A stretch of DNA of 64,000 nt from Elmis aenea. Taxonomy: Eukaryota; Arthropoda; Insecta; Coleoptera; Elmidae. Below are positions 1 to 64,000 of this stretch, piece by piece. The stretch spans positions 48,460,966-48,524,965 of the forward strand of contig OX393576.1 of assembly GCA_947652605.1 (NCBI GenBank), read 5' to 3'. The translations under genes and the position numbers were made by a program. Below the pieces are notes generated by a model that was given only the letters and a program-made list of their open reading frames with translations, made no database searches and had not been told where the DNA came from. Each line of letters begins with the position of its first letter. The stretch's first letter is position 1.

Positions 1-325
1 AATAAATTTTTATTCAAATTCATTGACAAATAAATTAAAGAAATACGCGATGTAGGTATAATATAAAATAATATAATAAAAATATAAATAGGTTCAGCAT
101 ATTTTATGTAAATAGTAATTTTTCTACCTTTTTCATTTGCAAATAGGTACATCTATTATATCTTCATAATTAAATATTTTTGCAATGTCTTTTTCAATAA
201 TTGATATTATTATGTTTGTTAATCGTTCTTGTCCAATAAAAGAACGAAGGTACGATTTTACAATTTGTAATTTGCTAAACGAACATTCGCAGGAAGCTGT
301 GTTTACAGGCATTGTTAGTAATAGT

Positions 326-697
326 TATTTATGTATCAAGGCCAAAAAGTCGAGGCCAGCAAACAGGCAAGGCCGAAAAAGAACGTTTTGGCCGAGGTGC
401 ATATTACATTTTTTGTGCCATCGAATTAAAAACAATTAAATTTTTAGTAATTTTCAAAATTATAGGTTAGAAACTACGCGACATTCTGTCACTGACAGAT
501 GACGGCGTATGTACTGCATTACCGGCCCTCTCCTTAGCAACGGCCGTAAAAGTTACTTTTTCGGCCGTTCTTAAGGGTAACGGCCTGAAAGTAACTTTTA
601 CGGCCGTTGCTAAGGATAGGGCCGGTAATGCAGTACTTTATGGTTGCTAACGCGTCCGTCAAACATCTGTTTTCAGTACGATCGCACAAAAAATCAT
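326..697. mobile_element. GGCC-rich hairpin element, copy 1, inserted in the hAT relic
   Basis: This stretch splits the hAT dimerisation motif and matches a shorter copy at 46629-46820. Both begin tttatgtatcaaggcc and share the aggttagaaacta tract. Both contain facing TTTTGTGCGATCG-like repeats (here about 414-425 and 678-692). The copies differ in that this one has about 180 bp more between attctgt and acgatcgcac, which is the palindrome at 511-636. Motifs GGCC, CGGCCGT and GGCCGAAAA recur throughout. No coding potential is seen, so it is a non-autonomous element of unknown class. Its ends are defined only by the gap in the hAT reading frame and by the second copy. Confidence 0.65.
511..636. 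repeat. 46-bp-arm perfect hairpin with CGGCCGT core
   Basis: Positions 511-556 and 591-636 are inverted copies of each other with a single mismatch. The 34-bp loop itself holds a smaller inverted CGGCCGTT/AACGGCC pair. The arms begin gtactgcattaccggccct. Less exact pairing continues outward (gacggcg / cgcgtccgtc). The near identity suggests a younger insertion than the surrounding hAT relic. Confidence 0.85.
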
Positions 698-969
698 TAA
701 TGCTATGTCTAGATTTTGATACGTGTTCTGTAATGAGTGTTCGTAATTTTTTTGGCAAGATTTAAAAGAGTTCATCTAGCCCAAATTTTCAAAAACTGCC
801 ATGGCTTGATATTTGAAACTCTCTATTTCACATACAAGTTCTGGAGCATTTAAATCGCTATTACATTTCAATGCCAGGTTAGCTGCGAATCGTTTGAGAT
901 CGTTTCCATTTAAAAAACTGCAGTCGTTTGCGACCTCTTGTAAAGCAGTAACTTATCTATGAGTTGTAT

Positions 970-1820
970 ATTAGATCTAAAACTTTACACTTTTTTTTTA
1001 AGTAGGTAATGCAGTTTCATTCATGGCAAACGAATCATCAGTAGCTTTCTTCACCAGACATAATTTTTATTTTGCGCCGTTTTTTTTCTGGAATGTAAGT
1101 TTATATTTATTGTTTCGGCTAAGCTTTTTGCTGAAATTGAAGCAAACCGAAAAAATCATTTCGGTACTGTTACATTTCATTTTTTAGAGCTTTTATAATT
1201 TTTTTTGTAAAAATAAATTTAATTTTTTAATCTTTTCTAATATTGCATCCCAAAATATTAGTAGTGCAACCAAGTTAAATTTAATTAATAATTTTGACAA
1301 CATTCGAGCATTTGTTACAGAGTCTATAGTAACTTATCTTTGCCATCTAAACTCGAAACGAATTGGAAATTGGAACTCACCAGTGCTACCAAACGCAGTG
1401 AAATTCCGCTGTGTTGTAGATATTGTATGTCTATCAGCGTATTGCCGAAATTTCAAATACAATGTAAAAGAGTGGACTTTTATACCTATTTACTTACTAT
1501 TATTTTTTACATTTCTTATGCTTTGCGCCCTAAACCTAGTTGCACCCGTGGCGGGCACCTCTTTCGCCTTACCCTTGTTACGGCACTGAATTACAAACCT
1601 GTAGACCGAAACTTACGAGGTGCGTTTCTAAAGTATGGTTCGGTTAGCAAAATATATAAATAAAATACTTGTGTAGGTACACATACCATTTAATCCACAT
1701 TTAATCTTTTATCACCATTTGGAACAAGAATGAAACTCCTTCATTTCCATACCATTGCAAAAACTATTGAGCTGAATATCGCTTAGCATTATTTAGCACT
1801 CCTCGGGTAGACTCTTGCAG
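970..1820. other. AT-rich sequence with one GC-rich hAT-like end
   Basis: I see no gene here. Most of it is low-complexity AT. A GC-richer patch at about 1525-1590, read on the minus strand from 1589, begins CAGTGCCGTAACAAGGGTAA and resembles the end of an insect hAT element. The string acggcactgaattacaaa, which includes that end, recurs at about 37031. No partner end was found. Confidence 0.4.
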
Positions 1821-1823
1821 CCT

Positions 1824-2405
1824 AGTTTGTTTTTTCACAGTATTATATATCATTGAGCGCTGACCTTCTTCAGAGATATCGAAATGAAGGAAATGATGTT
1901 TTAGTAAGTTATGTGACAGGCGATGAAAGCTGGTTCTATTATTATAAACCTGAAACAAAATGGTAGAGTATAAAATGGAGACACTTGAATTCTCCAACTA
2001 AGAAGAAAGCAAAGACAGTGCAATCTACTGGGAAAGTTATAAGCATCGTTTTTTGGGATGAAGTAGTGTGCATTCTGATTGAATTTTTGTATTCTAAGGA
2101 AACCATAAATTTTGTTTGTTATTAAAAAACACTTTAGAAGCATTGAGCGATGAACGTCCTGGACAAAATCATCCTCCAACACGATAACGTGGGAGCTCAC
2201 TGTGTTTGTTTAACAACGGAGGAAATTGAGAAAATGGGTTGCCTTGCCTTGCCTACAGTCCTGATTTGACACCCTCTGACTACCATCTTTTAATGTGAAG
2301 AAACAGATGCAAGGCCAGCACTCCCGTAACGGAATTTTCAAGCTTGCACAACGATGGGAAAACTGTATGCAGAGAAATGGGGACTACATTGAAACATGAA
2401 AAACA
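1824..2405 (+). pseudogene. mariner transposase relic
   Basis: Several frames together give a mariner transposase: SERCQRLLQRYRNEGNDVL, then VSYVTGDESWFYYYKPETKW (first catalytic Asp in GDE), SIKWRHLNSPTKKKAKTVQS and TGKVISIVFWDE. Next come LQHDNVGAHC (second catalytic Asp, normally HQDNAPAH) and YSPDLTPSDYHLL (third Asp). It ends with a C-terminal CxENGDYIET-like end near 2395. Stops and frameshifts occur throughout, and part between the FWDE and QHDN blocks is garbled. The N-terminal helix-turn-helix region was not recognised upstream. The type is closest to irritans/mori-like mariners. No terminal inverted repeats were found, so the element limits are unknown. Confidence 0.85.
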
Positions 2406-2409
2406 ACTC

Positions 2410-3440
2410 ATCAAATATTTTAACTACGACTATTCCAAAAATGAGTCCAAAATACAAAAGCTTAAGTTTTAAGAGTCTGTGAACTTGCAAAGTATCTGTA
2501 TATTAGGAATTTGTGTTGAATTGGCTGTGCATTTTATTAAATTTGATGAGTTACTAGTATAATGTTATGATCCGTCCAAAATTTTCGGCTTAAATTTAAG
2601 TCTTTTACATAAAAATTAATTCACTTAACAAGCAATAAACATCTACTAATTATTAATGCTCTATTTTCATGTTAACTAAGGACTATCCAGAATGAAATAT
2701 TATTGTTTGGTGTAAGTACCAAGTTAGTGTTTATCGATTTAAAAAAGAGTTTTAAGTAGATTAATATTATAATGAGTAGAGCAAACTACTGTGCTTGTAA
2801 AAAAAGGCTAAGAGAAAACATATGAATTACAAAGGAAGGCAGTACGAGTCAAAGTTTGTGAAATATCTGGCCAAGATATCAACACAAAGCAGTTGAAAAA
2901 TAAATTTATTTCTTGCAGTTTTACATTTTATTTATTTCTTACTGTGTAATAATTAGGCTAAGCCCGTGAACTACTTTAAGTACAAATATTCCAGCCATCT
3001 TAAAAAAACAATAAAGAGCCTTAAATAAGTTTGGATTAATATATAAGTACTTAAGTAACATTAACATCTTAACCAAATGTCCTAATATTTCGAGCGAAAT
3101 ATTCAGAATAACATTCACTGATTCCTTTGTTAATCGCTAATTGATATCGCAAGAATTTGATTTATATTTGTAAGTGTAGATATTACTCGTCGATTTTAAT
3201 TAAGAGATTTGTGTTCAAGCGCTATTGAGCAAAGTTGAATTCGTCGTTCTTGCCGTTGTTAATGTGAATTAAAGGGAGTTCATGAGCCATACATTACACA
3301 GAACATCCGGCGAACGAGCAGCGTGTTAAGTATTAACTCCGATTGAATAATTATCATTAACGTGTTGGGAGGTCACTGCATACGTGTATGCTATAGCCAC
3401 ATTTGCTTTACATACAATGGAATCGTGTAGTTACGTGATT
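2410..3440. other. AT-rich sequence without recognised features
   Basis: No coding region, repeat pair or transposon end was recognised. A GC-richer tail from about 3230 leads into the island that follows. Confidence 0.5.
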
Positions 3441-3446
3441 CTCCTT

Positions 3447-3811
3447 TCAAGCACGTGTTTTTATGTGCAGCGGCTCACCGGTTCTAGCCGCAAACAAACA
3501 CGGCGACTCTGATGGACTGATGAATGAGAATATGGTGGATCGGTGGTGCCTGATTTGGAGAAAGAATACCAATGACAGCAGAAATTTGGTCGGATTCGGA
3601 CATTCCGGGAAGAATAATAAGATTGTCGAGAGAGGAAATTTCCAGTTACACGTTCGATGCTGACAAACGGAATTATCATGATTGGTGGGGTTTGATTGAA
3701 TCAAGTGCGGCAAAAAAAAACAATGCCGTTGCAGTTCAGGAATGCAGGTGCTATGAGTTTGAATTCGTGGCACATAGGAAATGCGTTACCAAAAAAGTGA
3801 TATTCAGTTAA
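3447..3811. other. GC-richer island, open on both strands, unrecognised
   Basis: Base composition is clearly richer in G and C than the flanks. Reading frames stay open on both strands: 3463-3663 and 3572-3811 on plus, 3447-3773 on minus. None of the translations resembles a family I know. A possible splice acceptor (tttttatgtgcag) precedes 3471. It could be an exon, a conserved non-coding element or an old repeat; the sequence alone does not decide. Confidence 0.3.
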
Positions 3812-3952
3812 TCAACGATTTAAAATTTTTTAATAACTTTTGCTGACTACTTTACGTCATTTATGTGTTTTACTATTTGATTAAATTGGTCTTATGTGAC
3901 TTAAGTTTTTTTTTCTTCAATTATTAAAAAGTTTACATACAGTACAAATATA

Positions 3953-4390
3953 CAGTGTGTACAAAAAGGAACGTAACGGATCAAACGGTCTTTACAAAAA
4001 ATAGTTTCGAATAAAAGTTGTTTGTAGTAATTTACTACCTAACCTTAAATTATATTTAACTATACACAGTGTTTTGTTTTTGCGCACTGATGCGTCACTT
4101 TGTTTTCTTAAATAGAACACCCTGTATATTTTGCACTTTTTAGATAGAGAATTAAATTGTCTTTCAAAATGTTTCGGGTGTTATGTGTGTAAAATCAATC
4201 GTTTTTAAGTTATTTAAGTTTCTTTGAAAATTTTGACAGAAACAGGACTTTAAGGCCATATTGAAATTTCACAACATAGCAATTTCAAAACGAATTCCTT
4301 TGAAACTTTGTTCGACAATAGTATCATAGTGATTGCTGACTAGTTAAAATTTTAAAATAATACACAGTGTTTTTTATTATTATTTGAAAA
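3953..4390. repeat. decayed arm of a TA-palindrome, 40.1-kb family
   Basis: It starts TATACAGTGTGTACAAAAAG and then follows the same order of segments as the right arm of the element at 40113-40863 read in reverse. Shared blocks are aaaagttgtttgtagt..tttactac, cacagtgttttgtttttgcgc, caccctgtatattttg and ttgaaaattttgaca. Only one arm is evident, so it is a truncated or deleted copy. Confidence 0.7.
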
Positions 4391-4459
4391 TTTATTTTTA
4401 AAAAACGAATTGTGAATTATGAATATTTAATACACCATAATTAAAAAAGTATGTGGACT

Positions 4460-4492
4460 CCCGGGCCCTTAAATTACCTTCGGGCCCGGGGC
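4460..4492. repeat. short very GC-rich hairpin
   Basis: CCCGGGCCC and GGGCCCGGG are arranged as inverted repeats around a short AT loop (ttaaattacctt) in otherwise AT-rich DNA. A GC-rich stretch continues to about 4535. The origin is unknown; it may be the end of the element that carried the coding relic just downstream. Confidence 0.7.
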
Positions 4493-5189
4493 TAAGAGAC
4501 CACTCTGCCCCACCCTCTCATCGGCCCTGTCTATCGTGGTTATTTGAAAAATTAATTTAGTTTACTTTTATATACAATTTATACCGTTGCATAGGATGGC
4601 TGAGATTAGTAATAATTGTTTGGATGTGGAAAATTATGAATCAAATTGTTCTTCAATAGAATTTATTGTCAAAAAGACCGGATCAAGAAAACGTTTACGT
4701 ATTTCTTCGGATTCGTCATCTGTCATCTGATTTCAACTGTAAAAATATTACAACAAATAATTCGACTGGACGGAAAAGAAGCCGTAATTCTGCCAAATGG
4801 GCCAGAAATATTCAAAAGAGATCTGTAGTTCTAAAAAATGTGGACCAGCCTTTATTATATCCCACAGGCAGGATTTGTAACAAGAGAAAAGAGGAGGGAT
4901 ATGATTAGGGTTTGGGAAGATTCGGTCTTTTTGGATTCGACGAATCCGAATCGAATCCACGATTATTTTACGAATCCGAATCCGGATCCGAATCCAGTTC
5001 TAAAATTAAATGAATTGTAGTGCCATAAAAATTATTGTACAATATTTACAATATTTGTCAGCGGTTGCCAGTTTTGTCAGTAGCGCATCAATGGGTTTTA
5101 CTAACACGGCCTTCAATTAGTTAAAATGGCACTGTATTTCATTGTTAAAGTCTTAAAGTATGAAGTAAAATAACAAGTATATTAGTATA

Positions 5190-5560
5190 CAGGGTGTTTC
5201 ACTTTTCCATGGGACACTATTACTATCTCCGTAAATAATGAAAATATAAGGTTGATCAAATGGGACAAAAGTTAGCTATTTAGGGGTGTATAACCAGATC
5301 TTGTTTTGTTTAAAAAATCCATGGCTTGCGTGATATAACGAAAAAACCGAAATCGATCAAATTTTTTAAACTTAAATATCTCGGTTATTGTTGCGAATAC
5401 ACAAAAACGCCAAAGGAAAAAAGTTTTGTAGATTTGGTTTGCTATAAGATGGCAACAGTCAGATTTTTTTTTATGAATTACCGTGCGAGATATTTGACAA
5501 AACAACTTTTTTTTAATGGCAATCGTAGTAGGTGATGACTGATTTAAAGATTATTTTTTT
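5190..5560. repeat. one end of a TA|CAGGGTG element nested in the hAT
   Basis: After TA (5188-5189) the sequence begins CAGGGTGTTTCACTTTTCC and shows a subterminal TATCTCCGTAAATAATG segment and then a GGTTGATCAAAT tract. These match the plan seen in the palindromic elements elsewhere in this window. No matching CACCCTG end was found, so only one arm is present. The inner part (cgagatatttgac, tttctctttacaatgatataat) resembles inner arm sequence of the 38.5-kb element. Confidence 0.6.
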
Positions 5561-5639
5561 CTCTTTACAATGATATAATATTTTGTATGTCTATTTTCAA
5601 AAATAAGCGAAATAACCTAAAAAAATGCAAAATCTTAAG

Positions 5640-5903
5640 ACAAAAGTCAGGGTTATTTTTTTGCTTCATCTTCAGAGAAGTTCTCTCTGAATTGGTTGAC
5701 CTTGGTTTAATTGTTATGATTGCTCGATATACTTTTTCTAAATAGTTCGTTCTAATTTTGGCATTTGAAAATAATGCATTTTTTTTTAAGTAGGTAAATT
5801 TATCTTGAGACTTTGGTAATATAAGGCATTTTACCGTTTCCAATATATGATTAAGCTCTTCTTCCATCGTTAACAACTGAACGTCATCTGCAATATTCCG
5901 CAA
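5640..5903 (-). pseudogene. hAT transposase C-terminal fragment
   Basis: The minus strand reads IRTNYLEKVYRAIITIKPRS followed by TNSERTSLKMKQK. This is the hAT dimerisation signature (normally LxRxxLTIxPTSxxSERxFS). It starts with MRNIADDVQLLTMEEELNHI and is open for 112 codons, but the coding match stops after SERTS. It belongs to the hAT element that encloses it. Catalytic residues are missing, so it is not functional. Confidence 0.75.
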
Positions 5904-6604
5904 TCACCCTCTGTTGAATGCTCGGTTTCTTCATTTTTGTCTTCTCCGTCAAACAATCGTTTCGTAATATTTGTTGCAAAATTAAGTATTTTCTCTGAAG
6001 TTGTGTTAGCATTAATGAGACCTAATCCGAGATTCGTCGAATCTTAGACCGAATATCGAATCCGAATATTTGCTGTAGGATTCGGCGAATCCGAATCCGG
6101 GTACCCGGATCCGAAAAACCCTAGATATGATGGACCTCTTAAAATTCATTCCTCCTGTTAAACATGCTTGTTATAGAAACTTAAGAACGTATCGTCATGA
6201 CGGGTCCTTGAGGACGTGTGACGATGAAGATGTTATTTATGACCAAGATTATAATAATAATTGTAATTAACAGTAACAGAACAGTTATAAATGTTTTGTG
6301 TAATAACACTTCTTTTAAATTGAATTTAATGGCATTAATTATTTTATTTTGATTTTCAGTTGCCAAATCGATTAACTCCCTTCGCTATGAGAAAAAAATA
6401 ACAATAATAACAATTATCAGGAGTATATTATTTTATGGAATTTATATGTCGTTAGATATAAGCTAAAACTATAATAATACATTCTTCAATGTTAGTTTGC
6501 ATTTAAATTTAAAGGAAATTTTTAAAAGAATGTATACTATTTTATTGATTTTCTCTGTTTTTGTTTTATGAAGTTAATCAATTTGGCCTATGAACGACTC
6601 AGAT

Positions 6605-6834
6605 AGTATTCCAGATTTAAAAGTATTTTTAAGATTACGTTAGCAAAAAAAGGTCCTAAAAGTAAATACTTAAAAAAATACACTTGATTAAGGGACGGTT
6701 AAGAAATATAAACTAATAGGATCCCCATAAAAGAATTGGAATAGAGGCGCAATAAATATAGATATAAAAAAGGTGGTGCCATAACATTTGATATGGAAAA
6801 GGGAGGCGACAAATACAAAGGTTGAGAAACACTG
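6605..6834 (-). repeat. hAT-like terminal fragment, copy of 20387-20580
   Basis: Read on the minus strand it begins CAGTGTTTCTCAACCTTTG and matches 20387-20580. Shared blocks are the terminal CAGTGTTTCTYAACCT, ttaaccgtccyttraycgagtgtatt and the gctaacgtaatcttaaaaatac tract. The terminus is typical of hAT elements. No opposite end is seen for either copy. Confidence 0.7.
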
Positions 6835-6839
6835 TCGTA

Positions 6840-9103
6840 ACGTGATATTGTCTGAATAAATTTCGGCAAACAAAAAACTATGTAAATTAACAGAGAAATT
6901 AGGAGTCCGTATTTTAATTATTGCAATAATTAAATTTTATTGAAAGACAGTTTTTAACTGTTTTTCGCAGCTATAATTTCTTAACTAGTACTCTGTACTG
7001 AAATAAACAAAAAAATGTTTGCTATAAATAAATTTAGGTCAAACATTAGCATCTAAATTTACAGTTATTACCAATTTTATTGTCAATATTGTGTATAATT
7101 TTTTAATTGTAATGTATGGGTCAAAAAAATAATGAATAGTAAATTGGTTGGCAACAATGAATTTTTTTAATTATTCAAAACCTCTCATTCAAATATTCCG
7201 TTAAATTTCTGAAATAATAGTTTTGTTACAATTAAATCGGTTTTAATAAATTTACCATAAACTCACGCTTCTGTTTTTTAAATATTTATTGTTTATCGGC
7301 AAAAAAATAAAAAGTAGGTAATTGCGCGTTCCCTAGTGGCACATTCGCTCGGTCCAACCACATTCTGAAATGAATTATTAACTGTTGTGAAAGAGTATAC
7401 GACTCCACGCTATGATCAAATATCGGCTGCTGTAAATCTTTCTTTTTGACTTCTTAACATTTAAAGTTTGTTTTTGCCTACGCAGACTATGTAATAACAC
7501 TACATCTTCTGTTATCGCAGGCACAATAGCTTCCATCGCCAGAGTATGTGAATATAATTATGGCGGAGGTGGTTTGTAGTACTGGGGGTCGCTCGTGAAG
7601 CAGCACAATACCGTGTGGGTGGTGCAGATACTTCCAAAGTACATATACAACATTTAAATAACATAAACTCGCCGATACCTAACGTTTATTTTTCGCGAAC
7701 GTGTATAATATTATTTATTATGGGACGAAAATACGTTTTGGCCCAAACTGTATATACACGTTTAGCGAAGCTGTGTATTATAAGTCATAATATGTCCAAG
7801 TGAGTGTCATCACCTCCCAGCAGGTGTTCTTTGCCGTCGTGTCTTGGCTGACAGATGTGTGTGGCCAAGTATGCACGACTCCCTCGTAAAACGACTCCTA
7901 TAATGTTTATCTCCGACATTGAGTTTCACATTCTTAATATTTAGCTTTACCATTATTTTTATAAAGTATATGTCCACAACTTGAGCACAAAATATCAAGT
8001 TACGTCATCCCTTGATTAAAAATATTAAAAGAATGATTAATAACATTTGCTGTAAGAAAATATTAGGAAAAAAATTATGAATATATTTTAGATTTACCTA
8101 AGCAAAGCCAAGAGAAATTATAATTTATAATTATTAAAAAAAAACTGTGTTAAATAACTACTGACAGTTATTTATATCTACTAAAAAACTTGCAATAAAA
8201 AAAAGTTACCTTAAGGAAAGTAAAAGTCAATTCACATGCTACGCAATGGAATAAAATATATTTACTTAAACGTAAATTAAACATAATAGATCATATAAAC
8301 ATTTCAGCTGATAAAACTGTGAAAGAACATTTACATTTTGTTACACAGAAATTAAACATGAAATTGCTTAAAAAAACCTATAGAATTTTTACAGTTGATG
8401 TGTAGATGCACCTATTTAACGAACTCTTTCTTAAGTTGAGCAATGGATATCTTTATGAAAATAAATGGTAGTGTTTTAAAGTGTATTTTTTTCAGTAATC
8501 TCTTATATGGACATAAATATAAAAAAAATCTTTAGTTGAAACTTTTCTTTCCATGATTCCATGGATTTATTTAGGCGCTGTTTTCGTGAAACCAATCACT
8601 GGCGTAAATTGGAAAGATTAATGTACTTATGTCAAAATAAACAGTTGGTAATTAACATTAAAAAGGAAAACCAGATTTCAAAGATATTTAAAAATTGAAG
8701 TTAGATAAATAATTGTTTACACAAAAAAAAAAATCTCTATAATATCGTTATGCTAATTATATACTCCTCTTATTTAACGATTTATGGACTTAAATTAAGT
8801 TAAACACAGGCAGCAGTTTTGCGGTAATTATAATAATTTAATTACTATGTAATCAGAAATTTGACAAGAATATTAAAAACTAAAACAGTATTTTTTTTGC
8901 GTGGTAGTTTTAATAAATTAAATATGTAGTGTTCTAGACTCTAGAGAGCAATTAAAGTTTATGTATTTAACTACAGATCGCTTTAACTGTTTTTGTGTTA
9001 TTAACATTTTTATTAGTTTCGCACCTTTGTACAATATCGTAAATGAAAAACTGCAGAATAACGTAAGTAATTTTCTTTGAAATATATAAATTTTAAAACA
9101 ATA
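6840..9103. other. AT-rich sequence with one GC-richer island
   Basis: No gene was recognised. About 7310-7900 is richer in GC, complex in sequence and free of recognisable transposon motifs, which would suit a conserved non-coding or regulatory block. The rest (6840-7300 and 7900-9100) is low-complexity AT. Confidence 0.35.
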
Positions 9104-9105
9104 TA

Positions 9106-9342
9106 CAAGGTGTCCCAGATTACACTTCCAGCATGGGGATCTCGCTTATTATAAGAGATACAGGTTTGCTTAAATAAGATGAATTATTCTCAAGTACGAA
9201 AGGAGCTACAATCAGTTTTTAAAAGTAAAAATATTCTCGTGCATCAGATGTTAAAGCAAAAAATATGAAAATGTCGAATTTCTTTTTTCTCTCGTAACTT
9301 TTTTGTTTTAATCATGCTGGAAATGTAATCTGGGACACCATG
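9106..9342. mobile_element. short TA|CAGGGTG element, deletion derivative of the 29.5-kb family
   Basis: It is flanked by TA (9104-9105 and 9343-9344). Left end CAAGGTGTCCCAGATTACAC and right end, reversed, CATGGTGTCCCAGATTACAT. The ends pair for about 30 bp. The body follows the left arm of the element at 29464: ttccagcatggg, the ATCTCGCTTATTATAAGAGA mini-hairpin, gctacaatcag..., cagatgttaaagcaaaaa, tttcttttttctctc. It is therefore an internally deleted relative. Confidence 0.85.
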
Positions 9343-9344
9343 TA

Positions 9345-11806
9345 TATCACTGAAAGCAAACAAAGTTTATAAGCAAGGCTCAAAAATAAAGTAGCATCTG
9401 TGTGTGTGTAAATTAAAAAATTACCTTGTACTAATCAGGCAAAATCAACTATGTATGGATCTTGATCACAAAATCGAAAAATTAATTAAATGAGTGAGAA
9501 TTAAAATAACAAAATTTATCCATATACGTTAAATTTTCGATGTAACAAGATTTGTTGTTATTGATATAGATTAAAGTTCTTTACACGTAGTTTATGTTAG
9601 TGTCTGCATTAAGTATATGTTTTAAATGAAAATAGTTATTTTCTATTATTACTGTATGGTGCAGTTTATAAAAACAGCGGTGTAGTATTTTTTAAATAAT
9701 CGGTGATGCTATGGGGCGGATTGTGGCGGTGGTGGTCGCGTCAGCGAAGGAACGGCAAGGATTAATGGGTCGGGAGGGACAGCACGGTAATAAATTCCCA
9801 CCCAAGAATTACCGGCTTGCAACTTGCGAAATATGACAGTCTCATAAATTTAAGACAGCGAGAAAGCAGGAAAGAGCTAGCAGGCGACCCGTGTAGTCGA
9901 GTAATATATCTACAGAACCCCAAGTTGGCTCGCAGACCGCAGCGGTCTTGCCCTTAGGCAACCTACATTATTTTTTCGTTTTCAAGAAGTGGGTAGTTTG
10001 GATACTGCCATATTTTTCCTCTGGCATTGCAAGCAGGAAGCTGAGATAGTTAATGTGATTTATTCGAGGTGAGATAACTCAAAGCCGACTTCAAATGATA
10101 ACGTCAAGTGCAGAAGCGACTTCTCTAAAGTTTATAAGCCTCCAACTCGTCTTTACGCTAAGCCCACTTGAAACATTATCGAGCCTTCTATCTGAACAGC
10201 TTTGCTCGTATAGAGCCATAATGTATCAGCGACTAAAGAATGTCTCCGTTCGCGGTGTTCTGTCTTGTAGGCCGAGACAGCATTACACGCCGAAGAACAC
10301 GATTAACCGAGATAAATCTAATGGTGAAACCTTGTTAAGAACGGCGTAAATGGCAGTTTGGAGAGCTGAAGATTTAACACTTGCGTGTGCGGGGAGCTCG
10401 CGCTGTCTTATTTTAACAACTAGCCCCCATCGAATCTCTCACAAATACCTGCCAATAAAAATGGACTCATTTGTCATGTATGGCACGCTATCGTATTCAA
10501 AAATGGGTAAAAAGTTAAGACCGACCTCACTTTTAACGAAGCAAATTGTCATTTCTACAAACGTGTTTATAATTCAACACAACTAAATTACGCTTTAAAA
10601 AAATGTTAGATTACAAAAGTTAGACACGAGCCGTTTTCTGTTTAATACACTAAGAAGTTACCAGATGAAACTTGTAACACAAATTGCTAAGAACTAGTAC
10701 CTATGCGGTCTTGATTATTTTTGCACCATGCGCCGTGTTTTTAAAATAAGTTGCTTAAGTAAGTAATAGTCTGTCAAGTTCATCGCGCCGCTGGTACAGA
10801 AAATCAGAAGTTATACAACTTGCATGCAACTTTAAAGTTTTGTATCGCTATTTTAAAGGTTAAATATAAGGTTTTAAATTTGTATCCTTATAATTGCGAT
10901 GGCACCTCAAACTTATTACTTTTCCATTATTTTTAATTGATTTGGTTTATTCATAATCTTCTGAAACAACAATAAGTTTAATCTTTAATGGTTCTTGGCT
11001 TTTCGAGTTTTGATTTATGACGATGGCGGGGCCTTGAGCCATTGTTTGGTAATGCGGTACTGCGAGGCCATGGGTGTGAACATAGCCGCGAGTATTGTCT
11101 TCGTCGAACAATACTAATGTCATAATTCTTGCACGTTCTACCAATATATGGCCAGATGTAGTACGCGGCGCTGTGGATTGACACAAGCCGTTTATCACAA
11201 GTCACCTCATCTCGTGAAAGCATTTATGTACGCGCGAATGAGGTGGAAGATGGCGCAGCACTTTACGATAAGCCTCATCAAGCTACACGAAACGGTCCTA
11301 AACAATAGGATAATCAGCAGTTCGCGGTGATTTATGACTTGTAATAAGTTAATATCTGTCAGTTACACGTTACATCACAATCGGGCTCATTAATACCTGT
11401 CAAATGCAACGTTAAGAGCAAAAAGTCGGCAAGTGTTCATTATGTAAATTTTAGATTAAACTACGATTTTTAAGAACTGTTATTTAAGAAGTGTATTTTT
11501 TTTGCAAGGGGTTACTATTTGAAATTTTGAATAATCAATCTTTAAACAGCAAATTCAACAGCAGTTGACGCATTTAAATTTTCTAAAGTATTGCTCGCAG
11601 ACAAGGCGGGCAATGTTTCGATTACTTAATGTTGATTTGATGTAAGAGACGTTAACTCTATTTTTTTTTCTTCAAAAATTTGAACTGACACCAAACCAAA
11701 AGCCACTTATTAATTTTAACTCATAATTGTTTTTCACCGAATGTTCTGAACACAAAAAAATATTAGAACACACCAAGAATATACATCTATGTTCTGTAGT
11801 AAGTAA
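9345..11806. other. gene-poor stretch with GC-richer islands
   Basis: Islands at about 9700-10600 and 11020-11420 are richer in GC and keep several overlapping short frames open (for example 10095-10349, 10350-10586 and 10947-11223 on either strand), none with recognisable protein similarity. They contain no transposon ends I can see. Candidate conserved non-coding elements or unrecognised exons. The remaining DNA is AT-rich. Confidence 0.35.
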
Positions 11807-13522
11807 TTAACTACACCAACTCTCATAATACTGTATTTTCTTAATGACACGTAATACCACTGGGGTCATAATACACCCCAAAGCTTTTTACTGTATAGAA
11901 TCATGATTATTCAGTAAAAACTTTATTCCAAGCCTGGTTGGTATACATTGTTTAAACAACTTATGGTAGTATCAAATACTCAAAAATATACTCTAGTAAT
12001 TAATTTTAAATAATAGTAACAATAAAAAAAATCTGTTCTACGTTTATGATACGTTTGCATGTCAAACAAGTAATTGTCTGGTGGTTATTATACAGAAAGC
12101 GACTGCAATGGTTGCATCTGTTTGAATGCTTAAATTTTTTTACATCTCAGTTTTTGCTACTCTTGTAACTGCCTCTGTAAAGTTGATGGTTCTTGTAACT
12201 CTGTTTCAGTAGCCGCTAATTGTTATCCTAGTTGCATAAGTAACTGTCGCCGTTTGTAGTCCTTTTTAGCTTAACAATCTTTATTTAGGTGACACCATAT
12301 ATTGTAGGCGTTGAGGTCACTAATATCTATAAAATTATAAATAAAAACTACAACAGGCCATTTTAGTGTTTTTCTCTTCACAGTATACATATGTTCGAAC
12401 AAGCTGGTTTATGGTATCTACACCTGATTTTGTATCATTATAGTTATTATATTATTATTTGTTTTACACCTAACAGTAGAAGGACTCATGACTAAGTAAT
12501 AATATTATCATTTGTGAGTTCTTCTTGTTACCTTCACAAATTTCACCAGTTTCGTTTGTAGTTGATAGCAGCGTAATAGATTTTCCTTTTTGAAGAATAA
12601 GACACTAATACAGCGTCGTCTTGATAACCAAGTTTAGTACGTCTCACTACATGAATTTACTAATTCCTTAGGGAGCTCTGGTTTGTTTTTCTGTGCTGTA
12701 CCTAGCAATATTAGATTATTTTCTTTCAAATCTCTTGTATGTTCGACACCCGCAAAAAAGTGATCGATGGTAACATTCCTTCCTGATTTTTTTAATCCCT
12801 CTTTTATTTCTAAAACGACTCGTTTGCCTTCATTGCGTTCACGCTGGTCACCTATTTTACCACTATAAATTTGGCAACTGTAAACGTATGAGATTTGACT
12901 GTCACAGGATGCCCAAATCTTAATGCTATATTTTCCTAGCTTTTGATGCTATGTATTGTTGGAAGAGACACCTTCCTCGAAAACTTAGCAGCTGTTTGTC
13001 AACATAAGAAATGTATGTATCTTGAAAAGTAGGTAGGTAGCCATAATTTAAAAAGTGTTCAAATCGGTGCCAGTTTATCTGGGTCTCAATTTTTTATTCT
13101 TGCTTCAGCATTATCAAAACGGATGCATTAACAAATTGCAGTGAACCTTTTCTTTTGTTAAATTAAGGACGTACATCTTCAACATTCAACAAGTTTGTAA
13201 TGATATTTATAAACTCCTGCTAACATCAGCAAACAATTTAAACAAAACGACGTTCTAAATTCAACACCACGCTTAGTATCAGGGGCACCGGTAAATCACC
13301 GCCGGTGACCCCAGTGGTATTACGTATAATTTATTTGAATTCTTAAAAAACGACACATCTTACAAAAATCGTACTGTACCAAAACATAAAATGTACTCGT
13401 TACTGTTTTTTGTAAAGTCTTTTATTTTTTTATTTTAGAAAGGAGCTTATCAAAAATATAGGACTCCAAAGAGCTTGTCAGGTCTCCAATGACCCCTGGT
13501 ATTATGAGGGTTATGCTGGTAA
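11807..13522. mobile_element. piggyBac-type element, decayed
   Basis: TTAA at 11807-11810 precedes a left end containing cactaactctcataatac-like sequence. The right end, reversed from about 13522, reads TTACCAGCATAACCCTCATAATACC and aligns with it. Further in, the sequence acgtaataccactggggtca is repeated in inverse (11851-11870 and about 13298-13319). The right TTAA is mutated. The transposase relic inside is on the minus strand. Exact ends are approximate. Confidence 0.7.
12100..13270 (-). pseudogene. piggyBac transposase (DDE_Tnp_1_7) relic
   Basis: On the minus strand a broken frame gives KYSIKIWASCDSQISYVYSC and then CQIYSGK. This is followed by RVVLEIKEGLKKSGRNVT and TIDHFFAGVEHTRDLKENNL (the second catalytic Asp, usually in CDNFF, here IDHFF). 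Next come LLGTAQKNKPELPKELVN, DAVLVSYSSKRKIYYAA and finally SGVDTINQLVRTY (third catalytic Asp in GVDT). The start of the protein and the first catalytic Asp were not clearly recognised towards 13270. Several stops and frameshifts are present. The order and spacing of blocks match piggyBac/PGBD proteins well. The C-terminal cysteine-rich zinc-binding region is not recognisable. Confidence 0.9.
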
Positions 13523-14020
13523 TTTGTGTCACTAGAATATAAATATTTGTTGAATAGGCACCTTAAAAGGGCTTTATTTTAGTTAGACTTTTATTGATGT
13601 AACTTTAAAAAAAAGCATAATTCTATTTTTCTTCGGCATTTTATGATTCAGAGAAAAAATTAATTGTAGAACAAGTTTCAACTTTTATTTTAAACAATAA
13701 CAACAATTTTAAAAGCGTATTTTTTTATATTGTCATATTTTTATTGTACCTGACTAACTTTACATTCCTGCATTTGACTATTAGGTAATAAAAGTTTTTG
13801 TTCCAAAAGTAGTTTTCGGTGAGATATAAATCAAAATCATCAACAAAGATACAGCTGGCGCTTTGACAAATTATATCACTAAAAATTAATGTGCCTTGCA
13901 GTATAAAATGAAGTAAGTTACGTCGACTTTCGAAACAATTACATATGGCGCGGTCTAAATCATGTAAAGTCGTCTAATATTAGTGAGATGTTAAAGCAAC
14001 ATGGCAGTTTTTCAAATATA

Positions 14021-14645
14021 CGAGGGTCGGGCTGAATTTAAATACTGTCTAAGAAAAATTTTAAATGTATATTTTCAACAATTTTACTTCACTATGTTAA
14101 CTTTTCACTCCTTAAAAGCTTGCGACAATTCTTTACTCTAAATGCTTGGAAATTAATCGTGCACAGTAGTATCAAACTTCTACTTAGACAACAATTTATT
14201 GACCCACTTGTCCAATAAATAACCAAAACTCGCATATTTCCAAATCAGGTGAGTATGGTTTTTTAGCCCATCTGGAAAGTAGAATCTTTCGTATGAGGAA
14301 TTAAATTATGGTGATGGAGCATATATTTCTTTGGAAGGCCACTAAATACTTTAGACAAACATTTTTCTTTGTACCATTAAGTGCTAATTTCTTTATTAAT
14401 TGCACTATCGCAATATCGGATGGTGTAAAAATCGTTTTAATTTATTATTCGAAAATGCTTTCATCTCAACTCTATTTACTACTTTCACTATTTTAAGAAA
14501 TTAAAAAACTAGGTTCTAACCGAACTGGCTTTGAGAATCAAACCTTAAATGATTCACAAAGAACTAGATAATATGAAGGTACAAAATTTGATTTTTACTT
14601 GCTACTAGTTTTTTATATTTCTCGATTAAATCAGCTCGGCCCTCG
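14021..14645. mobile_element. mariner element, internally deleted
   Basis: TA flanks (14019-14020 and 14646-14647) enclose inverted ends CGAGGGTCGGGCTGAATTTA and, reversed, CGAGGGCCGAGCTGATTTAA. These termini are of the mellifera-type mariner kind. Inside, the minus strand at about 14180-14285 reads RWAKKPYSPDLEICEFWLFI, matching the mariner HPPYSPDLAPxDFxLF block with the third catalytic Asp. At 625 bp it is about half the normal mariner length. Confidence 0.8.
14180..14285 (-). pseudogene. mariner transposase C-terminal fragment
   Basis: WAKKPYSPDLEICEFWLFIG corresponds to the mariner YSPDLAPSDYHLF region. Only this block is recognisable; the flanking frame is broken. It belongs to the 14021-14645 element. 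Confidence 0.65.
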
Positions 14646-14647
14646 TA

Positions 14648-16299
14648 CACACTAAACATTCTCAAGGACCAACCACCTGTCGCCATTTTTTGGCGCTTGG
14701 CTTCAGCCTACACGACTATGTAAAAGATATTTTGACAAACAAATCATTATGTACAGCTTAATTTATTTTATTGCTTAACTCTGCCTATCGCTTAAATGCA
14801 TCTGCTTAAATACTTTACAATTTTAAATGCTGAAATGTAGCTAAGTCAAAGTTCTGATGCCAGAAAACTGTTTCTCAAAGCCTGGTCCGCGGATCCCTGG
14901 CGAATGTGTTTTCGGGTGGACATCTACAAAGACGACAATCAAAGCTTACATAATATTTTCTTAGCTTAAATGTCATAGAAATATTTTGTTATTTAGGGTT
15001 GTTGAAAGTGCGCGAAATTAATTTTGCACTAGTCTGTAAGTCTCAATTATTGTATGTACAAGTTCGCGAGTAAAACTGAACGTGTGTGGGATGCTTAAGT
15101 ATAAAAATACAATATTAAGTACATTTATTTGGCGAAGAATCCAGAAGTGTATGGCACACCTAAATTTTGGAGATAAAATGTAAAAATTTTTTTTATAGTA
15201 AACGGCTTGTGCTTGTATAAAAGTTCGTTTAAGTGTTGCATCAGGTAATATATTTTGTTAACGTGAAAATAATCATCGAGTACTTTTTCAACTAGTTATT
15301 AATTAATTATTTGCAATTTAACAAGTCGGTTTTTTAAAGTTTAATTAAATGTGTACAAAAAAAATTATGGTTGTAGCAAATAATTTACCAATGTCAAACG
15401 TGTTTAAAAGAAACCTGGAGGTTATTTATTATTATATTTTGAAGAGTTTTTATGTTAATTGCCCAACACCACACAAGATCGGATGCAATTAGTTGTGTAC
15501 ATAAGAAAATGGATGCCGCAATGTCGTCCGTATGACGTTGATAGAACATCTTACAATGCGCGCCTTAACAACTGTCTAATTTACATATCCTCAGAGAAAT
15601 CTTTTCGAAACGGCTACAGGCTTTTAATTTACACATCATTAATTACCTGCGCCCTCGGACCGCCGACATATAATACGGGCCTACTTCATAAATGTCAAGC
15701 TGCTCCTCTACAACTAATTAAAGGCGTACGATATTTGAAAGCGGCGATAACTCACCATACTTTATTGGACTTAAATTATCTTTTCCTCTAATTAAGAGGT
15801 CCTTGGGCCGACGTTGCTGAAATATTTGTTTACCGTTCATATATATTTGGTTTTTACGACGCGTCTTAGATGTCGCGGCTGTCATCACACATAGCTTTGC
15901 TTCTGGAAGGCATTAATACACGCCTACTCAATATGTTAGCTTCGTGTTTTTATAATACGCCTCATTTATTTTATATTTATGGGAACCAGTTCGGCGTTAT
16001 TTATTTTATGGATTTTACAAAAAGTTAACATAAAACTTAATAACTGTGAGTCGAATGTTACCACCTAAAACGATAGAACAACATTCAAAAGAAAACAACA
16101 TAAATTCATCAGATACGTATACACACAAAAAAATTATTTATTAAGTTATAAATAAATTACAATAATAAGTAGGTCACCTATAATAAATATTATTCGATCA
16201 TGAAATATTAAGTAAACGACCTTGACTAATCACTCTGTTGTGTCTGTCTGCCCGTCTCTCTGACCAACAGACTGCCTGCTATCTTAAAGACATTCAATT
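14648..16299. other. gene-poor stretch with GC-richer island
   Basis: About 15450-15960 is GC-richer, with an open frame at 15459-15791 whose product I do not recognise. It lacks transposon signatures and could be conserved non-coding DNA. The rest is AT-rich. A variable AT run at 16120-16190 precedes the hAT insertion. Confidence 0.35.
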
Positions 16300-16541
16300 A
16301 CTTATGTCAGGGGCCCCCAAACTACGGCCCGTGAGCCAAATCCGGCCCGCGAAGGGTTTTCATCCGGCCCGCGGCCGTTTTTTAAGAAAAGCTGGATTAA
16401 ATCATTGTCAGTTTAAAAGTATTCTGGAAGATTTTGAATCAGAGTAGGTACGTTGATTTGTTGTACCACAGAGAAGTACGATGGTTAAGTCGCGGCAAAG
16501 TACTAAAACGATTTTTCGGGCTTAGCAATGAAATTGATTTA

Positions 16542-17441
16542 GGGGAAGGTGGTATATACTGAGACACTTTTTTTAAATTTTGCGTAACTTTTGAACGGTT
16601 TAATTTGCATACCTCAAATTGATACAAGATATTCATATTGCTTTAGTTTATCATTGCATATATAAAAAAATATTTTTTTAAATAAGGGTACACAAATAGA
16701 GGGACTGTCCCACTATACACCACTTGTCCCCACATAAACCACCCCGTGGTACATTGTGGGACAGCAAAAAATATATATGAAATAAAGCATAAGTAATTAA
16801 AAATTTTAATTTTTTATTTTAAAAACTTTCACTTTTCATGGGCATTGAGACATTGTACTTTGAAAAATCAAACTAAAATTGAAAATGTTTCTTTGTTTTT
16901 TCAGTGCCCCAAAACGTAGTCGCACCGAAGAAAATATTCTGTGTAGGTTAACCTACACAGAATATTTTCTTTTTCAACACAGTCTTTATCTCTGTTTTTA
17001 GAGAAAGAAAATCTAAAGTCGGAAGTCTTTTTCAGAAAATTTACCTAATTATCATCATTGTCCCACAATGCACCATGTGATCAATTTTTAAAAGCAACGA
17101 TTTAATGAAAAACTTGTATGATTATTTTAAGTTTTAACATTGTACATACATTTAATATACTGTAAGGTACACCTACGCCAAATTTTCTAATTGTTGTTAA
17201 ATAAATAAAAAAGTTTTAGCACATAAACTGAATAACCACAAAAAAACAATGCGCAGTTACCAAACATGCCTCACATGTGCAAGTCACTATGACATTGTTT
17301 ACGACACATACTGTAGACAGGATATAATGGGACTGCTTAAATGCTATTTTGATGTAAACAAACTTCAAGTACGGGGTAACAGATGGCCAAAATCTCTGTT
17401 GTCCCACTATATACCATGTCCCAGTTTATACCATCTTCCCC
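16542..17441. mobile_element. TA-flanked MITE nested in the hAT transposase
   Basis: TA duplications (16540-16541 and 17442-17443) flank inverted ends GGGGAAGGTGGTATATACTG and, reversed, GGGGAAGATGGTATAAACTG. Removal with one TA restores the hAT reading frame, which shows the insertion point exactly. It contains recurring GTCCCAC(TA)TATACCA motifs and a 44-bp perfect palindrome at 16929-16972. TA targeting points to the Tc1/mariner superfamily. No coding remnant was found. Confidence 0.9.
16929..16972. repeat. 44-bp perfect palindrome without spacer
   Basis: The two 22-bp halves are exact reverse complements meeting at the centre 16950/16951 (…gtgtaggtt|aacctacac…). It lies inside the TA-flanked element but off its centre. 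Confidence 0.95.
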
Positions 17442-18429
17442 TATTAATGACGGAGAAATTGAAGCCCGTTCCAGAATTTTTGGAACCCGGTTGGTTGTGG
17501 GATCTGGCATTTCTAACTGATGCGACTGAATGTCTTAATTGTCTCAATGTAAATCTACAAGAAAATGGAAAACTCGTTCATGAAATCGTTTTGGATCTGA
17601 AGTCATTTCAAACAAATTTAGAACTTTTTGAGAAACAATTGCAACAAAATGTTTTTTTAACTTTTTCCGTTTTGTGATTATTTGTGGAAACCAAATAGGT
17701 ATCGAATAAATTAGAATTATCTGTTAAAAACTGTGTTGAGAAAATTACTTTGTCACAAAATAAGTTAAGCGGACATTTCTAAGACTTTTACAGATATGAA
17801 ATACTATTTATTACTAAATCCATTCGAGGTTGATGTGAGTATGCAATTAGAATTGATAGATTTGCTGTCAAACAATACGGGAAAATTATTGTTTAAAAGT
17901 GAAATCCAATTAAGTTTAATTCCTTGTTGCCAGAAAATAAATACAGCACCATCAAAAGTTTCACAAGAAAAATGATTTCTGTAATAAGCAGTACTTACAT
18001 CTGCGAACAACATTTTCGAGAATGAAACAAATTAAATCATCAATCCACTCAAGACCGACCGACGGTCATTTGAACAGTTTAAAAAAAAATAAGTGTTTCA
18101 AAGTTGGCACCAAATATCGATAGATTTATTCAGACATCAAAGAAACAATTACATAGTTCTCATTAGCGCTGATTCGATACATACTTGATGATGACTGGTA
18201 CTAGTTAATCCTAATCTTGAGAATACCTATTTAATTTGTAAAAAACAAAATTATTTTGTTTGTTGAGTATATTGAGTTTATTTTTAAAAAAACTTATTGG
18301 TTTAGTTATACTATAGTTATTATTCGTGTTAATCCAGGTGGACTTTTTTTTTTAAATCCGACCCGCGTAGACTTTCAACACCCCCATGTGGCCCTCCTCT
18401 TAAACAGTTTAGAGACCCCTGACTTATGA

Positions 18430-20386
18430 AATGAAAACGAATTTATATTCAGTTACCAAATATCTATCGCTACAACAAATTTTATTGCGCCGCCTTTCCA
18501 ATTCTATTGTGCTGCCAAAATACTTAATTTGTATTTATTTCTCAACCGATCTTGGACTATGTGTATTGTTTAATGTATATTTTTGCAATACTTTTTTATT
18601 GATAAAGCGCGTCCCACAGGTGGAGAATCACAGTATTACGGTATTGTACGAATTAAAAAAATAATTCAAACATGAGAGCGTTGGACCACCCAGTTAGTAA
18701 ACTTGCTTTTTAAATACAATACTTTATTGTATTCTGTGCACTACTATACAGTTAATATTGTGTTGGATAATTTTTACAGTACACCATAAATTTATTTACA
18801 CTCAGTGTGAAACGACCGCATTCAAGTGCTTTCACGGAAATTTAAGGTGTTGATTTTAGGTGGAAAGCAGATGTGGCAAAATTCAAGGAATACTAACATT
18901 ATTTAGTGCTTGTTCACGTAATTGCAGCATGCTCTGCAATCACGAATACGCGAAAGAATGTGATGTCGAAAAAAGAATACAAATTGTTTAAGTACGTTCG
19001 CCCTGAATACTAAATTATAACCGAGCTAATCAGTATTTAAATTATGTTCCCTTTTAACAATATACAAGTGTTTAAAATCCACTTAATTTATGACCTAATT
19101 TTAAACATTAATTTAAAAGTGTCAGATTTTTAATTTATACCTCTAATATTTATATCTTCATTTCCATCTGAAATAATGAATAGGGCTGTTGATGTACCTG
19201 ATGGGCTGCACCTCCGGCCCAGGTGCGAACAATGACTAATGGGAATAACTCAGCGGGGTGCACTCGTACCAACTCTTACTACAAGAATAAATCTCTTGTG
19301 TTCCAGCACCTCATTTAAATACAGGTTACAGGACTTTAATAAACGATACACTTTGTTATAATACACCCTAATATATTGTCATGCTATAAAATTAAACTCG
19401 AAAGCATGTAAATCACTAAATAAAAATGCAACTAATAACGGTTGCCGACAATTATAACAGAAACGATAAATTGTATTACTGACGGTAAAGACTTTTGTTG
19501 ATTGCAAGACTCACATTGTACTATTAAACATTTCTAAATATATATCGATGTTTTACGGACCTTTAAATATTAAGGACAATATGATTCAAGCTTTTTTTAA
19601 ATTTTCTAAAATTGGCGTTGATTATAGACAAGAAATATGATTAAGCTAAAAATATCTACATCATTTTAAGCAGTCTAATACATTTTTAAATAAATATTTT
19701 GTTCATAATGACAGTTTTATATTACACATAAATATTTAAACGCCCCAATTTCAAATTATTAGGTTCTTTCCAGCAGCGCCATTTACTATCCCATGAACTA
19801 TCAGGATTCTGCGCAGTATCGATATCGCGTTCCAGCAGCGTTTCTGATAGTTCACCGGACGGTTAGTCGGCTGTTCCTGCTGTACTCCAACTACTTTTGG
19901 ACTAGTTTGCGAACGGTCAAAACAGTACATGGATTAGGACAAAAATAACGCTGGGACTATTTCACACATGCGCTGTTTACAACTAACGTTGCCTCTGCTA
20001 GCTATGCATCGCCCTCCCAACCTTATGTAGTACAACATGCTGGTATCTTAAGATGTTGACGCTTGCGGTGAGCTAATTTCCATGAAACCAATACGTATAA
20101 ATAAATGCCTTTTACCGTCAGGGATGTCGTTAAAGCGCTCTAGCAGCGACTGATACATTTATTAGTCCATAGTTGACGTATGTGCAAAAACCAATTCATG
20201 TATTAGTTTATGAACTAGTAAATTTTCGTTTGCTTGAACAAATCTATTAGGATTCAAACAAAAAATCAGAAAATCTCAGTAATTTAGAAATACAGAGGAA
20301 GGCCAAATTAATAATAATCTTCAAATGTTTGTGTCATGTTTCAACAAGCTACCCAATTTTAGGTACTATAACTATAATACTTATGA
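18430..20386. other. gene-poor stretch with GC-richer islands
   Basis: No gene was recognised. Islands at about 18800-19000, 19160-19320 and 19740-20150 are GC-richer. In the last, TTCCAGCAGCG occurs at about 19769 and 19831, with a variant CTAGCAGCG near 20140, and GAACTATCAG (19796-19805) pairs with CTGATAGTTC (19844-19853). This may be the end of an unidentified element. Confidence 0.4.
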
Positions 20387-20580
20387 CAGTGTTTCTTAAC
20401 CTCTCATATTAATTTTTAATGCGCTCCCTTCACAATTGTTTTATTTTGGTAAAAGACTCTTTTTTTTTGTTAAATTTCTTAACCGTCCTTTGACCGAGTG
20501 TATTATTTTTAAAATGTATTTGTTTGTCGATAAATTTGTTTGCTAATGTAAACTTAAAAATACATTAAAATCCGGAACAC
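20387..20580 (+). repeat. hAT-like terminal fragment, copy of 6605-6834
   Basis: It begins CAGTGTTTCTTAACCTCTCA after acttatga and matches the minus-strand copy at 6605-6834 over the terminus and the ttaaccgtcc...gagtgtattatt tract. No opposite terminus was located. Confidence 0.7.
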
Positions 20581-22457
20581 AAGCTACGATTATTTGACAA
20601 TAAAAAGTGCTATTTTAATCACGCATATTTAGAACAGTATTGTTCGACACTCAATTTTTAAAAATTATTTTATTAGATACTTTTGTAAAAAAATCCTCAC
20701 TGTTGGTGATTATATTATTTAACGTACCTTGGTATATCAACAAAAGATTAAAGCAATTTTTTGTTGCTTCAGATTTAGAATATCTATAAAGTCTTTGTTT
20801 GCATATTCGGATTCCTTAAATTTTTGGAAGTAAGTAAATGTTAATAGCATTGCTACCGATTTTTTTAGATGTGCAATAAATTGTATTTGAATGTCATAGT
20901 TTTTAAATTTTACGTTTTGGTTTGATACGAAAAACCTCACTTTTTAATCTGATTATTAAACAATTAATTTACATCTTCTTGTAGGATGACAGTTAAGACA
21001 GTTTATAAACAATTATAAAGTATTTTTATCAGACAGATAAATGTTTAAATAATTAATAGCACATAAAGATATATCATTATTAAAATGCAAATAAGGCACG
21101 TAATGGAAATATGGTAATTTCGTCTGCCAGCAAAATGGACATACTTCAATCTATTTTAATCCTTTCATATGCATATTTTCATTTAAATCACTTACTTTTT
21201 AAAGCCAATTACTTTAATAATCACTAATTTTGGGTCTAAAATGAACGATCTTTACACATTTTTGCTACTAAATTTATATAAGTTAGTTAACGCTCAAAAT
21301 ATATTTTTTGACGATTAGTTTCACTAACATACAGGCGCTACTTCTGTACTGAATGTCTAAAAGTATATTAACATATAGTTTGAAAGTTACTGTAATGTTA
21401 TTGTCACTTTACTGCCATGTACCTACCTAAGTAACGTTCATTGGTACTTTACCTTTATAAATAACTAAATAAAGACCCAGTAATTATTTAAATGTTTTAT
21501 AATAAAATATTAGGAATCTGTCAGAACGGAAATATGCGTACTGCATGGTTTTCTTTGTTACATTTTTATGCTATATTAATCTTTCGGACACCATTTTTGT
21601 TTAATGGCATTGCAAATTAATGGCGTTATATCCTGTTAATGTAAGAAGTTGATAATTTCCGGCGTTTAAATAATCGTTTGGTTACAAACAGACGCTGTTA
21701 TTTTGCTGGTGCAAGTACTAATTTATTATCAGACTTTCCTTTGAATTAAAATAATGGCTCGGATTAGCATAATATTCCTGACGTTTTTGTTCAGTTTTAT
21801 GCAATTTATAATGTTTATCGGAACTATAAATTATTCTTGAAAGAAATAAACAAACATCACGGAACGTTTGGTGCCTGTTGAAAATTTACATGATAGAAGA
21901 TAATATAATGTATTTAAAAACGTATTTTTTGCTTTGGTCTTGTACTGGGTCAACAAAAAAAAAACGCACAACTACTGTTTGGATACATCAACCATGAAAA
22001 TTTGAGGAAAGTCGGCTTTGTAGGTTAGGTGTGTTTCAGTTTAAAGTTAATTTATGCTAATTTCTGCAAAAAATATAAAACGGCGATGTAAATACCGATA
22101 ATGTGTTTAATATTTTGAGAAAAAATCTTCAAATTTGTGTCTTCAATTCATCACTTAGGGTCAATATGTGTAAAATAAATGTGGCCTCCTTTTTGACCAA
22201 GAGGTCCAATTAATTCTATAAAGGGAAATGACGACCAGAAAAAAGTTGTTTTGCTTCACTTTTTAGGTATGAATTCTCTAAAATAAAAGGGATGTCTGAC
22301 ACCCGTGATATTTCTTCATTAAATGAAAACAAAGAAAACTATTGATTCTGTTGGCACTATCACTATCGTATATTTTGAAATTTCACATTGTAATAATTAT
22401 TTACGACTTTCCAATTTCAAAACTATTTTAAACCTAAAACTGGGCAATAAAGGCAAT
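20581..22457. other. AT-rich sequence without recognised features
   Basis: Low GC with many homopolymer runs. No reading frame resembles a known protein and no inverted-repeat element was noticed. Confidence 0.45.
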
Positions 22458-22461
22458 TTAA

Positions 22462-23897
22462 CCCATTTTTTCCCAGTGTTCCAATAGTGCACTTTATTGC
22501 CTGTATTTACAAAAATAAAGCTCTGTTTATGGTATGATTCATCAGAGAAGACGTCTGGGGAAATATGTTACAATATAATTTCGTCAGTGCCAACTTGTTT
22601 ATATAAAAAAAGTGCGCCAAGTCTTAGTTCACTTAGGTGCAAAACATGTGAAATAAAAGGTAAGATTTTTTATTACACTAATATAACTTATATAAACGTG
22701 TTTCTATTGCAAAGTAATCTTTTATTATTATATAACATTTGTACATCATGATTTGCTTAAAATGGTTTTTACTTTTTTTTGAAACTTATAAATAAAAAAA
22801 TGTTCCATAAATGGAACACCAGGAAAATAATTGCACTAAAATGGAAATTTTTTCTAGTCCTGTTACTACAACAGAACTTTTAAAAAGGATAAAAAATTAA
22901 ATTTTTTGGAAGGATGTAGAGAATGTAGATGTATTTATCACACGTCCTAAAGATGGCAGAGACAGCGAAGCGATGATAAACATGAAGGAGACATTATATC
23001 ATCTCAGTGGACGTCAACTAGAAGCTGAACCAGTAGCTATCATTCGGACTAAAATAGGAACTGTTCATTTAGGAGAAATAAGAGACGTTGAGATGATAAT
23101 ATTCCACTCTCCGAGTTACAAAAAAGAATTAAAAAAGAACATAAGTATAAAAAGAACTTGGTCAAGATCATATGATCTATAGCAAAAATTTTACCTTTTG
23201 TTTCTTCGGAGCAATCACAAAATATACCATTTGATTCAGTAGACTGTTTCGAACTATTTTTTGATAATGAAGTTCTACAATCCAACTGTTGCAAAAACAA
23301 TGAGACGAAATCGCTTTGAAGATATAAAAAAATATTCTCACTGTTCCGACAACAATAATCTTACGACATATGACAAATTTAGCAAAGTACGGCCTTTAAC
23401 TAACTTAATTTATTAAATAATCGATTCATGATTCATCAAATATGCCCACTTTCCTGAACTGCTGCGACTGTAGGAGGAAGATCAAAATCGTCCAAGGAAA
23501 TATCCAGCAGGGTACCGGACGCTGTTGGATATGATTTTGCAAATCATTGGATGATTCCGACAAAAAATTCTACAAGATCATGTGAAAAATGTGAAGTAAA
23601 TTTACACGAAGCCTGCTTCAAATAGTTCCATATTAGTTAAATTATAAATATTTTGTAACATTTACATCTTTTGATTTTTTTTCACAATAAAAAAATTATT
23701 TTCAAAATAAAATTGTTATTTCAATTTTACACCTCGAATTTTTCCATTGTTCCATATTTGGAACACATAAAATAAACAATTTCTAAAATAGAAACATTCA
23801 AAAAGTTAATAAAATCTGATTTTTTATGTTATTCTGAATTAAATTTAACCATGTTTTAATAAATTTTTGCTAAAAAAATAATTCGGGAAAAAATGGG
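22462..23897 (+). mobile_element. piggyBac-type element, internally deleted
   Basis: It begins after TTAA (22458-22461) with CCCATTTTTTCCCAGTG and ends with the inverse of CCCATTTTTTCCCGAATT followed by TTTA, a mutated TTAA. The 13-bp inverted termini and TTAA target define piggyBac. Short GTTCCATAAATGGAAC-type palindromes occur near both ends (about 22802-22819 and 23750-23768) and look like subterminal protein-binding repeats. The coding remnant is on the plus strand. Confidence 0.88.
22895..23625 (+). pseudogene. piggyBac transposase relic, catalytic core deleted
   Basis: Three frames give an N-terminal acidic-type segment (DVENVDVFITRPKDGRDSEA, then LSGRQLEAEPVA), a DDE_Tnp_1_7 start (MRRNRFEDIKKYSHCSDNNN, then TTYDKFSKVRPLTNLI) and a C-terminal part (SRVPDAVGYDFANHW, then TRSCEKCEVNLHEACFK). 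The last resembles the C-terminal zinc-binding tail. The region between 'KVRPL' and the tail, which holds the catalytic Asp residues in full-length proteins, is missing, so the copy is a deletion derivative. Confidence 0.85.
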
Positions 23898-23901
23898 TTT
23901 A

Positions 23902-24687
23902 TCAACATACGAAATATGTATTTATATAAGTAATAATTATCGTAGCACCTATCAAATTTATTACTCAAACAAATAATTGACTCGATTATTAATTTTTAAG
24001 ATTCAAAACACGTATCAAAATACAATGGTTTATTTAAGAAGTTAAAATTTAGTGCATGATAAATTAAACATTATGCTATAGATAACTAATTAAACGCATA
24101 CCTGCGCAATATAAGATACAAACCCACTTAACTATAAACATAAATTTTCTTAACTATTTTAAATCTTAATTATCTCTCTATCATTTCCTTAAAAACAAGT
24201 TGTAGGTACAAAAGTGTTATTTTCCAAGATAGCTTTGCCTTTCTTTAATTAATAAGTGCTATAAAAAAATCTAAACTTTCTTTTTGAAGATAAAATCAAA
24301 TTAAATATGGTTAATATGGATATTTAAGAGATTTCACATAATGTTTTTAAAATAGGGAATGACATTCATAATAATCAGAAAAATCACAAATAAAATATTA
24401 ATATAATCCAGTTTGATTATATTTAAAACACAAACCAATTGTCTGCTTCGATTTTATGAAGACCAATTAATCGAAGACTTATAACTTTTTTTAAAACTGT
24501 TTCTTAAGTTTTTGCTGTGTGGTTTTATTCAGTCTCCTTTAATAGATATAAGGTATTCTTTTTTATTACTTTTTTGGTAAGATAATTTAAGGATCTTTTA
24601 AAGAGCTCACAAGTGACGTATTTAAAAACATAGGGTGTCGTTAAAAAAAAAAAAAACTTAGAGCTGACAAATTCTTACTGGGGCACC
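23902..24687. other. AT-rich sequence without recognised features
   Basis: No protein similarity or element ends seen. A long A run occurs at about 24643-24656. Confidence 0.45.
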
Positions 24688-24691
24688 TTAA

Positions 24692-25131
24692 CCCTTTCGT
24701 TGCGCATAGCTCGAGAGCCGTGGCTACTGCAGTACGGGGTTATCTGACCGCATGCGAGTATTTCTGTCAGGAAAAGTAGAAGCCAATTTGGCACACAATT
24801 TTTTTTAAATAGAAAATTAGTATTTCAGCTCTAAATACTATAAATTCGGTAACAATTAACTATAAAACACCAAGAACTCGAAACTAATAAAGACTTTTAG
24901 GCATTAAGATCAAAAGAAAACAACAAATCTAAGATATGAACCTACAAATACATGTCATAGCTATCTACGCCACGAACCCGTTAAAAAGCATATAAGCTGA
25001 TTAGTCTAAAATTCCACCAGCGAGTATAGTTGGCTTGAGCAGTCCGATACAATTTAATTTTGCAGCGCGAGTTAACTCGTCTGGAGCAGTTAACCGGTCG
25101 GCGAGTATACTCGTCGTGAGCAGCGAAAGGG
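24692..25131. mobile_element. TTAA-flanked MITE (piggyBac-like)
   Basis: TTAA lies at 24688-24691 and 25132-25135. Ends are CCCTTTCGTTGCGCATAGCT and, reversed, CCCTTTCGCTGCTCACGACG. Subterminal GAGTATA/TATACTC and AACTCGTC repeats occur on the right. It has no coding content. A relative with similar CCCTTTC ends lies at 47223-47584. Confidence 0.85.
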
Positions 25132-25283
25132 TTAAATATAGGTTTAGTAAACAATCAACGTTATACGTGTAAACACTGTAAACGATATCTTTTAAGTTAA
25201 TGTAGACTATTTCGACTCCCGTCTCTTTATTGGTAGATTTTATTATTGATAACGTTAAATCCAAAAAAGTCCCATATTGGAAG

Positions 25284-25721
25284 CAGGTAAAAGCCCGTTT
25301 TTTTTACCGTTTAACCGTTACTTTTTGTCAGTAAAAGTGATTTTTAACCGAAACCGTTATTTTCAATGGCAAAAAACGGTAACCGTTAACCAAAATAATA
25401 AAAAACCGATTTTTTTAACATCTTTTTTTAATAAAAATTACTTTTAAAAATACAGGATCTGTATTAAATGCGTTTGGTTTACCAGAAGTAATTACTGAAC
25501 GCTTGATTGTACAATATACACATATTATAAAATTATAAATAGATAATATCTTTTCATACTTTGCATTCCTAATCCAAATAATGTCAAAAACCGCTTTTTT
25601 AACCGGTATTTAAAAACGGTTTAAAAGTTAAATAGTTTTGTTTGAACCGCTTTCTACACAAAAACCGTTATAAAAGTTCTCGATTTCGGTTAACCAAATT
25701 TTCTTTCGGTTTCGAGCCCTG
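25284..25721. mobile_element. hAT MITE rich in AACCG motifs
   Basis: Flanks attggaag (25276-25283) and attagaag (25722-25729) form an 8-bp duplication with one change. Ends are CAGGTAAAAGCCCG and, reversed, CAGGGCTCGAAACCGAAAG. AACCGTT/AACGGTT and related strings occur more than a dozen times, which may serve as subterminal transposase sites. No coding remnant. Confidence 0.8.
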
Positions 25722-25929
25722 ATTAGAAGAGACCAGCATAAATACTTACCATTATAATGTAGTACCAATTAGTAAAGTTATTTCTTTACTAAACTGATGT
25801 ACATGTATTCATAATGTATTATAGTAGGTACAATGTTCAAACACAGATCATCCCATGCGTATAAAAAATATTGGCCTAAATAAAGAAAGTGTGTCACGAA
25901 CATTATGAAAGACTTCTAGTAAAAAATAA

Positions 25930-26200
25930 AAAAAAATAATGGATACATGAACATTAAGTCCGCGACAACAAGCCACCACCCACGGCTGCCAGTTTATCTT
26001 GGTTGTCAAGAGCTTCACCGTCGGGGGCCTGCAATGTACAGTGTGGGCTACTATCAGCGATGGTCGGGTGGTCCGGTATGGGCTTCCGAGATCGATGGGC
26101 TTTCTCTGTGGGTAGTGGCCCTAACTTAACCAGATTTTGTCAGCAGGCGTGCACGTTCTTCCCCTGATTACAACGAAAGTGTCAAGCAAGAACTAAAATG
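25930..26200. other. GC-rich island, unrecognised
   Basis: A sharply GC-richer block in AT-rich surroundings. The plus strand is open at 25947-26129 (MNIKSATTSHHPRLPVYLG...), but the translation matches nothing I know. Possible conserved element, exon or foreign-looking fragment. Confidence 0.3.
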
Positions 26201-27898
26201 CAGCTGTCAAATAATGTTCTCGTCTTAAAAGGAAACCTATGTAGAAGCATGCAGCCTTTTGTTTTTGATTGTTGTTTTGTCCGATAAATAATTTTAACGT
26301 CCACAAAGACGTAATAAAGGTTTTTATGTAGTGTCATGCTTTGTGGCACCGAAACACGTTTATTAAAACGTATTTTGAGAATTAAGAATAATATATTTTT
26401 AAAGGTATTAATAGATGGCTTCCAGGAAAACTAAACCGATAGATAAAACTTACTTTTATTACCTCGAAGTAAAATCACCACACTGTTTATTGTGAAATAA
26501 TTAAGTGATGCAGTTTATTATAAAGTTTATCCAAAATAATTTTACAGCCATGGGCATCCTAAAAACTATAAAAGAGCGACAAAATGGGCAAAACATACAG
26601 AATTTTGTGTTAATTTTAAATATGAGCCTTGTATTTTGAAGGTGGCACTATCACTTTTATGCTATTTGGAAATTTTAAATGTTTTGCATTTTATTGTGCA
26701 TAAAAATATCTATGCTGACTGCAGAGAAAATTCATAATTTATTAATACTTCAGACGTACCTATCTTGATTTTGTCCGATAGGTTTTACTGAAGTGATGTT
26801 TTATAACGCAGTCAGTTAAGAAAATTGATGAGTTAATTATATTATATAAGTAATTTACATAGTGTATTTCATTATAAGTTTATTCAAGTATTTTTTTATT
26901 AACAAAAATGTTTATAAAATACATTAGTAATAAGCAAACGAAAAGTACCTACATTTTGAAATATAAGTATAAGTTGTTTATACAAGGTATTTCTTATAAA
27001 AAAAATTGTTTTAAAAAAAATTGCAAATAAATTGTTTAAACTCTAGATACCATAAATTTTTGTAATCGTAAACAGCTCTAACTAATTTTTCGCGGAAAGT
27101 GACTTATGTCATATATTTACTAATATCAGCTAAATTATACCATACCAAATATAAACGAAAAATATAATAATACATTTCGATGTTTGCTTTTTTTAAATGG
27201 CAATTATAGTATTCTACTATAGCTTTCGGAAAAAAAATAGTTTTTTTCCGATTCCAATGAATGAACACCTGTGCTGTTATAATAATTTTTCATAATGATC
27301 AAATATTTTTGGAATTAATATGTATTTTAATTTATTTTCCTTAACCAATTACTTTTACAAAACTCTTCAGAGTGTTTTTTAATAACGAGTTTTTTTTTTA
27401 TAAGATGGATTCATCAAAGAAACATATTAATGGCGAATATAAAGCTAACGTGAACTTTGTTGTTTTGCCATTTTTTTGACTAAGCATTAAGCATAATCTA
27501 CAGTCACATGCGAGAAATTTGCTATATATTATGCTATAAAATACGAGACATGCGGGGTTGTTAACTAACATAAAGCATTATCAGAAAGAAAATTCGAATA
27601 AGAGTTTTAGAAAAAAACAGTAATTGTCCAATTAATTATTCAGTATGCCTTTAACACTGCAATATCATAGTAACGTTTTGTTATTTATGTTATTAAAATA
27701 ATTATAGATAGTGAACATTTATTTTGTATAGACATTTAATTGTTTGTGGAACAAAATGTCGACAGTACGAAAAAATTCATCAATTTTAGTTTTTCTTGAT
27801 TGAAAAACGAGAAATAAGTAGTAACGGCATTTTAAAAACATCCGATAATTAGAGACTATCTTAACAACTTTAAAGTTGTTTAGTTAAATACATAAGGC
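26201..27898. other. AT-rich sequence without recognised features
   Basis: Low-complexity AT DNA. No coding similarity or transposon termini were noticed. Confidence 0.45.
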
Positions 27899-28281
27899 TA
27901 GACGCTAACATGCAGTTGATCAGTTCTGCAACAGTTTCATTAGCTAAAGGCTAAACCGCACACATACCCAACACTAAATCAGGAGTCGCATAGAAGCAAG
28001 CACATAAGCAACTAAATTGTTTGGTTTCAACATGGATTTTTACCACTTAGTTACGGTGTGTTCTCGTGAGATGATAATGAGTACGAAATTCAAATTTATA
28101 CGACACAAAACAGTTGAACGAAATCGTGCAATCGTACAGTTTGTGTCAAGACAAAAACTGTTTAGTTGCCTAAAATTACAGTTGTACATCAGTTGCATGT
28201 AAGGGCGTTATCATATAAGTCAATGATAAAGACTCTCGCAACCAAACTGTTGCACAACTAATTATTGCCTGTCAGCGCCTA
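27899..28281. mobile_element. MITE with inverted ends TAGRCGCTRACA
   Basis: Left end TAGACGCTAACATGCAGTTG and right end, reversed, TAGGCGCTGACAGGCAATAA pair over about 45 bp (both continue to a shared GTTSTGCAACAGTTT). The duplication at the flanks is unclear. Length and termini would suit a hAT MITE. The frame at 28017-28202 is not a recognisable protein. Confidence 0.65.
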
Positions 28282-29461
28282 AGGTAAGGCACAATAAACT
28301 TCATAATAGAATAAAACACACGAAATTCAGTTTTCACCTAAGTTACTTTTGATTAAAAATAAATAAAACAAAAAAAATTGCCACTTAGTTAATTTTGTAC
28401 CACCAAATTTAGGGTTTTTCATTCATCTTTAATTTATCGTAAAACGATGTAGATTATTTTCCAATTTAAACGACTTTGTAGCTTTTAAGATGGACAAAAT
28501 ATATTTGATTGCCACCGCTTTTGGTACACACTGTATATAATTGAGCAAGCAATGGTTTTCTCGTTTATTGCTTTTAATAAAGCGTCAAATAAAAAGGTTG
28601 AAAAAAGTTTTAATGTACTACCAGTATAATGTTGTATAAAATGGTATAATAATTAGCTTTATCATTCAATAATGCCGCTGTATCCATTAGACGTAGTAAA
28701 AATTCCACTTGGAATAGCAATAAATGTACCGTTGAAAAGTTTAACTGCGGAAGCCATTAATTCCAAGCTGGTTGTTTTAATTTTAGTGGACAGAAGAGGT
28801 GAGATTCTCCGTCTTAGGTGAACGATGAAGTTTATATGATAGACACGTAGCATTCGTTCATTCTACTTTGGGAAATAGACATGGCAATAAATGAAATAGT
28901 TTTTAATACAAAAGGTTAAGTTGGTTTGAGTTAAGTGTAATTTATATGTATAATGGTGGTTACGTTTAAAATTTATGACTAAATAGTGTGTTGCTTCGTG
29001 TCAGCGGCGTTTTTCTTTGTACTGCCCTGTCCAGTGTTCAAAGGAAAGCATAACTCATGTCTTGACAGAACACACATGCCTGTCTTTAATGAAGTACGTT
29101 CAAACACGTAACTAAGCCTTTAGCGATCGAATGTCTTACCATATTCGAATAACTACACTAGTAAACATTAATTAAACAAAACAAAAATTTTAATTAGAAT
29201 ATCTCAACGACGTCAGCATTTGTGCAGGTTGTATCAAATTCGTAAGAAATCATTAGAACCACACTTATTATTGGATCGGTAACATTTTAATATATTTAAA
29301 AAAAAAACACCGCTCATTATTTTACTCCAAGTTTTCAATAAATAAAAATTTTTGAAATCTGCAGGAATCGCTTTTAATACAGTTTTTATTGTCCTTTCAG
29401 TTGTGAAATCAATGTGTGCGATTAGGTTGTGACAAACGGCCACAGGCTTTAAGAGTCATTA
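28282..29461. other. AT-rich sequence with a lone element end
   Basis: No gene recognised. At about 28534, read on the minus strand, the sequence TATACAGTGTGTACCAAAAG resembles the terminus of the element at 3953 and is probably a single remaining end of that kind. Confidence 0.4.
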
Positions 29462-30012
29462 TACAGGGTGTGCCAGATAACATTTCCAGCATGGGCATCT
29501 CGCTCTCGCTTATCATAGGAGATACAGGTTAGTTCAAATTGGATGAATTACTTTTTAGTTTGAGAGAAGCTACAATCAATTCTACAAAATTGCTTGTACT
29601 TCAGATGTTAAAGCAAAAAAAAAAAGAAAATGTCGATTTTCTTTTTTCTCTCATAACTTTCTTGTCTAAACCATTAAATCAATCTTATTGGTAGCTTCTG
29701 AAGGTATTTTATTATGTAGAATGTAACTATTATCTTAGATTTTTGTTATCACTTTTAAATTACTTTATTTTTTGTTATGATATTTCAAGTTGGCTTTGCA
29801 ATAGTTAAATGTGCTTTTTTTCTCCTCTTCCTAATGATATGTCACTTGTCATACATGTTTAAATAAATATATTATTAGAAAGAGGACAAAAAAGCACATT
29901 TCACTATTGCTAAGCTAACTTGCCTGTTTGACATGTTAGGTACGTGGTTAACTTAGAATAATATTAGTAAAATACGGTTTTTCTTGATTTTCCAAGTTAT
30001 TTATTTAAATAC

Positions 30013-31340
30013 ATACAACAAAAGATATATATTCTGAAGCCAACTTCACTGTTTAACATGTTTCATGGCGACCTAGCGCAAATATTACCAATGCCAAAAT
30101 TAATCGCAAAAAAACTAAGTTCGGCCGCAGGAATGTTTATATGGGCTGGGAATCTGACCAGAATTGCCAGAGAAACGTTAATTCTACCAAAAAATAAAGG
30201 AGGTATAGGACTTATGGATCCACTAACTAAAGCTAATTGCCTGCTCATAAAACGAACCTTAGAGGTTCCTGCTTCAAAGACCTTCTTACGGGATTATGTA
30301 GGTACCACTGTGTTGGAAAATCCTCCAAATTTAGTTGCTATACCCCATCAAGCACCACAATATCGTAGGATTCTGCAAGATGCAGCTTATTGCTACGGTG
30401 AAGACTTTTACAATACCAAAATGAAAATTACGTATAAAAATATCGTAAAACGTGGAAAATCGCCAAAAATCACGCAAAAATTTCCTCATGTGCTATGGAA
30501 TAACGTATGGTCGAACATAAATAACAAAAGTTTTACGTATGAACAAAAGTCTAACTGGTTAAAAATTGTACACAATGCTGTGATTACAAACGAGTACCTA
30601 TTTAAAATAAAATTAAGTACAACAGATATGTGTAGCAACTGCAACAACGTCATCGACACCATTTTCCATAGGCAACAATGTTTTTTGGGCCTTGGAAAAA
30701 TGTGGAGCTATTGCTCAGCTTTAAGTAAAAAAATATGCAACAAAAGTTTAACAAGTGAAGAAGCAATATTTCCTGGCTTCATGTTTAAAAACGAAAAGGC
30801 TAACAATGCCATAATCTGGATAATTTCTCATTACATAGAAAAACTAACAGAACCTAGTTATGACTTTAGCGATTTTGTGGAAACGCTAAAGTACAAATAC
30901 AATGGTCTCCGAGAGAACTACAAATTGAAAGTATTTGGCACCTTTTTAGCACGACTAGCCGTGAATTAGATCTCCTGGTTTTACCTAAGATAAACTTTGA
31001 AAATAACCCACCAAGAAGCAGCAACATTAAAAAATATATTACTACATGTCCAGATTAGTCGGGCGGTCTTGTGGACCGGAATTGAGTCAGTTATGTGGAG
31101 GTCAAGACCCTGTCTACAAAAAAGCTTAAAAAAAAAAAAAATTGTTTTTTTCTTTTTTGTGTTCGATCTTGAATAATGTTATGTATGATACTTTCTAAGA
31201 ACCATGTTGATATAGATACCAATTATTTAATATTTAATATCATGTCAAATAATTTTGTACAGGTAAATTTAAAATAATGTTAGGTTTTATTAGGTAATGT
31301 ATTATTTTAATGATTGAATAAATGTAGTCTATAAAAAAAA
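30013..31340 (+). mobile_element. 5'-truncated LINE (non-LTR retrotransposon)
   Basis: It carries the 3' part of a retrotransposon reading frame, a 3' untranslated region of about 370 bp, an AATAAA at about 31317 and a terminal run of A at about 31332-31341. The 5' side begins inside the ORF, a typical 5' truncation by incomplete reverse transcription. The open frame is intact, so the insertion is fairly recent compared with other relics here. A clear target duplication was not found. Confidence 0.85.
30058..30969 (+). pseudogene. LINE ORF2 C-terminal region with zf-RVT domain
   Basis: An uninterrupted frame of 303 codons, the longest in the window. It has the segment after the polymerase fingers and palm of LINE proteins: QILPMPKLIAKKL, FIWAGNLTRIARETLILPKN and KGGIGLMDPLTKAN (residues about 8-61). 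A zf-RVT region follows: LWNNVW at about 146-151, then a CX2C...HX3C cluster with Cys192, Cys195, His204 and Cys208. The reverse-transcriptase catalytic region (YxDD) and endonuclease lie upstream in a complete element and are absent. In-frame codons extend upstream of 30058 to about 30028, so the ATG is not a genuine start. It may belong to a LINE lineage with a zf-RVT tail; I do not assign a clade. Confidence 0.85.
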
Positions 31341-31789
31341 AATGGCTTACTTAAAATAATAATAATAAAATACAATTTTTTTTGACCTTCTAAGTCATGT
31401 GCGCAGTTATAGATATGATATATCGTTATAAAGAGGTAAAAAAAGCCATTTAATTATTCCAAAGCTAACTTGACGGCCCACCAGAAAAAAGAAGTTAGGG
31501 TCAATATCTCTAAAATAAAAAGTGATAAAAAAAACTTAGATAACAGTTATATTCTACATAAAAATTAAGATTCAGAAGGTAAAAAGGAGAGAAAAAAGAA
31601 ATTCGGCATTTTCAATTTTTTTGCTATAACATCTGAAGTACGACGAATTTTGTCCTTTTAAAATTTGATTGTTGTTGTTGTCATACTAAAGAATAATTCA
31701 TCTAAACCTGTATCTCTTATAATAAGCGTGATCTGGGACACCTAGTGCGTATTTCCTATATTTATGCTTTATTATTCAAAATAGAAAAA

Positions 31790-32330
31790 TAGTTTCAAAA
31801 CAAAACTTGTTGGAGATCATGTCCTTTTAAGCTTAAACTGCTTTTAGCTATACCGAGTGTTTAGTTGCTGCGCACCGATAAGTAACTTTTTTACTTTAAA
31901 TACAACATCCTGCATATTTTTCATTTTTTAAATTCCAATTTAAATTCTCTTCCAAAAATTTACAAAGTGTTTTGTACTTAAAATTATTAGTTTTCGAGTT
32001 ATTTACGTTTTTTCGAAAATTTTGCCATATCCAAATCTGAAACAAAATGTTTTTATTTAGCGATTTAATTATACTAGTATAAAATAATTTGGGGGTTTCG
32101 TTAACAATACTTATAGTGCCTTCTAAATAATTAAACTTCTAAAATAATACATAGGGTGTTTGTTTTTGTAGGTCCTCTTAGCTGAATTTTAAACACGAAT
32201 ATGTCAATCTTTTTAAAGAATCACACTGTATTTTTTTTTGGTAGATAATTTAATTGTCTTTAAAAAACGTTCAAGGCGTTTCGTGTTTAAAATTGGAATT
32301 TAAAAAAAGATGTCCTCGAAATTCTTTATC
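31790..32330. repeat. decayed repeat related to the 40.1-kb and 3.9-kb palindromes
   Basis: Ordered matches to 3953-4390: a box like gtgtttagttgctgcgcacc, acaacatcctgcatatttttc, aaattctcttccaaaaatttacaaagtgtttt and gagttatttacgttttttcg followed by aaaattttgcca. A second partial copy follows at about 32150-32300 (tagggtgtttgtttttgtag ... taatttaattgtctttaaaa). No clean ends. Confidence 0.6.
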
Positions 32331-32639
32331 ACACGATACATAATTTAAATTTGTTTACCCAAAAATTTGTTTATGATATTAGCAAACATAAGACGGTTTT
32401 TAAGCTTGTTAAAAAAAGTAAAATGTAGTTTAAAAAAATTGGCCCTATAATGAAAAATTAACCCCAGGGTAAAAAAATTAAATTGTAGTAATAATAATAA
32501 GAATAACTGAAAGTTTCTGTTCAAATATAATTTTTTGTTAATAGAATTAAAATTACAAGAACCGAGATGAAATTTTGAGAAAAAGCTATGAAGGGGGCAG
32601 ATTAGCAACGAAGAATAAGAGAAAAAAGAGATGAACTTA

Positions 32640-32765
32640 ATTACATCCAAGAAAAAATATTGACCTTGTATTGGCATAGACAGATTAGCATGCGTCACCG
32701 AATGGAGTCCTACAAAAAGAAGTAAAAGAAGCAGAACTGCTAAACAATTTTTAAAATGTAATAAT
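32640..32765 (+). pseudogene. LINE C-terminal tail fragment
   Basis: The plus strand reads GIDRLACVTEWSPTKRSKRS followed by RTAKQF, which matches the conserved tail of RTE-like insect retrotransposons (normally 'GHxARxxDxRWTKxVTEWxPxxxKRxRGRPxxRW'). The opposite strand is open for 160 codons (32345-32827) but gives a low-complexity Leu/Phe-rich product that I regard as a by-product. Adjacent AT-rich DNA is not coding. Confidence 0.65.
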
Positions 32766-33734
32766 ACCCACCTAACATAATTTAAATAAGAATTGCAGCC
32801 ATCTACATATTTCGAAGTATACACCAAAAGTTTATTTCATAAAATAAAAACGTTATGAGGCTGTTGGAAACGCTTTATGCTGGATAATTCATTTCATACA
32901 ATTTTCATAAAATTATCGGTGTTAAATACAGTCGCGTTGATACTCGATTTTAATAACTATATTTTCCGTAAATCTATCATTATTAAATGAAATAAAATAC
33001 TATTTTCCCAGAAGAAATCTGTCAATAAACAAAAGTTACATTTAATATTTTACCAAAAGAAAAAATTATATTACACCACAAAAACGCCTTATAGTTTATA
33101 AATATATCTGGATATTTTTAAAATTTACTATAAGTGATATGCTAGTAAAACTTTTGAAAAAAAAATCCTTGATCTTCTAGAACTTTGCGTACAAACTTTA
33201 AACAAAATACATTACCTATTAAATGTTTACCATTTTATGTCGAGCTCTTATTATAATTGGATATTGGATTGCATAAAATAGGAAATAATAAAGTGCAGTT
33301 ATTTATGAGACGCCTCGGAAAAGTAAAATAGTGTACTTGTAAAACTCGGTGCCAAAAAGATGGATGTTTGAACTTGCATCTTGAACCTCCGAGGAAATAA
33401 ATTTAGCTTGAAGATGAATAGCTCCGTGGGCGTTCGGGTTTGGCGGGCTGTCTTTTATCAGGGTTGAAGATTTCTCAATTTGCCACCGCGTATTCATCAC
33501 TATTTCTGCTACTTATTTAAAGCTCTCCGTATAAACTTCGATTTAGTCATGTTGTTTGTTGCAGTATTTGACAATTATTAAAACTAAACTCATATTATTG
33601 TAAAACAGACAAGCGTAAAGTTATTATTAACAATACATTTTAACTGATTCTGTCATTACTAAAAGCAGAACTTAATTTTAATAAGTTACGAAAAATAGCT
33701 TTGGATGTACTTATTAAAAATAAAGCATAGCAAG

Positions 33735-34430
33735 AAAAATAATACTAAAGGATTGGGAGACCTGTTACATTACCGATATTTAAGACTGCCGATAGAGAAA
33801 AAAGCGAAAATTATATAGACATATTACTTTTAAGTGTAGCAAAAAAATTATACAAAGAAGACTAAGCAAAAATTTTGAAAGAAATTTGGGAAAGGCTTTG
33901 GACTGGGTAAGAAGCACGCAGTGAAAAAACGATGAAACTCTTAACGACGCTGTACTTGTATTTTACTGATTTAATTAAAGACTTTGATGGAGTGCCAAGA
34001 GAAAAGATTTGGTAGATATTGAGGGAAAGTTAGGTGGGTGAAGGATTATTAGCACCAATTAAGAGTTTATGTAAAAGTTGGACATTATGTGCCTCCAAAA
34101 ATGTAAAACAACATGGGGGCACTTTTAAGTCCACCGTTTTGTATAACTCTAATAGATAAAATTATTAAGAAGTTTAAAAAAGCATTAAGAATGCCTACGG
34201 GGGTAAAATAAACTAAAACCAATATATTTAACAGAAGTGGCCTTTGCAGATGATGCGGTTTTATTAGCTAAAAACGAATGTAACCTGGGGGTATTGGTAG
34301 ATATATTAAAGAGATAGAATAGGAGCAAAAACAAAGGAGGGAGTCTGTATCACACTGACGCAGTAGATGAGATTTTTGAGAAGCATTAAAGGTTAAAGAC
34401 TAGTTAATTGATAAGATTAGTCTACAAAAA
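33735..34430 (+). pseudogene. RTE-like LINE reverse transcriptase relic
   Basis: Across shifting frames the plus strand gives an RT domain in order: an unclear 'WR...YI' start, a KALDWVRSTQ-type piece, then DFDGVPREKIW (second RT block, normally DFxKAFDxVPRxxLW). Next comes an IKLLRSLKKH-like helix and the catalytic block LTEVAFADDAVLLAKNECNL with FADD at 34243-34254. Numerous stops show it is dead. The LxxIEVAFADDxVLLA wording is typical of RTE-type insect LINEs. It is not continuous with the 32.6-kb tail fragment, which would lie downstream in an intact copy. Confidence 0.8.
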
Positions 34431-34684
34431 AACTACGACCAACAACACTGTGCTACATTTTAGCAAAATGTCATAGTTCAAAAAATGTCATAAATTAACT
34501 CCTACGACGTCGTATACCTATGGTTGTATTTAGCGAAATAAAATAAACCATAAAAGCTTTCTCTAGCAATAAAAAATCAATAAAAAACATTTTAAAATTA
34601 AACTGTTTTCATACAAACAGTGCAATGTATTTTGCGATTAAAATTTAATACTGCGAGAACAAAAAATAAGTTTCTAGCTAACTC

Positions 34685-34768
34685 GTAAATTCTTAAAAGT
34701 ACCCCCTTAACGCTTTGCAAAGTACCCACTTGGGTATGTATGCGTGCCCCAGTTTAAGAAATTCTGAT
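34685..34768. repeat. lone hAT-like right end
   Basis: The sequence ...tacgcgtgcccc-like then agtttaagaaattctg resembles a hAT end of the 'TACCCCCAGTTTGAGAACCACTG' style. Only one end is visible. The DNA from there to 35080 contains a frame (34847-35068 minus) that I do not recognise. Confidence 0.35.
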
Positions 34769-35258
34769 TTATATTTCTTTGCCAGTTACCTAAAGTTTCT
34801 TATATGATATTGTATTATATATCCAAATAAAAACATTTTAGTGAACTCAGGTTCCCATAGGTTTTTTGCCAGCTTTTAAAGCCAAGTGTAACTTTGGGTA
34901 AAGCTTTTTTAACATTAACGAGAGTGGTTTAAAGCGCGGCTCGGAATAGAAACAATTTAATAGGTTAACGTTTCTTATCAATCCACCCACGTAAAATGAT
35001 AATCTTTTTAAAATCAAAGTCATCACTTTCTTGACCATTTTAGGTGTTTTTCGGTTACGGAGAAACAAGAGTACACAAATAAAGGGCGTGGGTCATATTC
35101 CGACGGCCAATTTCCTGACAGTTAACTTTCTGATATTCAAGTTTTCGACGGCCAACTTTCCGACAGTCTAATTTCCTTAAAACCAACTTTTAGAAATCTA
35201 GACAGACTGTTTTTATTTTATTTTTATTGATTAGAAGAGCATAACGTTAAGAGTTATA

Positions 35259-36771
35259 CAGGGTGGTGCTTTTTTCGATGCTCACCATTGCTATCTTGGA
35301 AACGGTAAGAGATACAAGGTCGGTTAAATTAGAGAAAAGTTGCACATTTTTATGGCGATTAAGAATCTGAAAAGAAATCCTGGATATTTTGATTCATTTT
35401 TGATTTATTACAAAAAAACTGAAAAATGTGATTTTAGAAAAATATTATTATCTTACCTACCATTGACGCTATTTCATTTAAACTTGGTAACTTTATGTTT
35501 TTGACCGTCCTGGGTTTGATGACGTCAACAGAAATTTTCTAAGCCTTCTAGATTTCAAGTTGCGATAGTCAACTTTTTTATTTCTTATGGCCGCCATATT
35601 GGATTTTTATACCATCAGACAGACAAAAAAATTAGCTTTTCAGATTATTAACAAAAATACCTTTTTTCTTTCAAAAAACTTGTTGAAATTTGAAAATTTG
35701 CTTAAATAATCTATAAAATCGTGAATGTTCTGAAAAACAATTGAAATTATAATATAAATAAAAGTGACACAACATTTTATAGGTCTAATAAAATAACGAA
35801 ATGACAATACATTTAAAACACCATAAAAATTATTATTTAAATTGTTTAAAGTGCGCGCCGTTATGTATGATGTAGTGGTTAGTCCTCAAATTAATTTCGT
35901 CCACTGCCTTTAGGATGGTTTGTCTCCAAATAGGTCGAAAGCATTTTTGATTTTACGGCGAAGAAGTTCAATATTTTCCGTTAGGGTTGCATAAACAACA
36001 TCAATGTAAAAGTAATCCATAGGCGTTAAACATGGCGATCGCGGAGGCCAATGAACAGGACCAAACGTACCAAATCATGAATTTTGAAAGCGTACATCTA
36101 AATTAATATCCTTTTACAATGCGGGCGTTGTGAGGACCAGCTTTCTTGCTGAAACTACTGATGATTTTGAATTGTTACTAATGGCAATTCGCCTAACATA
36201 TCCTCTAAATATGTTTCCAACAATCTTAATTTCGTTATCATTAGACCAATAAAATGTTCTGTAGCTTTTATTTATATCATAGTTTCAATTGTTTTTCAGA
36301 GCATTCTCGATTTTATGAATTATTTACACAAATTTTAAAATTTCAACAAGTTTTTTGAAAGAAAAAAGGTATGTTGGTTACCAATCTAAAAAGCTAATTT
36401 TTTTGTCTGTCTGATGGTGTAAAAATCCAATATGGCGGCCATAAGAAATAAAAAAGTTGACTATCGCAACTTGAAATCTAGAAGGCTTAGAAAATTTCTG
36501 TTGACGTCATCAAACCCAGGACGGTCAAAAACATAAAGTTACCAAGTTTAAATGAAATAGCGTCAATGGTAGGGAAGATAATAATATTTTTCTAAAATCA
36601 CATTTTTCAGTTTTTTTTGTAATAAATCAAAAATGAATCAAAGTATCCAGGATTTCTTTTCAGATTCTCAATCGCCATGAAAATGTGCAACTTTTCTCTA
36701 ATTTAAACGACCTTGTATCTCTTACCGTTTCCAAGATAGCAATGGTGAGCATCGAAAAAAGCACCACCCTG
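35259..36771. mobile_element. long palindromic TA|CAGGGTG element with transposase remnant in the loop
   Basis: TA flanks at 35257-35258 and 36772-36773. Ends are CAGGGTGGTGCTTTTTTCGA on both sides in inverse. Arms of about 540 bp (35259-35803 and 36236-36771) are nearly identical inverted copies. They include the subterminal TATCTTGGAAACGGTAAGAG mini-hairpin, a GGTTAAATTAGAGAAAAG tract and an internal ATGGCCGCCATA palindrome. The 430-bp loop carries a transposase end on the minus strand. Confidence 0.93.
35842..36235 (-). pseudogene. Tc1/mariner-like (DUF4817-type) transposase C-terminus
   Basis: The minus strand reads RFGTFGPVHWPPRSPCLTPM and DYFYIDVVYATLTENIELLR, then RRKIKNAFDLFGDKP. After a frameshift it reads ILKAVDEINLRTNHYIIHNG and AHFKQFK with a stop. 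This is the C-terminal third of the IS630/Tc1/mariner-type transposases common in insects, in which 'HWPxRSPDLTPxDFFLWG' carries the last catalytic acid and the protein ends '...NGGHFEHLL'. Here the Asp is replaced by Cys (SPCL), so it would be inactive even without the frameshift. It lies in the loop of the palindrome and reads toward its left arm. Confidence 0.88.
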
Positions 36772-36959
36772 TATAACCTGACCCAACCTAACCGAAACTA
36801 ACCTTACCTGACCAACACTCTTAATAATTTTCCACAGCATAATTACTATCAAACCACTACATTTTATTTTTCGAGATGTTAATATGTCGGGAAGCTGGAC
36901 TGTCGGAAAGTTGGTTTTCAAGAAGTTGGGCAATCGGGATTTTGTACGGCCCCTACCCT

Positions 36960-38547
36960 AAGTCAAGATCTAGTGCAATTTATGATTTACATGTACATAC
37001 ACGGTTCCTTTTTCTAGCAGATTAAATCTACGGCACTGAATTACAAATCAGGTGCATAAAATTATTTAATTAAAAAACTATTTATACTTTTAACATCGCG
37101 TATAAAAATAAAATAACTTGTCTTATTTTTATTAGTAGCATTCTGATTTATATTACACAGTTATTTATATTCAACACTGTGTAACATTTACAATTTAATC
37201 GGGATTTGCACTAAAACATCAACGAAAACCGGTTATTATCCGTCGATTTTAATATTTACTTAACAGCTGAACAATTTCGCAAATAAAGTTACACTTTGTA
37301 ATGTAGTCCATATGGTAATTGCAAATTGACGAGCCTTTCTAGAACATACCTCGCGAGCGATGTGAAAAAATTTACATTTAATTAAAATAAGCGTTTTGCA
37401 AAACCAAATATACGACCTTTGCGAAATTTTATGAGATCCGAGGCGATTAAAGTTGATTTCTAAACGACCAATAACTTTTCTTGACCATTTTATATGTTTA
37501 TTAGCAATTATAAATTGTATGTTATTATTCATAATATTACTTCATGAATAATTTTAACGTTAATAAAATAAGTTTATTATCAAAATGTCCTAAAATGCGG
37601 CTATAAAATATTAATTGGTCATATATTATTATAATTAATGATTGTATTTATCATTGGATTGAAGATCGTAAATCATTTTAATTACGGATATAATTTGTAT
37701 TTTATTTTGTAATTCATTTTTATAACTATGTTTATTTTGATAAGAATGTTTACTCAGAGGGTACATGTTTCATAAATACTTGTTTAATATTGTTAGATAT
37801 ACGATTAAAATGTCGCAAACTATGTTTGCTACTAATGCATAATAAGATCATATTTCAATATTTTTCTGTACAATTGTACTATGCACGCATTCAAAATCAA
37901 AATAAACAATAACAATTACACAAACAATTAGTGGTCTACCCAATACTTTATTGAAAAGATTATTTTTCTGTTATGCAACAAAGTTAAACGAAAAAAAAAA
38001 AACATTTCGATCATTAGGTTAAAACCACTGTAGATTATTAATTTTCTTTATAAAAATAAAATGATTAAAAAAAGTATTTTTACCAAATAATATGTGAAAT
38101 GAAATATCAAAATTAAAATTGTTATTCTCTTAAACACCTTCGCGAACAGTGCGATTTTACTATGGCTTCCAAAATTTGCGCTTCTTTAAGTAATTTTACT
38201 CATTTCACAGTGAATATACATTTGCAATATGTAAAACGACTATCATCGCATTTTCGATTTAAAAAAAGAATCGCTGTATCTGCAGTCAAGTTCCAGTACA
38301 TTAATTTGGCTGCATAAACAGTCGTGTCCCATATCAAAACGTAATTTGAAAAAATGATAAATTCCTAATAATAATAGTAAAAATCCGTAAACCATTAATA
38401 TACCTAGTTAGACAGATAAAAAATAAGTAGACAATAAATTTACACAACATTTTTTTATTTTATAACAAACCAAAAATTATATCAACATCTTAGGATATTT
38501 GCGATAAACATGCTTCTTTTTTTTGGATTCATATATGCCTAAATATA
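36960..38547. other. AT-rich sequence without recognised features
   Basis: No gene seen. The string acggcactgaattacaaa at about 37031 is shared with 1581. The rest is low-complexity AT DNA. Confidence 0.45.
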
Positions 38548-38549
38548 TA

Positions 38550-40108
38550 CAGGGTGCCCATTTTTCTAACCTGTTGTATGGGTAACTCCGTTAATATTGG
38601 AGATACAGAAACGTTTAAATTAGCAAATTTGTGCAGAATTTAAAGGGAAATCTGATGCCATTTTCAAATTTGACCTACGTCATCAACTTTTTGAAATATT
38701 TTGAAAAAATTGAAAAAGGTCGATTTTTTCAAACTTGAATAATTCCGTAACCATATGAGTTAGAACAAAAATACAAATTGGCTTTTATAGATATTTTTAC
38801 GTAGATTTTAAATATGTTAACGAAATTTTCATAGCACTCTCGATTTCCGAGTTATAGCACAAACTTGCATTTTTTTAATTGGAAGTCATAGTTGGCTGTG
38901 GTCTTATTAAAAAAGTTATTTTTTTCTCGTTTCAATGATATAAGGTTTGTTATGCTTTACTCTTGTAATTTTTCTTTAAATAAGCAAAAATCATTTTACA
39001 TGTCCACAGCCTACTAATAGATGGGAGTTATCCCGTGTTGATGTTCTTTTTTTTCGATGTGACATTTAAGAGTTGTCTCTTATTGTTAGTGTAGCAGTTA
39101 TTAGCCAGTTACAAATTTTAAAAACAAAACTTCATAGTTTGTCAAATAAAATTAATTGTTTGTTATACGTATGTCCCTCTCTCGTGTTGATCAAAATTTT
39201 TGTTTATTATAAATTTCAAAAACAATGTTTTTTAATGAAGAAATATTATCAGGCTTTTTGGTATACCCGTATTTTTTTAAATTGGTTTCTAATAACGAAA
39301 ATAATTTCATTCTTGGTTGGCTCCTTTCCATAAATCTTTGCAAATACATTTCACTTGAATTTCTACTATTTCTATTACAAGCGTAGTAATAGAAAAGCAT
39401 GTGTTTTTTTTCTTCATTCGAACACATTGTTTTTAAAATTTACAATAAACTCAATCAAAAATTTTGATCAAAACGAGAGAGAGATTTATATGTACAACAA
39501 ACAATAAATTATATTTGACAAACTCTGAGGTTTTGTTTTTAAAATTTGTAACTGGCTAATAACTGCTACACTAACAATAAGAGACAACTCTTAAATGTCA
39601 CATCGAAAAAAAAGAACATCAACACGGGATAACTCCCATTTATTAGTAGGCTGTGAACATGTAAAATGATTTTTGCTTATTTAAAGAAAAACTACAAGAG
39701 TAAAGCATAACAAACCTTATATCATTGAAACGAGAAAAAAATAACCTTTTTAATAAGACCACAGCCAACTATGACTTTTAATTAAAAAAATGCAAGTTTG
39801 TGCTATAACTCGGAAATCGAGAGTGCTATGAAAATTTCGTTAACATATTTAAAATCTACGTAAAAATATCTATAAAAGCCAATTTTTATTTTTATTCTCT
39901 CATATGGTTACGGAATTATTCAAGTTTGAAAAAGTCGACCTTTTTTAGTTTTTTCAAAATATTTCAAAAAGTTAATGACGTAGGTCAAATTTGAAAATGG
40001 CATCAGATTTCCCTTTAAATTCTGCACAAATTTGCTAATTTAAACGTTTCTGTATCTCCAATATTAACGGAGTTACCCATACAACAGGTTAGAAAAATGG
40101 GCACCCTG
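38550..40108. mobile_element. long palindromic TA|CAGGGTG element with duplicated transposase start
   Basis: TA flanks at 38548-38549 and 40109-40110. Ends are CAGGGTGCCCATTTTTCTAA in inverse. Arms of about 680 bp run from 38550 to about 39240 and from about 39420 to 40108 and are nearly identical. The mini-hairpin ACTCCGTTAATATTGGAGAT lies about 35 bp from each end. Each arm reaches a start codon at the loop: ATG at 39224 (plus) and at 39427 (minus). The element abuts the next one at 40113 through back-to-back TA dinucleotides. Confidence 0.95.
39224..39427 (-). pseudogene. N-terminal DUF4817-like helix-turn-helix fragment of a transposase
   Basis: The minus strand from 39427 reads MCSNEEKKHMLFYYYACNRN and then SRNSSEMYLQRFMERSQPRM. 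This matches the opening of the insect Tc1/mariner-like transposases with a DUF4817-type helix-turn-helix ('MYTNEExxDMLxxYGxxxxNxxxAxxxYxxRFPxRxxP'). On the opposite arm the plus strand from 39224 starts MFFNEEILS, the same beginning in degenerate form. The frame then runs into arm sequence and is not a protein. This ties the palindrome to a transposase-bearing parent whose 5' end was duplicated in inverse. Confidence 0.8.
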
Positions 40109-40112
40109 TATA

Positions 40113-40863
40113 CAGGGTGTCCCAGCCAAGACGAATTATTCGATAGCTCTGTTAAGTTATAAGTAATAATATTAAAAAAAAGGTAAATATAAAAGTTGAT
40201 TGTAATGATTTACTACATACAAATAGTTTTGCATTTTCAAAGGCTACTACCGATATTTTAGGTAAAATACTCGCAAATAATCATAAGAAACGAAATAACT
40301 TCAAAAATATTATATTTAGCCATAACTTTGAAAGATAATTAAATTTTAAAAATTTATAGGGTGTTCATTTAAAAAAAAAAGATTTATATGCGTTTAAAGT
40401 TTAGCGAAATGGACCGAGTATAACGAACACCCTGTATATTATTTTAAAAATGTAACTAGTCAACAATCACTATGACTCTATTGGCTAATAAATTACAAGA
40501 GTAAATTGCTCTGGTGTTGTTATGTTAATAAATATAAATATTTTTATAAAGGTCTGCATGTCAAAATTTTGAAAAGAACGTTAATAACTCAAAAACGGTT
40601 TATTTTAGACGTAAACAACTTATAATATTTTTGAAATAAAATTTAATTTTACATCCAAAAATTACAAAATATACAGGGTGCATTATATAAAAAAAAACAA
40701 TGTTTAGTATCAGAGCGCAAAAACAAAACACTGTGTATAGTTGAAAATAATTTAAGGTTATGTAGTAAATGACTACAAACAACTTTTATATTTAACTTTT
40801 TTTTATATTATTAGATACTAATAACAGAGCTATCGAATAATTCGTATTGACTGGGACACCCTG
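40113..40863. mobile_element. TA|CAGGGTG element with short arms
   Basis: TA flanks (40111-40112 and 40864-40865). Ends are CAGGGTGTCCCAGCCAAGAC and, reversed, CAGGGTGTCCCAGTCAATAC. Arms pair for about 105 bp (…attattcgatagctctgtta…) and then differ. Internal pieces tagggtgttcattt and gaacaccctgtata near 40363-40437 form a nested short inverted pair, and the right half contains a further acagggtgcattatat. Related decayed copies are at 3953 and 31790. Confidence 0.9.
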
Positions 40864-41414
40864 TATAGTGTATACATATTTTATATTTAAAACATTAATA
40901 AAATTAACTGTACTTTCAGAAGACAACAATAAGCGCACCTCCTATACCTCAACGCATATAAACACTGAGACGCGTCTGCAAATGCAGTCGTAGCACTATG
41001 AGTAGAGTTTTTATTTCGAAAGTAGGGGTTGTTAACAAATGCTGTTTAAAAAGATATACGGACAGTACTTCGTGTTTACATAGAATATTCAAGGACAGTC
41101 AATGTATATCGACATATATCTAAACGCAAAACATGACTGCAAACACATGGATTGATTTACTCTGACTGTACCTATATGCAGACGTGTCCTAGTTTTTCAC
41201 TCCAAAATTACTGCATATGCAGCCTTTGTTCGCAAAGGTGTTAATAGCTGTAGGTAACATTTTTAACCTGAAGAGAAAAGTTTCATCAAAACATGTGTTC
41301 AAAGAGTTCGCTATAATTAAATAAGAAAAAGAAATGAAACTCGAGCATCAAAGTGTAATGAAATTACTCTGAAAAGAGAGCAATGGGCATAAACTAAAAA
41401 TATGTTTTAAAAAA

Positions 41415-42130
41415 AATTAAGATTTATCTGTCAGATCGGCGAATGAAGTTGTCTTTCATTGCCAGGAAAGTTGGGGTATCCGAAAGAACTATTTGGAAAG
41501 TTTTGCACGACGAATTGGATATGAAGAAAGGGTCTGCGCGTTGAATTCCAAGGCTCCTTACGCCAGAGCCAAAACTTGTCAGGAAAGAAATTTTCCAAGA
41601 AAATATTGTCGTTTCAAAGGCTGAAAAGAGCTTTTTTTTCACAAATGTTTACCGGGGATGAAACGGGTGTATAACTGGAATAATTTAACCAAACAAAAAT
41701 CTATGCAGTGTGTTTAAGAAGGTTCGCCTCCCCCTCCCCAAAAAAAAACACTGTCTTTGGCCAGAAAACTAATGGCAAACTATTTCTTGGGATGAGGACG
41801 AAGTGCTGCTTATAAAAAAAAATTAAAAAAGCTACTACAATCACCGGGGACGTCTAATTACCTAAAGACGATTCAAAGTTTGAAAGAAGCGTTGAATTTG
41901 AATCGACCTTCAACGTGGCGGTATCGTGCAAGACAATTGCAGGGTCTATAAAGCACGCAATGTTCAGGCTGTAATTCAAGAATGTGAATTTTCTGTGCTG
42001 CATCATCCACCTTGCGGCCCTGACTTAGCACCCTGCGAATTCTTTTTGTTCATTCGTGCTTTAATTTATAGCAAGGAAGATTACATAAAAAACGCCCTCG
42101 TTCCCCATCCATTAAGTCATAGTTTACCAA
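41415..42130 (+). pseudogene. mariner transposase relic
   Basis: Plus-strand frames give LSDRRMKLSFIARKVGVSER and TIWKVLHDELDMKKGSAR (helix-turn-helix), IPRLLTPEPKL and GDETGVYNWNNLTKQKSMQC (first catalytic Asp). Next come GSPPPPQK and a garbled middle with an FLGMRTK-like piece in place of the FWD block. The end reads QDNCRVYKARNVQAVIQECE and LHHPPCGPDLAPCEFFLFI with the second and third acidic residues. It covers most of a mariner protein but has stops and frameshifts. It differs from the 1.8-kb mariner and resembles the mellifera or rosa-like group. No terminal repeats were recognised. Confidence 0.88.
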
Positions 42131-42140
42131 AAGCACCATG

Positions 42141-43170
42141 ATCTAGTTGACATAACCTGGTTACCCAGCACCATCTATGGAGATTAAATTTTAAATTACA
42201 TACGTACCAAATACAATGGATCATAATGGTTATTACGAAAATGTAAATACTTTTAAAATTTTCGACTGTTATCAAACAATATATTTGGGTGAAATTCTGC
42301 ATAATTATATTTTAGCTAATTTTAATTTTAATTAGGTAATAAAATATGTAGGGTAGTAGAACTAGCTCGTTTAAATGTTAACCTATCCGCTTGTAGATAA
42401 CAAAATATATGTAAAAAGCTTACAGCATGATTTAAAGACCCAGTTTTTTCAAAACCAAAACTAGTACATGATTTTTTATGAGTTGTAGAAGTGAGAAAAT
42501 ATATTATCATATAAATCACTATTTAACTGACAAGTTAAATAGTTTGCAGGAACATAAAATTATAAAGATGAAGCAAACAATGTTGGCTGTTGATTATAAA
42601 TAAGATATTTATGTTAAACAATAGTTTAGGTGGTTCAGATTTTAATTATTCAAATACGTTACATCTGTAGACAACAAATCTTTGCTTAATAATACTTTTA
42701 TTATTTATTTTTTGTTTAATTATTTATGATATACAATAAACACCATTTGCAAAGATTTGTAAACAAAATTTTTGTAGAATAAAACTTTATGAAGAAACAA
42801 GATATGTAAATAATAATAGTTTGCAAACAATATTAGTCGTTTGCTGTTTACTATTTACTTCGGGGAAATTTTTTAACTAATTGTAACATTTAGGAATGAA
42901 TGTACCTACCAATAAATTTCTTGTTTGGGTAGTACACTCCGGTATAATTTTGTAGTGAAAATCATTTTTAGATATTTTAATAAAAATTGAAGTCAAAGGA
43001 CTCACCAAATTAATTTCATATATTTTTTTCCTTTATTCTCTCTTAGCTCAATGAGCAGTACACAATGGGAATTATATTAATTCAAAACATCTATTATTTT
43101 TGCAAGTGTCAAAGTATTTTGTACCCGTTGTAATATTATTGTGAATCGATAATTCCAGTTTTCAATAAAC
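42141..43170. other. AT-rich sequence without recognised features
   Basis: Low-complexity AT DNA up to the start of the palindromic element. Confidence 0.45.
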
Positions 43171-43219
43171 CGTAGTAAACCAAAACAGTATACAAATACA
43201 ACAGGTCTACCAACACCTA

Positions 43220-45175
43220 TAGCAAAAACATTCTATAATTTTCAATTTCTAAGTTATTAGCAAAAAAACTGTTTTTATGAGGATTATTAATAGGTTTTTT
43301 AAATAGAAATTGATGGTAATAAAAGAAAAAATAATTCGCTCGCCGTTAAAGTTGTGACACAACCAAACCTTTTCTTAAATGGAAGCAATAGTTGGCTATG
43401 ACCTATTTAAATTTCTTAATTTTTCCCTATTCCTAGTATATACCTATAAGCGTTAATAAATTTAAATTCAATAATAAGGAAGTAACAAAGGTTTTTAAAA
43501 GATAAACGTAGATAAAAACAAAAAGTAAGCAATGGAAGCAAAAAAATAAACAATGTTTAAACAAAAGATGAACAATAATATAGTCAGAATCAGCAGTTAT
43601 GTAAAAATATATGAAAACGATTTAATTGTAAGAATGGACTCTAACGCAAAAATGAATTGCAAACCGAACTAACCATAAACGGCAAAACTAAATCCCTTTT
43701 AAATAGTCGTTGAGATGTTGTACCACATAAGTTATATTAGATTTTACACTTACTTTTACTTTTTTTTTGTTTTTACCTGTTTATCTTACAAAAAATAATT
43801 ATTAAAAACCTTTGTAACTTGCGTATTAATGAAAATAAATATATCAACCTTAAATATTGGAAATAAGAAAAAATATAGAATTTTAATAGGTCATAGCCAA
43901 CTATATCTTCCACTTAAAAAATGCTATTATTATTACCTATTATTATTATTTCCGCGGAGATGGTCCCCTTTCGGGTTCCTGTACTGCGACATATTGGTCT
44001 ATTATACCCTCTGGTTATAGCCCCTTAAAGAAGTCCTGTGTTTTTGAAAAACTCCAGGATTTTCTTTAAGGGTGTTTTTCTTAACTCTTCTTCGTTGGCT
44101 TTTTCCATTCCTAGAAGTCTAAGCCGATAGGGTGTGAATCCTTCACCCTGGCATATTACGTGAAGAGGAGTTTCTTCTTCTTCACCACATCCTCTAAAAT
44201 ATATTGGTCTCTGAGAGCCTTTTTATGTAGAAGTGTTTGCTTAGCCCACAGTGTCCGGTGACGAGTCCTGTGGCTGCTCTGATGTCTGCTCTGCTCATCC
44301 TGGGCATTTCTTCTGTCTTTTTTTTAGAGACCATCGACAGGATAGCCTTGGAATGGGCTTGTCCTGCAACTTTTTTCCAATGAGCATTATGCCCTTGTAT
44401 TAATATGTCATTAAGACACCGCTTGGCTGTTCCATAGGATGTACCAACTGCGGGTTTGGTCCGAAGAAAGGTGTCTCGCTGCCAATTTTGGCTAGGCCTT
44501 CTCGTTCCCTGGTATATTAGTGTGCCCTGGGCACCATACCAGTTTAAGATTATTCCTGCTCCCTAGCACCTTGAGTGCTCGTATGCAGTTCAGAGTCCTG
44601 AGTTTACTTCCGACAAGCCAAGCGCTTTTAACGCTGCTTGGCTGTCGGACTATGAAGATTCTTTTATTATTAAAATCTCTTTCTGATACTTAGTGTTTCT
44701 GCACATAAGTGCATAGCGTACACCTCAGCTTGAAATATGGTTGCACACTGTCCAAGGCTTATAGATTTGCCTTGTCTCAGTTGTGCTGCTCTCCATATTC
44801 CGCAGCCTGTTCCAATTTGACCCGTCCGTATACCAGACCAGGCCATTAAAAATGCTAGGTTTCTGTCATAACTTTATAACGGCGAGCGTGATATTACTTT
44901 TAAGTACCATCCAGGTCTACATAAATATATCTAAAAATAATCGTAATAAATTTTTTCGATATGTATAACAATAAGGGAGATATAACACAATATATTTGTG
45001 ACAAGAAAACAGTTTCTCGCCAATAACTCAAAAACCGAAAATGATAGAATATTTTTGAACACGGTTCTAAATTTGTCTCAAAAAACTGCAGATTTTTAAT
45101 AATTTAACTGTTTTTTTTTTATCTTGCCTATTAAGCGAGATACCCATGTAATCCCATCAAATTTGGACCACCCTG
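43220..45175. mobile_element. palindromic CAGGGTG element interrupted by a LINE
   Basis: Right end, reversed from 45175, is CAGGGTGGTCCAAATTTGAT, then TA. The left terminus has decayed and pairing begins around 43227 (aaaacattctataattttca against the inverse at about 45010-45055). Further inward both arms carry tcgctcgccgttaaagtt, ggaagcaatagttggctatg and aacaaaggtttttaa blocks. It is the same family as the element at 53591. A LINE lies in the right arm at 43927-44846; removing it restores arm continuity. Confidence 0.85.
43927..44846 (-). mobile_element. LINE 3' fragment with RNase H, with target duplication
   Basis: The insertion is flanked by TTAAAAAATGCTA (43914-43926) and TTAAAAATGCTA (44847-44858), differing by one A. 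On the minus strand it encodes an RNase H domain: VWYTDGS, GIWRAAQLRQGKSISLGQCA, TIFQAEVYAMHLCAETL and VWCPGHTNIPGNEKA. A cysteine tail with GCGEEEETPLHVICQGEG and FTPYRLRLLGMEKAN follows. Its 3' end is a run of TAA triplets (seen on plus as tta repeats at about 43926-43950), a typical ending of I-like LINEs. It is 5'-truncated and has several frameshifts. Confidence 0.92.
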
Positions 45176-45177
45176 TA

Positions 45178-46628
45178 CAGCTGTTAATTCATTGATTTAT
45201 TTTGAATATTGTTTTTCATAAAACTTAACTAATAATGACGAAACAGGTATACTGTTATTATTTATGGACGTTTAGAACAGGATCATTATACTATTTGTTT
45301 TCTTTGGCTGTACACCGACTAAGCAACTGTGTTGCATGCAATTCTTTATGGTAATCGTTGGTGTATGTATTTAGTAGAAATAGTATTTACGGTAATTTGA
45401 TACAGGGTAGCTAATAACTTTTTCAAGTTTTTATTAAATTTTCACGTTATTTTTAATCTTGCGATTTCATCTACGATTACATAATTGGTTTCAAAGGTAC
45501 ATTTTCGATGTTTTCAACGCATAAGTGTACTGAATAGCATTGCATGATTAATAGTCCACAGTTTTTATTGTTCAAGTTAATTGGCTCATACGTTTTATTC
45601 TGGTATAATTTATTTGAAATACAATATGGTTGACGGTAAAATTTCCTGTAGAAATGTATGGATTTTCAAAAAATCTTTAAGTGGAAGTAAATAAACTTTT
45701 GCAAAATTGTAAGTAACATGGCTGGTAGAAAACTGGTTGCGGTTTGACACGGTTGCGTATATTTTATTAAGAATCTCACCTGTCGCAGTTCGTTTGGCTG
45801 TTCCCAAGCCGAAGCAACGGATGTCGTGTCTGTCTCGCGCGGTGACGGGTAATTATACGTTGACAGTGACATAGTGTGCGGCTCGCTTGTGCATTTTTAA
45901 AACTCCCAACTCACTGCCTCATCACGCTTCTGTTACACAGGGAGATACGAAGGAGAAAAAATCAAGATTTAACGAACGCGGCTACTGGAAGTAATGTCAC
46001 TCGCCACTCAAAGATAATGCAATTCTGTAAATTCAATAAGCCATTTTGGCAAATCTTTTCATAAATTTTTGTGAAATAAAGTTTATTTACAAATAACAAA
46101 TCCAAAAACATGATTTTTGAATTGATAGTAAAGACGACATACTTTTAAGTGTTGCAGAATTTCTGACACCGTATCGGTAAATGTTGAAAATTGAAATGGA
46201 CAATTTAGCCATGCCATATCAATACCAAAGACAGGTTTATAGATTAGCCACTTTAAGCCACGTCGAGGACAAAAGACAAGTCAGCAAATCAACATAAATA
46301 TAGTCTGCTGAAAGTTATGCGACGTCGCAGCTGTCGCTAGTATCAACTGTCAGTGGCGTCGCGGTGCTTGGTGACTTATGGCTCTCTTCGCTTTTAGTGT
46401 CGTAGCAATGTCACCACACATTGAGATCTATTACACGGCATTTTTACAAACATGTTAGCTACAATGTAGACATTCTGACGTTAAAAGCCGCATTCCTTTC
46501 TCAAGAAAACGGACATTTTTGTGTTGGTGTTTTGTGGGTCACTCAGATTTTCTCCGTTTAAGTGGAGATGCAGTTATATCACAATTTAAAACACAATGGC
46601 TTAGAGAATGTTGAAAACTACAAAATAG
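45178..46628. other. gene-poor stretch with a lone CAGGGTA end and a GC-richer island
   Basis: A TA|CAGGGTAGCTAATAACTTT end occurs at about 45402 without a visible partner. About 45770-46470 is GC-richer and complex, with no protein similarity I recognise; it may be conserved non-coding DNA. Confidence 0.4.
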
Positions 46629-46820
46629 CTATTTATGTATCAAGGCCAAAAAGTGTAACTTTTTCGGCCAGCAAACAGACAAGGCCAAAAAAGTACGTTT
46701 TGGCCGAGGTGCATATTACATATTTTGTGCGATCGAATTAAAAACAATTTAAATTTTTAGTGATTTTCAAAATTATAGGTTAGAAACTATGTGACATTCT
46801 GTACGATCGCACAAAAAAGT
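46629..46820. mobile_element. GGCC-rich hairpin element, copy 2
   Basis: It matches 326-697 from tttatgtatcaaggcc to cgatcgcacaaaaaa but lacks the 46-bp-arm hairpin block. It contains a small perfect palindrome AAAAAGTGTAACTTTTT and facing TTTTGTGCGATCG / CGATCGCACAAAA repeats about 80 bp apart. Confidence 0.75.
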
Positions 46821-47218
46821 CTTTTTTAAAATGAATATTTTAAAACGGAACTCATCAGTCAAATAATACATTTCTTAAAATAATTAACAGATTATAACTG
46901 CACCTGTCACTCAACAGCAGTTACTTCATTTGTGATTTTACTCTCGTATGAAAATCATTTGAGAATTCCCTCCGTAACTTAAAATTACCAGTGAATGTTT
47001 TAGGTAACTTACAAATGCACAAGAAATGTGAAAATTGAAAGAATGATTGAGCATCGTCATAGATATGTTCAGGAAAGAGATAAGATCTTTTAGCTTCCTT
47101 TGCTATTAATTTTCATTTATAATAAAATATTGATACATTAAAAAACAAGGCGGCCGCTTTAGAAAATGAAAGATGCGGCCCTGTGGTAAATTATTACCTA
47201 AAAAAATATTGAAACAGT
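46821..47218. other. unremarkable AT-rich sequence
   Basis: No recognised feature apart from a short GCGGCC-containing inverted patch (about 47150-47183). Confidence 0.45.
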
Positions 47219-47222
47219 TTAA

Positions 47223-47584
47223 CCCTTTCACGCCCAATAGGTTATAGGTGTCCCATGAGGATTTTAAAAACTTCTAGGTAGTCTATCTATACAAACATAT
47301 GGGCCACTCGTATATTACTTGTTTACGTACGTTTTATGTTTATGGGACATATTTGTTTCTCCAGTATTTTTTTCCTTTTTTCGGCCATATGTGTCTTGTC
47401 CTACCAGTAATCAAAGAACTTGTTATTACATAGCACCTAGTACAATTTAATACCTAGTGGGACATGCATATTTGTATGTCCCGAGATCAAAATTTCGAAA
47501 TTTTAAAATTGATGTAGATACTTTTTATGATACTAAAAGTAAAAAACAACATTACTGTAAATAAAAAAATTCGGCGCGAAAGGG
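47223..47584. mobile_element. TTAA-flanked MITE (piggyBac-like)
   Basis: TTAA at 47219-47222 and 47585-47588. Ends are CCCTTTCACGCCCAATAGG and, reversed, CCCTTTCGCGCCGAATTTT. GGGACAT/ATGTCCC occurs at least four times inside, once as the palindrome gggacatgcatatttgtatg...tccc near 47460-47483. It is non-coding and related in its ends to 24692-25131. Confidence 0.87.
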
Positions 47585-48009
47585 TTAAGACCAAGACGTG
47601 ATTGATTTGGATACAACTCATCGATAGTGCAGTTTATTGTAATGTTTTCTAACTCGCTTAGCAGTCTGTTTTGTTTTTTCTTATTTAATATGCACTGATA
47701 ATATAATAAAAACAGGAAAAAAAATTAATTAAAATTTTTAAAGTGAGAAATTAATATTAGTAACAGAATTCGGATGAATCTGGTAACGTTTTATTTTTTA
47801 TTATATTTTTCCTAGTTTGCTTAGACCTTTTTTAGTTGCCATCTTAAGGTGTTACTTAATTATAATTGTCTTAAGCTTAGATTAAAGCTATTTATTATGG
47901 ATATTTGGAAGCAATTTTTAATATATTTTGCTATCGTTGAAGCAATTTTTCAAAGGTTAAATAATTTTAGTAGCGAAGTAGCCCTAAAGTTTATAATATC
48001 TGTTATAGC

Positions 48010-48696
48010 TAGGGTTGCCAGATTTCTTGGTCGTCAAACCGGGACAATAAAAAAAAGAGGAATAGATAGAATTCGTTTATTGATAAATATACAGGGTGTG
48101 TATAAATTGGCGGAACCGCTACACGTGGCGATGTTCTTCGTAAAATTCCAAGTCGAAAATCTTAATACAAAAATGTTGTACCAATGTTGAGGCCATAGGA
48201 AGCATGGTGCAATATTTTTGTATTAAGTTTTTCGACTTATTGTTAGAATTTTACGAAGAACATCGTCACGTGTAGCGCTTCCGCCAATTTATACACACCC
48301 TGTATATGTATAAGGAATATATACAACAAAAGTCACAGAAATGATCTCACAAATCTTACATTTTTGCAGAAGGTTTTATTTTCAATTCAGCCTTTTCTTA
48401 ATAAAAAGATATTTTTCGCTATATTTGTCGGAAAATTTGCTCTTTTTCTTCGGCATTTTGGACAGGCCAAGAGTCCTGAGAGTTGTGAGGTGTGATCATG
48501 GAGCTGGGCGTAAAAATACCGAACAAGGTCGAGACACGCCGAAGGTGGCCGCTACCGGTTTGACAACGCCAAACGTAAGAATCGAAAAAGCGATAAACCG
48601 GGATATTTGAACGTCCCGAAAGATCTAGCCGGGACACCGGGACTTGGGACTCAAAATCGGGACAATCCCGATTAATCGGGACACCTGGCAACCCTA
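48010..48696. mobile_element. hAT MITE with perfect 8-bp target duplication
   Basis: The flanks are gttatagc on both sides (48002-48009 and 48697-48704). Ends are TAGGGTTGCCAGATTTCTTG and, reversed, TAGGGTTGCCAGGTGTCCCG. CGGGAC/GTCCCG motifs cluster near both ends. A short palindromic TA element is nested at 48092-48302. The interior frames (48341-48691) are not recognisable proteins. Confidence 0.93.
48092..48302. mobile_element. short palindromic TA|CAGGGTG element nested in the hAT MITE
   Basis: TA at 48090-48091 and 48303-48304. Ends are CAGGGTGTGTATAAATTGGC in inverse. The arms pair almost fully along about 100 bp each (aattggcggaacc.., gatgttcttcgtaaaatt, aatacaaaaatgttg), making the whole 211 bp a hairpin with a very small loop. 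Confidence 0.95.
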
Positions 48697-48704
48697 GTTA
48701 TAGC

Positions 48705-51380
48705 TTCATGTAAAAATAAAGTGGTACGAATAAAAAGAAACGGTAATAAATAAAATGGCAAGTAAGGTTAATGCACTTTTAATTAAATGTTGTTGTGGGT
48801 AAGGGTGGGTAAAACACCTTTAGAAAATTATTAGAATCCGCGTCGTTTTGCATAAATTGGCTATTGTTAGAGGGGTTAAGTTATTGCGGGGCAAGCCTTC
48901 ATTTTACTTCATACCGCCTCTTATCGACTTTCCAAGAAAATTTATGACGACGCTTCTGATATGGGTATGATAAATGACTCTTGAGATAGCTTTATTTATT
49001 CATCGGGTTCTTGCGCCACTATAAACCAACACAAGTGTTGCTGCCTGTAAAAAGCATGATTAGGGTTCGACCCGGGAGGTAAGACTTGCCGCCTGTAACT
49101 CGGCCATTCGTCATCGAAGTTGGCGATTACACTCTGCTTACACGCAGCATCGCCGCGACATATGTTCGCGTCCCATATGGCGTTACTGCATGTACTGCTC
49201 TCACCATATCTGCCTGACATTTATTTTGCAACAAGAACATTTATCAAGACGAGTCTTTTCCCGGCCCCAGCAACGCTCGTAAATAATATCAGATTAAAAG
49301 GAAACAAGCCACAATTTCGAAATGCGCGTCGTAAAATATTGGGGTAATGTACTATACTTATAAAATGGATGTATACCTCGTAAAACTGTAATAAAATATA
49401 CGATGCAATAAAGCGTTCACTCGGTGGTGCTATAATTGCGCTTAATGAATATTTATCGGCATCTCGGCATGTTGTGTTACATTATACGGGCCGTGTGCAT
49501 GAGCAGCGCCCATAAAGAGTCTCCCCGGCCTACACAACTCATCTACATTCAGCTCGCTCACCTCTTGCCATTTACAGACTGCTGGTGCAGTTATATTCGA
49601 CAGTAAATAATGGCCTCTCTTACCTGGAAATAAATGATTAAGTCCGAAATAAAATATTTTACGAGGCATTTTACAATCGCGCATTTGTAAGCTCAAAAAT
49701 ATTGGGTAATAATATTTATAATCGAAAGAGCGCGGTCAAATAAATACCCGACAGCAGCAGCTCATTCGAACGGTAGCTTTAGTGGGAGTAATAACCAAAC
49801 TCGGCGGTGTAGTTGACAATAAACGCATGTATCGCGAGGCAGGTGCTAAGTGTCTGGAGGCGGCGGCATTCCGTTACAGTTACAAGCTACGAGCAACGAG
49901 CGGCTCTCCCAGCACCTTGTTTGTCGTGTTCGGTGAAAGGTCGAACCACCTTGTCATTTGTCACCGAGATACAGTCACAATTTGTTAAATACCACATTCG
50001 TTATCTTATTATCTCCGTGACAGGTTTACTTGCCTGTTTAATGCAAATTATATAAATCTTTTACGCTGCAGACTTAACCAAGCGTTAATTCCGTAATAAG
50101 TTATTGCAATAAAATATGAGAAACATTGATTTTAAATTATTACACTCACTCGGTAATTATGTCATCAATCATCAAAGTGGCTTTCGAGAGTTGTTATAAA
50201 GGACGGGAGATTAATCGACTCCATTAATTAACGTCGAAGGTTATAAAAACACTCAGCCAAGTCAAATATTTCACGCTTCCTTATGAAACCCATAAGATGT
50301 ATACACTACACATTTCATTTTCATATTTAAACGCTTCTAACAAGTGATTTGATGGCCAATTACAGTATCATATGCAAATAATAAAATAAATTATTGTTAT
50401 TTCTTTTATAAGCACAACATCTATATATCATGGTCTCGAGACAGCTATACGCAATCACTACTAGAACACAAGGTTGACTTTACCAAGCTAATAGATCATT
50501 AAGATATATGCAGAAAAATAATTTCTTAACATATTAATGGGTTTTATAATTGACGTTTCAAATTAATTTTTAATACATTGTTGCATGATGCATATGAAAC
50601 GATAATAGGTTCTTTTGAATAACATATTACGGGTATATTTCTGTCTGTTTTAAATACTGCACGAGAAGTTCATAAAACGTTATAAATGTTTATTTTGTGT
50701 AAACGAATTTTAACTACTGTTTTAACGCTACTTCACTATAAATAAAAGATTTCTGTAATACAAATTAAAAGCAGAATTATTTTCCACTAGCGAAGAGTAC
50801 TAAATGATATTAACCTAATATTCTAGATGCTGGTTCTGCATATTAATATTTATTGTTATTTACCGACTGTAGATAAAACAAACACATTTATCACTTTCAT
50901 CCGTTCCTATCTCAATAATACTCAACAGAGTGATGTTACAGTATCATACTGTTCGTATTAATATACAAAAAATATATTAAACTGTAGGTACTTTGCGTAA
51001 AAACGACAAGTTTGAATTAAAAAAAAAATATAGTTTTAAAATATTCTCTTGTAAAAATGTTAGAACAAATAAGAGATTCTCGTTTCTCCGTCAGTAGTTT
51101 TCTTACATAAATATGTAATAATAAAGTTCTTTATAAATCACGGGGTCCAGCATTTCTACAGAAGATTCTACGCAAACAAATGTTAGTAATTTTGATTTTA
51201 AGTTATTTTACATAAATTAATCACTAACGTAATTTAAACATTTATTACCTAAGCTGCTTTTAAATTAATTGTTTTTAATATATAGATACCCAGATGCGAC
51301 GGCAAATCGATAAAGAAGAATGTAGCGGAATGATAAAATAATATTCTACATTGTACATAATGTTGTAGGGCCTACAACAT
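48705..51380. other. gene-poor stretch with GC-richer islands
   Basis: About 48800-49350 and 49440-50060 are among the GC-richest parts of the window. They keep short frames open on both strands without recognisable products and show no transposon ends. They are the best candidates for conserved regulatory DNA or unrecognised exons. About 50070-51370 is AT-rich without features. Confidence 0.35.
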
Positions 51381-51384
51381 TATA

Positions 51385-51720
51385 CTAACGATTACGTGAT
51401 ATTGGCACGGGACCCTGAACACATTGTATATACGTTTAGAAAGCTAAATGAAGAGTGCTATAATTGGACCCCATAATGAACCTTAAAAAACGACGTACTT
51501 TTGTAAAGATGGTACTGGAAAACAGAGACAACATTAAAGCCTACACTAACGTCATATATCTGAAAGTCAGATATGATGAAATGATAGCCGAATCAACAGT
51601 GCGTCAAGGATTACTTGAGCTTAACTCCATCTTATGGCAAAGAAAAAACGGTAAACGAAAAGAAAAATGCGCAAGTATGACAGAGCTAGAGAAAAAATGC
51701 TTTTGGCGGCTGAAATAAAT
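51385..51720 (+). pseudogene. RTE-like LINE reverse transcriptase relic, C-terminal part
   Basis: Plus-strand frames give NDYVILARDPEHIVYTFRKL followed by NEECYNW (the block after the catalytic YADD, normally 'YADDVVLLAxxxxxLxxMLxxLxxE'). Next come MNLKKRRTFVKMVLEN, YLKVRYDEMIAESTVRQGLL and LELNSILWQRKNGK (normally 'YLGxxxxxDGxxxxEIxxRIxxARxAIxxLNSxLW'). The YADD is degenerate (TNDYV). Downstream to about 51990 another frame may be LINE-derived but was not identified with confidence. Confidence 0.75.
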
Positions 51721-51989
51721 TTTCTTCAGTCTACTAGACATTCAAAAAAACAGAAAAATCTGCAAAAATTAATGAGAATGTCATAGATTAAATTCAAATA
51801 AGCAACTGGGTTGGTAAAGACATATCTACGTGGATAAGACATGCAACTCAGGCAATGTCCCTAAGATATTTACATGTGGGAGAATGGAATAACTGGAGGC
51901 AACGGTAGAGCAAGGAACCGGAAGACTACCACATTCGCTGTGACCCCGGAGATATTTTAATCAGATCAAAAAAATTGGCTAAAATTTAG

Positions 51990-53480
51990 AACGATATTAT
52001 TCTACAGCTAAGTGTTTAGTATATTTGATATCTATACAACAAATAGGTACAACATCTAAAAGTGATCGTAAACAAATTATTTCGCTAACCGAAACAAAAA
52101 ATTATCTGTTTCGCAACAAAAATTGTTTACCGAAAAAATTTTGTATTCAATCGAAATAAAATTCAAATTACCGTTATTAGGAAAACCGGATCAATTTAGT
52201 TTTATTTTTTTTTTGTTTAAAAATTGCTTGTTGCAAAATGTAAATCCACGCCACTTACATCGTCGTCATCTGACCTACCTTTGCATAATTCGGTGTTGTA
52301 AAATCCCAGTGGGAAATATCAAGCTAATCTGTTTACAAGTAACCTGGACTTTCCCAATTTTGCACCAATAATATCCAACAAAACAATATTTTACCTACCA
52401 TTAAAATAGTTGTGAACATCCTCATTTTACACAGTTGATATCTCAAAGCAGTTGCGCTAATGACTTTATCAAAATTGTTATCTTGTTCAACCACCATATG
52501 CTTTTATTATCATAAATATGTAGTTAATTACCTTGGTTGATATATGGTAGATGATCTAAATAACCGTGAATGACTTGTACTTTTAGTCAAAAATTAAAAC
52601 ATTACATATGATTAAATCGCATGACTTGATGGCAAGATAGCAGGGAAAAGAGGGTCGAGTTCAGGAGCGGTCAGATCCAGTCTCAACGCGAGGAAGACAT
52701 AACATTAACACAACATGACATGAGAGCGCCTCATTTGATGAGATCAAAGCGACCGCTAGATGTGTTGGGCGTCGTCTCTCCCCGCTTATCTTGATGCAAA
52801 CCAACTGACAGCTAAGCTAAACATAACCACCATATGCAACTTGTCAATCTAAGTTAGCGCCTTTATTTTTATTAGCGGCTAGTGTCTGTCAACAAACTTT
52901 GAAGGGAAATTTATTTGCACATTTTGAAATTAAATAAATAAATTGGAATGCTGTGATGAAAATAGGTTGATATATGGGCACATTACGATGATTTATTGAA
53001 GTGTGTAGAGGAAGCATTAATTTTTTTAGAGATAAACTTTAATTAAACCATTAATTATACTTAATTACGCTGCTTTTCATATAAGTACACGAGATTATTA
53101 TGTTGATCTAAACAAATAACAACCTTGGATTAAAAATTATATATGTTATATACCAAGGACTACTAAAAATACCATAGCAGATCAGCACAACATATTTGGA
53201 GTGTTACAATTTCTTAAAGCAATAAATACAAGCAGATTGTCAAATAATATAATTGATTTATCATAGATTTTCATTTCCATAAAATACCAGGTGTCCCTAA
53301 TTGGAGTCTCAACATCAAGATTTTTGTTATCTTAAGAGCTAAAACGTCGATTAAATTGTGACAAAGTTGCGAATTTGGTGTGAATCACTTTAAAATAATG
53401 ATTACCTACTGCACAAAATTAACAAATCACTGTCACTTTAGCAACATGTGCCGTAATTTTAAGATGACTGCACTCAGGGC
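51990..53480. other. gene-poor stretch with a lone element end
   Basis: A GC-richer block at about 52610-52900 has no recognisable coding content. At 53288 the sequence ACCAGGTGTCCCTAATTGGA, followed by a TTGTTATCTTAAGAGCTAAA segment, looks like a lone end of the CAGGGTG group. The rest is AT-rich, with CGAAACAAAAA-like variants around 52090-52150. Confidence 0.4.
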
Positions 53481-53491
53481 ACGATCTAGCT

Positions 53492-54562
53492 CAGGGGTTC
53501 CCAACCTTATTGTGGCGCGGGCGCAATCGCGATTGAGAAAAATAGTGGCGGGCGCAAGTCGGATTTAATAAAATAATGAAATATTATGTACAGGGTGGTT
53601 CAAATTCGATAGGATTGCATGTGTATCTCGCTTAATAGGCAAGATAGAGAAACGGTTAAATTACCAAGAATATGAAGTTTCTTAGGACAAACTCAGAACC
53701 GTTTTCAAAAATATTTTATCATTTCCGGTTTTGAAGTTATTTGAAAAAAACTGTTTTTTTGTTATATTTATAATGTGTCATATCTCTCTTATTGTTGTAA
53801 GTATCGAAAAAGATTATGAAGATTATTTTTAGATGTTTAAATGTAGATTTTGAAATTATTTAAAAAATAAATTGCACTCGCCGGTAAAAAGTTATGACAC
53901 AAACTTACCTTTTTTTAAAAGGAAGCTGTAGTTGGCTATAAGGCTATAACCTATTTAAATTACTTATTTGTTTCCCATTCCAAATATATAAGGGTTGATG
54001 TTTTTATTTTCAATAATACGAAGGTTTTTAAATTTAAAAAAAATGAAAAACAAAAAGTAGCCTGTGAAAACAAAAAAAAATCAAGAAAAACAGGAAATAG
54101 GATATATTTGCAACTGTTCTGAGTTTGTCCCAAAAAACTGCACATTTTTGGTAATTTAAACGTTTCTCTATCTTGACTATTAAGCGAGATGCCCATGTAA
54201 TCCCATCGAATTTGGACCACCTTGTACATACTGGCGGTATATCGGGTGATCGAAAATCATTAATGCCCGCTAACATCGGCCCGAAAAAAAAAACAACCAA
54301 GTTTATGTTGGTATCGTAGTTTAAAACTAGGATATCAATGTCGTAGTATTACAGGTGGAGATGGACTGCGGTCAGTGTTGCCAATTTAGCGAATTTTTCG
54401 CTAAATCTAGCGAGATTTTAAAAACTAAAACAACTTTTTATTTCCTTACTTTTAAGACTTTATTGTTATTTTTTTCTCGTTATTTGAACACTTTATAGGG
54501 GGCGCATGCAAATAGCTCCGCGGGCGTACGTGCGCCCGCGGGCACAGGGTTGGGAATCCCTG
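53492..54562. mobile_element. hAT element with perfect 8-bp target duplication
   Basis: Flanks are atctagct at 53484-53491 and 54563-54570. Ends are CAGGGGTTCCCAACCTTATT and, reversed, CAGGGATTCCCAACCCTGTG. GC-rich GCGGGCGCA repeats sit near both ends. The palindromic element at 53591-54224 is nested in it. A further hAT-like end (CAGTGTTGCCAATTTAGCGA at about 54374) lies inside and may be another nested fragment. No transposase is visible. Confidence 0.95.
53591..54224. mobile_element. TA|CAGGGTG element nested in the hAT, asymmetric palindrome
   Basis: TA at 53589-53590 and 54225-54226. Ends are CAGGGTGGTTCAAATTCGAT and, reversed, CAAGGTGGTCCAAATTCGAT. The arms pair for about 140 bp, including the TATCTCGCTTAATAGGCAAG mini-hairpin and AGAAACGGTTAAATTACC tract. 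Beyond that the left half keeps a longer arm (tcgccggtaaaaagttatga, ggaagctgtagttggctata) shared with the 43.2-kb element, while the right arm is deleted. Confidence 0.92.
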
Positions 54563-54599
54563 ATCTAGCTCTTTCGCCGCTGTGGGCAAAAATGATCTT

Positions 54600-55175
54600 T
54601 GTCACCCTTTTTTGGCCGGCCGGCCCTTTCGCACTTTGGCCGAGAGGTGTGGCCAAGTTCCGATTTAACAGTGTATATGCTACTTTGGCCGGTTATTTCG
54701 CGAAGTGGCTGGAAATCCCTGGCCAAAATTCGATGTGCTGATGCAATACTGTCCGGTAGGTGACACATCTTTCGTCTCCGGTGTGCTACAATGCTAGAAT
54801 CACAAATACCATTTGTTTTCTTCAAAATCAAACTTTAACCGACCTTAAACCTGACCGTCACTCATTTCATTAGTAAAAGAAGGTTAGAGGTCTGTTAAAG
54901 CTTTTTTTTAAGCAAAAAACATTTGGGTAATAGGTATGGTAATTGCCGCGACAATGTTAAAATCCCAAATACCGTTTGTTTCACCAAAATCTGCTCTTGA
55001 CTTTTTTCTTCCACCGTTGGCCGATCGCTCCATGCCATTTCGCAAACTGGCCGGCCAAATCCCGAAAATCCCGAAAAGATCGGACATTGGCCAGTCAATT
55101 ACCAGCGACATTGGCCATTTCTCGAATTGGCCGGACACTTCCTACTTTGGCCGATTTCGGGATTTGGCCGTAACA
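54600..55175. repeat. TTGGCCG-dense sequence with an internal direct repeat
   Basis: TTGGCC or its complement occurs more than ten times, clustered at 54610-54730 and 55015-55172. Between the clusters a segment of about 45 bp (caatgctagaatcacaaata..., about 54789 and 54951) is directly repeated at a spacing of about 162 bp with some changes. Overlapping frames are open but the translations are only the motif repeated. Likely a non-autonomous element with many subterminal binding repeats. Class and ends are unknown. Confidence 0.65.
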
Positions 55176-55314
55176 TAATATATCTAATAACAAATAAATA
55201 TTTTAAAATACAATTTTTGACAGCGAGTGAAATTTTTGGTAGGTATTTATTAAATAACAAAAGCATTTTCTTTTATGAAAAATGTAACATTTATTAAAAA
55301 TAAAATTTAAAAAA

Positions 55315-55575
55315 ATCTAACTTTTTTCTCGGCAAACTCCTTTATAATTTCTTTAAAATATATTTTATCACATAACTCGTGTTCTATAACAATCATAGTC
55401 AATTCACTTTAGTTTGTTTTGTGTCATGGTGGGCCTTCAGTAATCTTTAATTATTTTTAATTCGGAAAAACTTCTTTCACCACTAGCAACTATCACAGAT
55501 AAAGTTAACAGAATTGTGAGAGCAATATTTATGTTTGATAGGTACAAAATTTAATTCTGTGTAAAGTTTGGAAAG
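55315..55575 (-). pseudogene. hAT transposase dimerisation-domain relic
   Basis: The minus strand reads YLSNINIALTILLTLSVIVA and then SGERSFSELKIIKDY, a stop, RPTMTQNKLN and VIEHELCDKIYFKEIIKEFA with frameshifts. This is the hAT C-terminal dimerisation block ('YPNIxIALxILLTxPVxVASxERSFSKLKLIKxYLRSTMxQxRL'). Upstream sequence to about 55700 is too decayed to read. It is a separate relic from the one at 186-957. Confidence 0.85.
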
Positions 55576-55704
55576 TCCCGAAGAGACAAATTTTTATCTT
55601 AAAGTGTACAAAGGACTGACAACTCATCTGCAAGATCTAATCCCTTTACAGAACTTTAGAGAAGCTGTTATGCCACATATCAAAATATTTGTAAAACGTA
55701 GTAA

Positions 55705-56955
55705 TATCTGTTAGAAAATTGCGATGAAAATAAATTTCAAAGTAGAATGATTTACTCCAAACTCGTCATAAACGCTTTGCCATTAAAAAACTATCATTGT
55801 ACGTACTCAGTAAGTTAATTTTAATTTTCTCTTTCTACCAATTTTTCTGCCTCCCAGTTTGTCGCTCTGGACAGTTGTCCTGTTCGCGTCTCCCTAGATT
55901 GGGCCCTAATTGCAGTAACCCAAAATTGAGGCCTTTAGTGTTGAATAACATCTTTATCGATCGAGAGGAGTGTTGTGATGTCCAGCAATCCTCAATATTT
56001 TATTGGTTTGTGTTTGTTCACTTCAAGATCTGATAACTGCACAAAAATTCTTTGTTAGTATAGAAATACGGTTCACTCGGTGTGCACTCGCTTTAAGGCG
56101 TTGCCATAAAGAAATGTTTTCTGCTTCATGAAATCAAATTCTTTTTGATTTTATCATGATGAGTGCATGGTTTAATTTAATATCATGCCATAATTATATT
56201 TGTTATAATAACATGTATTAATATTTTTTGTTTTAACTTATTTGTCCCTAGCATATATTTATTTAACTACAAATATGCATGTACATTATCGAAATGTCAA
56301 ATAAACGTCTGTTCATATTGCCATCTCGTTACACATGCAGTAATTATTAATTAAAATGTAAATTAATTCTTTCTGTATCTAGTCAACGATCTGAAAAGCC
56401 TCGGATTATTTATAATACAAATTTGGAAATCGAAACCAATGAATCAAGGCTTGGCTAGCACCGATTAATACACTCATAAAACAACTCATAAAATTTAATG
56501 GTCATAAAATCGGAGAAATATTTTCTTGTTTAAAATAACTCACAAATGGATTGCTTTCTAAGTTTTAAGTTTGTAAATAATTATAAACTTATATACAATC
56601 TGAGCCCGGAATATTACCGGACCCACCGGAAAATTTTGTTAACTCCAAATCTCTTGATAAGATATGGAGCATCGAATATGCTAAATTTGAATTATTAGAA
56701 CTACGGATAGGTAGATAATTTTGAGAAAGTAAATGTACCTATATGTTACCGTTAATATTTTATAAAATGCCTAATTTAAATAGACTGGGCTTAAACATAA
56801 AATATATAATAATTCACAATTAAACGGTTTATGGCATTAATTCCGTTTCTATCTAATTAAATTATTATTATCCAACACGGCTAGCGTTGGTGGACTTAAG
56901 TGGGCGCTCGGCTTTAGAAAACAATTATGTTATTAAGTTATCAAAAAGTTTATAA
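55705..56955. other. mostly AT-rich sequence
   Basis: A frame at 55797-56033 contains a Cys-rich-looking stretch, but I recognise no protein in it. The remainder has no visible features. Confidence 0.4.
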
Positions 56956-56958
56956 ATA

Positions 56959-58634
56959 CAGGGTGTCCCCGTTAATACCGCAAATATTTTAAGTGGTAAT
57001 ACAGAACCTTTTTCTAAGAAAAAATTTCAAGTACAATTTTTTTCTAAAATCAAATGCTAAGCAGATATCAACACTTACTTGATTTTTGCATTTAAATGAC
57101 TCTGTCGCCGAAAATATCAATTTTATCGTAAAATACCTTTCAGCTTTTTAATAGAACATGAAATTTTCTACAAAATTGGTTATAATTATTTTTTATCTAC
57201 AGGCAATGGTTTAAAAGTTATAAAGCAGTTTGCACACAAAAATGTGAAAAATTTAAAAACTTTAATTGCTTCTTTGACTTTGCAACCGCTGTATCTTTAA
57301 AACGGAAGGTTGTACAAAAAAACCGACGGCCCATTCCGGATAGCAAATTTTATGGGCTACAACTTTGGTCAGGTGAAATTTTTGGAAAATCAAACCGATT
57401 TTTCGGAAAAGTCGAAAATAAGGAACGGAGTGCAAAAAACAATTCCTAGAAATATTGTTTTGTATTTAAAAATGCTTTTAAAGAGAGTGCGATTATGTAA
57501 TTGAAAATGGTCATTTTAAACACTTATTGAAGTAATTTGGTGGTTATATGTTAATTTTTTTGTGTTAAGATGGATTTGCATTGTTTTACATTTTATCGTT
57601 TTCGAGAAAAAAAATCCGAGGAATAATGATATTTTGTATTTAAAAATGCCATAGCATCGGCACCATTCATAAAATTGTGTATCTAATCAGTTTCAAAGCT
57701 TTTTTTTTTTTAACTTTGAAATTCTTCAGAAAACCACCCCTTATCATTTTTTTAAGGAGCTAACGAACAAATTTAACAAAAAATTGTAAAATTGCATGTA
57801 AATAAGTTATGTAAATTTTTAAAAACGCCGCATCTTTTTAACGAAACGTCGTAGAGCAAAACGGATGCCTATTGCGGATAAGGCATTTGACTGACTACAA
57901 CTTCGGTAAATATGTTGTTTAATAAAACAAAATATATCATAGAAATGTTTATAATAGTGAAGGAGGTGAAAAAAAAAACGATAAAATGCAAAACCATGCA
58001 AATCCATCTTGACGCATGAAATTGTAACATGTAACCACAAAATTACTTCAATAAGTGTTCAAAATTATCTCCATCATTTTCAGTTCATAATCGCACTCTC
58101 TTTAAAAGCATTTTTAAATACAAAACATTATTTCTCGGAATTTCATTTTTACACTCTGTTCCTTATTTTCAGCTTTTCCGAAAAATCGGTTTGATTTTCC
58201 AAAAATTTCACTTGACCAAAGTTGTAGCCCATAAAATTTGCTATCCGTAATGGGCCGTCGTTTTTTGTACAACCTTTCGTTTTAAAGATATAGCGGTTGC
58301 AAAGTCAAAGTAACAATTACAGTTTTTAAATTTTTCACATTTTTTTTATAGAAACTGCCTTATAACTTTTAAACCATTGCCTGTAGATAAAAAATAATTA
58401 TAACCAATTTTGTAGAGAATATCATGTTCTATTAAAAAGCTTTGAGGTATTTTACGATAAAATTGACATTTTTGGCGATAGAGCCTTTTAAATGCAGAAG
58501 TGTAAAAAAATCAAGTAAGTGTTGATATCTGCTTAGCATTTGATTTAAGAAAAAAATTGTACTTGCATTTTTTTCTTAGAAAAAGGTTCTCTATCACTAC
58601 TTAAAATATTTGCGGTGATAGCGGGGACACCCTA
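56959..58634. mobile_element. long palindromic TA|CAGGGTG element with duplicated transposase end
   Basis: TA at 56957-56958 and 58635-58636. Ends are CAGGGTGTCCCCGTTAATAC and, reversed, TAGGGTGTCCCCGCTATCAC. The arms are about 690 bp long (56959-57655 and 57925-58634) and closely similar. In both arms, reading inward, the end of a transposase is visible with its stop. The loop contains a diverged direct relative of an arm segment (cgccgcatctttttaacgaa against cgctgtatctttaaaacgga). Confidence 0.93.
57468..57528 (+). pseudogene. last codons of a Tc1/mariner-like transposase, left arm
   Basis: The plus strand reads LLKRVRLC then, with a one-base shift, IENGHFKHLLK and a stop, matching the typical end 'xRVxLCIExNGGHFEHLL' of DUF4817-type Tc1/mariner transposases. 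The mirror copy on the minus strand of the right arm (about 58095-58050) reads, after a frame correction, DGDNFEHLLK and a stop at the same place. Having the stop in both arms shows that the 3' end of the gene was duplicated in inverse. Confidence 0.75.
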
Positions 58635-58636
58635 TA

Positions 58637-59968
58637 TTATCGTTCCTTTTTTACATACGTTTCTAAAAATGCACCAAAATGTGGACAATCGAATACCTAA
58701 CTATCACCTGCTCTACTAACACATGCTACTTGCAAGTTTGTTTAAAATTTAATCGGTCGTAGAACTAAAAGTTTATCGACAATTTCACTGATATCTACAT
58801 CGAACATAAAGAAGCAGTAAAGAAATAAATAAAACGTTTTACTATCAAAGATATTTTGGACGTTCTGTGAACTGGTATAAATGATTTGTTTCTTAAACAC
58901 ATTGAAACTTTTATTTTTATGTGTTTAGGTAGATTTACTTTCTTAACACTATCATGATGCTTCTTTGAAAATTTAGGTTTCTTATGAATCTATTTATGTT
59001 CTTTTAAAAACTTATTTTACAGGATTGCCTTATGTTTCTAAAGTACTTTAATACGATGAAAGTATTGTGTTTTGTTTTACTTAATGATAGGAAATATATG
59101 GTTACACAATTTTAATTACAATATTTATTGTTCATAGTTTTCGTTGTATTAACATCAACTATTATACAGCGTTGTACATTTTTAAGCGAATTGAAAAGCA
59201 GATATTGTATAAATGACCTAGTGGTTATTGAATTGGAAACTGTAACAGAAATCCATCACATAATGTCGTAGAATGACCTGCTGTTGATTACACAGCAAAC
59301 ACAATACGTTGTTGTCTCGCTACATTTGATGTTGGTACTATTCTCTATCCATGTCATGCGGTGTCGATAGCTATCAACCCGTACGTAACAGCTGCAGTTG
59401 GCCAGACACTATCGCATTTCCTAGTGACAGTTGACAACCATAACAATAAACACTACTAACTTTATATCTTCTACATAAATAAATTATCAGTTAATGGCCA
59501 ATAACAACAACATAATGTTAATAAGTTAGCGTCATCGTACAAGAAAGTAATAAATTGAATGTGTTACGGGGTATATTTAGCAACACTAATGTACGTGTTG
59601 GACATGTATTATAATTGAGGGAACTACTTAACTGTGACAGGAGGCTATCAACATGCAGCCGCTCCTCGTAGAGGCCAATCTAACAACCTCGCGCGATTCT
59701 TCCAAGTTTAAGCTCACTCGATATAATCGTATCTCGTTTTAATCATACGCTTGTAGATGAACCAAAAAGGATAGATAGGTCGCCATCCCATGTCTAGGCA
59801 ATTGTGTATATGGATTCGTTTACCTGAACAAAAGGATGATTAGTTTGGATTAATTAATTGTTTGTCGAAATACCAAATAGTTTAATTACTTACAACTGCT
59901 ATAAATGTAGGTGTGTTAAGTGTAAAAATAACCCTAAATTTTTAGGTTAAAAATAGCATGTTATATCA
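58637..59968. other. gene-poor stretch with GC-richer island
   Basis: About 59250-59800 is GC-richer and complex without recognisable coding or transposon signals. The rest is AT-rich. Confidence 0.4.
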
Positions 59969-60014
59969 TTGTATTCAGAAAGTTCATTATTATCGTTTAA
60001 TGCATTAATTTATT

Positions 60015-60180
60015 GTAGAAAATACGTCCAGGAAGTCAATGACAAGGCGATGGAGATGGACTACTGGCAAAGATGCTGTGGATATAATAAAAAACAAAAT
60101 GAGAAAAAAGTTGTACGCGATAAAATAGATCTAGATTCAGACATTATACAGCGTCATTCAAAAATAATGCAACACACTAA
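60015..60180 (+). pseudogene. RTE-like LINE tail fragment
   Basis: The frame 59969-60349 includes VNDKAMEMDYWQRCCGYNKK and then VVRDKIDLDSDIIQRH. This matches the conserved post-RT region of RTE-like LINEs ('xxxEMDYxRRxxxxxRxDRxRNExIRxxMxVxxDIIxxIE'). The remainder of the frame runs into the foldback repeat that starts at about 60183, so the ORF beyond residue 70 is not protein-derived. Confidence 0.7.
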
Positions 60181-60182
60181 AA

Positions 60183-60585
60183 AGTTTTTTATTATCAATT
60201 TCTCAGAAAATTTTATTCTTGATAAAAGTTGGTGCATGGCCTATATCCTATATCTCATTTTAAGTTTAAAAAATTTAATGAAAATCTGTAGCACACTCTA
60301 TTTTAGTAATTTTTGCATCCTTTTTGAATTTTACTATAAACTTTTGTAATTAGGTACTATTATTTTGTGATACTAAACAACTAACTATTTCCTTTGACCT
60401 TTTTTTGTACCTTTTAAAATAATAGCACTTTACTCTTGCGATTATTTCTAAAATCGCTAAAATCTAGTTTGCTATGAAATTTTATTAAATTTTTTTTTCA
60501 TATTAAAATTAGAATTAAACCATGCACTAACTTTTATAAAGAATTAAATTTTCTGAGAACTCGATAATAAGACAATTTTATTGTC
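60183..60585. repeat. imperfect foldback, arms about 170 bp
   Basis: The left arm (60183-60360) pairs with the inverse of 60400-60585 in order: aagttttttattatcaattt/ctgagaactcgataataag; aaaattttattcttgataaaagttggtgcatgg against ccatgcactaacttttataaagaattaaatttt; and attttagtaatttttgca against gattatttctaaaatcgctaaaat. The termini do not show CAGGGTG or TA flanks, so it is a different kind. Confidence 0.75.
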
Positions 60586-61045
60586 ATAATTAGGTTGAAG
60601 TCCACATCATACAACTTTATCCCACTTAACCGACTTCGTAGCCAGTTCTCCATGTTGAGGGTCGAATTTGTGAGACCCTGGTTATTTTTAGTTTAATATA
60701 CTTTTTCCATATTTATTTTTCTATCTTTTAGCCAATCTTACATCTATTACAACTTCCGAAATTACCATCCTAGCAAGCATGAGAGTATCTGGTGATGGAT
60801 CATAATTTTTCTTAAATTTGTAGAACGTTTTTTCAATAGTGTTGCCACGAGACGAGACGAGATAAGATTTGATTCATTCCCGATTTCGATCTCGAAAATT
60901 CTCGAAATTTGACTCTTGATCTCGAACTCGAAAATTTTGGGTCTCAAACTCGAGAATCTCGATTCACGAATTTTAAGTATGTGCGTTCCGAATTGAGACA
61001 CTTGCAAAGCTTCAATTGAGTGTATCAACTGATGATATACAGAAC

Positions 61046-61245
61046 CAGGACCGGCTCGGATGTCGGTTTTTCGGCCCGCGCCTAGAGGAGCCCTACACTT
61101 ACAAATCTTTAAAAAATTTTTATAATGGAGTTATTATGATAATTGAATTATCAAACTTATGATAAAAAAATCTTTTTTGCAATAACTTTTGAGTCCCATT
61201 AATAACATTTTTCCGATACCCCGCAAAACCTTCAGACGGGCCCTG
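61046..61245. mobile_element. 200-bp hAT MITE nested in the CTCGAGA element
   Basis: Flanks tacagaac (61038-61045) and tatagaac (61246-61253) form an 8-bp duplication with one change. Ends are CAGGACCGGCTCGGATGTCG and, reversed, CAGGGCCCGTCTGAAGGTTT. It is non-coding. Confidence 0.85.
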
Positions 61246-61734
61246 TATAGAACACTGTGTTTCAAGTTCAGTGGTATTCTATGTAAACAAATAATGTGAA
61301 CGCATATTATTAGATAACACTTTTAAATTCATTTCTTTACTTCAAATGTTTCAGCTAACATTGTTTGTTATAAAGTGTTTACACGTTTATCAGTATTTAT
61401 GGTGTTAGTTATTGCCGATTATAGAACTTTCGTCTAAATTCGTAATATATTAGTTTTCAAATATGAAACACTACAAAAATTACCGCGAAAAGTTCTTATA
61501 TTGGAAGCGATCCAAGCGCAGTAGAAGATGACGATAATTAGGTAAAAGATGCAGATTATAAGTAACATTATAAGTATAGTGAAAGTGAAGATACATCGAA
61601 CGATTCATCAACAGGGCAAACGTGTACATAAAATGAGGAATTCCAAACAAAAAAATAAGCGCTCTAGAGCAGATTAGAGTTCAAGTAAAGTACTTACTTT
61701 TGTTGCAGAACACTCTTTCATTGATATTGAGTGA

Positions 61735-61850
61735 CTCCAAAATGGCTGCGGATTTTAACAAACATTTTGACAGTACCATGACTTAAAGAATGGTAAAATT
61801 AGAATTTGTAGATTATGTCATTCAAAAACAGTATTTAAAATAAATGAAAA
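61735..61850 (+). pseudogene. BED zinc-finger fragment of a hAT transposase
   Basis: The plus strand gives MAADFNKHFDSTMT and, in the next frame, KNGKIRICRLCHSKTVFKIN, matching the start of a hAT BED finger (aromatic '..V..HF..', then CX2C). The His pair that completes the finger is not visible, and the sequence soon becomes the subterminal motif region. Upstream there is acidic, Ser-rich text in broken frames (about 61510-61680). It supports the hAT assignment of the surrounding element. Confidence 0.6.
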
Positions 61851-62056
61851 GTTAAAATTTGTGAAGGTTTCTAAAATTTGTAAACAAAATAGATACCTAC
61901 TAAAACTATTTCTAGTTTTTCTACATATAAAAATACTGTCGAGATCGAGAATTTTAAATATCTGCTCTCGAAAATTCGAGAATATTGTTAATCTAGATCT
62001 CGAATATTCGAGACGAGACGAGATCGAGAATTATCTCGTCTCAACGGCAACACCAA

Positions 62057-64000
62057 CATTTAACGACCTCCTACTGTTGCCATGTATCTAATAAATACAT
62101 TTATTTACTTCAGAAATTACAATTTGGTTTCATTTAAAAAATTCCAATGATCATATAGGCAATTGGATATTAAATCATAACCTAAATAATCATAAAAATC
62201 GTCTATTAAATCTTTACAAAGTCACCTCATTTTTAGCTGATTAAAATTAACTTTAAAAACATTTTATTGCTAATGATAAAAATATGTAGTACTCAGTAAA
62301 CCTTTATTTATCGGCCTATCAAATCCCTAAAATAAATAATGGAACAATCTAGGTCACAGTCTAGAACTACCACGATATTTTTGTGATATCCGTATTGTAC
62401 CTTCCTAATTAATTTTGAAACAATAAAGTATGAATTCATAGTTAAACGTACGTTTTAGCAGCTCTACGATTTTCACCTTAAAGTATTTCTCAACAAGCCT
62501 TGCCTGTCAAATAGTCGGCAATTTACAAAGAATTAGTATTAAATTGGTCACAAGATATATTTGTTTCTAATGCTAGTTTATTATGGTAAATATATAATCC
62601 GATTAAAATAAATTACGAAAAAGCAATGTGCGGAGGTTAATCCAAGGAAAGCAACCGTATGCTTGTCCTATCAAATAAATTTTATAACGCAATAAATTGT
62701 ACATAGCTATGGGGGATAGGGGTTATAAAACATTAGCAATCTTTTATACGGACTCGCATAATTCAAGGCGTTAACCGATATGAAAGGAGTTCATATCATA
62801 ATCCCATAAAAGTTTGTATATATTACCATAAGCAAAATTTATGGGCTTGCATGTTCATTACATTGGCATAGCTCGCGGGGCGCAACGGCAATGGCTATTC
62901 AGAACTGGTCATAATTCAGAGAAACTTTCTGAATTATAAATCTAACTGCAACGCAGATTAAGATTTTAAAATAATTTAGCACTAGAGAAACTCGCCATCA
63001 ACGACCCGCTTAAACTAATGAATATATTATGCTCTTCTGCTCTTCCTACAATATATTTCGTTCCATGATAAATTTGAATGTTATTAAGCAAGTTTTTGTG
63101 GTGAAGGCAGTAAATACCCTGATATCTCGATTACACCATGCAAATTGGAACACGCCGCTGCTATTAATTTGCTTTCTGTAAGTCATCTTTGCTAAGTTTC
63201 ACAGATTAACTTTCTACGCCAGTTGTAGCCATTATGTGCAACAAATTAATAGTAATTACAGTGTGAATATCAATGTTCTTTTAATCTCTTATTAAACATA
63301 GATTAATATTTTGATAATTATGAGGTGCGTCGTGGAACATTATTTATTTGAAAATTAATTTATTTTAATGCAAATTAATTACCTCTCGTTGTAATGCCAT
63401 AATTTGAAGAGTCGATTTTAATAAACAGTTAAATTAAAAGCACTATTTAATGTTGGTTGGGCGCCTACATATTATATTACATGATCAGTGACGTCATTTG
63501 AAAATGATTAACTTTTATGAAAGTATTTAGTATGGGATACAATTTTTGTTTTTTAACAAAAAAAAAAGGTCATACACTTGACAAATTTTTAAATACTTTC
63601 AAGAGCTATATCACTGTTATTATCGGTTTCTAAATGTATCAATTTTATTGAAGACCCACTGCATTTTGGGTGTTTTAATTTTTGATCTTACGAAATTTTC
63701 TTTAACCCAACTAGAAAAGATTGAAACTTAAGCAAAGTGGTAAAAACTCCATACACATTAGGATTTGGAAGAAGTTGTAAATTATTTTAAAAATGTTGTG
63801 AATTAGCTAGTATTTTGTAATGCATATCTCCTTATAGGTTTTGCATTTACTGAAGGTTTATTGAAGTTTATTAGACACATTTTATTCCTTTACCCTAATT
63901 GTGTTATTAAGACTAAAACTGCACCTTTTTAACACCCGAGCAGGCGCTCACTGTAGATACAGTACGCCAATTTTATTAAATGCAGTGCGGTAACACTGTG
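62057..64000. other. gene-poor stretch with a GC-richer island
   Basis: About 62620-63260 is more complex than its flanks and includes homeodomain-like (TTTTATAACGC, ATTAATTTG) and octamer-like (CATGCAAATT) strings. That would fit a conserved regulatory block but is not evidence by itself. The rest is AT-rich, with no gene or element recognised. Confidence 0.35.

Follow-up and report, generated by a model that had tools for sequence, protein, structure and literature searches.

The window, by which we mean the whole 64,000-nt stretch of the Elmis aenea contig that was analysed, contains many decayed, defective palindromic transposon copies, most of them distantly related and alike in a common end pattern. 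The original observation is confirmed in part. The nine named elements, inserts included, take up about 17% of the window (Table 1). The predicted TA-CAGGGTG ends are well borne out, as CAGGGTG occurs 18 times against 1.64 +/- 1.22 expected from 100 shuffles, and TA adjoins 16 of the 18 exact sites (the exceptions being 42035 and 44150). Another 11 ends with one mismatch were listed, and only TA-adjoining ones were kept, so the TA fraction of these 11 carries no meaning. The TA is probably a duplicated target.

Long inverted repeats lie roughly where the original prediction placed them; three of the nine elements, those at 9106, 29464, and 43220, have incomplete ends. The copy at 9106 is no full palindrome, its ends reading CAAGGTG and CATGGTG and its right end retaining, by eye, a mere 34 bp or so of the arm; CAGGGTG is absent from the worn right end of the 29464 element; and there is none at 43220. 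A LINE-like open reading frame (30058-30969) sits between the arms of the 29464 element, and the element at 43220-45175 carries a foreign coding-like insert (about 43930-44870). The family H element directly adjoins the family C element, with TATA common to both. The elements at 35259, 38550, and 56959 are 1.5 to 1.7 kb long, with long arms and no intact transposase frame. Among the lone ends, 5190 and 53288 were upheld, the latter with a stem that is shortened by eye and with its GTCGATTAAATTG tract retained, while the supposed end at 45403 reads CAGGGTA and lacks the subterminal plan.

Table 1. Palindromic elements, lone ends, module copies, and transposase-like remnant in the window
Feature	Position	Strand	Remarks
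Family E lone left arm	5190..5640	+	module copies: outer 5224, inner 5377, inverted 5614 (minus strand)
Inner direct repeat, family E	5377..5401	+	arm position 189; p = 0/5000
Family A copy	9106..9342	+	237 bp; module in left arm; right side reduced to a tip of ~34 bp
Family A element	29464..31742	+	arms ~340 bp, 66% identity; right tip worn
Family B element	35259..36771	+	arms ~545 bp, 95%; transposase-like remnant central
Outer module, family B left arm	35292..35316	+	arm position 35
Decayed transposase-like C-terminus, family B centre	35836..36154	-	frame-shifted
Family C element	38550..40108	+	arms ~695 bp, 95%
Outer module, family C left arm	38583..38607	+	arm position 35
Inner direct repeat, family C	38740..38764	+	arm position 192; p = 5/5000
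Family H element	40113..40863	+	arms ~110 bp, 89%; weak module, left end only, arm position 33
Family D element	43220..45175	-	left end worn; intact at the right end (45175) only
Inner direct repeat, family D (45175 end)	44958..44982	-	arm position 195; p = 3/5000
Family K element	48092..48302	.	211 bp, near-complete palindrome, 83%; no module
Lone end CCAGGTG	53286..53375	+	A-E end profile match E = 4.6e-6
Family D element	53591..54224	+	arms ~145 bp, 84%; module at each end
Outer module, family D	53624..53648	+	arm position 35
Inner direct repeat, family D (53591)	53781..53805	+	arm position 192; p = 63/5000
Family F element	56959..58634	+	arms ~650 bp, 89%; no module in register

The arms had been described as unrelated-looking, which does not hold for families A (9106 and 29464), B (35259), C (38550), D (43220 and 53591), and E (5190). 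With the first 25 bp removed, the best alignments of all ten pairs among these families reach z values of 3.8 to 20.8 (each being the best among the member pairs of two families), which on sequence grounds indicates that the A-E arms are diverged homologues, alike far beyond their ends. The pairs E-H, A-I, and H-K, outside this group, come near the weakest of these values with z of 3.3 to 3.5. Profiles built on the first 95 bp, tip included, and leaving out one family at a time find every A-E family (E from 8e-7 to 1.5e-12, against a shuffled-window best of 0.5).

The module was also scored by itself and in register at 28 ends, comprising 27 TA-flanked ends and 53288 (42035 and 44150 were dropped), with an end's own family, if any, omitted from its test. 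Ten ends gave p <= 2/2000, and weak signals came from 40113 (18/2000), 9342 (37/2000), and 53288 (43/2000). At the remaining 15 ends p was at least 98/2000 (the value for 28533); no module in register was found at either end of 56959 or of 48092, and for the 40113 element the right-hand end gave 439/2000. The single subterminal plan that had been proposed for the elements is present at 9106, 29464, 35259, 38550, 43220 (right end), and 53591, weak at 40113, and absent at 48092 and 56959. A conservation profile drawn from one representative per family (five in all) gives an identity of 0.72 for the tip, 0.40 over the following 15 bp, 0.62 at arm positions 30 to 75, and 0.30 to 0.45 at positions 75 to 150, after which an A-rich stretch at positions 150 to 165 reaches 0.70.

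In families C, D, and E, the left half of the putative hairpin is directly repeated, at a significant level, some 157 bp closer to the centre, the strong likeness between outer and inner copies being confined to about 10 bp. Omitting the own family from the matrix leaves p values of 0.002 for E, 0.002 for D (45175), 0.012 for C, and 0.007 for D (53591) in 400 shuffles; these tests are not independent because the families have a common ancestry. The family B repeat is in register but without significance (left arm, 1595/5000). In family A the repeat was not found, with p = 0.893 in the shuffle test of the 29464 left arm and, for the right arm at 31742, a best match (p = 0.010) that lies out of register at position 217. 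Families B and C and the D element at 53591 have their alignment landmarks at arm positions 35, 156, and 192; the corresponding positions are 35, 159, and 195 for the 45175 end of D, and 36, 153, and 189 for E. The inner stretch at positions 180 to 225 shows no conservation peak, its identity of 0.45 to 0.53 being like that of its surroundings. An inverted third copy of the module lies about 400 bp inside the tip in family E and in one family D copy.

The architecture looks constrained, as had been predicted, and transposase binding would be the simplest reason; the DNA fold offered as another finds no such backing. It appears very improbable that what functions is the mini-hairpin as such, read by the transposase in the form of a cruciform or a single-stranded fold. 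The ATCTC/GAGAT stem and its flanking pair do show standard pairing in 77.8% of cells, against 20 to 56% when slid, and outer modules retain three to five of the five stem pairs, yet across nine sequences from the five families in this window none of the six pairs has changed on both sides, so the compensatory changes expected of a conserved fold did not appear. Five of the six pairs vary by breaking only (one broken cell, in 29464, stems from where its duplicated motif was cut). A single double-sided change does separate the left and right arms of 56959, in a different short stem, but 262 of 500 shuffles equal it. The folding z of the first 75 bp ranges from -0.26 to +1.38 in six A-E ends, which is no excess of DNA folding; four of the five inner copies retain three of five pairs, and the family C copy retains five, including one G-T; and by eye 53288 and 28533 possess the tract and lack the loop. 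Short symmetric motifs in transposon ends are, to go by its title, the subject of the 2005 work of Bigot, which concerns motifs of palindromic and mirror type in the ITRs of mariner elements.

The centre of the family B element at 35259 retains a transposase-like piece that reads FQQ and then, some 37 codons on, SPCLTPMDYF, with the expected third acidic residue missing; its stop codon (35833-35835) lies about 30 bp centre-ward of the inner edge of the left arm. A mariner remnant at 41902-42138 can be aligned with this piece at its third catalytic motif (E = 4e-4, valid for that single comparison), and the remnant in turn matches SETMAR (E = 0.0014) and Mos1 (E = 0.011). The piece itself had no match in Pfam, NCBIfam, or the protein database, and its only PDB match was at chance level (E = 1.5). 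A homologue search with the two-piece query returned none, a padded query gave one candidate and none at E <= 0.01, and a Pfam scan of seven of the nine window open reading frames of at least 100 codons found no match at E <= 0.1. The DD36D label is given in one paper to pogo-type families and a Tigger variant. As a source of the palindromes, the mariner remnant (41398-42138) was rejected, since it lies outside every palindrome and no tie was found.

We consider it probable that these are decayed, non-autonomous long-TIR elements of the IS630-Tc1-mariner kind, whose terminal inverted repeats are present here, with a putative transposase-binding tip and subterminal module. Because families A-E are homologous well past their ends, likeness by itself requires no function, and common ancestry alone, with a module under no present or past functional constraint, might account for the plan; the flat conservation of the inner repeat fits such a history. 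We nevertheless regard it as improbable, as conservation varies along the arm, being high in the tip and over positions 30 to 75 and low between them and right after, and the landmarks hold nearly fixed positions although the spacers diverge. Somewhat less unlikely is that several transposon groups are represented among the nine elements and that they have in common only the CAGGGTG tip, as a superfamily trait or a convergence. The elements at 48092, 56959, and mostly 40113 have little arm likeness to A-E, the first two lack the module, and CAGGGTG tips also occur in the Rhodnius mariners Rpmar26 and Rpmar65 (PMC4678618), but this reading fits three elements at most, and the leave-one-family-out profiles place the other six in one group. 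It is compatible with our preferred explanation for families A-E.

Transcribed long inverted arms would pair as long duplexes, and arms of 545 to 695 bp at 95% identity would be suited to this; even so, we find it scarcely credible that the palindromes persist through long hairpin RNAs used by host small-RNA pathways, a reading that leaves the common TA-flanked tips and the module unexplained. Foldback and MULE readings were set aside, since neither the TA flanks nor the transposase motif suits the traits of these families. A scan for the tip with TATCTC and GAGATA returned 10 loci in viral contigs and 26 in genome contigs; none of the 36 has an element-scale inverted partner (two, L013 and L018, have a short local inverted repeat only), and they were taken as chance matches rather than relatives. 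This pattern is stricter than the window's own ends (by eye, none of those inspected fits it exactly) and therefore has little power; a still stricter pattern had no hit in the window itself, and two patterns that fit window copies (one family C, one family D) found nothing in the viral contigs.

Under the IS630-Tc1-mariner explanation, families A-E would descend from a single ancestral long-TIR element whose transposase may have read a bipartite end, made up of the CAGGGTG tip, with cleavage at the TA, and a subterminal module of roughly TATCTCnnTTAnTA...GAGATAnAGnnnCGTTTAAATTA at arm positions of about 30 to 75. The second copy of the core (TATCTCnnTT), which keeps its orientation and lies some 157 bp inward, could then be an inner binding site comparable to those of IR/DR elements. 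The palindromes would have arisen by internal deletion of autonomous long-TIR elements, possibly with inverted duplication. We infer that the modules bind transposase and that the inner copy is in use. The repeated-core layout resembles, by analogy, the IR/DR of long-TIR Tc1-type transposons, and we tentatively suggest, at less than even likelihood, an IR/DR-like clade whose binding module would be subterminal instead of terminal. Its ends would have a fixed tip, about 20 bp free, a module of 45 bp, and then, 157 bp or roughly 15 helical turns inward, a second core whose distance is maintained although the spacer changes; E and one D copy also have the third, inverted copy. Our confidence in both proposals is lowered because the inner stretch has no conservation peak and family A is without the repeat.

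Palindromic elements of this kind are already in print, which partly answers the statement that no name was known for the group. For the seed beetle Callosobruchus maculatus, a study describes 13 consensus families of large palindromic non-autonomous Tc1-Mariner elements, 654 to 2,199 bp in length, which have large TIRs and in many cases are inverted throughout; together they account for 5.2% of the genome (PMC10849321); compared by description only, the elements at 35259, 38550, and 56959 are likewise large, largely inverted, and non-autonomous. Bari elements have long TIRs, TA targets, and three 18-nt direct repeats within the terminal 250 nt of each end that are reported to interact with the transposase (PMC4877112). 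The window elements likewise have long TIRs and TA-flanked ends and, in families C, D, and E, a short motif in direct repetition; here the core begins some 35 bp in from the tip and reappears near 192, at putative binding sites. For Rhodnius prolixus, the survey cited above describes Rpmar49, Rpmar17, and MITE_83.0 among recombined or deleted mariners and MITEs, with unusually long TIRs that arose by replacement of one end by the other (PMC4678618); MITE_83.0, marked "Tc1-like ?", starts TACAGGGTGACC, and the 39 end bases given are too short to judge the whole module. The layout and spacing of the module were not found in the open-licence papers searched. A common spaced module would allow such elements to be grouped by recognition site instead of arm sequence, and it would allow a prediction of the lost transposase that once moved them.

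The window has the look of animal DNA from an insect-like genome. It is AT-rich (GC 28 to 36% in 4-kb steps), holds nine open reading frames of at least 100 codons together with LINE-like and mariner remnants, and carries the terminal motif CAGGGTG 18 times against 1.64 expected. TA adjoins 16 of these 18 exact sites; the two without it (42035 and 44150) were left out of later counts, and a one-mismatch list, confined to ends adjoining TA, gave 11 more. Inverted arms were recovered by self-comparison of the window. Both tips of the 9106/9342 pair are variant, and its right end retains the tip region only. The right end of the 29464 element is worn. No CAGGGTG lies at 43220, that element being anchored by 45175, and the end at 45403 reads CAGGGTA. 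The element starting at 40113 adjoins the one ending at 40108 through TATA, so that one of them appears to have used the TA next to the other as its insertion site.

Arm families, with elements named by start position, and neighbouring features
Feature	Position	Remarks
Family A	9106, 29464	
Family B	35259	
Family C	38550	
Family D	43220/45175, 53591	
Family E	5190	lone arm
Family F	56959	
Family G	28533, 53288	
Family H	40113	
Family I	4124	
Family J	45403	
Family K	48092	
303-codon open frame	30058-30969	weak zf-RVT match below curated cut-off (E = 0.0092); a probable LINE fragment with an A-rich run after it, lying between the arms of 29464
GC-richer insert	43930-44870	inside 43220-45175; broken coding-like frames by eye; no Pfam match in the one frame scanned
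Decayed mariner transposase	41398-42138	SETMAR/Mos1 match at third catalytic motif; outside all palindromes
Another repeat family	3993-4373, 31780-32265, 40327-40809	first and second copies match the interior of 40113 in inverted orientation (77% and 67%)
78-bp TAGGGTG...CACCCTG unit	40357-40434	within 40113
GATTCG/CGAATC-rich tracts	4890-5020, 6020-6130	flank the family E arm; by eye
TATCTTTAAAACGGAAGGTTGTACA	57292-57316 and matching right-arm stretch	well inside both arms of family F (arm positions 335 and 346); similar to B's outer module, but not the best-scoring stretch of those arms

Arms were compared after removal of the first 25 bp, with z taken against 100 shuffles (120 comparisons, 29 of them with z > 2.5). 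The best z per family pair within A to E ranges from 3.8 (A-B and B-E) to 20.8 (C-D), and since pairs reaching outside this set attain 3.5 (E-H), 3.3 (A-I and H-K) and 2.6 (A-K), the weakest A to E pairs are not decisive alone. Ten arm sequences from the five families (190 to 520 bp) align collinearly, the longer of them over about 400 bp. When a profile spanning the terminal 95 bp with the tip was rebuilt without each family in turn, it still recovered that family (E values 7.8e-7 to 1.5e-12; best match in five shuffled windows, 0.52), and the full profile also detects 53288, which was absent from training (E = 4.6e-6). Families A to E make up one group, as opposed to the "unrelated-looking" arms first described. 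Families F and K lie outside it on present evidence. Families H and I are related (z 6.1); membership of H in the group is doubtful, its module test giving 18/2000 at the left end and 439/2000 at the right.

Across five representatives (chance 0.30), mean pairwise identity reaches 0.72 over the outermost 15 bp, drops to 0.40 over the 15 bp that follow, rises to 0.62 at arm positions 30 to 75 (counted inward from the tip) and falls to 0.30 to 0.45 at 75 to 150. Further in it is mostly 0.38 to 0.57; higher values occur in A-rich DNA at 150 to 165 (0.70) and in T- or A-rich stretches at 315 to 330 and 360 to 375 (0.63 to 0.66). The tip and the outer module at 30 to 75 therefore stand out, in agreement with the conserved architecture first described. 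Scored in register without the tip, the module passes at 10 of 28 ends (p <= 2/2000), is weak at 3 and has p >= 98/2000 at 15.

When inner arm parts were scored with a matrix built from outer modules, the best match fell at arm position 189 to 195 in B, C, D (two arms) and E, with p of 0/5000 in E, 3/5000 in D at 45175, 5/5000 in C, 63/5000 in D at 53591 and 1595/5000 in B; families share ancestry, so these repeats are not independent replicates. When the matrix omits the family being scored, E, C and both D arms remain at p 0.002 to 0.012 (400 shuffles) and the best match of B shifts to position 94. Family A has no inner repeat in register by this matrix. Similarity is greatest over the initial 10 bp, TATCTCnnTT, of which C, D and E match 8 to 9 and B matches 6. 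Outer and inner copies are 157 bp apart in C and in the 53591 copy of D, 157 to 158 bp in B, 153 bp in E and 160 bp at the 45175 end of D. Unlike the tip and outer module, the inner copy forms no conservation peak (identity 0.45 to 0.53). In stretches picked after seeing the matches, inverted copies score 0/3000 at about 402 in E, 3/3000 in the inner arm of 43220 and, weakly, 145/3000 in D at 53591, and are absent from C by the shuffle measure (756/3000).

For the conserved plan, which includes the mini-hairpin, a constraint such as transposase binding or a DNA fold had been suggested. Of 54 stem cells (six pairs in nine modules), 77.8% form pairs, with no double-sided, compensatory change; five pairs depart only through broken cells. 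Folding z over the first 75 bp is -1.49 to 1.48 at 11 ends and -0.26 to 1.38 at six A to E ends, which together with the missing compensation argues against a fold. Outer modules keep 3 to 5 of five stem pairs; inner copies keep 3 in four of five cases and all 5 in family C. The stem may be no more than the trace of a dyad-symmetric protein site. Between the two arms of 56959, a different short stem has changed once on both sides, a single event that provides no test.

A gene remnant still lies between the arms of family B. At the centre of 35259, on the minus strand, an FQQ motif is followed about 37 codons on, a frame change included, by HWPPRSPCLTPMDYF, and the frame stops about 30 bp centre-side of the left arm's inner edge. 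Insect transposases of the kind suggested carry similar motifs. Library searches did not recognize the piece (best PDB match, E = 1.5); one single comparison (E = 4e-4) aligns it, at the third catalytic motif, with the mariner remnant 41902-42138, which matches SETMAR and Mos1 and, below the curated cut-off, DDE_3.

Most likely, tip and module would act jointly as a bipartite transposon end, in which the repeated core would serve as an additional inner binding site, and internal deletion within long-TIR elements would have produced the large palindromes. A two-site end of this type, comparably spaced, is also present in Sleeping Beauty. In Bari elements, transposase interaction is reported at such direct repeats (PMC4877112). 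Other reports describe large non-autonomous Tc1-Mariner elements, many of them fully inverted, that fall into 13 consensus families in Callosobruchus maculatus (PMC10849321), recombined mariners with long TIRs as well as a MITE that starts with TACAGGGTGACC in Rhodnius (PMC4678618), and 32 MITE-like clusters, six palindromic, in Anopheles (PMC3212995), so the kind of element is already known; the module layout was not found in our literature searches. The pattern is real, but the first reading went too far in seeing a fold in it and in taking the families to be unrelated. These elements are mostly of an ordinary, abundant kind, with a shared putative recognition layout that can be tested.
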